From contig JAEHOE010000197.1 in NCBI GenBank assembly GCA_016858145.1, positions 107,425 through 171,424 of the forward strand: 64,000 nt of DNA. Direction: 5' to 3'. The notes beneath the pieces were generated by a model. The model searched no databases. It had not been told where the DNA came from and saw nothing but the letters and a program-made list of their open reading frames with translations. This DNA comes from Edaphochlamys debaryana. Taxonomy: Eukaryota; Chlorophyta; Chlorophyceae; Chlamydomonadales. Positions 1-64,000 of this stretch are shown one piece after another. The position numbers were made by a program, and so were the translations under genes. Every line of letters begins with the position of its first letter. Position 1 is the stretch's first letter.

Positions 1-1284
1 CGTCCCCGAGCATGCGTGGTAGCAGCTCGCAAGCGCGGCATCGCTGAGGGAGAATGGGAACCAGCCCGCCGCATGCTCGCAGCCCTTGATCTCGAAATCG
101 CCAGCCAAGGGCAGCAGCAGGCCGCACGTGACTGAGGGGCTGAGCTGCGCCAAACGCACGTGGCCGCACAGCCGCTTGCGCGTGGCGGCGTCCGTGCTGG
201 CCCCGTTGGCCCGCATCCACGTCGCCAGCAGCGTCAGCACGCTGTCCTCGCTGTCGGTTGCCAAGCCATCCGACTCCAGCAGACCCTCGAGTGCCGCCAC
301 TCGGAGGGCCTCCAGCTGATGCCGCAGGGAGGGCGTGTTGAGGGCGGCGAGGGTGGAGCCGAAGTGCCGTACCAGCTGGGCCTTGGCTACCGTGAGGACG
401 TCTTGAAAGCCGGAGTCGCCGTTGGGCCACAGGGTCTCGCAGGCGAGAAGTTGCAGCAGGGCCGGCTCGGGCCCAGCGGGGCCCGCGGGCTCGGGCCCAG
501 CCGGGCCCGCGGTCTGCTGGGCCTTCGCCAGCCACTTGACGCAGGCGGCGGCGCACCCCTCGATGGCCAGGTAGTCCCCGGCCCGCAGCACCTCCAGGGC
601 CTCACGGATGCTAGAGGCGTGGACCTGGGTGGGTGACGCAGGTTGTGGTGGGCAAGCGGTTAAGGAGAGCAGCAGAAAAATGCATGCAGCCCTCCAGAGG
701 CCAAATGCAAACCACGGTGAGTCCGCATGCATGCCGCTGCGCCTGTGCCTGACTGCAACGGTGGCCCCTCACGCTGCCCACGCTGGCCCGTGGCCCGCCC
801 GGCCTTCCGCTGACGGCTTACAATTGTTTACCCGAACACACTTCTCCTCGGCCGCCTTCCCAGTCTACCAAATCACACGTACCTGTCCCGTGTAGGCGAA
901 GCGGATGGCTAGGCGGGCGGCCGGTAGCTCGTCCTCGCTCCCCAGGGGCACGCGGAGCACGGGGCGGCCGTGCGTGGCCGACTTCACCCAGCGGTCGAGC
1001 TGCACAGGGCCGCGACGCTCGCACCAGTTAGGAGCTGCGGCGTACGTGGGCCGCCTGCAGCTGCGCGATATCATTCCGCTCACCTGCGCGCCGAAGCGCT
1101 CGGGTGCCGCGAGACGCAGAACGAAAGCATGCGCGGGCAAGGGCGGGCCCAGCACTGCCCGCTCGCCATCCCGCTCGGCGCTGTCGATTGTCGAGTCCTC
1201 CAAGCAGAACTCGATGGTGCAGTCAGAGACTGATTCGCTGCCGAACAGGTTGGGCAGCGCTGCGACGACAGTGGGGTTTGCCAT
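1..1284 (-). CDS. BTB/POZ and BACK domain protein, 3' part beyond window
   Basis: Two exons are visible: 883-1284 and from 624 down to the window edge. The join is phase 0 with GT and AG at the ends. The start is the ATG at 1284 (MANPTVVAALPNLF). Exon 1 encodes a BTB fold: NLFGSESVSDCTIEF, the PAHAFVLRLAAPERF segment typical of the BTB core, and the RLAIRFAYTG strand. Exon 2 opens with VHASSIREALEVLRAGDYLAIEG and continues as a BACK-like helical region (AALEGLLESDG, then LLATWMRANG). BTB-BACK proteins usually recruit substrates to CUL3 ubiquitin ligases; that role is inferred from the family only. A coding microsatellite gives a duplicated GPAGPEPA peptide in exon 2. The C-terminus and any partner domain lie outside the window. 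Confidence 0.8.
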
Positions 1285-2320
1285 CGCCACCGCCACGTAT
1301 GAGCTGTACCCTGATGCGAGCTGCCTGTATTGCCTATAAGCAGTTATCGGACACCTGGCTGCTGTTGCGGAGGAGAGAGGAGTCGAGGCGAGGAGTTCCT
1401 CGGGTAGAGATGAGAGGAGCCATAGCGCTGCAACCGTAGAGGCAGACCTAGGAGTGACTTTGTGCCTCAGCTCCCAGCAGGCAGTCCTCTAACATGCTTC
1501 CGCCGCTCCCGTCGCCCTGCCGATGCCGCCCCGCTCGTCCCATGCCTCCCGACAGCCACGACGCTGCCACCCGCCCGTGCACTGCCCCGCCACCGCCACC
1601 GCCACCGCTACCTCCACGCCTCTACGCTCCACCCTCTGTCCGTAGGGCCCGTATGGATTCCATGCCCCTCCCTGCACGAGCCACTACTTGCACTGCACCC
1701 TTCCGCCTCCACCTCTCCACGACTCCACCCCCCAGGCAACCCTGCTTCTCCCAGTAACTTTACCCCCGCCCGTGCGCCGAAGACACCTCCCAACCTCGCT
1801 GGATTCCATGGCCGCCTGCTGCCCGGGAGCCGGAGCCGTGCGTGCCCTCGCCACTCGCATGGCACTTCACTTCAACCCCGCCTCACGCCTGTTTGCCGGG
1901 CGCACTGCCGGTGGCGGTTGGGTACCGCTGAGACGTCCACGCGGCGAAGCCCCCGTCGAGAGCGTAGATCTGCGGCGGTTGGCGGTCGCCACAAAGGGCC
2001 GAGGGGCGAGGGGATAGCAACGCCTCCAGTCAAGCGGATGGCCACACGAGGTCTCTCTTAGTGGCCGTTGCGGGGGGGGGGCGACCTGTACCTCCATGTC
2101 CATGACGTCATCGATCTATCTATAGATCTAAGATCCTATCGGTCGTCTCCATTTCCCACCCAACTGGGGCCCGGACCGGTATCCCCACCCTGCCCTTCCA
2201 GCCTAGGCACCTCTCTGTTGGTCTTCGGGCCTGGGCGGCACAGTCGGGGTCCCCCTCGGGCCCACGCGAGACCCCAACCAGGCCCCAACCAGGCCCCAAC
2301 CAGGCCCACGCCAGGCCCAC
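1285..2320. other. Intergenic/possible 3' region, no gene recognised
   Basis: This lies upstream of the BTB gene and downstream of the last rhodanese exon I can trace. It contains a CCACCG-rich low-complexity stretch near 1580-1620 and an AT-richer palindromic patch near 2108-2136 built on ATCTATAGAT. No open frame here resembles a known family. The missing C-terminal exon of the rhodanese gene could lie here but I could not identify it. Confidence 0.4.
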
Positions 2321-3503
2321 CTGGATGTACCCGTACGCCGCCACCTTGGCGAACTCCTGGCAGGCCAGCAACGCAGATATGGTGGCTGTACGGCAGGGGC
2401 ACACGCGCGGGTGGTGAGGGGTGGCCTGGGTGAGGCGGTGTTGGGCAGACCCCACCTGGGCCCCGCATCCATTACTCACTGCCTTGACGATTGCGCGAGC
2501 ACCAGCCGGTAGCCCTCGGATATCCCTCTCCTACGAAGACAGTCTCTCGATACCCCGCCCCACGCTCCTCCACCCTCCCCCTCTCTCCCCTCCACCCACT
2601 GGTGCAGTAGCAGGCCAGGTTTCGGTCGGGGCTGATGCCCTCGCGTCTGGAGGCCCACTTGGCGGCCACCTGCGCGGCCGTGGCCAGGGGCACACTGCGG
2701 AGGGCGACGGTGGAGGGGGAGGATACGGGTCAGCAGAACAGCGACGGCACCGGAAGGCACTGGAACCCGCTGGCCCCGACTGGTTCCACGCCTGTGCTTT
2801 GTCTCTCTGCTGAAGTGCAAGTCGTCTCTCGAGCAAGCTCGTGTGAAGCCAAGGTACGGTGGGGACAGCACCTGCCCGAAGCCCCCACGTGGCCCCGCCC
2901 CGCACCTGCGCGCCCCCGGCACGTGGGCCATGGGGTACAGCACCGACGGCCGCACGTCCAGGAACGTGATGTTCCCCAGCTTCTCATCGCCCTTGCCCTT
3001 GGACCAGAGCGCGTGGAAGGCCGTGGCGTTGAGCAGCTGAACCGTCGGCGGCACCGCGGGAGGCCGCGGCGGCGGGAAGGAGCGGGGCGGGGGCGACCTC
3101 CGGGGCGGCGGCGGCCGCCGGGGGGGCCGCGAGACGCGTGCGTCGGCTGCAGGGAGAGGGGGCCAGGGGTTGGGTTTGGGGAGAATGTGTTTGGTGTGTT
3201 TTGGCAAAGGGGCAGCGTTTGCCACGGCCAGAACGCTGGGAGGGCTAGGGCACGGTCCCGGACGAGGAATCCGTACGAAAGGGGGGCGGGGTCCTTCTAC
3301 CGGTGCGGACCCAGCATGTCCGAGGTAGGGCTCACCTTGCCGTGGCCCAAGGCTGGCGAGGGGGAGCAGCAGCAGTGCTGCCTGCGTGGGTTGGTGCAGA
3401 TGGCGCGTCGCGGGGCGTTGGGGTCAGGGCCGTCAGGCACAGGATGTGGGACGGACCTGCTGCAGACCTCCAACACCGCCGAGACCTGCGAGCGCGCCCG
3501 CAT
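2321..3503 (-). CDS. Rhodanese-domain protein, ends incomplete
   Basis: Exons on the minus strand: 2906-3146, 2600-2694 and 2321-2385, joined in frame with GT-AG introns. They read through the rhodanese core: LLNATAFHALWSKGKGDEK, then ITFLDVRPSVLYPMAHVPGA, then ATAAQVAAKWA, then RNLACYCT and SALLACQEFAKVAAYGYIQ. This matches the V-D-x-R-x-x-x-Y-x-x-x-H-I-P-G-A pattern and the helix after the active loop; CYCT holds the candidate active cysteine. A possible first exon at 3336-3503 (MRARSQVSAVLEV) does not join in the right phase, so the start is uncertain. The final GG-aromatic strand (usual GGLxxW) was not found. Plant and algal rhodaneses with such a loose loop are often plastid-located; that is inference. 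Confidence 0.55.
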
Positions 3504-4605
3504 ATCTCTCAGCTGAGCACCTGTGTTCCCCCCAGCTCGCTAGCGAATTAAGCTGGCTCTCGCGGGGCGCTTTCCATCGGGGTATCCATCCGGGCCTGCG
3601 TCCTCGATGGCCTGCAGCTGTGCAGGTTGCCCCTTCTATCAGCGCGTACCAGAAGGAGCTGCGAGAGGCGACTTCTTGACGCCATCCTCGCGGTCGCGCC
3701 CCGAGCAGTTACGCCACCAGCGCTGCGCGTGCACTCAGCGCGAGCAGCCCTAGGCGCGCCGGCCAGATATAGCTGAGTAAAGGACGACTTAAGCGCAGTT
3801 CAGCTCGGGCGGTGGTCGTGGGCGGGCGGCTTGTGTGAGATATGGCGTTCTTCCTTTAAGGGCCAGGCGCGCGAGGGTCCTAGCGTCAGCGCTCGAACTG
3901 AGAGGAGTGAGGGCAAGGTCAATGGCTGGTCGTGCGGGTGGCATGCATGCACACCGCACGCGGGTGCAAATTGTGCCGCGACAGCTCGGCCCGCACTCGG
4001 CCTTCCGCAGCGGCTCACCACGCGCTCCGACGCCAGCAGCAGATCAGCAACAAGTATGGTCCGGTAGCAAGCCGAGTCCGCCTGCCCTCAACCAAGGGCA
4101 ACCCGTGGAGGACCCTCCGGACGGACTCTCCGCGTCCATGCCTCCTCCCCGCCGGCGCCTGTCCGATGCCCAGTCTGGCCTGCCGACACCCCCTCTCCTC
4201 CCTACGCCACAACCAAGCGCTTCGCTTCGTTGTTTTCTTCTACCCCCTCTCCTCACCCGCCCCAAGCTCTGGCACGCGCTCACGCCCTTATGCACGCCAC
4301 AGCCCCAGCCCACTGCAGCCGCTCACCGCCCACCCACCCACCCCACGGCATGCCTACACCAGACCAGCTCCACGCCCTGTACCCCACGCCCGGTCCGAGC
4401 TACCTGCTCACCTGCTCATCTGCTCACCCTGCGCGGCCCAACGGCTACCCTAGCCCCCCCCCTTTCACAACTCGCCCCATCTCACTCCCTCGCCCCAGGC
4501 TGCTCCGCCCCGCATACCCACACCCACCTCCTCTCCCTCCACCCACCGCCCTCCTCCCTATCCCTCCTCTCCCTCCACCTCCTCCTCCACCTCCCTCCAA
4601 CGACC
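3504..4605. other. Intergenic, C-rich
   Basis: This separates the rhodanese gene (upstream side) from the villin stop codon. The 4100-4600 part is a C-rich, homopolymer-poor stretch that produces open frames in several registers with no family resemblance. It probably holds the villin 3'UTR and the rhodanese promoter. No gene is supported. Confidence 0.4.
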
Positions 4606-7600
4606 TCACGCCTTGCCCGACGCCCGCTTGCGTGCCTCGATGGCCTCCAGCGCCGCGCTCTTGACGGCGGCGTGGTCCCAGCCGGGGAAGTTGGAGGTGA
4701 AGAACAGCGGCTCCTGGCCCGCCTCCACCTGCGTGGGTGCGTATATGTGTGAGCGAGCAGTATGCAAAGACTCGGGACTCGGGGCTTGGGACTCGGGACT
4801 GGGGACCCATTGCACACATTGTTGCCCCACACGCCACACCTCCACAAGCAGCACGCGCCCCGAGCGGCCGCTGAGGGTGAGGTAGCGCCCGGCCACGTCG
4901 CGCGCGCGCGGCCGCTCCGTGTGCTTGCAGGCGCCGCCGTACCACACAAAGAGCTGCGGGGGAGGGGAGGGGGAGGGGAGGGGAGGGGAGGCGAGGGGAG
5001 GCGAGGTGAGGCGAGGTGAGGCGAGGGGAGGCGAGGGGAGGCGAGGGGAGGCGAGGAGAGGCGAGGGGAGGCGAGGGGAGGAGGGGAGATTGCGGAAGGC
5101 AAGTGTGAGCGCAACACCGGCACAACCTCCGCGCCCCGTGTGGACGAGCACCACGTCCTTGGCTCTCCCACCTCTGCTCCAATCATAGCTCACGCCACCT
5201 CAGCCCCGCTGCTCAACTATAGCCCCACAGCTCATTCTAGCCCCCCCCCTCCCCCGTGTCAACGAGCGTCACATGAAGGCCCTCGCCTCGGCCCCCGTGT
5301 CCAGCAGCATCACGTCCTCGTTCACCCACCCCTGCTCACACATACCACCTTGCGAGCAGCCCTGAACATACCACCTTGCCCTTCTCCCCTCTATCCCTCT
5401 GCCTCCCTCATACTGTCAGTCACCCAAGCCCACCTCGGCCCCCGTGTCCAGCAGCATCACGTCCTCACACACCCATCCCTCCTGACCCAAAGCTCCTAGG
5501 CCTTTCCTGCCCCCCTCCATTTCCCTCCCTCCCTCCCGAACCCAACCCACCTCGGCCCCCGTGTCCAGCAGCATCACGTCCTCGTTCACCAGCGAGTCCT
5601 GCGCGAAGGACGTGCTCATCTCCACCTTGAGCCCGCGGCCCGCGCAGTCGGCCAGGCGGAAGAGCTTGGGCGGCCCCGCGGCGGTGCGGCTCGTGGTGGC
5701 GGCGTAGGCGGCCTTGCCGCCCAGCGCCGACCAGAAGTCGGCCGGCTCGGAGCCCTCCTACGGGGGTGAGCGGTTGTAGGGGTGGGTGGGGTGGGGGGGC
5801 GCGGATCAGAGGGGGCTTAGGTGGGTGTAAGGAGCGCATCGCAACACCGACGACGGCTCGGAGCCCTCCCGCAGGCTTGAGGGCAGTGGGCTGGGGTGGG
5901 AAGGATTCGGGCAGCACTGGTTCGGCGGTGAGACGTGGGCAGGGCGGTGGGGAAATGGGCGGCAACACAATTCGGACACGACCGGGCAGCACGACTCCCC
6001 ACGCCATCTAGGACCCGCCACACAGGACTGCCCGACGGCGCACTCCCACCTCGACTCGCGCCACCGCGCCGCCGGCCGCCAGCGCCGCCGCCACCGCCGC
6101 CGCCACCTCCTGCTCCCCCGCGCTGCTGCCCTTGCCCAGCCACAGGCTGACGGGGCCCGCCTGCACCGGCCCCGCAGTGATCTCCGGCGCCCGCTCCAAC
6201 ACGAAGCAGTCGCCCGAGCACAGGCTGGGGGCCTGGGCGGCGACCTCGACTGGGGGTGGGTGGGGGTGGGGGGTGGGGGGTGGGGGGGCGGAAAAGGACG
6301 GGTACGGGCGAGGGGGGCGAAGCGCGCGCGGCAGCAGTGTTTGGCTGAAGCCTGGAGGACAGACTGGGGGCCTGGGCTGTAACCTCGACTGCGGGAGGCG
6401 GTAAACACCGCCTGCGCGAACGAGCCCGAGCTTCCCTTTTCTTCCCGTGCCGCCCCTCCCCCTCTGCGTGCGCCTGTGCAGTTGCCGCTCCCCCGCCCTC
6501 CCAATGCACACAGCCCGGCCTGCGATGTAGACCCCATCCCCTAGGCCCTTCCCCGCCCTGGCCTCCCCCGAGCCCCCCTCTCTTCATGTCATAATCCCTC
6601 CCTCTATGTGCGCTCTCTGCAAACCCCGCCGCGCCAGCCCTCCTCCGGGCCGCCTCCCCACCTGCGTGAGCCTGCGCCGTGGCCTCCCCCTTGACCTGGT
6701 ACAGGTGCACCCCGGGGGGGGAGCGGCCGGGCGCCTGGTGGTGCGGGCGGGGGCCGTTGCGGACAATCATGGTGCCCCTGGGGGGGAGGGGGGAATGGGG
6801 GCGAGGGGCGACAGGGGCCGGGGAAGCGTGAGGAGGGACGTGAAAGAGCCTGCTAGTAAATGCCGACGCTAGAGGACACCACCGCCCGAACATCATAACC
6901 GCTGCAAACCCTTGCCCCCCCTGCCCCGTTCCCTCCGTCCTCCCCCCCCCCTCACTTGAACAGCCTCACGAAGTGCCCCGGCTCCAGGTTCTGCTCCACA
7001 CGCACCAGCGAGCAGCGGCCCGCGTACTTGGCCCGGTGCATGTCGGCGGCCATGATGGCGGCGGCGCCCTGGGGGGGGGGGGGATGGGGGGGGGAGGGGA
7101 GGGGAGGGAGGGGGAAGGGGTATTGGGTGTTTAAAAGGGGTTGGATAGGGCATGTGGGGTGTTTGAGGGCAGCCATGATGCCGGCGGCGCCCTGCAGTTG
7201 GGGGGGAGGGGGGCTGGAGAGGAAGGGGAGGCGGAATCGGCATCCCCAGGCTGGAACCCTCCACCGCTATAGCCCTTCTCGCCCACCTGCTCAATGTTGC
7301 CGCAGTGCCTCCCCTGCCACGTGTAAACGGCATAGCGCAGGTCGGCCGTGTCTGGGGGTGGGTAGGGGGGCGGGGGGCGGGGGGTGGGGGGTGGAGGGCA
7401 TCCACGCAGCATACGCAAACGCCCAGGCTGGAGGCTCACGTGCCTTGGGGGGTGTGAGCATAGGTGGATCCATTTGCTTTCCCGTCTGATCGTCTCGGCC
7501 TCCCTTCCCCCTCCCCCTCCCCCTCATCCCCCTATCCCCCCCCCACCCCCACCCTTGGACGTGGAGTAGGTGTGCAGCACCACGTAGGAGGCTCCGTCGT

Positions 7601-10600
7601 AGAACACCCCCACCTCCTGGCGGGGCAGCTCCAGGGCCGTGGCCTGGGTCATGACCCACACCTGTCGGGGGGGGGAGGGGGGAGAGGGGGGGAGATTGGA
7701 GAGGGAAAAAGGGGGTGCTTGCTGCTGAGCGGGGTCGCGCCGACGCCAGGATGTAGGCAAAAGGGGGGAGAGAGGATCAGGAAGAGGGGTGAGCTTGAGA
7801 GAATGAGGTTGATGTTACAGCACTGAAGAAGGCGGGTGGATCCAGGATAGGCGGTGGGCGGATCGTGGGCAACGTGGCACCGCCTTAGCGCCGAGTGGAC
7901 GCGCCCCGTTATCCTGAGCCTCAGGCCCCGCCAATCCATGCCCACGGGGCCCTGGATCACCTGGATCTTGCTGGTCGTCAGATTGCCGTACGCCGCCTCC
8001 AGGCCCTTGGCGGCGGCGCCCGCCCCGGCGCCGCCAGCGGCCGCGTCGGCCGCCTGAGCCTGAGCCTGCATGGCGGTCGCCGCCTCGTCGGGGTTGTACG
8101 GCAGCTCATCTACACGGCAAAACGGGACGAGCGTAAGGCGTGAACAAGGCCCCAGGTGTCCCCCTCCCCTCCTCCCCAGCCCCTCCGTCTCACCTCTCCC
8201 GCCCCGCAACAGCTCGCGCAGGCAACCCACACAAACCACCCCCTGTCCCCAGCCCCTCTGCCTCACCCGTGCCCCGCCCCGCCACGGGCACCCGGTTGCC
8301 GAACGAGTCGCGCCCCGCGGCCGCCCCCGGCCCCGCTCCGCCCTCCCCCGCCCAGTCCGCGAAGTAGGTGGTGAAGAGCCCGGGCTCGAAGCGGGCCTTG
8401 ACGGCCTTGACCAGGGCCGAGGGGGGCAGGCCGCGGGAGGAGGCGAAGCGGCCGCCCACCTGGGGTGAGGTGAGGTTGGGGTGGGGGTTGGGGGTGGGGA
8501 TTGGGGGTTTGGGGATTGGGAGGGGTGGGGGTTGAGGGTTCGGGAGAAGTCCGTTTCAGCTGGACTGCCCATTGAACATCCTCCCCCCCACAGCGGATCA
8601 CAGAGAGAGTGGAGGATCGGGTTGAGGGCACTACAGGGGTTTGGGAACGGTTGGCATGCGGTCCGCAGCCTCAGCGAGGGACGCGTGTGTTCGCCCACCT
8701 GCAGCGGGGCCCCCAATGCCACCCACCCACCTGCAGCGGCGCCGCGGGCTTGGCTTACACGAGCATCCCTCCACACACACCCTCTCCCCCATCTTTTTCC
8801 CCCTCCCCGCGTCCCCCCCAGACTCCCCCCTCTTCTCCCCGCCCGCCCCCACCTGCAGCGGCGCCGCGGGCTTGGCGCACTCGTGCCCGGTCCACACCCA
8901 GATGCAGCCGGCGGCCAGCAGCACCAACTGCGCCCCCGGCTCCAGGGCGGCGCGGTGCAGGGGCTGCCCCTCGGAGCCGACCTGGGAGAAGCCCGAGCCG
9001 CCGCCGTCCACCTGGGGTGGGGGGGAGGGAGGGGGCGGGGGTGGGAGGGAGAGGGTTTGTTGGTGTCAGACAGACAGGTGCGGCGGCGACCAGCGAGCCC
9101 GATGCGCAGAGCCCGAGGTCCAGAGTAAAAGGTGGTAGGGGTGGTAAGGTGCCTAGGTCGAAGCCACCCGCACCTACCCAACATAGCTGTCCCTTCGACT
9201 GCCCTACCTTGTAAAACGACCCTTTCCTCCGCATAACTCCAGGGGCCCAGGCCCTTCACTCCACCCCAGGACCCAGCCCTAGCCCCCCCCCCACACACAC
9301 CTTGAACAGCTGCGGCGGCGCCAGTGCCGTACCTCACCCCTCCCAAGCTCCTTACTCTCTAGCTTCTCCCTCTTTGCTGTCCCCCACACACGCACACACC
9401 TTGAACAGCTGCGGCGGCGCCAGTGCCGCCGGCGGGGGCTTGTCCGCCTCCGCGTCCTTGATGGCTGCCGCCTCGGGGGGCGCCTTGCAGCCCAGGCGCT
9501 GGAAGAAGGCCAGAGCCTCGCCGCTCACGCCGTCGCCGTCGTCCAGCACGGCCAGCTGAGAGGGGTGGGTGGGGGTGATTTTCGGGAGGTTGGGGGGGGG
9601 TGCGGCCGGGGGGAGGGCGGGCAAGAGGTTAGGGACTCTCTTGCTGACGCGCCCATCAATTGCAGCAGGCGGTCAGCAAGCACGGCCAGCTGGGGGTGGG
9701 TGGGTGGGGGTTGAGGGGGTGGGCAGAGGGCACACGCGAAAGCGAGATGGGGGACCAAGGCCGGCAGAGAGAAAGGCGGGGAACCCGTGGGGCCCGAAAA
9801 CCCCCAGCCGTCGCCGTGGTCGTTGGTGTGGACTAAGAGTGGGGAAAGCCGAGGTTGGGCGGGGACACGAAGCGGGGCAGGCAGCCAGGGTACCGGGTGC
9901 CGGGTGCGGTGGCTGTAGGCGAGGAGGCTCTGGGTGGCAGCTCGCCCGCCTTGCCTCAATCGTGACGCCTTTACGTCACGCCTTTACCCAACGTGCGGTC
10001 AGCAGGCAAAGGCTTGCTTGCTGAGAGCCGGGGCCGGAGCCCGTTCCACCCACCTTGATGCCGGTTCCCTCCTTGAAGGCGTTGGCGGTCTCTGCGGGGT
10101 GCGGTGGACAGAGCAGGGTCGGCGCCAGAGCAGGGCCTCCATCCAGGGCACCCGCCCCCACCACACACGGCACTCAACAATAAGCCCGTCCCAATCCGTC
10201 AATCCCGCTGTGTCCCCGCTTCCCCCGGGCGTTCCCCCTCCTCCCCCACCCCGCCCGGCCCCGCTCCCCCACCGATGGCGCGCGTCTTCTCCCGGATGTT
10301 GGCCGACGAGCCGTGCCACACCCACAGCTGCCGCGCGCCTCCGTCCTCCAGCAGGAAGCAGTCGCCGTGGTTGAGCGAGGCCAGGCCGCAGGGCACCTCG
10401 AACACCTGGGGGGTGGAGGGGGGGGGGCGGGGCAGGGGAAGATTGAGCAGGGGTGGCTGAGACTAGCGGGTTGAGACTCGCATGGATTCTGCTTCTCGCC
10501 TGCAGGCCGGCCCGGCTTGTACTTGAAAAGCTCTAGCATCCCCACCCCTACCCCTACCCCCACGCCCGCCTCGCTAGCCTCCCCACCCCCGCCCCGCGCG

Positions 10601-11643
10601 CCCTCCTCGCCAGCCTGCCACCCCCTCTGCCCTCCCCCCCCCCCTGCGGCCTCGCCTGCACGCAGGTCCGGCTGGGGCTCTTGATCTGGTACAGGCGCAC
10701 GGGCAGGCTGCCCTTGGCGGCCGCCGCGTCCTTGAAGCCCGTGGCGTAGCCCCCGGTCATGATCTTGAGCCGCGGGAAGAGGCGCAGGAACTCGGGCGAC
10801 TCGGAGCCCTGGGGAGGGGGGTAGTGAGGGGAGCGGGTCAGGGGAAGCGAGACCAAGGGAGTGGGAGGGACAAGCACTGGAGCACGTTGGCGCTGGCCCC
10901 GGCATGCCAGCCTGAGGCTGGGAACGTTGGCGTCAGGCTCCCGCCTTCCACGCCTCACATGGCCGACCCACATCGGCTGCGGCGGCCCCCCCAAACCCCT
11001 ACAGTGGACCGCCGACCCACATGGGCGCGCTAGGCCCAAAGACCGGCCCTTTTATCGTCAGCCCAATCCCCCCCCCCCCCGCGCACCTGCGGCTGCCTGA
11101 ACTGCACGGGCCCCCCGCCAAGGGAGTCGTCCAGCTGCTGGGCGAAGATGGCCACGCTGCCGGCCTCATCCTGCACAACGGCGAGCACGTGAGATAAACA
11201 CACGGGGCATAAGCGCTAGTGGTTGGCCTCAGGCACCCCCGCTGGACGACGCTCAAGGCTCAACACTGCTAGCAGGGTTAAGCACTCGGCCTTCAATACT
11301 ATGAAGTCCAATTGTCCAGGACAGGACCCCCAGCCCCCCAGCCCCCATCGCCGCCTCACCGCCGTTGTGTCCCGGCCCAGCCAGAAGTGCACATGGTGCC
11401 TCAGCTGGCCCTCGGCCTTGAACGTGTCGAGAACCAGGTAGCAGTCGCCTAGGGAAAAGGGGTCAGAACAGCGGAGGGTAGGGCTTGTTGACTGCAGCCC
11501 TGAGAGGTCATGGGATGCGATCCCGGTTGCTTGAGGAGCGTGGGTTGCTGGCCAAAGTGCGGTCCGTTTGTGGGCACGCACCCGAGAAAAAGGAGCCGTA
11601 GTTCTGCTTTGGCTCATCCACGAGGTTGAAGTCCTTCACGCGC
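4606..11643 (-). CDS. Gelsolin/villin-family actin-binding protein (first exon missing)
   Basis: Eighteen exons, listed 5' to 3': 11582-11643, 11360-11448, 11087-11170, 10656-10808, 10273-10405, 10054-10091, 9400-9555, 8853-9011, 8267-8459, 7961-8109, 7553-7661, 7287-7351, 6956-7068, 6662-6777, 6050-6249, 5551-5757, 4840-4953, 4606-4728; about 753 residues, all junctions in phase. Repeated gelsolin motifs are clear: NYGSFFSGDCYLVLDTF, GSVAIFAQQLDDSLGGGPVQ, GDCFLLEDGGARQLWVWHG, VFYDGASYVVLHTYS, GDCFVLERAP with LWLGKGSSAGEQE, EDVMLLDTGAELFVWYG and the last-repeat ending LFFTSNFPGWD. About six repeats fit a villin/gelsolin core that binds, caps or severs actin with calcium. The protein stops shortly after FPGWD with no villin headpiece. 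The 5' exon with the usual G-x-E-I-W-R strand was not found upstream of 11643. The 10656 donor may be GC. Confidence 0.9.
4955..5092. repeat. GAGGCGAGGG minisatellite in villin intron
   Basis: A run of ten-base GAGGCGAGGG/GAGGCGAGGT units lies right at the acceptor side of the exon at 4840-4953. On the coding strand it is a pyrimidine tract (CCTCGCCTCC), so it may simply be an expanded polypyrimidine tract. Confidence 0.85.
5287..5590 (-). repeat. Three copies of a villin exon 3' edge
   Basis: The sequence CTCGGCCCCCGTGTCCAGCA and the following ATCACGTCCTC occur at 5287, 5434 and 5551. The copy at 5551 is the genuine 3' end of the exon 5551-5757. The two others sit in the downstream intron, 117 and 264 bp away, and the 5434 copy retains the CACCT that would read AG|GTG on the coding strand. 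Confidence 0.9.
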
Positions 11644-12397
11644 CTTCAGAGGTTGAGGGAGGAAAGCAGGTCAGCGGTTGCTATAGGGCGAGATTGTGCG
11701 TGCGGAGCGGGGAGGCGGTCCAAGCTAGGGGTGACGAGCGCGGGGGGTGTTGCGGGGCCCGGCGTGGACCAAGAAGGGCGGACGCAGCCTCGAGCCTGCC
11801 TGTTCGGCCAAGACAGCCTACGCGGCTACAGATCACGGCTGGACACGTGCCGTTTGCGTCGCGACGCAGCTGGCTGCCCGCCATGGCTGACACCGCCCAT
11901 GCCCAGGGCACGCTCCGTGGCGTCCTTGCAATTTCGTCGGTGCCTACCATATGCGTATACCGACATCCTTCCCAGTGCCCTCGAACACGCCGGTCGGGGC
12001 CATGGCAGGTGATCCCGGAGTGAAATGCTACGAGGTTGGGCCACACGTCCGGTTACGGGCAGTCTCAAGGCTGTAGTGAGGCGGAGGGCGTGTGTCGACG
12101 AGCGTCTAGCGAAGCGTGCTTCCTCTCGAGTACGGATTCCATTCCGCGGGTGCGCGACAGCTGCAAGCTGCGCCACGCGTGCGCGAAAGCTGGGGCCTCT
12201 GCACACGGACGCTCGCTCAGTTCAAAGTTCCAAGCTGCAGAAGCCGTGTCGTCGCGATTCCATGCATCAACCCTGACATCGCGCATTTCCTCCGAGCTCA
12301 GCGCCCAGGGCACAAGCAGCCGTCAACACGTCAGATGGAGGCCGGTGGTAGCTATGGAGGCCCACGAAGGGAGCTACCGCTAGGTTTGCAGACCGGT
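11644..12397. promoter_or_regulatory. Divergent region between villin and LRR genes
   Basis: The villin gene runs left and the LRR gene runs right from here, so this 0.75 kb should hold both promoters and the missing first villin exon. The stretch lacks the G and C runs of the introns. I found no convincing TATA element and no exon that fits the gelsolin N-terminus. Confidence 0.35.
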
Positions 12398-15300
12398 ATG
12401 TTCGCGGCCCTGCGAGTCGTCTGCGGCGGACTGTACATGGACAAGGCCAGCAGGAACAACCTGCGAGTAAGCCACAGCGGTGGAGACTAGTCCTGCAGGG
12501 TTGGGGCGTTCACAGCGCAACGGACCCAACGGGGTGCACCGTTGGGGGTCCGGGGGAGGCGGGAGCAACGGGCGAGCTCATCCCGCCTCGGGTGCCTTTC
12601 GACCCGCGTCCGGCCTTTGACCGTTCAGCCGTATCCACCCCGCCCCCCTCCGCCCCCAACACACACCCTCCAGGCGTGCAGCAAGGAGTGTCTGCAGGTC
12701 GCAGACATGGCCTGTGAGCGGCTGGTGGTGGCCTTTGCAAGCTTGGCGCGCGGCCGCAGCCCGCCCTCCCTGGCGGACACGGTGGGCAGCCTTCGGCGCA
12801 TGGTGCAGCGCGGCTGCATGCCCAAGTACCTCTTACTCAGGGTTCCGGACGTCGAGACCGCCAGCGAGGCGACCCGCATTGAGCAAACGTGAGTTGGATG
12901 GGGGCGCCGGGCGGGTCTAGAGCCACCAGCCGCGTCACAGCAACCCCCCGCTGTCGTCTTGGCGCTACGTTACATGGCCGATGGCGGCAGTCGTCGGCCG
13001 TAGTTCTCTTGCCTGGCACAAAAACCTATGTGCCGTCCGACCCACATCGCCTCCCCATGCTGACACGGCCCTCGCACCCCCCTGCCACGTCCGCACGTTC
13101 ACCGGGGAGCGCAGCGTGGCGGTCCTATCGGCGCTGGCGGCCACGCGCAGCCTGCAGGAGCTACGCCTGCACGGCGCGCCGCTGGCTGCAGCCGTAGCAG
13201 AGAAGCTGGCGGCAGCTGCGCCGTCCCTGGCCCGGCTCACGCTCAGCGGCGCGCCCACGACCAAGGCCCCCTCCCTGGAGTCGGGCCTGCCCCTGCTCCT
13301 CCGCTCCCTGCCCTCCCTCGAGCACTGCGGCCTCTATTGCCTCGACGCGCCCCCGCCCGCGGCCGCGTTTGCGGCCTTGGCCGCGCACCCTCGCCTGCGC
13401 AGCCTAGATCTCAGCCTGGATGTTTGGAACCTGACGGGCGGGCTGCAGGCGCTGACGGGGCTCACGCACCTGCGCCTCTGCGGCTCCGGGCCTGACCGGC
13501 AGAACCCCGGCACGTACCGGGACGCGTTGACTGCGTTGACCAGCCTGGTGCGTACGCGGCGCTGGAGGGGGCGTGGCGCGTGGGCGCTTTGGGACGGGCT
13601 TGGAAGGGCCTGGTTGGGATGTCTATGCGAGGGATAGGATGAAGGTGGAGTGGATGCAAGAGCGAGGGATCCACCCCCTCATCCCCTCATCACCCTCCCT
13701 TCCCACCCCCACCCCCACCCCCACCCCCACCCCCACCCCACCGCTCCTCCGTCCCCGCCCCAGGTCAGCCTGCACCTGCACCTCACCAACCCCGTGGCCC
13801 CCCACACCGCCCTGCTCCCCGGCCTGGAGGCCCTGCCCCTCCTGCGCGAGTTGGACACGGGCGCCCTTCACCTCCAGGCGGCCGACCTGGACGTGCTGCC
13901 GCGCCTGGGGGCCCTGACGGCGCTGGCGTTCGGGGACCTGGCGCAGACCGCGGCGCGCACGTGGGCGGGGGGCGTGGTGGTGTGAGTGGGCGGCGGAGGG
14001 ATGGGGAAGAGGGAGGGAGGGGAGGGTGGAAGGCGGGCGGAGGGGGGTGGAAGGGGGGTATCTCTTCCAAGCGTCGGGGGGGGGAGGGGAGGGTGGCGGA
14101 GTCGCGTGTTCCTCAAGGGAGGGTGCGGGCCGCCTGCGCCACGTGTGACGTGTGGGAGGGGTATGTCCTGCAAGCTGAAAGCTGGCCACGCCCGCCATGT
14201 GGGTCCTCTATGTGGGTCCTCTACGCTGCCTGCCAGCATGGCCCCGCCCCAGACCCCTCGCCACCCGCCCGCCCATCCCGCCCGCCCATCCCGCCCGCCC
14301 CTGCCCCCGAGCCCTGCCCTCCTCCCGCCCACCTCCGCCCACTCCGCAGGGCGCTGCCGCCCCGGCTGCGGCTGCTGCGGCTGCGGCACTGCCCCCTGGA
14401 CGCCTCCCGCCTGGCCTGCTTCCCAGACCTGCCCCAGGGGCTGGAGATCGTGCGCCTGCCTCGGGGCTGCGCCCTGGAGCTGCCCCACACGGTGGGGCCC
14501 GACCCAGATGGCGTGTGGCGCGGAGCGCGCGTGCTGTTATCGGTACCCACTCCCGTGCACTGCAGCGCAGCAACCGCTTTTCTGGTGCCTGCCCCCGCCC
14601 GCTCCCACGCAGCCTCCTGCCGCCAGCACCCACCCGCGCCGGCCGCACTGCTTCCTTTGGCCCAGCCGAAGCGTCCCCCTTCCCGCCCCACGCAAGCACC
14701 CCTCCCTATCCGCCACGCCCACCCCCCGCCCCCCGCTCCCCGCCTGCTCCCCGCCCGCCAGGTCGGGCAGGCGCGCACCGCGCTCGAGAAGCTGGCCACA
14801 GGCCTGGGCCTGCACCTGGAGGAGCGGGACCTGGCCCTCCACGTCTCCCGCACACTGAACCTGGACGCGGCCTCCAGGCCCGCGGGGCCCGGCGCCGGCG
14901 TCGGTCTGGGCCCGGGGCCTGGCGCAGGCTGGGGCTGGGGCGGGGTTGCGGGTGCGGGTTGGGGCGCGGGCGGCGTTGCCGGGCTGCAGAACCTGCTCGC
15001 CGTCGTGGGCGGCGGCGCAGGCCCCGGCGGCGGCGGCATGGGCGGCATGGGGCCCGGCGGAGGTGGCGCGGGGGCCGTCATTGGCGCAGCGCTGGCCATG
15101 CTAGGGCAGCTGCATGGCGGCCCGGTGGCGCCAGCGGAGCCCGACGGCGGCGACGATGGGTACGATGGCGGCGGCGGCGGTGGCGGCGGTGATGGCGCCT
15201 CGCGGGGCCACGCCCCCTGGCTGTCCGTGCTGGGGTGCCTGCACCTGCAGCGCCTCACGCTGTGTGGGGCCAAGCTCAGCGCCGCGGACCTGTTGGCCCT

Positions 15301-16135
15301 AGGCCGCACTGTGGGGCCGGTGCAGGTGGGCAGCAGAGAGGACGGATGCAGACCGTGTGCTGCCCGCGCAGCTGCGGTGATGGCAATCCAATACGGGTGG
15401 CGCGCCGCTGCGTCGACTCACCAATTCGTTCTGCCGCGTGCGCAACCCTTCCCACCCTCCCTCATTGCGCAGGGCCTGACGCTCCAGAGCTGCGACCTGG
15501 CGGTGGACGGACTGACCCACCTGCTGGCGCTGGGCCCGGGGCTGCGCTCCTTCCGAGCGACCGTGCAGCTGTCCCTGCCGCAGCGCCTGCCGCCTGCCCC
15601 AGCTGAGCGGCGGAGCGCGCAAGACCCGGCCCCGGCCTCGGCCTCGGATGCAGCTGCCGGGCCGTCTACGTCAGCCGCCGCCGGCAGCGGAGCTGGCTGT
15701 AGCGGCAGCGGTAGTGGCGCTGGCGGCAGCAGTAGCAGCAGAGCTGGTGGCTCGGGCCGGGGCCCGTCCGGCCCTTCCGATGCCTGGGCCGCGGCCGCCC
15801 AGGCCGTTCTGGAGGACGGCATGCACGGCCTCCTTTCCGGCCTCCTATCTCAGCACCGCGTCCCCGTTGTCTCCATGACCATATTCTACAAGGAGGAGCC
15901 CACGCCGCCGCCAACGCGGTTGGTCGCGCCGCGACGCCACCAGAACCTGGAGGATCTGGAGGAAGCTGTGGAGGTGGTGGAGGGGACCGGCCGGACGGCG
16001 GGGCCGCCGGACTGCAGGGCCGGCGCGGGCTTGGCGCGGCGGCAGGCGCTGCAGGGGGCGGTGGACGCGGTGCGGGGGAGGCTGGCGAAGGAGGGGCACG
16101 CGGGGGCAGAGCTGCTGCGCATGCTGGCGGCGTGA
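12398..16135 (+). CDS. Leucine-rich-repeat protein (LRR paralogue 1)
   Basis: Exons: 12398-12466, 12674-12888, 13115-13547, 13764-13960, 14350-14542, 14762-15325, 15473-16135; 777 residues. The exon at 14350 could end at 14530 instead, also in phase. The ATG at 12398 starts MFAALRVVCGGLYMDKASRNN, the short helical opening seen in algal LRR families; an in-frame ATG at 12335 is an alternative. LRRs follow: SLQELRLHGAPL, LARLTLSG, RLRSLDLSL, LTHLRLCGSG, SLHLHLTNP, LRLLRLRHCPL, LQRLTLCGAKL and LTLQSCDL. A Gly-rich linker (about residues 380-460) and a Ser/Gly stretch interrupt the repeats. The C-terminus is a charged helix ending ELLRMLAA. Function unknown. It flanks the methyltransferase together with a paralogue at 22111. 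Confidence 0.8.
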
Positions 16136-16750
16136 GCGCGTGCGTGCGTGCGGGTGACGAACAGGGGCATGTTTTCGAGCGGGAAATGATAAGGCGGCGG
16201 CCGGCGAGCCCGATGCGCACCGAGGTCCAGAGCGGAAGGTCCGTCGTCGATGCCAGTGGCGGGTCCTGGCGTGGCGACGAAGAGGGGGGGCTTGAAGTGC
16301 CGTGGTCGGTACAGCTAGTGGAGCCGGGATGAGGCATTCGCTTTGCAGGATGGAGGCAAACCTGTGTGGTGTGTGTCTGTGTATGTCCACCGCGTGCTGG
16401 GGCCTCTCGCATGAACGAGGAGGAGGCCGGGGGACGGGAAAGGGGCCCGGGTCGGTACCGGTGGCTGTAAGCAGACTCACATGGCAGCACGGGCTTGGGC
16501 TGGGCTGGGCGCTCTCGGGAGAGCATGTGGTGTGGCATGACGTGGCAAGGCAGGTTGGGCTGCGGAGCAATCCGCTATGGGGCCGGGACTCGTCGGGGGT
16601 TGGCCGGGGCTCTCAGAGGCACCGCCGGGTTCGCGTGCCCGGGATTGGCGGCTTTTGGGTCAACGGAGCTGCACAGGTCGCTTTGCAGCTGCTGAGCTAC
16701 TGTTGTCCTCACACTTCACCACATCGCGCTCAGTAGTCCGTGCAGCAACT
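16136..16750. other. LRR1 3' region and methyltransferase promoter
   Basis: This holds the presumed 3'UTR of the LRR gene and the upstream region of the methyltransferase. At 16192-16239 it carries a copy of a dispersed repeat also found in a villin intron at 9081-9132. No gene is supported. Confidence 0.5.
16466..16470 (+). terminator. TGTAA poly(A) signal candidate for LRR1
   Basis: TGTAA, the usual green-algal polyadenylation signal, lies about 330 bases past the LRR1 stop codon. This is a motif match only. Confidence 0.3.
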
Positions 16751-19700
16751 ATGGCGCCGCCTCGGAAACTGAGTCCGAATTCGGTGTGGGATTCCTCCGC
16801 GGTCTTGGCAGCCTTCGAGGAGGAAGGCATCAAGCCTCTGCACGCGCACCGTATATGGGGGTGAGAGCTGCGGCCAGTCGCTGCGATGCGATGGGCGCGT
16901 GGCAATGCGGCTTCCTCACGAGCACCGCGCTGACGCAGGCACCTCATCCGGCACCCGGAGGCGACCTGGCACGACGTGCCGGACGTGCCTAAGGCGACCC
17001 TGGCGCTGCTGGACCGATACTTTGTCAAATTCACATCAAAGGTCGTCAAGTGCCAAAACAGTAGTGATGGCACCACCACCAAGCTGCTGGTACAGCTGCA
17101 GGACGGAATGCAGGTGGGGCTGCCGAAAGCCCGGCCTGGCGTCGGCGTCGGCGGGTTAGAGGGCGCTTGGGCCTGCGACTGTTGCACAGCGGCGCCGGCG
17201 GCCGGTGTCCGGTCCTCTCCGCGTGCCCCTCGCCCCAGAGCCTCCACGCTGACAGGTCCTCACTTCACGACCGCAGGTGGAGGCTGTGGTGATGACCTAC
17301 GAGTCGACCAGTGAGTCCCGGTAGCGGCAGCTCCTTGCCCCGGATCCGAGAGGGGAAGCCGGCCAACCCCTTGGCGGCCCCCCTGTCCTGGCGGTGCACC
17401 CGAAGCCTGTCAGCCTTCACACATAGCTTTCTAAGAGGAGGCAGCTTGGGACTGGGGAGCGTAGGCTGCCCTGCGTGCGGTGAAGTCCAACCTTTTCTCT
17501 AGTTTCAGCGCCATAGCCGAACTTCAGCCCAACCCGTACCCACAGGCCTCTCACCAATACTTCACCAGAACCACCGTTGCCTAGGTCATGAGACCCAGGT
17601 CAACCCGCTCAGCCCCCTCAATCACTCCGAATGCCTTTCCGCCTCTACCCCTCTCCCGCGCAGGCCGGGACCCGCAGGTCCTGGCCCGGGCTGGGCCCGA
17701 GGTGGACCCGCACCTCCCCATCGACCACTGCGCCGTGGCGGACGACGATGACAACGACGACGATGACGTGTTCCATGACGCAACGGAGTACGGCGATCAC
17801 GGGCCCGATCACGGGCCCGACGGGGCCCGCGCCGACGCAACGGCTGACGCAACCGCAAATGGGACAGGAGCTGGGGAGGAAGAGGGCCGGCCGGCGGCTC
17901 GCGCGGAGGGAGACGAATCGACGGAGCCCAGCTCCAGCGCGCCGTCCTCAACGGCGGGCGGGCCCAACGGAGCCGGGGCCGGGCCCGGCCGGGCCCGCGG
18001 CCGCGCCGCCGCGGCGGCGCTGGTGAACCGGCTCCGGAAGCGGTCGACGCTGTGTGTGTCGTCGCAAGTGGGCTGCCAGATGGGCTGCACCTTCTGTGCC
18101 ACGGGTGGGCGGGGAGTGGAGGGTGGGGTTGGGGGGGTTGAGGGTGGAGGGGGGGACCCTGGGTGGATAGGGGCGGCAGGCGGCAGGGGCAAGCCGCGGG
18201 AGGGCGAGGCCACGGATGGGTGGGTGGGCTGCACCCTCTGCGCCACGTGGGGGTGGGGGTGGGGGCCCAAGGTGGCCCAAGGGGGGGACGGGGGAGGTGA
18301 GGGCAGGCCAGCGGCAGGGGTGGGGGCGCAGAGCATGCGCCTGCTACGCAACCGGGGCAACTGGGGCCCCAAGTGGGGCGGCTAGCAGGCGGCCAGGAGG
18401 CCAGCCGTGGCGGGAGGGGGGGGGGCGAGGGGAGGAGGCCACGGGCCGCGCGCTCTTTGGGGAATGGCTCTGGGGGAGTGGCCAGGGCGATACCGTGCGG
18501 GAAGGGGGGCTTGAGGTAAGCACCGTGAGGGGAAGGAAGCAGCGGCGCCAGCGTGGGCCCACGTCAGCGTGGGGCACGTGGAGTACCGACTTCTTTTAGC
18601 AGCGTACAACGGACCCGAGAGCGCCTGCCTTCATCCCATGCCCTCGCCTCCCCCTTCCCAGGGACCATGGGCGTCAAGGGCAACCTTTGCCCTCCCCCGT
18701 ACCCCTCCCCTTATCTCCTTTGCTCCCCCTTGTCCCACCCCCTCTACCCCCCTCCCCCTTCCTCCTCCCCCCCCAGGCACCATGGGCCTCAAGGGCAACC
18801 TGACGGCGGGGGAGATCATTGAGCAGATGGTGCACGCGCGGGGGGTGGCGGCCATCCGCAACGTGGTCTTCATGGTGGGGGGGCAGGGGGGAGGAGGGGG
18901 GGAGGGAGGGAGGCGGAGGGGCGAGGGCGAGGCAAGGGGGAGGGCGTGGGTAAGGGAGCCTGGGGAAGGCCCATCCCTCACCCCACCCAGCACCCTACCC
19001 ATCCAGCCCCCAAGGCCCAACTCCTAACTCCTCACCCCACCCCTCCCATCCCCCACCCCCCACCCCTACCTGACCCCAGGGCATGGGCGAGCCCCTCAAC
19101 AACTACGAGCCGGTGCGGGCGGCTGTGGCCATGATGACCGACTCCAAGGGCTTCGGCCTCAAGCGGAGGCACGTGACAGTGTCCACGGTGGGAGTTCGGG
19201 GGGGTTGTACGGCACGGGAGGTGGGGGGGGGGTCCGGGGCGGAGGCACGTGACAGTGTCCACGGTGGGAGTTCGGGGGGGTTGTACGGCACGGGAGGTGG
19301 GGGGGGTCTGGGGCGGAGGCACGTGACCGTGTCCACGGTGGGCAGTGGGGGGAGGGTGCACGTGGCCGCTTGTACGGCACGGGGGGGTGGGGCGGTCTGG
19401 AGTGGAGGGAAGTGCCATGTGTTGCTGGGGGCGACGAGGGGCGATCTGCGGGTTCAGGTTGATCGATGAAGTGGGCAGGGCTTGGGGCCGGCAGGGGGGC
19501 GGAGCCCTCGTCAACCTCTCGTCAACCTCTTGTTCCCCTTCCCCCTCCCGTGTACCCCCCCCCCCCCCCCATGCTCCCCCAGGTGGGCGTCATTCCCCGC
19601 ATCAAGCAGCTGGCGGAGGACCTACCGGTGGGGACGGGGGGGGGGATGGCGGGTTCGTGTCACGGGCTCGTGTGGCAGGCTGGGCGAGGGTTGCGGGGGT

Positions 19701-21363
19701 TGGAGTGGGAAGTGGCGAGAGGGCTGGTGGAGGACCTGCCGGTGGGGGCGTGGGGGGGGGTGAGGGGGGGGGGGGCGAGGGTTTCTCGTCACAGGCTTGA
19801 GAGGCGCGAGGGGTGGGAGGTGCGGGGAGCACTGGCGGAGGAACTGCCGGTGGGGCCTCGCGCGCTGGTGGGGGCGTGGGAGACGTGGGAAAGGCGGGTT
19901 GCGTTTCACGGGCTTGGGTGCCGGAACGTGCTGCGAGCCTCCCCGACCCCTCTCCCTCGCGCCTTCCAGCCCCGACTCACCCGCTCCCCTCCCCTCCCCT
20001 TTCCCCCTCCACCCCCCCCCCTCCCACAAACCAGGGTGTCAGCCTGGCCCTGTCCCTGCACGCGCCCACCCAGGAGCTGCGCTCCACCATTGTGCCCTCG
20101 GCCCGCGCCTTCAAGCTGCCCGCCCTCATGGAGGCGGTGCGGCACTACCAGGTGAGCCGGGGGGGGACGATGAAGGGGAGGAGAGGGACAGAGGGGAGAG
20201 GGCGGGGGGGTAACAGGCCTACTGAAAGGGGGGGCCGAGGGCGGGGGCCAAACTGGACGGGTGGTGTCTCGACCTGGCTTCGCGGCAAGCCATCAAACTC
20301 ACCCACCCTCCGTCTTGCAGCTCACCTCCTCCCAGCGCGTGTTCTTAGCACTGCTCAGACACTCACTGCTCAGACATTCCGGTGAACCTGTTTAGTAGAC
20401 CTCATCGTCCCCCCAACACCCTCCTTGTGCAGCGCACCTCCTCCCAGCGCGTCTTCTACGAGTACGTCATGCTGTCGGGCGTCAACGACGGCGAGGAGCA
20501 GGCGCACGAGCTGGGGAAGCTGCTCAAGGGGGACGACGTCGTGGTCAACCTCATCCCCTGGTGGGCCCGGGGCGCGGGCCTGGGCGGGGCCCGGGGCGTG
20601 GGCCTGGCGCGGACCTCACGGGGCCCTTGAGGCTGGCGTTGCGCGGCAGTGCTTTGGGCCGTCTGGGCATCCCCCGTGTGTAAAGCGCGGATGGGCCGGC
20701 TGGCGTCAGTGTCGGGCGGAAAAGACTTGCAGGGACTGACCCCCGTACACCCCCTATCCCCCCACCCTCCCCTACCCCAGGAACCCCATCTACCAGCCCG
20801 AGGGGCCCTTCTTCGAGGCGCCCCGGGACGGCTCCGTGGGCAAGTTCCAGGCAAGCGAGGGCGGGCGGTGGATGGGCCCCGAGTCTGTGGTCCTTCCCTG
20901 TGGCCTGTGGCATTGCCTTGTTGCCTTCTCACGTAAGCGGTGTCAATTACCCTAGCTCAACCCCCTCCGTTGCCCCTCTGCAGAACATTCTGCGGTTCGA
21001 GTACGGCCTGCACACCACCGTACGGCAGGAGATGGGGCAGGACATCTCGGGTGAGCATCTAGGGGTGCCGTACGGATCTGTCACGCTGGGGCACCGGCTG
21101 CGTCGTCTTGCGTTCTTGCCCTCCCTTGTCGCCCCCTCCCACACCCCCACGCCGTCTCTCCCTCCCCCCCCTCCGCACTCTGCAGCCCACCCCCCTAATG
21201 AGCGCCCCCCTCCCTCCCTTCCCCCCACACCCCCTCCCCCCCAGGCGCCTGCGGGCAGCTGGTGGTGGAGAGCGGCGGCTGCGGGGGCGGGGGCTGCAGC
21301 AAGGAGGCGACGCGGGACATCGAGGACGGAGTGCGGGGGGTCAAGCTGGGGCCCGTGGCGTAG
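16751..21363 (+). CDS. RlmN/Cfr-family radical SAM rRNA adenine-C2 methyltransferase
   Basis: Twelve exons: 16751-16860, 16939-17113, 17277-17310, 17664-18104, 18777-18874, 19080-19187, 19583-19627, 20035-20151, 20433-20560, 20781-20850, 20984-21050, 21245-21363; 503 residues, in frame throughout. The domain order is that of RlmN: N-terminal helical part ([18 protein letters not shown]), [10 protein letters not shown], then [16 protein letters not shown] with cluster cysteines at about 244, 248 and 251, then [31 protein letters not shown], and [18 protein letters not shown] with the methyl-carrying cysteine at about 467. The C-terminus adds a Cys/Gly-rich piece. Bacterial RlmN methylates A2503 of 23S rRNA; here an organellar ribosome target is likely but no clear transit peptide is seen. 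An Asp-rich, low-complexity insertion of about 100 residues precedes the cluster motif. The donor at 20851 is GC, not GT. Confidence 0.95.
19165..19345 (+). repeat. Tandem copies of methyltransferase exon 6 donor junction
   Basis: The sequence GGAGGCACGTGACAGTGTCC with the adjoining ACGGTGGG starts at 19165 (genuine exon end), 19241 and 19315 (one substitution, CGTGACCGTG). Units are 74-76 bp and include a TTGTACGGCACGGG core. A decayed fourth unit follows to about 19420. Each copy carries an intact GT donor. Confidence 0.9.
19610..19860 (+). repeat. Three copies of methyltransferase exon 7 donor junction
   Basis: CTGGCGGAGGACCTACCGGT at 19610 is the genuine exon end. Diverged copies lie at 19724 (CTGGTGGAGGACCTGCCGGT) and 19832 (CTGGCGGAGGAACTGCCGGT), spaced 114 and 108 bp. 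Matching flanks around TCACGGGCT confirm that whole units were copied. Confidence 0.88.
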
Positions 21364-22110
21364 GGGGGGGGGAAGGAGCTGGGGGCCGCTGGTGGGGCTG
21401 TAGTTGGGAGAAGGGGGGGGGGAAGGGGTATGGAGACGAAGTTGCTGTGGCTGGATTACCTGCATTCGAGTGTGCATGTGCTGACGACGATACACAAGAG
21501 AAGAGTCTGGGTAGGGCGTGCGTGAGCGGCTGCGTAGGCGGCTCATGGACCAATGACTGCTGAGGACGCAAAGGAGTCATGGGTTGGAAAGGGGCGTGGG
21601 CCTGATGGGCCCGCCTTGGCCTAAGCAGAAGGCGGGCGTACGGTATGGAGCACAGGTGCTACCCAAGGTGGAGGCCAAGAGAGTCAGGATTTTACAGAAG
21701 TGTACTCAGGCTGTAAGGCTCATGGCACATATTGCACTTCCTCCATGCTGATCTGCTGGTAGGCAGTAATGGTGGGGAGTCGAGTGTTTGCCAGGGTGAT
21801 GACGGCGGATGCCGCTGAGGCAGGGGCACAGCTTGCGTTGGGGCGCTCTGCAGTGTCGCAGCTGTCAGCCAAAGCCAAATCCAGTCCGGGCGCGTGGGCG
21901 CCGGTGCCCCCATGCCCCCCCGCCCGAAGGCCAGAAGCATTATATAGGACCGTTACGATGCTGCAGCCAAAGCCAGTCCGGGCGGGGTTGACTGCAGGGT
22001 GCCTGTCGGAGTCCACATCTGCGCGTGGCTGTCGCACATTCGAGAAGCTCGCCCACACACATTTCTACTCTGCTTCGTGCTAATATTACTTCTGCATACC
22101 GACCTTGACC
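21364..22110. other. Methyltransferase 3' region and LRR2 promoter
   Basis: This runs from the methyltransferase stop to the start of the second LRR gene. It includes a TGTAA at 21712 and two similar AAAGCCAATCC/AAAGCCAGTCC patches (about 21870-21880 and 21968-21978). No coding family is recognised. Confidence 0.45.
21712..21716 (+). terminator. TGTAA poly(A) signal candidate for the methyltransferase
   Basis: TGTAA lies about 350 bases after the stop at 21363 on the same strand. Motif match only. Confidence 0.3.
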
Positions 22111-24193
22111 ATGGCCGGCAGAGCTCAAGCATGCCAGCAGGGCCTTGGCGCCATGCTCACGGACCGCGATAAGCTCGCAATGCTCCTGCCCAAGCTGAGC
22201 CCCGCGGAGGCAAGAGAGCTGCGCCTAATTTGCGCTGGCGTGCGCATGGCTCACGATCAGATTTCGCTCGGGAGCTTGCGAGCCCGCAGCGAGGATGACC
22301 TCCCCTCGCTTCGCGGGCTGCTGCTGCGCGGTTACCGTCCGTGCAAGGTGGTACTGGGAGCCGGCGATGACTCGGGGCTGTCGGCGAGCGCGTGGTGAGT
22401 CGGGTTTTAAACAGCCAAGCATTCAACCATCGGCCAGCAGCCGGGCCCCCAGGCACCACCGCCCGTAACCCCGTTCCGACCTCCCTCCCTTCCGGCCTCG
22501 CGCGCCCGCAGCGTGCGCCTGCTGCGGGTCTTCACCGAGGTCTCCGCGCTGGCCCCCCTTGCCACCACGGAGCTAGAGCTGCCGGCGGCCTGCCTCTCCC
22601 CGCCCACGGCGCACGCCGTTGCCGTCGCCTTCCTGCAGCTGCGCTGCCTGGCCCTCTCGTTCACCAGCGGAGAGCAGCGGGACACGATTGTGATGGAGGC
22701 GGTCATCCAGGACGCAGCAGCGGGCCTGTCGCTGCTCTTCTGCATGAGCGACCACGGTGCAGTGCCTGATCCCCACGCTTCAAGAGGTGCACGTGCAGTC
22801 CTGGCACACGCCCTCGCAGCCGGAGGTCATTCCCCTCATCCGGGCCCTGCGCAACGCCAGCCAGCTGCGGAAAGTCGGGGCGGACTTGTTCATGTTTGGG
22901 GGGCGGGATGCAGAGGACGCGGAAGTCGCTCAAAGCCTGGCCTGCCTCACGGGCCTCGTCAGCCTAGAGCTCTCGCCCTTCAACGCGAGGCTGCTGCCGC
23001 AGCTCCTGGCACCCTTGACGGCGCTAACCGCCCTCGACCTCGTTTCCGTGAGCGGCGTGCTTCCCACCCATGAGCTCTCAGGGCTGCAGTCCTTGCGAAA
23101 GCTCGCCGCACAGCGCGCAACGCTGGACCCCAGCGCTCTGACGGGGCTCCGCAGCCTCACGGCGCTCGAGCTGGTGGCCCTGGAGGCCCCGGAGGCCGCT
23201 GCAGCCGGCTCGGCTGCAGCCCCTGCCCCCTGGCGGCTGCCGCCTCAGCTGCAGGTCCTCCACCTATGGAGTCAGTACCCGGAGGGCCTCCGCGGCCTCC
23301 AGCTGACCCCGGCCAGGCCGCGGCCCCTCGAGGCGTGCGATGTCAACCTGGTGCTCGCGCGCGGACGGCACTTCAGCCCCGAGGACGCCTGCCTGCTGCC
23401 CGCTGGAGAGGAGGCCCTGTGCACAGCCGCCCAGTCCCTGGCCGGGTGTCTCGAGCCCCGCACATCGCGCATTTTAGTGACCGCCTTTCTAGGAAGAGCC
23501 GCGGGCGGGGGGCTGTATCGCACGATGGGGTTCAAGCCGGTCGAGCGCGTGGGCGGCGAGGCGGGCCCGGGGCGGCGCAACCACGGACGCTGGCTGGAGG
23601 CTCTCGCGCGGTCGGGGGTGGGCAGCTTGCGCCTGCAGGGATTCGTGCTGTCACACCAGGACATCGCTAGCATCGCCAACACCCGCGCGGATCTGCAGGT
23701 GGGGCACTCGACACGGGCCTGGACGTTTGGGTGTCGCGGAACAGTTTCTCGGGGATTCGGAGCTCATGCGCCTGCCACTGCTGCAAGCTCTGACGCTGCG
23801 CCCCGCTCCCCATTCGCACCCCAGGACCACACGCTCGATGTGTGCGGACCCCCTCCGGTGGGCTCCCTCCCGCACCTGGCCCGCCTGCCCCGCCTGGAGA
23901 GCGTGAAGCTCGACGTCAGCGCCTGGGGCAGAAACAGGGCCCTGGCCGTGCCCGCGGAGGCCTGCGGGTCCGTCCTGGCCCTGTGCATCAGCCCGGGCTT
24001 TGGTGGCTCCGTCACGCTTTCCGGCACTAGGATCATGCAGCGCGCGCGGAAAGGGAGCGGCTGGAGGCGATGGTGGGGGAGGTGCGGGGGCAGCTGGAGG
24101 CCATGGGGCTGGAGGGGCGTCGCCTTCAAGTTGTTGAGTGAGGCGGAGACGCAGTGGGGCGCAGGAGGAGATCGTGGGGGTGAGAGGGGGTAA
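22111..24193 (+). pseudogene. Leucine-rich-repeat protein (paralogue 2) with two frame breaks
   Basis: Exon 1 (22111-22394) starts MAGRAQACQQGLGAMLTDRD and joins in phase to 22512. The frame then reads through VRLLRVFTEVSALAPLAT and breaks near 22745-22762, where the coding signal continues one frame over (CLIPTLQEVHVQSW, then LVSLELSPFNARLLPQL, then LTALDLVSVSG and LTALELVAL). The exon ends at 23698; the next opens at 23825 (DHTLDVCGPPPVGSLPH). A second shift near the CGCGCGCGG at 24040-24049 is needed to reach the natural ending ERLEAMVGEVRGQLEA with a stop at 24141; the uncorrected frame runs on to 24193. The first break could instead be a 73-base intron (22690-22762). It is related to the LRR gene at 12398. 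Either a decaying copy or assembly indels; function unknown. Confidence 0.6.
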
Positions 24194-25921
24194 TTCTATC
24201 TATCCCAATGTTCGAGTCTGGCTCCGTGCAGCCCTCAACCCCTCTCCACCACCAGCCCGCACCACGGCACGCGGGCTCGCACCCGGCCATTAATCCGTTG
24301 GAACCCCGCACTACACGAGGTGGTGCGCTTGTCAGGCGTCTGACCGCCTCGGCCGGACATAGCCGGCCGGACCACCACAGCTACGGCTGAGGTACCCATG
24401 ATCGACCCTTGCAAGGCCCAACCGCTATAGGCACGTCCCGCCGCCAACGTCTCTGCTAGCTAAGCATCTCTGCTCGACAAACCTGTGGCTTCCGCCGGTG
24501 AAATGTGCCGATGTACGATGAAAACCCATCCCGCCTCTCCCCTTTGCCCTCGTTGCCCCACGCCCCCAGCTCACGCGGCTCGCCCGACAGGAAGGTATGA
24601 AAACAGGGGTGTCTGTCCTCCCCAGGACAGGGAAAAGGGCCGAGCCCCAAACCCCGCGAGGCCGGGCAGCACTGGGGCCGCGCAATTAAGCACTACGCCC
24701 CACAGCGCACGGACTAAACCCACGCCGCCATAAGTTAGGGGCCTTCGCAACCCCGCAATGCCGGACTGAGCCGGTTGGGTTGGGCGCACATTCACATGCA
24801 CCCTCCAAAAGATAGAAAGAGAAGATGTCCGTCTCCAATCCGCTACCGCCCACACGCCACCCGCTACATCTCTCCCTCCGCCGCCGCTGCTATTTGTTTG
24901 GGCCCTCAGCCCGGGTCCACGGCCGGCGGCCCTGGACAGGGCCCTAGACAGGGCCGATACTGGTCTCGTCGATCACATACAGCCAGCGCAGGGTCGATAA
25001 CTTTCCCTGCTCTCAATCACAAGCGATAGGGATAAAGAAAGTAAAGCTTTTGGCATCGCAGGCTAGGCGTGAATCGCACGCACGCACGCCAACACGGGGT
25101 AATCCCGGGGGGCGCTGGGGGCTCAGCCCAAAAATGCATGTGAGTACGTAGTTGTGTGGGGCCCGTCAACACCAACTGCTCGACCCTTGGTTGTGCGGCG
25201 CAATCAGTTTCGGCGCGTGCTGTTTTCCTTTACCACAGCCCAAACGAGTAATTGAGAGGCGGCACGGCATTGCCCACGCTCTGACCAAGGTCCACCAGAC
25301 GGCGCTTACAGCATTACCTGTCCTCTGTCCTTGCTGGTCTACGTACGCTCCCGACATGGTCCATCCGATCATAATCTGGTCCCTCCGCGCGTTCCTGTGC
25401 TCAACTACCAGCACCTCTCCTGCTTTCGCACCGCCAGCCCGCCGACCGAATTGCGCGGGCAGCTCCACTTTCCAACTTTCCATTCTGCCACACCGCCTTC
25501 CGCTCCGCGTCGTTGCACTCCACTCCATTCGATCCGATCCGCTCCGCTCCGCTTCACATCACAGCCCACATTCCACACAGTCCATCGGCGTCCGCCCACA
25601 CGGCGGCGGTCCGTTCAACCACAGCCAGCTGCAATGATATCCGTCACAGGTCACTGCCCACCCCCTGGATGGGTGCCAGAATGCCCGGCCACGAGTCCTC
25701 ATGGGTCGACCCTCCTCCCCGACCGCCACCGCTACGGCCATCGCGGCACAGTCCCACGAGACGAAGTCTTCAGACGTTGGTCCCCACTAACAGGCCCATG
25801 GGCGGCCCTTCTCAGGCTGGTAGGTAGGGCTCGTACCCGGCAGAGGCGGGGCCCATCCAGGCCTCAGCGGGCCCAGACGGGCCCCCCTAAGCGGCCCAGC
25901 CTCAGGCCCAGGCGGGCCCCC
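24194..25921. other. Intergenic, 1.7 kb, no gene recognised
   Basis: This separates the LRR2 gene from the PPR gene, whose stop lies at the right end. It lacks the G/C homopolymer runs that mark introns here. Short features: a GATCCGATCCGCTCCGCTCC run near 25530-25550 and repeated GGGCCC-rich patches at 25850-25920. A TTACA at 25306-25310 would be a TGTAA signal for the minus-strand PPR gene. No coding or RNA gene is supported. Confidence 0.45.
25306..25310 (-). terminator. TGTAA poly(A) signal candidate for the PPR gene
   Basis: TTACA on the plus strand reads TGTAA on the coding strand, about 610 bases beyond the stop at 25922. Motif match only; the distance is long. Confidence 0.2.
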
Positions 25922-27452
25922 TCACAGGTAGTCCCGCATCTCCAGCAGCTCCTCGGCCAGGTCCGTGCGCTCCGCGTTCATGCAGCACGTGGCAACCGAC
26001 GTGAACTGCGGTTGGGTCGGTTGGTTGGTCGGCTGTCAGCAAACCCTCTCCTGGAACACATGCGCGCCCTCCTGCCCATGCAGATACCCCTAGGAACGTG
26101 GGCGTTCTCATCCGCACGCTCTTACCGTCACGCACATGGGCCCTTGTCCGTCGCCCATATCCCATGCTGTCGTATCCAGAACACGCCAGGAGCCACCGAC
26201 GCACCCCCGGCACTCTCCTAACCCGCAATCGTACGCTTGCCTCCTCAGCTGCACTGTGTCCGCCTACCAAACCCCAAGACCCACAGGAGCCCCGGTAACT
26301 CACACACCGGCCCCGAAGCCCAAACGCACGCCCCAGGACCCACCGTGACGCCGTCCACCACAACGTCCGCCTTCATGAGCCGCGTGATGAGGGCGTACGA
26401 CTCGTCCAGCTGACCTGTACGGCACGTACGGCAAGTTGCGGTGAGCGCGCCGCAGCTCGACGAGGGCAAGCGCCACGCACGTTGGCAATCATCTAGGAGC
26501 CGATCCAGGTCGCGCCCCAGCACCCGACGCTGTACGGCACGTACGATGGGATGCGGTCAGCCACGTGGTCAACAACCTGGGACCCCACCAGCCATCACAT
26601 GCGGACGGGATGACCGCGACGAGCCAAACACCCGCCCTCAAGCACCCAACCTCAAGCCCGCCCGACCTAACAGACAACCTCCGGCCCCTTGCACTCCACG
26701 GCAACCCACCTTGCCGCGCCAGCGCCCGCACGACCACGTTGTACGCGGGCCCGAGCGCGCCCATGCCGCCACCCGCCGCCGCCGTCTCGTCCAGCAGCGC
26801 CGCCGCGCGCTGCCCCTGCTCCGCCGCCGCCAGCCCCGCCACCAGCGCCGTGGTGGTCTCCCCCGCGGGCGCGTGCCCCGCTGCCTGCAGCTCCCGGAAT
26901 AGCCCCTCGGCGCGCTTCCACTGACCCCCTGGAACAGCGAGGGGGAGTATGGCGGTGGTGGGCCGGTGGGGTAATGGCAGGGGGTCGCGGGGGAGGAATG
27001 GGGAGGCGGTGCGGTGCACGAGTGCGGTGGTGCGGTGCGGTGCACGAGTGCCGCCGAGGTGCGGTGCACGAGTGCCGCCCTGACGCTCGTGCGGACTGCA
27101 CGCCCTGCTGGTTTGCGACTTACCGCGAGCGAAGGACACGATGGCCGGCTCCAGAGCTGCAGGCTCGAGGTTTAGCTTGAGGACTTTGAGCTCGGTGAGC
27201 AGCTCTAGCGTCGAAGGCCAGTCCTCAGAGTCGCTGCTCTCTCGCAGCAGCCTCGCATAGTCATCTGGACGGGGTATGAAGCGAAGGGTGGGTCGCCGGC
27301 CGCGAAGGAAATGCTTCTGGAAGCAATCGTCGCTTACCAGCCGTCCGCTCTGCCACCGGGACACGCGACCGAGGTGCTACAGAGCGATGGGAAGCGGGTG
27401 CGGGCCGCGACGCCCGGGTGGGAGCGACGCGAGGTTGCAGCCGAGCAAGCAT
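25922..27452 (-). CDS. Small PPR-like organelle protein
   Basis: Five exons, 5' to 3': 27338-27452, 27124-27264, 26710-26928, 26344-26414, 25922-26005; 209 residues, all joins in phase. The ATG at 27452 begins MLARLQPRVAPTRASRPAPA, an Arg/Ala/Pro/Ser-rich, acid-free segment of about 38 residues that looks like a plastid or mitochondrial transit peptide. The body has helix pairs of the pentatricopeptide type: DYARLLRESSDSEDWPSTLE, GQWKRAEGLFRELQAAGHAP, TALVAGLAAAEQGQRAAALL, AYNVVVRALARQGQLDESYA and LITRLMKADVVVDGVT. PPR proteins bind organelle RNA; the target is unknown. It is short for the family, with roughly four or five repeats, and ends LLEMRDYL. Confidence 0.7.
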
Positions 27453-27789
27453 TTTGGTGGGCTTGCACGGGGGAAGGGGCCGGCCCTGACTATTACTAGC
27501 TGGGGAAGAGCAAGTAGCCTCAGGTATGAATAAAGAGCGATGGCGAGCCATGCACATGGTGGGAACCCAAGCCTCAGCCGTGCGTGCCATACCCAATGGC
27601 ACTCGCATGGTGCCACAACATCTCCCCGGCCCAAGCAACCAGCAACAGGCAACCGCTAAACTCATGCCTCCCCTTGACTCCTGTGCACTGCGTTGCCTGT
27701 AGCCCCCTCCTACTCACCCCTCCCTTTCCCTCCCCCAAATCGACCGAACTGATTCCACGGAACCCTTCCATCAACCAACAACGGTTGCC
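27453..27789. other. Short spacer between galactosidase stop and PPR start
   Basis: Both flanking genes are on the minus strand. This 337-base gap holds the galactosidase 3'UTR and the PPR promoter. No poly(A) motif of the TGTAA type is visible on the minus strand and no open frame has family resemblance. Confidence 0.4.
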
Positions 27790-30700
27790 TCACTGCGTGT
27801 CCTTGCTGCTCTTGCCGTGGTGCCGCTTCTTGGGCTGTAGCACCATCAGGACCAGCATGCCCGCCAGCGCCAGATTGAGCGCCAAGGACATCTTGCTCTC
27901 CAGGTACGACAGCCACACGCCGCTACAGCCACCCGCACCCCCACTGCTACTGCCGCCCAGCGCCGAGCGCCGCACGACCGTCCCCGCCCCATCCACCGGC
28001 TCCGCCCCGGCGCCGCCCCCCGGGCCGTGCTCCTTGGTGCACTGCACCTCGTCCGCCTCGCGACGGAGCGCTGCCACCTGCAGCCGGGTGGGGGATGGGG
28101 GTGGGGGGTGGTTACGCGGTTAGGACTGGGGGAGGCAGGGCTGGTGGCGGGTAGGAAGGACAGGGCCCGGTGGGTGACGCGTCCGTCTTGCGACGGAGCG
28201 CCGCCACCTGCGGGGTGGGGGGCGGTTCGGGCTGGGGGGAGGGCTGGTGGTGGGTAGGACGGACTACCGGTAGGCACGGTGGCACTCGTGGTTGGTCAGC
28301 CGCTTCCCTGGTTGGTCAGGACTGGGTCCCGCTTCCCTGTTCCGCAGTTTCCCATGCCCAGGGCCCTCCCCACCTCCCGCTCCCTCCTCTTGAGCTCGTT
28401 ACGCAGCCGCTGCCACGCCCCACCCAGCTACCCTGCCCTGCCCAGCCCTGCCCCATTGCGACTACTCAACCCCGCAATGCCCCTCCCCTCCCTCCCCACC
28501 TCCCGCTCCCGCGTCTTGAGCTCGTTGTGCAGCCGCTGCACCTCTGTCTCCAGCTCCTTGACCCGCACGAACCGCTCCGCGGCCTCCTTCTTGGCCTTGG
28601 CGGCGCCCCCCTTGCCCGCGTCCGAGGGCGCGGAGCCCAGCTGCAGGAAGTCGGCCCGAGCCCGCACGGAGGCCGCCATGGCCCGGGGGCCGAAGTCCAG
28701 GGCGGCGAGGGCCTTGTCCTTGTCCGCGAAGTCGAGGAACCTGGGGGGTGGGAGAGTGGGTGTGGTGGGGTTTGTTTGAAGCTGATGGGGGGAGGGGGGA
28801 GGGAGGGGGGGGGGGCGTTGGAAGTGGGGTGGGAGGGGGTGAGAGGGGGAGGATTGATGGGGCAGCGGCAAGTAAGCCCACTCTGCCTCCCTCCCCCTCA
28901 GCCTCTCCCGCACCTCGCCCGAGCACCCTTCCCCCCCTCACTTTAGCGTCACGAACCGCGCCTCGTGCGGCTCCACCTTGGCGGCCGTGAAGCGGCCCGT
29001 GAACACGCCCACGTCCTCCTCCAGCCACAGGTCGCGGACCTGCGGTTGGTGGTTGGGCGGTTGGTGGTTGGGTGGTTAACGGCTGGTTGGTTGGGGCGGT
29101 TCGCACGCGGCGCAGAGCACGTTTCGCATCGGTGCTCTGCAGTGCTGGGCAGTGCACAGCACGCGTCGCACAGCATGCTGGGCCCGGGTGGGCCTGGCTC
29201 ACCAGGGCGGTGGCCTTGGGCCCGGGCGGGTCCAGGGCGTGGGGGCATCCGTCGGGGCAGGAGAAGGGGCACATGTCCATCATGAAGCCTGGGGGGGAGA
29301 TAGAAGGGGGAGAGGGGGAGAGGGCAAGAGGGGGGAGAAGAAAGGGGTGAAAACAGGAAAGCGAGGGGTAGCTGAGAAGTGAGACAGCAACCTTCTGCCC
29401 CTGCCCCTTACAACACCCGTTCCTCACCCGACCACCCTCCATCCTCCCGCCCATAGTCAGTGCGACAGCATCAGCACAAACATATCACCAAGACCACCGC
29501 GCGCCCGCGCCTCCTCATCCCGATCCGGCTTGCCGCCCTCCTAACGAGTCCTGCCCTCTGGCCCCGCGCCCACAGCCCCCCTCTCCCCTCCACCCTGCTG
29601 CTCGCTCACCCTCGTTCTTCTTGCACTCTCCCCCCTCGGCCCACTCCTTGCACTGCTTGTGCTTGTCCACGCACACCGGGTCGGTGTTGGGCACCTCGCG
29701 GGACCACTGGGCGTGCTCGGTGGGCAGCTCGCGGCTGGGGGGTGGGGCCGGGGGAGGGGGGAGGGCAGAGAGGGTGGTGGTGAGGTTGAAGCGGAAGCGT
29801 GGAGTGGTTCGGGAAGAGAGTGACACCGTGGGCAGGTCACGGCCGGAGGAGGGGTGGGGGGAAAACAGGTGGTGGGGGCTGAGGTGGGGGAGAGAGGGCG
29901 ACAGCCGCTGCTGAAGGGTGGTGGCTCGGGTTGGTTGACGTGCCTGGGGTTGCCTGGGGTTGCCGCTTGCCGGGGTCGCTCCTTGATGCCTCCCTGGCCA
30001 GCCCCCGCCACCCCTACCTCTTCACCTCTAGCCTACCCTGCCCCCACCCCCCTTCGAACCCAACTCCACCCCTCACCTGAACAGGACGCTCACGTCCCTC
30101 GTCACCTCCCCCAGGTTTACCAGCAGCAGCGCCACCCGCCCGTCCGCCAGGGGCTTGGCCCACACCTCGAGCCCGGCGTCCTCGCCCTGCCCCGTCCACA
30201 CGGGCCGCCCCTGCTTGCCCAGGGGGTCCTGGTTCACCGCCAGGACCTCACGTGCCAGGAGGATCTGGGGGGCGGTAGAGGGGTAGGGAGAGGGGGAGGG
30301 GGTTAGGGGGGTAGGGAGAGGGGTGGAGGGGGTGGAGGGAGGGGGTTCACCGCCAGGACCTCACGAGCTAGGAGGATCTGGGGTAGGGTGGGTGGGAAGA
30401 CGGGGGGGTGAAGGCAGGGGGTGTTTGAAGCTGAGCAAGATTAAAGGGGGACGCGATGCGCTTGACTTCCCAGGGAATGGGTGTCCCTGCTCTCTTACGA
30501 CCTCTCTACAACCTCTGGAACATCACCCCTCCCTTTCCTGCAATCCCCCGTTCCCCCCACCTCCTAGCGTCGCCTCGCTCGACCCGTACGACCTCTCAAA
30601 GATCACCCATCCTTTCCCTTTCCAACCCCTCCAACCCCCCAACACCTCATGGGGTCATGGCCCGCCGGTTGCTCCCCGTTACTCTCGACCTCTTCGCCTA

Positions 30701-33700
30701 TGCTCCCCCAGATGCGCTTTCCCTGTGCCCTCTCCCCGACACGTGTCTGAACGCCCAAGCGCACCTCCAGCGTGGCCTTGCTCATGGCCCGCGGGTCATT
30801 CCCCAGGATGAGCGGCGCCGCCATGATGCACCAGAAGGCGAAGTGCGTGCGCTGCTCGGTCTGGGTGAGGCCGCCCACCTTGCCCCACCTGAGGGGGGGG
30901 GCGGTGTGTGGGGGTGTGGGAGGGGGAGGGGGGAGAGGGGGGTCGTGAGAAGGAATGGGTCGGCGGTTCATCCGCTCGTGGCCGCATGGGAGCCCGCCCT
31001 TGCCCCTACTCCTGAGCTGAAGCTGGGTCCTATGGCATAGCCCCCCTGCAGGGCCTTCGCTGGCATTCCGTCAATCCGCCACCCCTGCCTGTCTGACCAT
31101 GCCTGCCTCTCTGCCCCGGGCATCCCCCCTCCCCGCACCTCTCCCTGCTGATGTACATGCCCGGCTTGCAGCCCCGCACGTGCTTGGGGCACTCCTGCCG
31201 TACCACAACAACAGCAAAGCAAGTCAGCGAGCAGGTGCAAGGTCAAACGCCTGCTACACAGCCCAGCCCCGCGCCCTTGTAAGAATACGACAGCGGTCGT
31301 ACCTGTACGATGCCGTACGGGTACATGCCGTCCAGTCCGACCACCAGCATGTCTGGGTCGTTGAACCCGCCGGGGCCAGCGTGCTCCCACAGGCCCTGGA
31401 GTTTGGGGGCAGAGGGGGAGGGGGGGGGGACCAGACAGGTTAGGGTGGTGAGCGGCTCGGGGCGGCAGCTGCTGCGCGGTTCGCCGGATGATAGAAGGGC
31501 ACCCTCACTCCCTCTCTCTCCCCTCCCCTCTCCACCTGCATCTGCCGCACCGCCCTCTTGCAGCCGCCTCTGCCCTGACCACTCCCATCTGTGCATACCG
31601 CACCGGCCCCCCTCCTGCCCCTCCCTCCAGCTCCCTCCATCCCCTTCCCCCTCCCCTCCACACCCCACCTACGTCTGCCGCACCGCCCCCTCTTCCCGCG
31701 TCCTCCACACCCTCCCCTCCCCTCCCCCTCCCCTCACCCACCCCCACCTGCGTCTGCCGCACCGCCCCAAGGATGGGCTGCAGGAAGCTGGGCAGCAGCG
31801 CCGCCTTGGCCTGGGCGGGGTCCCACACGGAGAAGACGTCGATGCCGGTGCGCCAGGAGTTGCCCACCTGGGGGGGGGAGGGAGGGGGGAGGGGGAGGGG
31901 GTGATGTTCGGAGCATTGGAGAGCGACGGGAGAGATAGAGCGGCAGCCAGCGAGCCCAATGGTGTGTGTATGCAGGGGGTTGAGAGGGAGGGAGGAGGGG
32001 GGTTGCAGCGGAGCGGACCTCTTCACGGCAGGGTAAGCAGGGTAAGTTGTGGGTTGGGCTGCAGTGATGGCCCTCATGGCCCAAGCCCCGTCCTCATCCT
32101 TGGCCCGGCCTCCCCTGCCCTTTCCACGCCCCCTCTGTCACCCCCTTCCACCCACCTCGCGCCCCCACAGCCAGGGCTGCCCCCTCTGTCACCTCCTCCC
32201 CACCCTAAGCCCCACCTCGTGCACCCACAGACCCAGGGCCCCCCCCCCGCCCCCTCTCTCCCCCACCTCCCAAACCCCACCTGGTGCCCCCATAGCCAGG
32301 GCTGCCCCGAGCCCCAGGAGCAAAGGCTGAACAGGATGGGCCGCCCGGTCGCCGCCAGGGCGTCCCGCATACGGCTGTACGTCACTTCCGTACTCTCCGT
32401 AACGCCGTTCATGTCGCAGTAGTCGTACTTGAGGTAGTCAACGCCCCACTCGGCGTACGTGGCGGCGTCCTGGCGGCGGGGCGGCGGTTGGCGGTTGGGG
32501 GTTGGGGACGATTACAACCGGGGAAAAGGGGGCTCCCGATATCACTACAAGGGGCGCACAGCTGGGCGTGCGAGGCTTTCCAGTCCGTCAGGCCCCGTAG
32601 CCCTCCTGCCTCCCTCCCGCTGCCCCCCTGCCCCCCGGTCCGAAGCGATCTGCCCGGCTGCTTGCACTGAGCGCTGCCCTCCGCGTCACAAGGGGAGGTC
32701 AGCTCGCGTGTAAGGCTCAACAGTCCGACAGGCCTCGGAGGCACACCCCCTGCCCCCTCTACCCCCCTCCCTGGGCCCCCCTGCCCCCTCCACACACCCC
32801 CGCCCAGCCTCACGATCTTCTCGTGCCCCCAGCTGCCCGGGTAGCCCTCGCAGGTGTGGTTGCCGGTGTCCGAGTAGACACCGAACTTGAGGCCCTTGGA
32901 GTGGATGTAGTCGCCCAGGGCCTGGGGGTTGGAGGGTTCGGAGGTTGGGGGTGTGTGGTGAGGGGGTCACGGGTTGTTTGATACTGAGCGGGACTGCAGG
33001 GTGCGGGGGGTGGGGGCTTCGGAAAAGAGGTACCCCACCAGCTTCCCGGTCATGTCCCACGGGGTCCCGGTGCACCCCAGCACCCCCCCCTCCCACCACG
33101 CTCACCTTCATGCCCGACGGGAATCCGTCCCGGCTCCCTCCATCCCTACCTTGAGCTCCTTCCCACCAGCCCCCACGCGCGCCAAGTTGGTTTTCACCCC
33201 ATCAGCCCCCCCCACACACCCCTCCACCCACGCACCTTCATGCCCGACGGGAACTTGTCCTTGAAGGGCAGGATCTTGCCCGTGGCGGGGTCGCGCTTCT
33301 CCATCCAGCAGTCGTCTGGGGGGAGGGGTGTAAGGAGGCAGAGGGCAGGGGCGTGTACGGCGCAGCTATAGCAGTCGTCAAGCGAGGCGGGGGGCTAGGC
33401 GGGGCGCATCCGATCCACGTCTCTGCCCTCCACGTCCCACGTCCCCCACGTCCCACCTACACGGGGCTCTGACAACGCCGGCTGCGTGACCCGCGCCCCG
33501 CCCTTGCCCCGTCCCACCCCGCCCGCCTCCGCTGCCTCCGCCCCGCCCCAACCCACACCGCCAGGGGACAGGCCACCGGGAGGGTGTGCTGTGCTGTGCT
33601 GTGCCACGTCGAGGCCGGCGACCGTGTGGGCGGATGCGCCGCGACGCCCAATCGGCGACTGTGTCTGGGCCTAGGTGCGGCCATGTAGCACTTTGGCTGG

Positions 33701-34850
33701 GCGCCGTCTAGCCCCCTGCCGCCTGTTGCCAGTGTCCCGACACTCAGGCCCTCGCACGCACCGACATATGCGTACACGCAGCCCGAAGGCCCCCATCCCT
33801 CGACTCCATCCTTTGACTGCCCACCCCAGCACTACCATTCCAACCGGAAAATCGTCACCCAGCGGCCCCAGACCGGCATCTTGCATCACCACTACGCCCC
33901 ATCTCGCCCCACAACCTCAGTAACTCACCCCCTCCCCCCGCACCGATACTGACGTACACGAAGCCCACGTGTCCCCATGTCTGCCCCCTTCACCACCCCC
34001 CAAAAGCCCTAACCAGTTCCCCAATTCCTCCCAAATCAACAGGCTCCGTCCCCACGCACCGATGTTGACATACACGAAGCCAGCGTCCTTTAGGCCCGAG
34101 GACACGATCGCGTCAGCCACCTCACGGATGATGGTCTCGTTGATGTTGCACCTGACAGGGGGGAAGAGTGCGAGGGTGAGGAAGGAAAAGGGAGAGACAG
34201 GAAAGGGGGGAGACGGCGGCCGCTGGAGAGGCGAGGACGGGCCGCCCGGGAGGGAGGACCCTAAACCCCGGCGAGTCAGGGCTCAGGGTTACGGGCTCAG
34301 GGGGTGAAGTGAGGTGAAGTCTGAATCATCGCATGGTAGATAGACGTGAGGAGGGAGGAGTGCCGTGTGAAGAGTGAATCAGTGCGTGGTGGACGAAGGT
34401 TTACGGTATGTCGTGAGGGAGAGGGAGGGAGAGGGAGGAGCACAGGGGCGCAGGACGGCCCGGCCGCACCTGAAGTAGTTCCACGAGTTCCATCCCATGG
34501 CCGGCGTGCGCCCCACGCCATTGTTCAGCGCCGTGGCCAGGCGGGCTACACGGGACGGGCAGAGTAGGAGAGCGAGGATAAGGCAGGAGCGCGAGGTGAG
34601 CGCGGAGGAAAGCGTCGGGGCGGTGCAACGGCGCTCCGCTGTTGAGAGGGGGCACGGGTGGCGTCCCAACCCGCGCAGGAAAGGGTGCAACACCCGGCGC
34701 CGGCCACGAGGGCCCCCGCCCTCAAGGGTGTGGTGTTCTCGGCCCCCAGCGGAGGAAAGCTTCGGGAACAGGCTCACCGAACAGGAGCGCGCCGAACACT
34801 GCGATGGCTCGCCCGTATCCTTTTCCCGGGCTTCCGTGCCCGTGCGCCAT
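27790..34850 (-). CDS. GH27 alpha-galactosidase with ShKT domain and C-terminal membrane anchor
   Basis: Sixteen exons, 5' to 3': 34778-34850, 34470-34545, 34060-34151, 33236-33315, 32814-32921, 32281-32469, 31748-31867, 31303-31395, 31139-31194, 30765-30888, 30077-30264, 29610-29734, 29203-29288, 28942-29039, 28500-28740, 27790-28077; 678 residues, in frame. The N-terminus (AIAVFGALLFARLATA) is a signal peptide or anchor. GH27 hallmarks: MGWNSWNYFRC, DDCWMEKRD, VYSDTGNHTCEGYPGSWGHE, YLKYDYCDM with nucleophile Asp at about 159, SWRTGIDVF with acid/base Asp at about 216, GGFNDPDMLV, and FWCIMAAPLILGND. It should release terminal alpha-galactose in the secretory pathway or outside the cell. After the C-terminal beta part begins (VALLLVNLGEVTRDV), a six-cysteine ShKT module is inserted at about residues 410-460 (VCVDKHKQCKEWAEGGECKK to CPFSCPDGC). 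A coiled-coil helix (RFVRVKELETEVQRLHNEL) and a hydrophobic segment (LALNLALAGMLVLMVL) with a basic tail follow. Confidence 0.93.
31533..31775 (-). repeat. Four copies of galactosidase exon 7 donor junction
   Basis: CACCTGCGTCTGCCGCACCG at 31745 is the genuine junction. Related copies start at 31666 (CACCTACGTCTGCCGCACCG), near 31587 (TGTGCATACCGCACCG) and at 31533 (CACCTGCATCTGCCGCACCG). Spacing is about 79 bp for the nearest pair. Confidence 0.85.
32153..32305 (-). repeat. Three copies of galactosidase exon 6 donor junction
   Basis: CACCTGGTGCCCCCATAGCC at 32278 is the genuine exon end; copies at 32213 and 32153 (CACCTCGCGCCCCCACAGCC) continue into the same AGGGCTGCCCC or a near match. Spacing is 60-65 bp. 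Confidence 0.85.
33759..34095 (-). repeat. Three copies of galactosidase exon 3 donor junction
   Basis: CACCGATGTTGACATACACG at 34057 is genuine. CACCGATACTGACGTACACG at 33941 lies 116 bp away and CACCGACATATGCGTACACG at 33759 a further 182 bp away. All continue with (A/C)AGCCC-like sequence. Confidence 0.85.
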
Positions 34851-35311
34851 GATGAGCGGTAGCTGCAGGCGAGCGATCAGTAGCTAGCGTGGTCTAAGCC
34901 CATTTAGCGGGGGCTCCGCGGGCGCTCACGACAGCTGCGAATGCGCAAGTGCAAGTGCAAGTCTGCGCTGTATGCCCGCTAAGCAACGTGAGCAAATGCG
35001 AAGCCCTGTATTGTGTTGAGCGTGTGATCGCACCGTTTGCTTGTGCTCGGTGCCTGGGCGCAGATGCAACAGTTGCAGGTGTCGCGCTCCGCACCCCGGT
35101 CCCACATACCTTATGAGCTACGCTACCTCGTGAACCTCACCTCGTGACCTAGAGCGACAGCCCCCTAGAACACCGTGCGCCCACCTTGCCTTTTGCACCC
35201 ACCCTCTACCGCTCTGCGTCTGGCGTGGACGGGGGGTCTCCGTCCTTCCCCTTACATCCCGGACGGCTCGGTGATGTCCTTCGGGATAGGAATAGCTTCC
35301 AGGAGCGCAGA
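34851..35311. promoter_or_regulatory. Divergent promoter region, galactosidase and HRD3
   Basis: Only 461 bases separate the start codons of two secretory-pathway genes transcribed away from each other. The stretch is less GC-rich than the introns and has a short GTGCAAGTGCAAGTGCAAGT tandem (around 34945-34965) but no clear TATA box. A shared promoter is inferred from geometry. Confidence 0.4.
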
Positions 35312-38300
35312 ATGAGGGCCGGCGTGTCGCTCCTCTTCTGCGCCCTCCTCGTTCTCGCAGCAGGTTCGTGGGACAAACGCCTGATACTTGGGAACTGCCT
35401 TGTTCCTGTGGCACAGTTGGGGCGCCCTTCAGAGCCTCGCATGACCTCCGCCATCGCGACCGTTCGCAGGCCAAGACGCTGCCTCACGGACGAACGAGGA
35501 GGAGCAGGTGTGCTGCAGCTGCCAGGCGTGCCGGGTTGACACCAACGAGGGCGTGCCGAGCGCTTCCCGTGCTTCCAGACGCAACCACCAGTAACCCAAC
35601 TTGTGAGGACTTCCTCAACCCTCAACCCCTAGCCTTGCCCCCTCACCCCCTCCTCTCCCCTGTCCCCTCTTCCAGCATTACTACGAGCACCATGACACCG
35701 AGGCCGGGTTTGTAGAAGCCGAAGCGGAGTACAGCGGCTGGGCCGTGTCCCACGAAGTAGGGCATGGCGCCCACACCCACGAGGATTTCCACGGCGAGGC
35801 GGCGTACGCCGGGCAGCACTACGCCTACGAGCATCACGAGGAGCATTACGAGGAGCACACAGAAGCGCGCTGGGAGGTTGTCGACCAGGTGGTTGCCGGT
35901 GCCGAGGAGGATCATCACTACGACCATCACGGCGGGGACGGCGGGGATTATGTCGACGATGCCGACCCTGGCGCAGTCTTCTTTGCCCCGCCCGATCCTT
36001 CTCAGCTCGTGGACCTGAACTACGGCGAGATCCAGGCGGTTCAAGTGGGTGACGAGGTCCACTACTACGCCGCCTACGGAGAGGAGTACGAGGAGCTGCT
36101 CGCTGCAGGCCGACATGCCCACCCCGACCACCCGGTGAGCGGCTGCTTGCAACACACTGCATCACCCAAGCACGGATGGCACAGGCCATCTGAGTTGGGC
36201 GTAGAAGGCATGGATCCAAGATTGTAGCTTGGCAATATGGGGTGCGGGTGTTGAGGCAGCCTCCTCGAAGGGTTGCCAGCCTGGCCGTCGTAGCTCGCCT
36301 TCGCCTGAGGTTCTCTTGCCCTTGCGCCCCGCCCACAGGATGCCGGCCTGGACGGGGACTACTGGCAGCCGCACCCCGACGATGAGTACGGCAGTGTCGT
36401 ACCGGAGTACGGCGACGAGTACGACATGGACGTGGAGGTGCCGGAGGAGGGCTCGTACGTGCACGGCGTGGACGAGGTCTTCGAGCCCGACCCGGAGGAC
36501 GTTGCGCAGTACTTAGCCATGCAGGAGCTGGAGCAGCAGCAGGAGCTACTTACGTTGGAGCGAGAGTGTGGCTCGCAGGAGCAGGAGCAGGAGGAGCAGC
36601 AGGAGGAGCCGCTTGCTTGGGAGCGAGAGCTGGGCTCCTCGCATTACCAAGCTCAGGCCTCGTCGGACCACCAGGATGCGCCGCCGCCGCAGCAGCAGCA
36701 GCAGCAGTGCACTGCCCCGAGTGATGGGGTCGACGGCGGCGGTCAGTGCGGCGGCGCTGATGCTATTGCTGATGCCGATGCCCACCCGGATGCGGAGGCG
36801 GATGGCGGAGCTGACGCATCCGAAGCCGCAGCGGAGGCGGAGGATGCTGCCCCCCTGCACGGTGGCGAGGGCTGGGACGCGGGAGCTGCTGAGGCCGAGG
36901 CGGCGGCGGGAGGCGAGTGGCAGGTCGAGGCATCCGCGGGTGACCAAGCCGCGCCCGCCGAAGCAGGTGTGGATGCGGCTGAGGCAGCGGATCCCGTGCT
37001 TGCCGTGGCGGCGGCGGCTGAGGCAATGCATGACGCGCAGGCCGAGGAGGCGTCGCCGACCCCGGCCCCGACCCCGACCCACATGACGCCTGAGGCCGTG
37101 GCGGCGGCCGACGCCGTGGCGGCGTCAGCGGACGCCGCCGCCGTGGCCAGGGCTGCTGCGCTGGAGGCAGCGCTCTTCCACGCGACCCAGGCGGCGACGG
37201 CGACGGCGGCGGTGGCGGCAGCGGCCGACGCTGCGGGGTCGCCGCAATTCGGGGAGGGCGGGGCTTGGCAGGCGGAGGCTGTGCCCGAACCAGACGCCGC
37301 CGCTGCTGTCGCCGCTGCTGCTGCTTATGCGGCGGCGGCAGCGGCAGAGCAGGCGGAGCAGGTGGCGGCGGCGGCGGAGCACCTGGCGGCCACCGCCGCC
37401 GACCCGTCGACGGCCGCCGAGGCGGAGGAGGCCGTGGCGATGGCGCTGCGGCAGCTTGAGGCTTACGCTTCCGACGAGGCAGACCAGGCCCAGGCGGCGG
37501 CGGAGGCTCGGGCCGCGGCGGAGGCCCAGGCGGCGGCAGAGGCTGGGGAGGCGGCCCCGGAAACGGCGGAGGCGGTCCCAGCGGAGGTAGAGACGGCCCA
37601 GCCCGCGGAGGAGGAGGAGGTGTCGAGTGAGGCCTGGGCGGCGGAGCAGGCGCGGCTGGCGGCGGAGGCTCAGGCTCAGGAGGCGGACCGGGCTCGCGCG
37701 AACGCGCTGGCGTGGGCGGAGTACGAGACGCGGGTGGCGGAGGGGGCGGAGCGTGCCGCGGAGCAGGCCCGGGCAGCGGAGGTGGCGGGCACGACGGAGG
37801 AGGCCCGGGCGGCGGCGCGGGCGGAGGCGGAGGCGCAGGACGCCGCAGCGGCGGAGCACCGGGCGAGGGCGGCCTCGTACGCGGCCGCAGCGGAGGCTCA
37901 CGCGGCGGCAGCTGCCGAGGCCCAGGCCGGGCCTGCTGACGATGCCGCCACGCAAGCCGACGCGGCGGCGGGGCAGGCATTTACGGGCGCTGGGCCAGCC
38001 GATGCGGACTCTGACGCTGCTGCAACCCCAGCTGCAGAGGCGGTGGCAGAGGCTGCAGAGGCGCCCGCGCCGGCCGAGGCCGAGGCTGCGGATGCTGAGG
38101 CGGAGGCGGCCGCTGCGGAGGCGCGGCGGCAGCGGGAGGCCGACATCGAGGACTACTATGCAACGGTGGACGCACAGAAGCGGCTGCTGAAGGAGCAGGA
38201 GGAGTACAAGAGGCAGCAACAGGTGCTACAAGAACAGCAGCAACAACAGTATCACCAGCAACAGGAGCAGTTGTTACAGCAGCAGATCAATGACGCAGAG

Positions 38301-41300
38301 CAACAGGCTGGCATCGGCCTGGGCAGCGGTGCGGGCAGTGCCGTCCCCACCCACGATGCCACCGCCGCCGGTGCCCCCACGGTCGGTGCCCCCGCTGCGG
38401 ACGGCACCGCCGCCCTCGCCACTGGGGAGGGCAGCGCTGCCGGCGCCGGCGCTGCATCCGCAGTACCGGTAGTAGCCGCGACCGAGGCCGTTCCTGCTGC
38501 CAATGCCGAAGCCGCCAAAGGCGAAGGCTTGGGCGTGGGCGCGGCTGCCGGTGGGGATGGCTTGCAGCAGGCGCAGGCTGTCGAGGGCGCGACCGCTCAA
38601 GGCACACGCGCCGAAAGCAAGGACGCCGAAGGCAGAGGTGCTGACAGCACCGCAGCCGAAGGCAGCCAAGGCGAGGGCGCAGGCGCGGGCGCGGGCGAGG
38701 GCGAGGGCAAGGCGGGGGATGCGGCCGCGGAGGTGGCGCCCGTGCCGCCCCCGCCGCCCCCGCCGCCGCCGGAGCCGCAGCCCCTGGGGGAGCTGACGGA
38801 GGAAGACGTCAAGGAGATGTGAGTGGCGAGGCTTAGGGGTGGGGTGGGGCCAAGTTCTATCGGGCCAGGATGTACCCTTGGGAGAGGCGTGAGTGCATTC
38901 AAGCAAATTCTTGGGGCTAGGATCGGGATCGGCGGTGTTCACGACTCTGCAGAGATCACCGGTGCACAGACTTTACACGGTGCGTTCCGCTTTGCCCTGC
39001 GCCTCCCAGCCCCTTCAACACCCGTGACAACCACCCCTCTCACCCCCTTGCCCCGCACCCCATCCCCGCCCCCGAATCCCCCCACCCGTTCTCAGCGTGA
39101 CCACCGCCCTCGAGCTGCTCTACGCCCAGCCCGGCAAGCGGGACCTGTCCTCGGGCCTTGAGGCGCTGCTGGAGGCCCACTCCCTGGTGGAGGCACACCT
39201 GCCCTCGGCGCCCGTGGTAGGGATGGGGGGAGGAAAGGGGGGGGAGAGGGGTAGACAGGGAGGGTGTTAGGGAAGGGCAGGAAGGGAGGAGCGGGGTGGA
39301 GGGATGTTTGGGGGGGGGGAGGGCGAGAGCGGCTCCTCTGGGGGCCCCTGGCGCCCACCGTCCTGGGGTTGGGACGGGGGAATGAGGAGGAAGGGTGCAG
39401 CCCCACCGCCGCCGGACGCCCGGGTGCAGCGCCGCCTGCCCGAGCTCCCCCTGCTGTGTACGGCGCTGGTGTATGGGTCTGGCATGCTCTGTTCCTCTGT
39501 TGGGATGGCGCATTGGGACGGCAAGCCGAAGGCAGGGGGATCCGGGCTCGCAACCGCGTTGTACGGCATCAAAGGGGGCAGTCCTCCTCACTCGCTCGCT
39601 GCCTGCCCTTCCGTGCCGGCCCCAGACGCGGCGTCTGCTGCCCGAGCACGAGCCCAAGCCCCCCGCAACGGCCGCCGGCGAGGCGGGGGCGGGGGCGGGC
39701 GCAGGCACGGGCGCGGGCGCGGCAGCCGGCGACGCGGGCGCGGGTGCAGGCGCAGGCACAGCTGCAGGCGCGGGAGCCAGCGAGGCGGCAGCCGGCGAGG
39801 CGGGGGCAGGCGCTGGGGCGGAGGGCTCCAACGCCGTCGCCGCCAACACCACGAAAGAGGGCGGGGACGAGGGCGGCGCGGCCGTGGCCGAGGCGCCGCC
39901 CCCGCCCCCCCAGCCGCCCCGGCAGCGCCCCCTGGCCGTGGAGGTGGCGTCCAACCGGGCCAACGGTGAGCCAAAGCCGCTGCGTTGCATCCTGAATCCA
40001 CACCGCTGATTCCAAACCGCTGATTCCAAACCGCTGGATCCAAACCGCTGTTGGTCACTGGCGGCGGGCCCTGGTCCCTTGTTCCTAGTCCCTGTTGCAC
40101 ATATCCGCTGGCCTGAACCCCGACCCCTGCCCGCGCCCTCCCTACACCCCCTGACCCCCTCCCCCTCCCCCAGGCCTCCGCGCCGCCGCCTCCGCCACCT
40201 ACACCCTCGCCGCCCTGCAGGCCGCCGGGCTGCTCCCCCGCGCGCTGCTGCCCCGCGACCCCACCGCCGCCACCCTGCGCCTGCACCAGGCCGCGCGGGC
40301 GGGCAGCACCGAGGCGCTCATGGCCCTGGCGGACCGGCACGCGCAGGTGCGTGAATAGGGGTCTCCCGTGCCTGTAAAACCTACGTCAATACAGGCTGTC
40401 GGGGACGGAGCGCATCGGAAAAGAGAGGGTGGGATGGATCGCTTGACGAATAGAAAACCGTAGAACAAGAGAGTGGAGTGTGGGAAGGTCGAGCAAGTGC
40501 GCTCGGGCCCAGGCCGTGTTGGTTAGAGCTGCCGGAGTTTCGGCTGGTGTCACCGCAACAACGCTTTCCCTCTCCCCCTCCCCCGCGGCCCTGGCCCCCC
40601 CCAGGGCATCGGCGCCCCCGCCAGCTGCCCCCGGGGTATGCAGTTCGCCCGCCTCGCTGCGCTATACCTGACGGGGGAGGTGGAGAAGGAGCAGCGGTGA
40701 GGGAGGGGGGTGGGAACCTGGGGGGCGGGCCTCAAGGAAGAGCGGTCGAGGCAGAGTAAGGGCCAGAAAGTAGGCAGGATGGGGCTTCTCTGCCCGCCTT
40801 GAGGGGAGGAGGAGAAGGCGCGGCCGTGAGAGGGCGCCCGCCTCCCATTTCACCCCTCCCATCTCGCCCTCCCCCACCTGCCCACCCCCCTCCCCCCAGC
40901 TACGCCGCCCCCCTGGCCCCCGTGCTCCTCCGCGAGCGGCACGCGGACGGCGGCTACGTGGCGGCTGAGGACGCGGAGAACGGAGCTGACGTCATCAGCC
41001 TGGAGGAGGACATGGCGCTGCGGTGGGGTTGGGGGGGAGGGGGGGAATGGGGGGAGGGGGCGTGAAAGAGGTGTGTTCGTGTGTGTTTTGGGTGGGAACA
41101 TCTGCCTTGTGGGCGAGCTTGGGCCTGGAGGAGGACATGGCGCTGCGGTGGGGCCGGCGGAGGGGGGGGAGAAACAGGAGGGAAAGTGAGAGGGAAGGGA
41201 TGTGGCGGGCGACGCCCGAAGCCCCCCTGACGCCTTCACCCCCGACCCGGATGAAGGGGCGGAGGGTGGGGTTTGGGAGAGGTAGGGGTGCAGAGCAACT

Positions 41301-44300
41301 CCCCCTTACCCCTGGCAGAAACCCTTCCTCCCCCCCCTCTCTCCCCCCCAGCGGCAACCCCGACGCCCAGCGCCGCATGGCCTACCGCCGCCTGGTGGGG
41401 CGCGGCATCGAGGCCGACCCCGAGGGAGCCTTCCACGACTTCCAGGCGGCGGCGGCGCAGGGGGACCCCTACGCCATATTCAACATCGGCTACATGTACC
41501 TGCGGGTAGGCGTGGGGTGGGGTGGCTGTGGGGGGGAGGGAGGGGGTTGGGGGAGAGGGGTAGGGAGGCGGTGTAGACGAATTGGAAGCAGAAGAGAAAG
41601 AGAAGTTATGGGGTGGAAGGAAGGAGGGAATGCTGGTGAAGGGTTACTAAAAAGCCGAAAGGCGATTAGGGCCGTAGGCGGAAAGGATTAGGAGGGGCAT
41701 GAGGCGGTCGATTCCCTTCCCTTTCAACCCCACCCCTGAGCCTCATCAAAGCCTCCCGCTCTCACGTGGCTCTCCTCATCGCCCCAAACTAACCCCCGAA
41801 CTGCCTCCCACCCCAACCCCCCACCCCCCAGGGCCTGTTTGTGCCCCAGAACTACACCGCCGCCCGGGAGCAGTTCGAGCAGGCGGCGGCCAAGGGGCTG
41901 CCCTCCGCGCACAACGGCATCGGAGTGCTGGCGTGGAACGGGCAGGTGCGGATTGGGGTCGGGGCGGGCGGCTGGCATATGGGTGATGGAGGGTGCAACC
42001 CTCGGCTTCAAGCCGGGGATAGCGATGCAACAAGCCGCAGTGAGGTGGGGTGGAGCGCGCGCCGCCGCCGCTCTGCTCCGCCTGCCTCGCGGGTTGGGCC
42101 CCCGTGCCAGAGCCGCTCAGCCCCGGGCCCCTGCGCGCTAACTCTCCCCTCGCTCGCCCCAGAGTCCCCTACCCCTCTCCCTCGACCTTCCCACCCGACC
42201 CCGCCCCGCTTGCCTCCTCCCCAACCCCCTCCCCCCCATCCCTCACCTCCCCCCCTCTTGCCTCCTCCCCACCCCCCTCAGGGCATGCCCCAGAACCTCA
42301 CCTACGCCCGGGAGGCCTTCGAGCGGGGCGCGGCGCTCAACAACAGCGACTCGCTCTACAACCTGGCCACAATGCACTACCACGGGGCGGGGACCCCTGT
42401 GAACCAGACATTGGGTAGGGGGGGGGGGAGGCAAGAGGGGGAGGGGGTGGGGGAGTGACTCGCTCTACAACCTGGCCACAATGCACTACCACGGGGCGGG
42501 GACCCCTGTGAACCAGACATTGGGTGAGGGGGGGGGAGGGCTACTGGGAGCAGGGTTATACCTTGCACGCGGCTTTCAGCGTCCACCCCTGCATGCACAC
42601 TCCAAACACCGCCGTCCTGCCACCCCCGCCCGAATCACCCCCGCCCCGCCCCCGCCCCGCACACCCCGCACCATGCAGCCGTGGAGCTCTTCCAGCGCGC
42701 GTACGACCACGGTCACTGGCGTGCGCCGTACATGCTGGCCCTGGCGTACGACAGCGGCGCCGGCGTGCCGCCCGACTGCGGGCGCGCCATGAAGCTGATG
42801 CGGGCCTTCTTCAGCGACCGCTCCACCTGGGGGAGCGAGCTGACGGCGGCGGTCAAGCTGCTCGACTCAGGTGCGTGGGAGGGGCAGTATTCTTTTGTGA
42901 AGCCAGAGGTGGGTGAGGGGTTTTCAGAAGGGAGAGGGATGGCGGGCTAACGGCGGCTGCTGTCAACTGGGGTGCGTGCGTGCTGCAGAGGTGTCTTCTG
43001 GGTAAGAGGGGTGTTGGCTGCGAGCGTCATGGGGGGATTGGTTCGGGTTGCGATCAGGAATGGGAGGGAGGGCGATGTAAAGCTGCTTGACTCAGGTGCG
43101 GGTGTGCAAGGTGGTTGGGAGGGCAGGGGGTTTAGGTGCGTGCGGGCAGGGTTGTTTTCCGGGGAAGTGGGGTCGCGGGTTGGTTGCTTCGGGCTGGCGG
43201 TGACCTCTCCACGTGGGGTGCGTGGGGGTAGGGAGGGGGGCAGGCGGGGCGGACGGCAAAGCCCCTGGGTGGCGGGTGCCTGGGAAGGGCGGGTCGGAAG
43301 TGCAGGTGTGGGTGACCACCCGCTCGCTCGCAAGCTCGCCCCAGTCACCTCGACCCAACGGCCAACCGCCAACCGCCCAACCAACCGCCAGGCGACACGT
43401 GGGGCGCGCTGGTGACGTACGCCGTACTGGCCGAGCAGGGCAGCGCGTCGGGCGCCGCCAACGCCGCCTGGCTGCTGCGCCGCCGCACGGGCTACCGGGG
43501 GGCTGACGCGGACGTGCTGGCAGCCCGCTACTTCCACCGGGCGGCCATGCAGGCAAGTAGGGGAAAGGGGCGGGGGTCCTAGCGTCAAGGGGCCCCTAGC
43601 AGTCGCATGATTACAATGTAAGGGGTTTGTGGGGGGGGGCGGGGTCCCGGCGGGTTCGGGGACAGAGGCGGGGTCGGGGACATTGGGTAGAGGCGGTTTG
43701 GACCTCAACAGCGGTGGGCGGAGGATTCACAAGCCTCAAAGCGTGAAGCAACCGCCTCTTCCTGATGCTCGGAAGCGGGGAACAAACTCCTTTTTGCCTC
43801 GCCAGGGAGGCCGGAACGCAAGAAGTCATTCTTCCCTCGCCCCCCCCTTTCCTGGTTCAGGGCTCCATCTCGTCCATGATCGAGCTCGGTCACATGATCT
43901 TGGCGGCGGCGCCACCCGAGCCCCTCATGGAGGAGGCCCAGGAGGGGCCCGAGGAGGCCCAGGAGCAGGCCCAGGACGGGACCGCGGAGGCCCAGGAGGT
44001 CGAGCTGGTGCTCGAGGTGGAGGTCAAGCCCCGGGCCCAGGCCCAAGCCCAGGCCCAGGCGCCGGCCGAGGCTGGGGCTGCGGCAAGGCAGGCTGAGGGC
44101 GCTCAGGCGGAGGCAACGCAGGGCGTCCCGGAGAAGGCTGAGGCGGCGCAGGGGGCACAGGCACAGGCGGAGGGGTCCAAGCCCGAAGTCCAGACCGGGT
44201 CTGCGGCTGCGGCCGGGGCGGAGGCGGAGGCGGGCAGCGTGGTTGGAGGGCAGGAGGCGGCGGCGAGCTCCGAGCAGGTGGAGGCGGCGGCCGGCGGGCC

Positions 44301-45937
44301 GGAAGGGGATGCACCGGGCGCAGCGCAAGCGCTGGGCGGCGCTCAGGCCGAGGCTGCTGCGGTGGATGCCTCGGCACCCGCGGTATCGGAGAGTGGGGCG
44401 GCGGCGGCGGTGGCAGCGGATTCCGCTAGTGCCGCCTCCGCCGGGGCGTCCTCGGCTGATGCCTCCGCCGGTCCGTCCTCGGCCGCCGTCGACACTGCCG
44501 CACCCGCTGCCGCCGCGGCGGAGGCTGCCGACGCCGCGCCTGTAGCGGACGCCGCCGCAACGGCTCCTACCGCCGACGCTGCTGCTTCTGCTTCCGATGC
44601 CACCGCCTCCGATGCCTCTTCCACCACAACCACCTCTTCCAACACCAACACAACCACCACCGACCCGCCCAGCCCCACACTCCCCAACGCCACAGCCGAC
44701 GCCTCCCGCCCCCCGCCGCCGCCGCCCAAGCCGGCCCTCGTGCCCCCCTCCCCCGTCCCCAACGCCACCATAACCCTGGGAGCCACCCCCGCCGCCACCG
44801 CCGTCGCCTTCTACCGGGCGGCGGCCGCCATGGGGGACGTGGAGGGGCTCTTCTACCTGGGCTGGGCGCACTACCACGGAGTGGGGGTGCACCGTAACAC
44901 GAGCTACGCGCGGCAGTTGTGGCTGCGGTGAGAGGGGCCGGGCTTGGGGAGGAGGGGTGGGGGTGGAGGGGCGGGGGTGGGGGCGAAGGCCCGAGGTGCG
45001 GGCGGACGAGACCCCCCTCCTTAACCAGTCCCCATCTTATCCCGCTCCGACCCTCTCCCCCCGGCCCCATGCCCACCCCATCCTCACTTCGCATCCCCCG
45101 CCCTGCCCCAATCCTTTCCCGCCTGTCCCCTGCAAGCTCCCTCGGGCTAGCCGGCGTCCGCAGCCCCTCTGCAACCCTCGCCCAATTGCGTTCTCCCTCC
45201 CCTTCTCACACCGCGCCACCGCCCCACCCTTTCCCTACCGCAGCTCCTTCGAGCTGGCCGGCGTCCGCAGCCCCCGCTCCCTGGCTCCCCTCCTGGCGCT
45301 GACGGGGATACGCGTGGACGCGTGGCTGGCACCCTGGCTGCCGCTGGGCCCGCGCCCGCTGGCCCGGATCATGGATCGCCTGCTCCAGGCGCACGGTACG
45401 GCACTGATCTGGATCTCGACCCAGATGGCAGAGATCCGGCGGGCGCTGGGCGTCGCGCCGCCGCCGGAGGACGGAAGCGGGTGGACGGGGCCGGCCGGGT
45501 CTGGTGGTGTTGGGGCGGGGGTAGGGGCGGGGGCGGGGGCGGGGGCAAGGCCGGGGGGGTTCAAGGGGCGGGCGAGGAAGGGGGCGGGCGGGAAGGGGAA
45601 GGGCGGGGAGCCGGAGCCGGAGGGCGTGGTGGCATGGCTACGGTGGGCGGCCGAGCGGGCCGCGGCCGCGGACCTCGCGGCCATAGCGCAGCGGGTTACC
45701 GCTGCCGCCACCACCGCCTGGGAGCGTGGCGTAGAGGCGGCGCCGGGGGCATGGGCCCGGTTGGTGGAGGGGGCGGGGCGGGGCTGGGCGTGGGCTGTGG
45801 CGGAGGCCCCCGGGTGGTGGGCCCAGCTCACGGCGCCGGGGGTGGCGGGGGAGAATGCCGTCATGGCGCTCCTCCTGGTCGCCCTGGCGGTGGTGGTGGC
45901 GGTTCGGCGGCGGCGCATCCGCGGTCGTACGGGGTGA
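35312..45937 (+). CDS. HRD3/SEL1L-type ERAD protein with giant Ala/Glu-rich insertions
   Basis: Sixteen exons: 35312-35363, 35470-35507, 35676-36134, 36339-38818, 39096-39216, 39626-39965, 40174-40346, 40605-40696, 40900-41022, 41352-41505, 41832-41945, 42282-42414, 42679-42870, 43392-43552, 43861-44927, 45244-45937; 2130 residues, in frame. Start MRAGVSLLFCALLVLAAG is a signal peptide. A His/Asp/Glu/Tyr-rich segment (about residues 45-180) leads into about 800 residues rich in Ala, Glu and Gln. Sel1 repeats follow from about 1210: AFHDFQAAAAQGDPYAIFNI, ARE-x-FEQAAAKGLPSAHNGI, YNLATMHYHGAGTPVNQT, AVELFQRAYDHGHW, and LAEQGSASGAANAAWLL, matching the order in SEL1L/HRD3. A second Ala-rich insertion (about 1560-1840) precedes a last repeat (FYRAAAAMGDVEGLFYLGWA). 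A C-terminal transmembrane helix (AVMALLLVALAVVVAV) with an Arg-rich tail fits the ER-membrane partner of HRD1. N-glycosylation sites NYT, NLT, NQT and NTS support a lumenal domain. The donor at 43553 is GC. Confidence 0.88.
42348..42525 (+). repeat. Perfect 69-bp duplication of HRD3 exon 12 donor junction
   Basis: The last 67 bases of exon 12 plus its GT (from GACTCGCTCTACAACC to ACATTGGGT, 42348-42416) recur without a mismatch at 42457-42525, 109 bp away in the intron. Confidence 0.95.
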
Positions 45938-47682
45938 TGGATCTTGATCTTGGGATCCTGATCGTGATCTTGATGGATTGGACATCGTGAGTATTGGGGG
46001 CAGAGGGTGGGCGGCTGCATGTCGTGATTCGGGCGCTCGATCGAGGGGTCTGCATTGCAAGGGGCGTTTGTTTGGGAGCTCCGTGAGTGTGATCCCGGCT
46101 GGACCAGGGGAGGGGAGAACGGGGCATCAGATCGAGGAATGAGGACTGCCGTCGAGCGGGACGTGTGTAGGAGGAATGCCAGGGCCGGTAGGGCATACGG
46201 GAACAGCCGGAGGCGCCCGGAGGTCGTGGGGGAAGCCCGGAGGTATTCAGCTTCCACACGGATCGAAGGAGTAGGGGTCGCGAGACTGCAGCAGGCTTGA
46301 GGGGAATGAGGGGGCTGCACCAGTGTGCGAGCTGGGGCGGCGAGGGTCTGGGCGGCGGTCACAACGGGTGCCGTATCACGAGTGAACTGCTCAAGAGTAG
46401 CTTGGTACCGCTAAATGAATGTGTGCCCGGCACGAATGGTGTGCCCAGCACGAACGGTGGTAGGTGTGAGTGATGTAAGGCGCGTATGGTAGCATGGACA
46501 CCCCTTGGCATGCGCCGTGAGCCTAGAGGGGACAGGGGTCAAGCCAACGGAGTCATGGCGTGCCGTCGCGGCCTCGGCATCGGACACTGCCCCCTCCGCC
46601 ATGTACACCTCGAGCTGCATCGTGTGTACCGGTTAAAGACCTGACGATTCCCAAGCACTCCCATGTCCCATCCTTGGGCTAGTCGGCTGGGGGCTGGGGG
46701 CTGGCCTTGACCCCGACCCCTGACGGCCCTGACTCCCCTGGCTGGTATCTACCCCTTCGCACGCATGACCGGCTGGGTGGCCAGGCCCGGCTAGCTGCAC
46801 ATTGCATTGACCCCTTCGCTCCCTCACTGGCTGTGCCCGGGGCTCAGCCGTGCTCAGCTGCATCGCCTGTCTGACCTGGTCTGTCCGCGCAAGGATTCGT
46901 GCTGCTTGTGTGCTACAAAGGGGCTGTCCCACCACAGACCACATACCCGCTGCTCAGCTGCTGCCAGACAGGCACCGAAGCCGAGGCATTGTGCCAAGGC
47001 TCGGACTGAAACGGCGGGGCGGAGGGGAAGGGGCTCAAGGCGGGCAGTCATCTCTCGAGCTTCCTTTGCATGCACGCATCTTCCTTTCCTCCTGCATACC
47101 GCCGCGTTGCCGTCACTTGCGTCCTCTGCACAGCACTGCACTGCTCTCGCGCAGCCCCCGACTCGCCCTCTCATCCCTTGATAGTACGGCGCCCATCGGG
47201 GTCCGTCCTGCGCAAATCCATGCCCCTTGGCGGGCAACCTCCTCGCGACCGCGAGGCTCTACCCACAAGCATTTACTGCCGCCCCCGCCAGACATCATGG
47301 CTCCGAACCACCAACGAGCCCAACACCAACAACAGTCTGCTAGAACGCCCACCCCGACCCGGTCTTCAGTAATGTCGGAGCTATGCTAATTCCTCCATGC
47401 GCCCTGCCCCCACACCACTCAACACCCGGTGCAACATGGCGGCTATGCCCGTGCCCTTGCGGTGCGGTGCTTCAGCATCCCCCCAGCGATTAAGAGTTGC
47501 GTGTCCATCGAGTCAAGGTCAGTACGTCTAAAAGTACAGTCACGCCGAGGCTAGTTGCGCCCGGGGCCGGGCAAGTTGCAAGAACCCGCGTGGGGGCGAC
47601 ATGCCGACATGTCACACGCCATGCCACGCCGAAACCCTACCTAACCCCAGACGCGCCCTGAACCCCCACGACCTTAGCCCGC
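45938..47682. other. Convergent 3' regions of HRD3 and triosephosphate isomerase
   Basis: The two genes point at each other across 1.7 kb. The stretch has no G/C homopolymer runs and no open frame with family resemblance. A short 18-19 bp tandem (GTGCCCGGCACGAATGGT, then GTGCCCAGCACGAACGGT) lies at 46421-46459 and a TGTAA at 46474. No RNA gene was recognised. Confidence 0.45.
46474..46478 (+). terminator. TGTAA poly(A) signal candidate for HRD3
   Basis: TGTAA on the coding strand, about 540 bases after the HRD3 stop. Motif match only. Confidence 0.3.
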
Positions 47683-48549
47683 TTACGGCTGCGCCTTGGC
47701 AGCCCCCGACTGGCAGATCTTGATGAAAGCGGGCCCCTTTAGCGAGGCGCCGCCGACCAGGAAGCCGTCGATGTCCTCTTGGAGCGCCAGCTCCGCGCAG
47801 TTCGCGTCGTTCACAGAGCCGCCGTAGATAATGCGGAGCTTATCCGCGACGGCCGCCCCGAGGTGCTTGGCGCAGAAGGCGCGCAGGCGTGCGTGCACCT
47901 CCTGGGCCTGCTCCGGCGTGGCCACAACACCCGTGCCGATGGCCCACACAGGCTCGTAGGCGACCACCACCTTTGACCAGTCCTTAATCTCGTCAACGAG
48001 GGCCTTCATCTGGGCGTCCAGGACCGTCCACATCGCCCCGCCGTTCCGCTGCTCGAGAGTTTCGCCGACACAGGCGATGACCCCGAGACCGGCCGCGAGC
48101 GCGTGCGAAGACTTCTTGCCGACAACCTCGTTGGTCTCGCCGCAGAGAGCGCGGCGCTCCGAGTGCCCCAGGATAACCCACGGCACGCCGAAATCCGCGA
48201 GCTGCTCGGCGCTGACCTCGCCGGTAAAAGCCCCATTGCCGCTGATCCAGCAGTTCTGAGCCGCAAGGGCAAACTTCTGCGCGTCCAGGTGCTGCATCAC
48301 GTAGTCGATATAGATGTAGGGCGGGGAGCACACAACCTCCACACCCTTCGGTACGCTGCCCGCGTTGAGCTCGTCGACCAGCGTCCGCACGCTCGCGACG
48401 CTGCCATTGCACTTCCAGTTGCCACCCACGAAGAACTTAGCGTGGCTAGAGCAGGCGACCTGGAGCCGGCCGCGGCTAGCGGGGACGCGCACGACAGGCT
48501 TGGCCGCTGCCGAGCGGCAGGGCAGGGTGGCGGAACGCTTGGCGAGCAT
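47683..48549 (-). CDS. Triosephosphate isomerase, plastid type, intronless
   Basis: A single uninterrupted frame of 288 residues. It interconverts glyceraldehyde-3-phosphate and dihydroxyacetone phosphate. Key features: [11 protein letters not shown] with the active Lys at about 46; [14 protein letters not shown] with the electrophilic His; [17 protein letters not shown] with the base Glu and flexible loop 6; [12 protein letters not shown] and GFLVGGASL, the phosphate-binding ends. The ATG at 48549 ([20 protein letters not shown]) gives a 35-residue basic, hydroxylated, acid-free leader, a good plastid transit peptide, so the enzyme belongs to the Calvin cycle/plastid glycolysis. An in-frame upstream ATG at 48603 would add 18 residues and disturb the leader, so I prefer the second. 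It is the only complete gene here without introns. Confidence 0.96.
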
Positions 48550-50750
48550 CACGACTAGGTGGCAGCGGTAAGTGGTGGAGTGAGAGTGAAGTCGGCGCAG
48601 CAAATGCGGGCGGAGCGGACGGCGGGGAGCCCTCTATCCTTGGGGCGATTGGGCATCCATGGGCCGCGATCTCCTCCACCGCTCGCTTCCCGCCGCCCTT
48701 TATGAGCTGGGTACATACTCGTGTGACAGACTTCATATGTGGAGCCGGGGCTAGCCCCAAGCCCCGGTATCGAGCACCAATCGCGCGACAACCGGCACCT
48801 GCACTTGACCAGGTCCCCTCCAGTGGCGACCGCTTCAATTGCTAGAGATTGCGCAATGACATGCCACTTACTCGGCAAGGGCGTGTCGGAAGGCGAGTGA
48901 AAAAGGGAGCCGATGCCGGGGCCGTCGAGCAACACCTGAGGGCTCTAGAGAGGTCGACGACGCCGTTGCCGCGCGGTTATGCGCTCGTGTGGCGCACTTA
49001 TACCTGCTGGGCCGAGACCCACTTCCAAAGCGGACATATCGCGCAGAGTTCTGCGCGAGCCATCCGGCGCCATCTCTGCCGCTCACTTCGCAACCGCGCG
49101 GGGACACCTCCAGTGCGGAGGAGCTGTGGCGTTGCAACTCGTCCTATGAACCGCGACTCGAGGAGATATTCCAACTGCCTCTGCCTGCCTCCAGTCCGAA
49201 AGCCGTCCGCCTCCACTCGGGGCGGCGAACTGGGCGACGCGGGCCTCGGCCCTTCCCGGCCTTTCCCACTCATGTGACACCGCCCCTCCTCTCTAGGCCC
49301 ACCGAGGTACCACTAGGGCTGCCGAGGGCTGGAAGGGACGGTAAGGGAGCTACCAGGGGTCAAGACAGGGCCGGCCAGGGACCTGAGTCCAGGGGCTCTA
49401 AACCTCTCTAAACGCTCTCCCGCAGGCTCCCGCCCCTTCATGCCACGTTGTTCTCGTCAAATGCCGCCCCTTCCCGCCCAGCTTCTGCCAGCTAGGTCAA
49501 CAGCTGTGGGAAGCCATGTCCTGAACTCCTGATTCCTTGGAACCCAGGGGCAGGGACCATGCACAGTGGGCATGGCACCGGCTGCACACGGCGGCAGCTA
49601 GCTCTGTCGCCTTCCTACGCCGTAAGAAAGCAGGAGGAAGCCGCCATCGTGGCGGGACTTCCATGGGGGGGTGGGACCTGGAGCATGGCGCTGAGAATCC
49701 TGAGTTGACGGGACAGTCAGCCTGCCTTGTGAGCATGCGGGGCGCCACCCCTGCGGCCGCACTGTGCCAGTCGGCCGGCAGCCCCGCACTGTGCCCGGAA
49801 GAGGCGCCCCCGTCGCTACTGCCGCCTGCCACTGCCGTCGTGCCGTCTCCTCCACGCCGCCTCACGGGCCCGTTACGTTCACGCACTCACGCCATCTTCG
49901 AGCACCATCTCCAGCATGTAACACCCCCCCTGCAATGCACTTCGCTTGAAACGCGCCTAGGTGCAGCAAGGCCTTAGCAGCTGAGCTAGGGGCCGAGGAC
50001 CCCGAGGCGGCGGCAGCCACTGCACCGAATGGGCGTACGCCCACGCCGCGTCGAACGGAGGGCAAAGCGCAACAGTAGGCGTCCCGGGCTCCCAGCCGCT
50101 CTCTAGTGGGGGCCTGGCGTGGGCGCTGGATTGCTCCCGCGGACGTCAAGTTACGGCATGCGGCAAATATGGCAGGAGAGCAGACGCGGGTGCGGCAGAC
50201 GGAATAGCTAGACGCTTGCAGTGGCTGCATGAGGCCAGGCGGCCCGCCCTCGACGTTCCGCGCAGGCAGCGCCGCTCCTGCCACACGCGCACCGCTCCGC
50301 CGGAGCACCAGTCACTTGCACCCTGCCTACTCCGCTGCGCTGAGGGCCGAGGCCCCTCCACTGCTCCCTCCACACCGCGTGCCCTGGCGTTCCCCCCAAG
50401 CCGCCACCAGCCAGCCCCACACCACTTCCATCCAATTTGAGTCACACGGAACCTCTGCCACCGGACGGCCTGGGACCGTACGCCGCACTCCTCGGCCTGC
50501 CCTCCTTGCACCCGCCCTTGCCCCTCCCCTCCCCTTCCCACCAGAGCCGCCCTCCCCTCCCCCCTCACGTGACCTGCTGGTGGGTTCACGCCCGCCCTTG
50601 GCCCGGCCCCTCGCCCTCCTCCCCCCTGCCCCTGGCGGGTCCCCAGACACCTGCACCTTGGCCTGTCCTCCCCCCCCTCAACCAACCGCTACGCTTCGTT
50701 CATGCTCTTGCCCCCGCCCCCCGCTCCGTCCCCCTCAGCCTGTGACCCCC
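48550..50750. other. Isomerase promoter side and intergenic, 2.2 kb
   Basis: This holds the upstream region of the isomerase (a TATA-like CATAAAGG reads on the minus strand at 48697-48704) and then featureless sequence up to the repeats behind the WD gene. There are several open frames in unrelated registers; none has domain or composition support. No RNA gene was recognised. Confidence 0.4.
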
Positions 50751-51140
50751 CCTGGCCACCTCAGTCCGTGACCAGCAGGTTGGGCTTGGCCCCTGAGGCT
50801 ATTGGCCATCCGCCTTCTCGCCTGCCCCCCGCCTGGCTGGAGGGGGGGGGACCCCCTGCACCCCCTGGCCACCTCAGTCCGTGACCAGCAGGTTGGGCTT
50901 GGCCCCTGAGGCTATTGGCGATCCGCCTTCTCGCCTGCCCCCCGCCCGGCTGGAGGGGGGGGGACCCCCTGCACCCCCTGGCCACCTCAGTCCGTGACCA
51001 GCAGGTTGGGCTTGGCCCCTGAGGCTATTGGCCATCCGCCTTCTCGCCTGCCCCCCGCCTGGCTGGAGGGGGGGGACCCCCTGCCCCCCCTGGCCACCTC
51101 AGTCCGTGACCAGCAGGTTGGGCTTGGCCCCCAGCTCTTT
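50751..51140 (-). repeat. 113-bp tandem array copying the last exon of the WD gene
   Basis: Copies of CCTGGCCACCTCAGTCCGTG start at 50751, 50864, 50977 and 51089 (spacing 113, 113, 112). The last is the genuine terminal exon with the stop at 51099. The other three repeat the final 10-11 codons and stop codon downstream of the gene, and on the coding strand each is preceded by CTCAG, a possible acceptor. Confidence 0.93.
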
Positions 51141-54100
51141 GGCGTACCTCGCCATGAGCTCCCCCGTCAGCGTCTCCAGCCGCTTCTCCCTGGGAGGGGG
51201 TTTGGGTTGGGTTGGGGGTGGGGGGTTTGAGGGGTTTGGGTTGGGTGTGTGTGTGGAGTAAGGGGCAGGGCGTGCAGGGGTGGGGTGGACAGAGGAAGGA
51301 GCAAGGAGGAAAGGAGGGCAGACGAGCCGCTTCTCCCTGGGGCAGGGGTCCGGGTGGTGGGGGTGGAGCGGGATGTGTGGGGTTGGGGTACCGGCAGGCC
51401 AAGGCGCGGGACAGAGGGTCCCGTAGGCTGAGTCAGATGCAACTGCGACACCAGACATACCGTTATCAGGCCCACACACGCTGCGCACAGCCCGAGGGAT
51501 CCCCCCCTCTCCCCTCCCTCCCCTCTCCCGTGCCCGCCTCCCTCCTCCCCCCCCTCACCTCCGCTTCCTGCCCCCCCCCTTGCTGCCGATCCGGTCCATG
51601 ATCCGCACCAGCACCGGCGCCTCCTCCCAGTCGGGGTGGATGCGGGCCAGGGGGTTGGTGTGGTGCCAGGGGGGCGACTGGGAGCGCTCGGCGAAGGGCG
51701 TGGAGGGGGCCTCCTTGGCCTTGTCCAGGTCCAGGGGGGCCAGGCGGGGCTTGCCCTGTCAGGGGGGGAGAGGGGGGGAGGGGAGGGGTGTAAGGGGAGG
51801 GGGAGGGAAGGGGGGGCCTCCTGGGCCTTGTCCAGGTCCAAGGGGGCCAGGCGGGGCTTGCCCTGTCAGGGGGGAGGGGGTGTGTGTAAGGGGGGGGAGG
51901 GATGAGAGGGATGAGGAATGCAGGCGGGATGGTGGTAAGCCGGCAAAACACATACACACACGCCCTCCCAGCCCCCTCCGCCCCCTACCCCCGGGCGCCA
52001 CTCACGTCCTTGACCTTGTCCCCCGGCGCCTGCTTGAGACCCTTCTTGGTCTCCTTGGGGAAGACCTTGGTCTCCTTGGGAAACACCTTCTTGCCCTCCA
52101 GGTCGTCGAACCTAGAGGGGGGTCCAGAAAACACGGAGGGTGAGGAGGGGGATGCACGACACAGATGCAGAAAGGTGGATGTCACGGTGCGTGGTGGGGT
52201 GGTGGTTGGGTGCAAGGGGGTGGGGGCCTCCAGGTCTTCGAACCGGGGCCCATCCGCGCCGGAGGAATACACAAGTAAGGTGGGATGTCACGACTGACCA
52301 GGGGGTGGGGGCGGGTGGGGCGGGGACCACGACACGCGGTGCATGTGAGGTTGCAGCCTGCAGGCCCACACAACGTGCCGGCCCTCCCCCGCCTCTTCCC
52401 ACCCTTGCCCCGCCTCTTCCCACCCTTGCCCCGCCTCTTCCCACCCTTGCCCCGCAGCTCAGACCCGAGGGTTCCCCTTCCGCTGACCCTCCCCCTTGCC
52501 CCTTCGCCACCCCCCCGCTTTCCCATCCCCGACGCGAAGAATCCCCACCCACCAGTTGCCCTCCGAGTCAGAACCACCAAACGTGATGTGCTTGTTGGCG
52601 GCCCGGCTCAGCTTGCCGCTGCCCGCCTCGAATGGGTCAGGCTTACGTAATGCCGAGTTGAGCTTTGGGGCGTCGGGGTCCTCCACGTCCATCTTGACGC
52701 GCTTGCCTGGGGGAGGGGATAGGGGAGGGGGTGGAGGGGGGTGGGGGGGCGTGTGTGTGTTTTGGAAGGGGGGGCCACGTGGGGTGGTGGCAGGCGGGGG
52801 GCGTCGGGGTCCGCACCTTGCCCCCCTCGCTCATTTTGTTCCTCCCTCCCCCTCCCTAAGCTCTCACCCTTCTTCTTCCCCGCCTTGGGGGCCTCCAGGT
52901 CCGCCAGCAGCCGGTCCAGGACCACCTTGCCCAGCCTGGGGGGGTTGGGCGGTTGGCGGTTGGCAGTTGGTTGGTTGGCGGTTGGTTGACTCTGTGAGTG
53001 ACTGGGGTTGCTTGCAGGGGGCTCGCAGAGCTTCACGTCTTGCCCCAAGTTACGGGTTCCCGACAAGCACAATGGGGAACCACTTGCCCTCCCCCTTCCA
53101 CAGCGTGTTCATGCGTCCTTCCCCCTTATCCCGGGGGCCCTGACCCTTCCCCCCCAAACACGCACGCGCACGCACCGTGTGGAGGTCTCGTCCTCTGGCA
53201 GTAGGTGCCTCAGGAGGGCGTCCACCTGGGGGGGGGAGGTGGAGAGAAGGGGAAGGGGTGAAGAGGAGGGGTGAAAGGGATGTGAGGCAGGCCGCAGATG
53301 CGGATGGTGAGCCCACATAGCGGTACGCCCATGACGACACTGCAGTCAACGCCACCCAGCCCGGCTGCCATTCGCAGCTTTTCGATAAGCACGTATTGTC
53401 GTACACCCGCACACGGCCGTACCTTGTACATGTACAGCTGCGTGACGCGCTGCGGTACGGCGTCGTCCTCCTCCGCAAAGTTGGAGCGCATGACCTTGTC
53501 GCACACATCACCGCCAACCACCTGGCGGTTGGTTGAGACGGTTGAAGCAGTTGTAGCGGTTGGGTGGGGCAGAACGGACGTGGCCCTCTTGGTTCCTTTG
53601 CGTGCCTTCCATCCCCCCCTTGGTTAAGACCTGCGTGGCTCCTCCCCCCCGTCCCCACACCCTTTCCCCCCCCCAAGGCCCCACCAGGTATGTGTCACGG
53701 AAGGAGATGGCGGGGTACTCAACGATCGTGCCCTGCCGTACGGTACAAACGAGATCCAGTTTCGGACACGTCAGCTATTTGTCACGCGCCATGCGCAGGG
53801 CCTCTTCACGCTTTCTCCGCCTCAGCCTTCCCATGAGTGCCCTCGGCATGCCCCCTGAGGCCCCTCGCCCACCCCCAGCCCCCTCGCTCCCTGCCCCTAC
53901 GCGCCCCACCTGAGGGATGCCCGCCTTGACCTTGACCCCACCCCAGCACCACCCCGCCTTAACCTCCGTCGGCCCTTACCTGTGGGATGCGCATCTTTAC
54001 CGGGACCATGGCCGGCCCCTTGCTCAGATCCGCGCCCATGGCCGCCAGCGCCGCCAACACCTCCTGCCGGTGCGCCGCCGCCGCCGCCGCGGCGGCGGCG

Positions 54101-57100
54101 GCCTCCGCCGCCGCTGCTGCCGCCGCCGCGGCCGCCGCCGCCGCCGTCTGCCCCGCCGTCGGCGGCGCCGCGCCCGGCGCGGGCGTTACGGGCGCCGACG
54201 GCGCCGCCGTGCCAGGGGCGGCGGCGGCGGCGGCGGGGTCGACGGTGGCGGGCCGTGGGGCCATTTTGGGGAGGGGCGGGGGCTCGATGCAGCAGGCCAG
54301 GCCGAAGCCCTGGTCGGCCTTGGGGCCCATGAGCTCGGCCACGGGTTTCTCGTCCAGTACATTGTACCAGAAAATCCGGGGCCGTACGGCGGGGGTGACG
54401 AACAGCCCGCCGTTGCCGTTGCCGCCGATGCCGCCGCCCGCCGCGCCGCTGCCGGCCGGCCGCGCCAGCTCGCCGTCCGAGGAAGTGTGACCGCGGCAGA
54501 TGCAGAGCGCGAACGGCTCGTTCGGCAAAAAGTGTACCTCGTGGATCGCCTGGGGAAACTCGTACGGTTTCTGGCTGGAATCTTCCGGTTTTACCACGTC
54601 AGCAATGAAGATGTGGCCCTCGGCGGACGCGCACATGAGCCGGTGGGCCACGCCGTTTACCCATCCCAGTGCCGTGATCGCGCCCTTCATCCGTGGCAGC
54701 GTCTTAGTCACGCAGCACGAGCGATCGTCCCAGATGAAAACCGTGCCGTCCGCGAGGCCCCAGGCCAGGGTTTTGCGGTCCGACGTGGCGGCAACCGCCG
54801 TGATTGCGTGCGGGAACAGCCAATCCCGGGACATGGGCGCCAGGGACGGGATCACGGGCGGCGTGATCGGCGGCTTATAGATCCCGAAACCAGATCCAGA
54901 TCCGGATCCGCCGGGGCCGTCGGCCTCGGCTGCCGCCGCCGCGGCGGCGGCGGCGGCGGCGGCTGCCGCCGCCGCGGCGGGGCCCTGGGACTTGGAGCCC
55001 GCACCTTTCAGTGGCGTCGTGGGCTTGGCGGCGGAGGTTTCGGCGGCGGGCGCCTCCGCCGCCGCCTTGGCCTTGGCGGCGGCGGCCGCGGCGAAGTCCA
55101 CCAGCAGGAGGCGGTTGGCGTTCTCCCACCACACGTACGCGCCGCGCGCGCTCTGCGGTGCGGCGGGTCGTACGGCACACGCACACACAGCACACGTGTC
55201 GTACGGCTCCCGCCCTCACAATGCCGATCCTCTCAGGCCTCAGCCGCTCCCTCCCTCCACGCCTTCACCCTTGGCAGCCCAGCCCGTCCCCGCGGTCCCC
55301 GCATGCCTGGCCCTCCTGGTCTCACCAAGTTCCCCAACCCAGCCCTCAATCCGCCCACCATTCCCCCTCCCCCCCCACCTTGTGGTATCGGTCCGAGTGC
55401 GGGTTCTTGTCGGGCCGCTGCTGCATCTGCCACACCAGGTGGGAGCGGCCCAGGCCCGACACGCCCAGGCAGAAGGCTGGGGGGGGGGAGGGGGGAGGCA
55501 AGGGTGGCAAGAAAGGGGGGGGAGGCAAGGGGGGTGGGTGAAGGGGGGGGAGAGGTGGGAGCGGCCCAGGCCCGACACGCCCAGGCAGAAGGCTGGGGGG
55601 GGGAGGGGGGAGGCAAGGGTGGCAAGAAAGGGGGGGGAGGCAAGGGGGGTGGGTGAAGGGGGGGGAGAGGTGGGAGCGGCCCAGGCCCGACACGCCCAGG
55701 CAGAAGGCTGGGGGGGGGGAGGGGGGAGGCAAGGGTGGCAAGAAAGGGGGGGGGAGGCAAGGGGGGTGGGTGAAGGGGGGGAGAGGTGGGAGCGGCCCAG
55801 GCCCGACACGCCCAGGCAGAAGGCTGGGGGGGGGGAGGGGGGAGGCAAGGGTGGCAAGAAAGGGGGGGGAGGCAAGGGGGGTGGGTGAAGGGGGGGGAGA
55901 GGTGGGAGCGGCCCAGGCCCGACACGCCAAGGCAGAAGGCTGAGGGGGGGGAGGCAAGGGTGGCAAGAGGGGGGGGAGGTTGAGAGAATGGCCCAGAACC
56001 CCGTGCCGGAACCCCCTCCCTGCCGGCCCCCAGGCACCAGGAGCTGCCCCTCCCGATTCCCTCCCCCCCAGCCCCAACCCCCACCCCCAACCACCCACCC
56101 TTGACCCCCGCCACCGGCAACCTCAAAATCTCGCTCAGGCCCGTGGGCCCAAACGATGCCAGGGACATGGCAATCAATGCACTGACGTTCTCCAGCGCCA
56201 CGTTGGGCACCGGCAGGGTGACGCCAAAGAGCTGCAGCGCGCCGCTGCCGAAGCACACGGCCAGGTGGCCCAGGTTGTCGGACCAGGCGATGCGAGCCGG
56301 GGCCGAGGCGTCGTCGGGGTCGACGGTTAGCGGCACCTGGGGCGGTTGGCGGTTGGCGGCGGTGGTTGGGGGTGGTGGTTGGGGTTGGGGGTGGGTTGCA
56401 TGGGGCGGCGGGGCCGCTCGCGGCAACGCTAAAGCCTTCCCGGTAGTTGCCCCAGCCCCCCCTGCCCCTGACACGTACCCGCGTGTCAATACACACCCCT
56501 TCCCCCCCCGTTACCCCCCCGCACCCCCCACCGAGGCCAGCAGCTGCATGCTGCAGTTCTTGATGTCCACCTCGTGCAGCGACAGGGCGGTGCGCGAGGC
56601 GGCGGCCAGCAGGCGCCCGCTGGTGGACAGGACCAGGCCCGCCTCCTGCAGGGGGGGGTGGGCGTGTGTCGGGGGGGGGGGGGGGGGAGGAGGGAGAAGG
56701 GTGTGTTTGGAATAAGATAGAGGTGGCGTTGGGAGCTCTTGTTGGCACCACCCCAGCCTCTCGTCCAATCCCCGCACACACGCTCGCCACGCCCCGCCCG
56801 GCCAGGAGAGCCGTCCTGTCACGGCCGCGCAGTGCGCCGACGCCACACTCCCATACTGCCGTGCGGCACTGCACTGCCGTACATCACGCACCGCACGCCG
56901 GCCGTACCCACCAGCGCCGTGACCTGGCTGCTGTGCGTGCGGTCCACGAAGGAGCTGTTGTCGCGGGCGCTGTGGAGGCGCATCTCGCCGCTGGGGAGCG
57001 CCAGGGCGGCCAGGCCGGCTGGGGGGGGGGAGGGGCGGGAGGGCAAGAGGAGGGGTGACACGGGTGTTTGTTGCTGAGCGGGATCGCGCCGACGCCAGGG

Positions 57101-59056
57101 AATCCTTGCATGGATAGGGGACACGGGGGGCGGGGCGGGGGGGTGATGGAGGGAAGGGGAGTGTGTATGGGCATGGCGGGGGTAGGGTGGGGTGGGCAGG
57201 GCCGCTGGGGAGCGCCAGGGCGGCCAGGCCGGCGGGGAGGTTGTCGGGAGGGGCCGGGGGAGAACAAGGGGTGCGGTGCGTGGACGGGGTGGAGAGGGTA
57301 GGTCGTCTTGCCCAGACGGAATCCCGTACCAGGACCTAGGATGTCCCCCACCCCGCGCCCCTTCAGCTGGGCCCACTTTGCCCACGGGCAGGGCGGGCAG
57401 GGCCGCTCAGGCCTGGGCAAACGCATCAGCCCCCCCCCCCCTGCGGCCCACCTATGCCCACGGGCAGGAAGGTGGCGGTCTCGTGGGGCGCCTCCATGAC
57501 GGCGTGGGGGGCAAAGGTCTGGGGGGGAGGGGGGGGAGGGGGAGGATGCTCCTCGGACGGTTTGAAGTGAGGGAGGTCCAGGTGCGTGTGTCAGGGAGGG
57601 GGCAGGGAGCAGGGTTCCAGATCCAGGGCCCACGGCTGGACTGCAGCCACGAGGGGTCGCGGGTCAAGGGGGCGCCGGCCCGGATGGAGGGACGGGCCGG
57701 TCACAGCCCCCCCCCCACACACACGATCCCCAGCCAGCCCCGGCCTCGCGGCCAGACGACTCTTGGCCGGACACGGGGCCGGACTCGCACCCGGACTCAC
57801 GACCGGACTCGCAACCGGACTCGCAACCGGACTCACGACCGGACTCGCAACCGGACTCACGACCGGACTCGCAACCGGACTCGCAACCGGACTCACGACC
57901 GGACTCACGACCGGACTCGCAACCGGAGCTGAGCTCATCTGCCGCCGCTCGGCTGATGCCACCGCGTGCTTCCCCGCCCCATGGGCTCGTTCGCCCGGGG
58001 ATGGGGCAGCTGGGGCTTCGGCGGGGCTTCGGCCCCAGGCAGAGCGCCCACCCCCACGCCCAATCGCGGCTGCCACTCTTAGGCTAGCTGACACGTGGGC
58101 AAGGATATGGGGAAGGGAATGCTTGGATCCGGGCTGGATCCGGGCCGGGGGCACGTCCGGTTCCGGAACCTTGCGTGTCCGCATGGGGAAGGGGGCACGG
58201 CTGACGCGCAGTTTGGCCGAACCCTCCCCCCCCTCCCTCGTCCCCCGCGTCCTGGACCTCCTGTCACGGGGCTGCCCGGTACTGGTCCGTAAACCCCTTC
58301 ATCCCCCCCCCCCCCACCTAACCCCCCCGCCCCCCGCTCCCCTTGTGGCGGCCTGCCAATCACCTGTGCCCGTTCCCGGTGCCCTTGTGCCCCTCCCCCT
58401 GCAAGGCCGCCAGCCCAGGTGGCTCGCAATCCCAGGTGCTGCCCCCCTCCCTCGCCGCTCCCCCCGCGGTCCCGCACGCCCAACCATGAGGCCACAAACG
58501 TCAGAGCCCGTCCGCCCCACCCCCGAACCCACCCCCGCCCCTCACGGCCCCCGTTGACCCCACACCGCGGGGACCGGCCCCCGTCCGTTGGCTCTCTGGG
58601 CTGCCCCTCTGCCCCGTGTCGCTCGCGCTGTGTGCGGGGAGGAGGGCTGCTGCCCTGCCCCAAAGCCCCTGGCTTCCTGACACCCCGGGGACTGGACCCC
58701 TCCGTTTGAACCTGGGCTGCCTTTCGGCCCTGTTCCAGCTCCCTAGCGCTGGGGCGGGCAGGCCCCCGCCCCTGGCAGCCTAGGATGCCCCGCTGCCCTC
58801 TAATAGCTCCCTAGAGCCGGGGCAGGCGGAGGCAGGTCCCTGAGCAACACCGTTCCCGTACAGACGGGGGGGCGAACCGCGGACCCACCAGGTCAACCCG
58901 CGAGGCGTCCTCCACTTTCCGCTGCTGCTCCCGCTTGCCGATGAGGTCCACGACCTGCTCCACGATCTCCGCGAGCACCTTGTCTATCATGCGGAAGGGC
59001 TGCGGCAGCTTGTCCACAGCCCCCGCGGGGTCCCATAATGTCGGGAGCGGCGGCAT
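51099..59056 (-). CDS. WD-repeat protein resembling WDR93
   Basis: Fifteen exons, 5' to 3': 58889-59056, 57452-57518, 56912-57018, 56532-56645, 56099-56336, 55379-55476, 53980-55152, 53685-53732, 53423-53521, 53176-53225, 52868-52935, 52553-52706, 52006-52111, 51559-51755, 51099-51189; 925 residues, in frame. Start MPPLPTLWDPAGAVDKLPQP then FRMIDKVLAEIVEQVVD recalls the opening of WDR93 (recollection, not a search). Beta-propeller blades are visible: GLAALALPSGEMRLHSARDN, ARIAWSDNLGHLAVCFGSGA, ITAVAATSDRKTLAWGLADG then TVFIWDDRS, ALGWVNGVAHRLMCASAEGH. Long alanine tracts split the large exon. The C-terminal third is lysine-rich and probably disordered (KVFPKETKVFPKETKKG, an internal duplication) and ends KPNLLVTD. 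WDR93 relatives are mostly ciliary; a flagellar role is inference. Confidence 0.82.
51706..51875 (-). repeat. Duplicated acceptor junction of WD gene exon 14
   Basis: CCTTGTCCAGGTCCAGGGGG with the following CCAGGCGGGGCTTGCCCTGTCAGG (exon start and acceptor on the coding strand) occurs near 51719-51762 and again about 117 bp away near 51835-51879 with a single substitution. Confidence 0.9.
55437..55955 (-). repeat. Five tandem 116-bp copies of a WD gene acceptor junction
   Basis: AGGTGGGAGCGGCCCAGGCC with CGACACGCCCAGGCAGAAGGCTGGGG starts at 55437 (genuine), 55553, 55668, 55784 and 55900. On the coding strand each unit ends with a C-run, AG and the first 41 exon bases (AFCLGVSGLGRSHL). Units differ by only a few bases. 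Confidence 0.95.
57772..57930. repeat. 12-bp satellite in the first WD gene intron
   Basis: About a dozen units of CCGGACTCGCAA or CCGGACTCACGA stand head to tail. They are ordered in a mixed higher pattern and contain no spacers. They lie in the 1370-base intron between exons 1 and 2 of the WD gene. Confidence 0.92.
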
Positions 59057-59601
59057 TTTGGATTGTTGTTATACCGTTACTACATCAGCAGCTCGCGCTG
59101 ATTGTTAAGGAAAGCGTCAAGGGCGCGTGTGGCCGAGGAGAGCTCCCGCGTGTGGGCATGTGCCGCTATCCTGCGTCTAGCATTCAGAGCATATATGCGG
59201 CAAGACAGATGAGCTTGCGTACTATCAATACAGTGCTTTCAGGTGCACTCCGGTGCCGGGTGCATCCAGCCTTCGAAGCCCACGCCTGATCGAGCAACAC
59301 CACCAGCGACCGCCGAGGCCTTCAATGTGCTCCTACATTATTTCTATCATAGCGTCACCAATTTACCTCAGGTATAGCACCTATCCTTGCCGGAGGGACA
59401 CAAGAAAGGGCCCTTGTCTGGCCCCAAGAAGCGCCCTACCCGCCAGTCGCCCTACCTTGACTTACCATACATCACAAGAGCACAAATCGGTTGCACAACT
59501 AGCTGTTAGGCCAGGCGGTCGACCGGATGGCTGCCATGGAGGAGGGCTCTCGACCCCGCCGGAGAAGCGGCTGACGACACCGGCGTCACCCGACTGTGGC
59601 C
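59057..59601. promoter_or_regulatory. Divergent promoter region, WD and ankyrin-like genes
   Basis: The two genes start 545 bases apart and run outward. The stretch is clearly less GC-rich than the rest (for example TTGTTGTTATACCGTTACTA at 59061-59085, and ATATATGCGG near 59190). No single core element can be assigned; promoter function is inferred from gene geometry and composition. Confidence 0.45.
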
Positions 59602-62600
59602 ATGAGCATGGGAGTCTCGCGGGACGGGATGCATCCCGCGGCGTCGCCCGTCGGCGTGCGGGGCGCACCCGTGCTGGGGCCTGGCGCCATCGATGCCGCC
59701 GATGCCCCAACCTCGAGCTCCGCCGGCCGGCCTTGGGGCTCCGGCGAGCCCGAGCCCCATACCTATGATGATATAGCTCCAGACGATGACAGCCACAGCC
59801 GCGGCTCGTCCAGCGGACTCGAGGACCTGGAGCCGGGAGGGCAGCCATCCACCGGGGTTTCAGGCGGTGCTCCGCGAGACCTGAACCTCTCGCACCTCGC
59901 CACCCCCGTCCCACGTGACCCCTCCCTCCGTGCCACAGACATCTCCCCCCTCGCCGCCCCCAACGGCTCCATGCCCCTCCCTCCCCCCGGCGTGATACGC
60001 ACGCCCAAGCGGCACGTGCAGCTGCCCGGATCCGCATCCGGCGAGCCCTCCCGAGTCCCCACCAACGCCTTCGGATCTGGTTCCGGAACCGACGCCGGCC
60101 CGGCCCCTGGATCCAGCGCGATCCCGGGCCAGATCGTGAGCTTCACCGCGGTGAAGCCCCTCAGTCGGGCGGGCCGCGGCGGCGGCGGCATGACTAACGC
60201 CAGTACGATGTGGCAATCCATGGCCAGATCCGCCGTGGGTACGGCAGATGCGCTGCCGTCTGCGCCGCCGGAGCTGCCGGAGCTGCACCAGGTGGGGGGT
60301 CAGGAGGGGCATGGGAGGGGACAAGAGATGGGGGAGAGGGATGGGGAGGATCAGAGAGGGGTCAGGGGTGGGGAACAGGTGCAATGGGTTGGGCCCCCAA
60401 TCGGGGGCTTCGCCAGGGGGGTCACAAGGGCTGGGGGGGGGGGTCGAGGGGGGGGTCAAGGTTGGCTTGAGGAGGGCCAGTACCGCAGATAACTGCAGCT
60501 CTGTGTGTACCCATAGGCGGGGCCGGGGCCGGGGGTAAACTCTTAACGACACTTCGATCTTTGAACCTCCTTCCAAGCTCTTCATGCTTCAACCTCGTTC
60601 GTTACCTACAGGCGGCCTGGGATGACGACCTGGACCAAATGGTGGAGCTGTTGCGCGCCCGGGGCGCATCGGAGCCGCTGGGGCCGCTGATCTGGGTCAA
60701 CGCGCAGCTGTACGGCACGGCGGGCGCAGCAGCCGGCGGCGGCGACGACGCCCTTGACGGCGAGGACGCCGGCCGCGGCGGCGGCGGCGAAGATGAAGAG
60801 CAGATGGTCGCGACGGCGCCGCCGCCGCCGCCGCCGGGCACGGCGGGCGGGCGGCGGACGGTGCTGAGTGCGGCGGCGCCGCCGGCCCAACCGCCGCTTG
60901 CCGCCACGCCGTCAACCGCCACCGAGGCCCTCCAGGCACTGCTGCGGGGGGACTTCCTGAGGCACGCCTGCCACCCCCTCACCATTGCGGCGTTCCGGGG
61001 TAACGATCTCATGGTGGAGGAGGTGGGTGGGCCAATGGGGTGTGTGTCGAGGGCCCCACCTGGAACCATGGGCTGCGGGGCCCTGTTCTGGGGTTCAAGT
61101 GGGGCGGGGGGTAAGGGACAGGCAATGGGGTGTGGGGCAGGGGTCCCCTGTAGAGATAGGAATAGACTAACGCCGGGCTTGCGCCCTAGCGTGGGTTAAG
61201 GAGGCAGGGTGTCCCCTGCCCCGTCATGGGTGGGGAGGCAGTGACCTGGTGGGGGCGGCGGGGAGGTGGGTCCTGCGGTCTGGCTTGGAGTACGAATTTC
61301 GCAAGAGAGCGCAGCGGGGCCCTTTCTTGGGGAGGTTCGGGACCGGGTAAGGGAGGGAATGGCCTCATGGTGGAGGAGGTAGAGGGGTGAGGAGATGCTC
61401 GGCTTCAAGCCGAGCCACCCTTTTGCGCCCTTTCTGGCAGCATCAGCCCCGTCCCGTCGCCCCGTCCCCCGCCCCTCCGCACCCTCCCCCACTCCCGCCA
61501 AACCTCCTTCCTTTTCTACCCCACCACCCCCCCCAGCTCATCAAGGCCATGCGGGCCGACGCCCGCCTGGTGGGTCACGAGCACCCCCTCACCTGGGCGC
61601 AGCCCCCCCGCGAGGACTGGCCCCCAGGCTGCCCCTGGGTCACCCCCCTGGCGGCGGCGGCCCTCAGCGGCAGCGACGCGTGCGTGCGCCTCATCGCGCA
61701 GGTGGGGAGTGGCGATGCGTAGGGTGCTTGCGGGGCTTGCATCGTGGTTCTCACTTGTAAGGAAAGGCTAGTTTGGTCTGGAAAGGTCTTGCAAACCGTG
61801 CGTGCGCCTCATCGCGCAGGCGGGGCCCACCCGGCCCACACGGCTTGTGCTGGTGTCTGGGCCCAGATGGTGCTTTTGGTGCTTGCGAGGGTTGCAGTGT
61901 GGTTATAAGGAAAGGCTTGTTTGCCTGGGATGAGAAGTTGTGGCTTGTGCTGAGGGTGGGGGTGGGGGTCTTGCAAGGCGTGCGTGCAACTCATCGCACA
62001 GGTGGGGCCTCATGTACGTTTTTTGGCAGCCTTTGTCGTACATGTCGTACACCCTGCGTCCTGGAGAGTTATGCCCGCTAGGGGTCCCTAACGCTCCGTA
62101 TCCCGATCTCCCTTGTCGCGCTCCAACCCTCCCGCCCCCCTCTGCTCCCCCGCCTCTCCGCCCCCCCCCCCCAAGGCGGTGCACCGGCGGCGGCTTCAGG
62201 AGGACCGCAGCTGGTACGGCTGCTTCAGGTGCGTGTGTGTGTGGGAGGGGAAGCAGGGCAGGGGGTCCTTGGTGTACGGAGATGCCGGCGGTATACGGCG
62301 GTGTATCGTGATGCGATGCGAGTCAGCTGGTACGGCTGCTTCAGGTGCGCGTGTGTGGGGGAGACCAGGGCAGGGGTGGGCTTGGGGTACGGACACCACC
62401 TCCTCCACACCCTACCTGGCCCAGACCGCCGAGGCAGTCGCCTCCCTCATCCCGCATCTCTCCCTACCCTCTCAACTCGAACAGCACCCTTCACAACACT
62501 TCATCCATGCCCCCCCCGTCCCCCCCCCCCAGGTTCCGCGCCCTAGTCGTGGCCCAAACCGCCGAGGCCGTGGCGTCCCTCATCCTGCACGGCGCATCCA

Positions 62601-62842
62601 ACACGGAGACCCTGCGCCGCCTCTGCACCTCAGCACGCCGGGTGGCCAAGGAAGAGGCCCTCAGCGGCGGCGGCGGCGGCGGCGGCGGCTGGACCGGCGG
62701 CGGCGGCGTGACGTCGCGCTCGCACCTGTCGGCGGGGCCATCGGGCGCGACGCTGAACGGCGGCGGCGGCGGGGTGCTGACGCGGCGGAGCTCTGCGGGC
62801 TCGGATCTGGCGGCGGGTCAGGCATCGCAAGTTTGGGGGTCG

Positions 62843-62874
<32 letters not shown>

Positions 62875-64000
62875 AGGCAGTCCGATGGACAGCCGCGCCG
62901 CCAGCGGCTTCATCAGCGGCGCACCCAGCGGCGCGCTGTCGCTGGCGGCGGCGCACAGCGGCGGCCTGGGCTTGGGCCTGGGCCCGGGCCCGGATGCGGT
63001 GCAGCCCCGCGGATCTCGCCTGCCGGGCCCCGGACCCGGATCCGGATTCGCTCTCGGACCCGGATCCGGGCCGCCGCAACTTGCCGACAAGACTCCAGAG
63101 CTGTTGCTGTTTCGGTCCCGCCTGTTCCACGACTCTCTGGGTAGGCCCCTCGAGACGGCGCTTCATGCGTTCAGCCCAGAGACGCTGGCAGCACTGGGGG
63201 CGCTGACAGCTTTGGTCGAACGAGGGCTGGAGCCGGATCGCTTCCTGTCGCACGCCGAGCACAGGTGGGTGCTGTTAACCTGCTTTGAAGATAAACAGGA
63301 AATGAAGCAAGCTAGAGGGCAGGACAGGTACCCAGGCTGTTGCGTGGAGGCGGATGCACGGGGGTGGGAAGTACGAAGGGAAGGGTGAGGGGTGCAGGGG
63401 GTTAATGATCCGGCGCTCACAGTGCGTCTCCATACCGCCGACGCCCTTACAACCGGTACGCCTCTCATGCCTCATCCCGTCGTACTTGCCGTACATGCCG
63501 TACATGCCGCACAGGCACATCTCCAGCACGTCCCTGCTCGTGGTCGTGGTCCGGGCCTACCGCCACGCCCTTGCCGCCGCCAGCGGCGGCGCCGCCGGCC
63601 TCTCCGTCTTCGGCGGCGGCGCCGCTGGCGGCGCCGCCAGACCCCTTTCCGGTGGCGGCGCCGCCGGCAGGCCCCTGTCCGGCGGCGCCGCTGGCGCCGA
63701 CGGCGACGGCGTGGCGGGGGCCGGCAGCACCGGGTCCCTGGGGGGGTGGGCGATGGGGGGTCCGGGGAGTGACCTGCTTTCGGCGGCCCACGAGGTGCTT
63801 CCCATCCTGGTGGCTGAGCTGTTGCAGAAGGGGGCGGCGGTGGACGCGGCGCCCAGGCTGGAGAGCCAGCAGGTGGGGCCCGGGTTGGGCCCGGGCGGGG
63901 CCTGGCCTGTGCCTGGCTGGGGTCTGGGTGGGGCTTGTTTGGGCGGAGCTTCCGCTACCGACGAAGGCTGCCGCCGGCGGGGAGCCCTCGCCACTGCTTC
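59602..64000 (+). CDS. Ankyrin-like repeat protein, 3' end beyond window
   Basis: Exons: 59602-60291, 60612-61022, 61537-61701, 62176-62228, 62533-63264, 63515-63872, then an intron to the edge; every join is in phase. The ATG at 59602 starts MSMGVSRDGMHPAASPVGVR. The N-terminal 200 residues are Ser/Pro/Gly-rich and look disordered. Helical-hairpin repeats follow: QAAWDDDLDQMVELLRARGA, HPLTIAAFRGNDLMVEELIK, WVTPLAAAALSGSDACVRLI, LGRPLETALHAFSPETLAAL with ALVERGLEPDRF, and LLVVVVRAYRHALAAA. The T-P-L-x-x-A-A and L-L-x-x-G-A patterns match ankyrin repeats, although they are irregular and separated by Gly-rich linkers. The last exon repeats ARPLSGGGAAGRPLSGGAAG. Function unknown. Confidence 0.68.
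61680..62005 (+). repeat. Three copies of ankyrin gene exon 3 donor junction
   Basis: TGCGTGCGCCTCATCGCGCAGG begins at 61681 (genuine), 61799, and in diverged form TGCGTGCAACTCATCGCACA at 61981. Spacing is 118 and 182 bp. The text between copies is also alike (AAGGAAAGGCT, then TCTTGCAA before each copy), so whole units were duplicated. Confidence 0.9.

Follow-up and report, generated by a model that had tools for sequence, protein, structure and literature searches.

Exon edges repeated in the adjoining introns of Edaphochlamys debaryana, a probable trace of small tandem duplications across splice junctions

How does the edge of an exon, together with its splice site, come to be repeated inside the intron that it borders? 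The question is raised by a window of 64,000 nucleotides of the green alga Edaphochlamys debaryana, in which the first-pass annotation had claimed such copies at donor and acceptor edges, in states from identical to decayed, with a preferred unit of 107 to 118 bp. We predicted exon edges with a self-trained exon model, whose modelled edges may be about 20 bp off, and compared the last 45 bp of each exon with the adjoining intron (score of at least 15), in the window and in an outside sample of 24 systematically placed 10-kb stretches. A copy in the adjoining intron was found for 53 of the 989 exon edges. Since the same 989 edges gave only two matches to another exon's edge, one to the reversed edge and one to the reverse complement, the copies exceed chance. 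Six of the 53 rows sit in a proline-rich repeat exon (L017) and were removed from the pair summaries, the controls and the geometry; L022 and L009 each held one row duplicating another pair, and their removal took the counts from 47 and 39 to 45 and 38. The 38 distinct pairs (39 rows in the tests of intron-side homology, microhomology and geometry) have offsets of 79 to 188 bp, and 22 of them lie in the window and 16 in nine of the 24 other stretches. Each is a direct repeat that includes sequence from either side of a single exon-intron junction; in seven, the block ends short of the modelled junction. Twenty pairs involve donor edges and 18 acceptor edges, and identity between edge and copy runs from 100% downward, as the first-pass annotation had described for the window. 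Recognisable copies are thus found at about 4 to 5% of the modelled edges (38 to 45 distinct pairs among 989).

In the window, donor edges on the minus strand gave copies at 8726-8754 (block 8848-8876; offset 122; 29/29 identical), 9294-9329 (block 9393-9428; offset 99; 36/36, with a flank past the copy unlike the filler between edge and copy), 28364-28413 (block 28490-28539; offset 126; 46/50), 31663-31689 (block 31742-31768; offset 79, the shortest, found by TRF and by the edge search) and 33103-33123 (block 33233-33253; offset 130; 21/21). The donor edge at 5546 has two, one at 5429-5466 (block 5546-5583; offset 117; 38/38) and a second at 5286-5326 (offset 264; 41/41 against the real edge), in which the donor GT has become GC; offsets of 147 and 264 also occur in the intron 5286-5546. 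Acceptor edges on this strand are copied at 6355-6395 (block 6216-6256; offset 139; 35/41), 7168-7194 (block 7045-7071; offset 123; 25/27), 28180-28211 (block 28050-28081; offset 130; 29/32, the intron part remaining alignable), 30344-30383 (block 30231-30270; offset 113; 38/40), 51812-51874 (block 51705-51767; offset 107; 61/63, the unit homology running on with indels) and 57201-57237 (block 56987-57023; offset 214; 36/37, with a dispersed intronic 35-mer in between). Two short minus-strand copies are weak, one by its length (5854-5869, acceptor-edge block 5743-5758; offset 111; 16/16) and the other, 52798-52812, matching an exon block near an acceptor edge (52667-52681; offset 131; 15/15) that ends 25 bp before the modelled junction is reached. 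Two minus-strand arrays were found by TRF: 3.4 units of 113 bp at 50748-51131, whose first unit extends into the exon edge at about 51098, and 4.5 units of 116 bp at 55437-55954, whose first unit extends into the acceptor edge at about 55476.

On the plus strand, donor edges are copied at 18225-18258 (block 18081-18114; offset 144; 29/34), 61797-61825 (block 61679-61707; offset 118; 28/29, GT changed to GC) and twice in the Sel1/HRD3 gene, at 41123-41169 (block 40998-41044; offset 125; 42/47; outer donor 41022 supported) and 42457-42536 (block 42348-42427; offset 109; 78/80; with 67 bp of exon before the real donor GT at 42415). At the 61797 locus the filler is homologous to the later intron, with an insertion, and an older third copy starts at about 61979. 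Acceptor edges gave copies at 18657-18686 (block 18772-18801; offset 115; 28/30), 20316-20345 (block 20428-20457; offset 112; 28/30) and 45135-45167 (block 45242-45274; offset 107; 30/33), and a copy at 62417-62456 matches an exon block near an acceptor edge (62550-62589; offset 133; 35/40) that ends 17 bp short of the modelled junction. The catalogue holds the best copy per modelled edge, and four repeats therefore stand outside the 38: the one at 5429, a repeat starting at 19705 (offset 108), 33933-33965 on the minus strand (block 34049-34081, a donor edge by eye; offset 116; 29/33), where the model puts no edge, and 62324-62363 on the plus strand (block 62208-62247, a donor edge by eye; offset 116; 38/40), whose similarity extends into the intron. 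The claimed offsets were recovered at 5429/5546 (117), 18657 (115), 20316 (112), 30231 (113), 33933 (116), 42348 (109), 45135 (107), 61679 (118), 62208 (116) and 19705 (108), as were both arrays; an offset of 114 in the gene labelled a methyltransferase and a second 117 in the WD gene had no separate match. The Sel1/HRD3 label is supported, and the WD label has WD40 matches that are present but weak.

The offsets have a median of 116 bp, and 17 of the 38 fall within 107 to 118, where smooth fits predict about 24% (P = 0.003 to 0.005 for this previously proposed range; P = 0.022 to 0.027 for the best 12-bp range anywhere). The share is 10 of 22 in the window, where the other 12 lie at 79, 99 and 122 to 144, and 7 of 16 at the independent loci outside it. 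The offsets show a moderate mode (near 112) and not one single length, so that the one preferred unit of the first-pass annotation is not confirmed. No junction spacing is below 79, and seven of the 38 offsets are in frame. The exon part of the copies is confined to the last 15 to 67 exon bases, far below the prediction of uniform breakpoints (about 1e-10 over 39 rows, with modelled edges that can be about 20 bp off; L017 was retained in one of the analyses behind the confinement). Selection on splicing may remove very short duplications and those reaching deep into the exon. A minimum of 56 bp for the intron part did not hold, since this part is about 42 bp with the donor at 42415.

Are junctions special, then? 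When windows with local copies of any spacing were counted (score of at least 15, with L017 and low-complexity windows left out), edges gave 25 of 676 and exon interiors 30 of 854. Noncoding windows gave 56 of 1,462 at 60 to 250 bp from exons, a class in which the copies and arrays are themselves included, and 16 of 769 at more than 250 bp; the reversed controls gave 1, 0, 0 and 0. The exon-interior matches have spacings mostly of 174 to 186 and 528 and represent few repeats sampled many times. As these per-window counts are similar, junctions are not clearly richer in duplications as such than other sequence. Some of the noncoding arrays among the 30 TRF rows of period 50 to 300 (several being the same array) touch an exon edge, and those of L004, L005 and L014 do not. 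Moreover, for an intron length of about 200 bp, 47% of same-size duplications sparing coding sequence would straddle an edge, so that the straddling is largely expected from geometry. The argument that ordinary slippage should not favour junctions is weakened by both results. What is specific to edges is the confinement of the exon part and the spacing of 107 to 118, which nine of the 676 edge windows show, compared with one of the 854 windows inside exons and one of the 769 far noncoding windows.

The length of the introns bears on how the copies arose. Introns with a copy have a median of 338 bp (n = 30) vs 199 bp for those without (n = 380), L017 introns being left out of both groups, and once the offset is subtracted the former fall to 198 bp (P = 0.94). 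Introns with no detected copy are found at paralogous positions in two gene families. In one, the intron of the C9 gene measures 616 bp and has two clear copies, besides a third no better than null level, and that of the C21 gene has 147 bp and none detected; in the other, the L025 intron (512 bp) has donor and acceptor copies and those of L030 (206 bp) and L031 (198 bp) have none detected. Whole units are present in several states of decay: homology covers the whole unit at L012 687 (unit of 103, 97/99) and in the arrays at 50748 and 55437, and it is decaying at 51755, 28077, L012 3948 and 61701. These three lines of evidence support the earlier suggestion that introns grew by local tandem duplication. 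Intron-side homology exceeded 95% of mismatched pairs in 8 to 12 of 39 rows (38 distinct), with about two expected, and filler matched the flank beyond the copy in 4 of 26 hand-curated pairs above z 2.5 and in 6 of 36 pairs above z 3. For the majority of pairs, filler and far flank give no alignment, and this includes pairs whose edge and copy match perfectly. The 42348 block matches at 78 of 80 positions, but the other 29 bp of its unit are unlike. Plain whole-unit duplication without later exchange is therefore rejected for most pairs, and a reading by tandem duplication needs an exchange step.

A hint of such a step comes from two P-type ATPase paralogs on different contigs, which have filler and copy position in common. 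Edge and copy both read AACCAG|GT in one gene and both AACATG|GT in the other, so that each copy has its own gene's codon form, which suggests exchange between edge and copy. The exchange step is thus drawn from two nucleotides in one paralog pair, and both its mechanism and its generality are inferred. The intron position is shifted by 14 nt between these two paralogs, a difference that is not tied to the copy.

The best explanation, which we consider likely, is that small tandem duplications straddle a splice junction and are followed by exchange between edge and copy. Duplications of about 80 to 190 bp at junctions, with a mode near 112, would arise in the genome. Where one crosses a splice junction, the outer junction would still be spliced and the mRNA unchanged; since the outer site still works, the intron would be longer by one unit and the protein the same. 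The resulting order of exon edge (e), filler (f) and copied edge (e') would form a minute tandem repeat, in which unequal exchange or slippage between e and e' could sometimes expand the repeat into arrays of three to five units, sometimes shrink it, and keep e' like e. The intron past e', being outside the repeat, unconstrained and rich in G runs, would diverge until its homology to f is gone, and an exon edge with its splice site would be left stranded in the intron. Several observations weigh against this account: the mostly unalignable filler and far flank, the shortness of the exon part, the low number of in-frame offsets (7 of 38), the absence of microhomology at block ends and a per-window frequency of other local repeats that is much the same away from edges. 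In the Sel1/HRD3 gene, the use of the outer sites is supported: the gene reads correctly with them, and the protein predicted from the outer donors aligns gap-free with a Tetraselmis protein over 156 aa, a stretch spanning four introns of which two have copies. Outer sites are presumably used in the other genes as well.

In a rival reading, a mobile element, an introner or a piece of captured DNA of about 80 bp was inserted at the junction as filler, and the exon edge was repeated as a long target-site duplication. This would also add the whole offset per event and would leave filler and far flank mostly unrelated, and at 57018 a dispersed intronic motif does lie between the copies. However, in a genome search that skips very common words, four of the five fillers searched had no match outside their own place, and the fifth had one more, in the paralogous intron; no dispersed filler family was found among them, which speaks against the introner-like unit that had been proposed. 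The direct repeats are 15 to 99 bp long, vs the 3- to 9-bp target-site duplications described for some introner families (PMC9860276), and whole-unit duplications exist, so that we judge insertion improbable. We would give about the same low weight to replicative template switching, in which only 25 to 45 bp around the junction are copied into an existing intron some 80 bp away before the return. It would account for identity that often ends within 15 bp of the junction and for the lack of filler homology in most pairs, but the block ends showed no microhomology (39 rows), paralogous introns differ by hundreds of base pairs, and the extra intron length agrees better with the whole offset (P = 0.94) than with some 40 bp (P = 0.019). 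Intron lengths thus disfavour a short templated insertion.

Less probable still is that selection keeps the copies because they serve, at a fixed distance, as decoys or alternative splice sites. They remain exon-like while the filler decays, and their spacing has a minimum of 79, but the splice dinucleotide of the copy is intact in 27 of 31 cases, at the neutral expectation of 27.6, and paralogous introns lack copies. G-rich introns are difficult for short reads, which makes an artefact of assembly or polishing conceivable. According to its published description, the Edaphochlamys assembly was built from PacBio reads with Canu, followed by correction in Arrow and three rounds of Pilon polishing. 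Such an origin is very unlikely given that the copies differ from the edges by substitutions (48 of 856 exon-part bases mismatched) and that one copy's position and filler are common to paralogs on different contigs.

Small tandem duplications across junctions followed by exchange resemble several known systems in part. In potato, a tandem genomic duplication straddling a junction is described in which the 3' end of an intron and the start of the exon were directly duplicated and the splice signals came from the parent junction. That case, as reported, concerns one locus and created a new spliced intron, whereas here 38 to 45 distinct pairs among 989 modelled edges involve donors and acceptors and enlarge existing introns. 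The account of novel intron positions in Drosophila (PMC2891723) likewise names tandem duplication, besides sliding, as a source of intron change and treats near intron pairs; the duplications it describes concern coding sequence and new positions, while those seen here straddle junctions and affect intron length. Introners, as presented in PMC9860276, share with our case a mass change of introns, algae included, but are dispersed related sequences, unlike the local fillers without a family that were searched here. The sequence organization also recalls minisatellites. These consist of head-to-tail units that expand in copy number and evolve in concert, and more than two such units are present in the arrays of 3.4 and 4.5 units; the present repeats differ in being anchored in a constrained exon edge and in having mostly two copies.

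The six annotated core-Reinhardtinia all have conspicuously long introns, for which, according to PMC8226300, the advantage is unknown and the driver likely ancient. Junction-straddling duplication is a concrete and countable source of intron length, at about 116 bp per event on a typical 200-bp intron, and edge duplications that lengthen introns with the protein unchanged may account in part for the long introns of this algal group. A broader proposal, which we hold to be doubtful, is that boundary-linked duplication with a physical step near 112 bp (for which chromatin, or replication through G-rich introns, could for example be responsible), combined with ongoing exchange between edge and copy, is a main engine of intron length in the group and continually supplies shifted or new splice sites. 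Intron sliding, alternative sites and intron gain could draw on the near-identical spare splice sites left in introns. If exchange between edge and copy is general, intron sequence could even feed back into coding sequence.

The analysis covered a single genome, represented by the 64-kb window (69% GC), 240 kb placed systematically as 24 stretches of 10 kb on other contigs, which extended sampling beyond the choice of the first-pass annotation, and about 18 kb of paralogs. The closest named matches of the triosephosphate isomerase encoded in the window were from volvocine algae (Pleodorina, C. reinhardtii, Gonium, Volvox, and Tetrabaena; 74 to 78%). A coding model was trained unsupervised on all 304 kb, so that exon edges are modelled, from sequence alone, and the last 45 bp of each modelled edge were compared with the intron beside it. 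At a score of at least 15, 53 of 989 edges had a copy, against 2, 1, and 1 in three controls; at a score of at least 18, there were 41, against 1, 0, and 0. Dropping two duplicates and six rows that came from a single proline-rich repeat exon left 45 distinct pairs, 38 of which had an offset (spacing between edge and copy) of 70 to 190 bp. The window contributed 22 of these 38 pairs, and the remaining 16 came from 9 of the 24 stretches elsewhere. They comprised 20 donors and 18 acceptors, bearing out the earlier claim that both edge types are affected, and most of the pairs first listed were recovered by a direct-repeat scan. Displayed exon-left, 26 hand-picked pairs showed the exon-edge block, usually including the splice site, recurring in the adjoining intron.

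The preferred spacing of 107 to 118 bp proposed in the first-pass annotation came from a list containing only pairs within that range. Among the 38 pairs, offsets ranged from 79 to 188 bp (median 116, mode near 112), and 17 fell within 107 to 118 bp, where smooth fits predict about 9 (P = 0.003 to 0.005; P = 0.022 to 0.027 if the 12-bp range is left free). The same range accounted for 7 of 16 independent loci. The excess is thus present, but 12 of the 22 window pairs lie outside the range. In-frame offsets were in deficit (7/38), and no edge had its best match at spacings of 45 to 78 bp, which the search covered.

The copied blocks were concentrated at the edge itself: by 45-bp exon segment, counts including the proline-rich repeat exon were 51/945 from 0 to −45 and then 6/741, 7/495, and 6/316 moving inward. 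Exon-side identity per position was 0.79 to 0.90 across −24 to −1 and had sunk almost to background around −45; intron-side identity dropped quickly, with wider homology kept in 8 to 12 of 39 rows. When duplications of the observed sizes were placed at random in simulations, 35% straddled one edge and 39% stayed noncoding. Junction straddling is therefore expected, since it applies to 47% of the simulated duplications that leave coding sequence intact. The short exon part departs from expectation (about 1e−10 with uniformly placed breakpoints, a figure that depends on how accurate the modelled edges are). Taken at any spacing, local copies were about equally frequent per window elsewhere, but those at 107 to 118 bp were commoner at edges (9/676 windows, versus 1/854 in exon interiors and 1/769 in far noncoding sequence).

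Gapped alignment revealed whole-unit tandem duplication in several states of preservation: almost intact at position 687 of L012, one of the stretches from other contigs (unit of 103 bp), in arrays with units of 113 and 116 bp, and as eroding units at 51755, 28077, and 61701 of the window and 3948 of L012. Introns with copies had a median length of 338 bp (n = 30) versus 199 bp for those without (n = 380), and subtracting the offset from the former gave a median of 198 bp (P = 0.94). Paralogs polarise two introns. In two ATPase genes, the intron measures 616 bp with copies, the third of them at null level only, and 147 bp without; in another family, an intron of 512 bp with two copies has paralogous introns of 206 and 198 bp without. 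Judging by the match between length excess and offset and by these paralogs, one whole unit appears to be added at a time. Intron growth by local tandem duplication, as first proposed, is supported by the whole-unit cases, the excess length, and the paralogs; it fits less well at 42348, where the block is 78/80 identical and the remainder of the unit is not alike.

Read with the outer splice sites, those of the genuine edges, the Sel1/HRD3 gene aligned without gaps to a Tetraselmis Sel1 protein over 156 residues, spanning four introns, two of which bear copies; against Scenedesmus HRD3A, the protein showed 8 gap positions in 210. Splice dinucleotides were intact in 27 of 31 copies, against 27.6 expected from neutral decay. 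Nothing seen here suggests that the copies have a function.

In 26 hand-curated pairs, blocks were 88 to 100% identical, yet only 4 had a filler (the sequence between edge and copy) that resembled the flank past the copy (z > 2.5). A pair of SERCA-like P-type ATPase genes suggests why edge and copy stay similar. These two paralogs have in common the intron, its filler (83% identity over 223 bp), and the position of the copy, suggesting that the copy probably predates their split. One paralog carries AACCAG/GT at both edge and copy, and the other carries AACATG/GT at both. Exchange of sequence between edge and copy since the two genes separated, as happens in tandem arrays generally, is the likely reading on the evidence of one pair and two nucleotides; re-duplication recurring at the same spot could produce the same agreement. 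The positions of the paralogous introns (3600 to 4140 of L022, another sampled stretch, and 997740 to 998150 of C9, the paralog locus) differ by 14 nt: one intron follows NAIVR and the other precedes it, apparently as a result of intron sliding. By eye, L022 also has at 3641 to 3810 a middle, more decayed copy at an offset of about 82, ahead of a better one at 164, an order that would place the older unit on the exon side.

The introns also carry a dispersed motif of about 50 bp with the core TTCCCTGGCGTCGGCGCGATCCCGCTCAGCAACAA, found on the minus strand of the window (57062 to 57111 and 7712 to 7750) and in three sampled stretches (L022, 4042 to 4089 and 6668 to 6717; L019, 6986 to 7027; L006, 7083 to 7131). 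It had 388 genomic matches at up to 3 mismatches, 57 of them perfect, versus none for a reversed control. A modelled gene accompanies 10 local matches, and 8 of these sit 20 to 66 bp upstream of a same-sense acceptor; so placed, the motif resembles the 3′ end of an introner-like family and may include the branch site. Across all loci, introns on the sense strand are G-rich in their 5′ part and C-rich in their 3′ part, with a mean GC skew outward from the exon of +0.21 past donors (n = 497) and +0.29 from acceptors (n = 506). Window positions 24204 to 24480 belong to a high-copy repeat with at least 40 matches on other contigs (86 to 99%).

In the open-licence literature covered, no recognisable account of algal duplication on a comparable scale came up, nor did any paper combine Edaphochlamys with introner. 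The nearest precedent there is a single potato gene, in which a duplication across an intron-exon boundary produced a new intron (PMC4974935). The kind of event is thus already known; what sets these cases apart is how densely they occur, that both ends of introns are affected, the growth of introns, and the apparent exchange between edge and copy.
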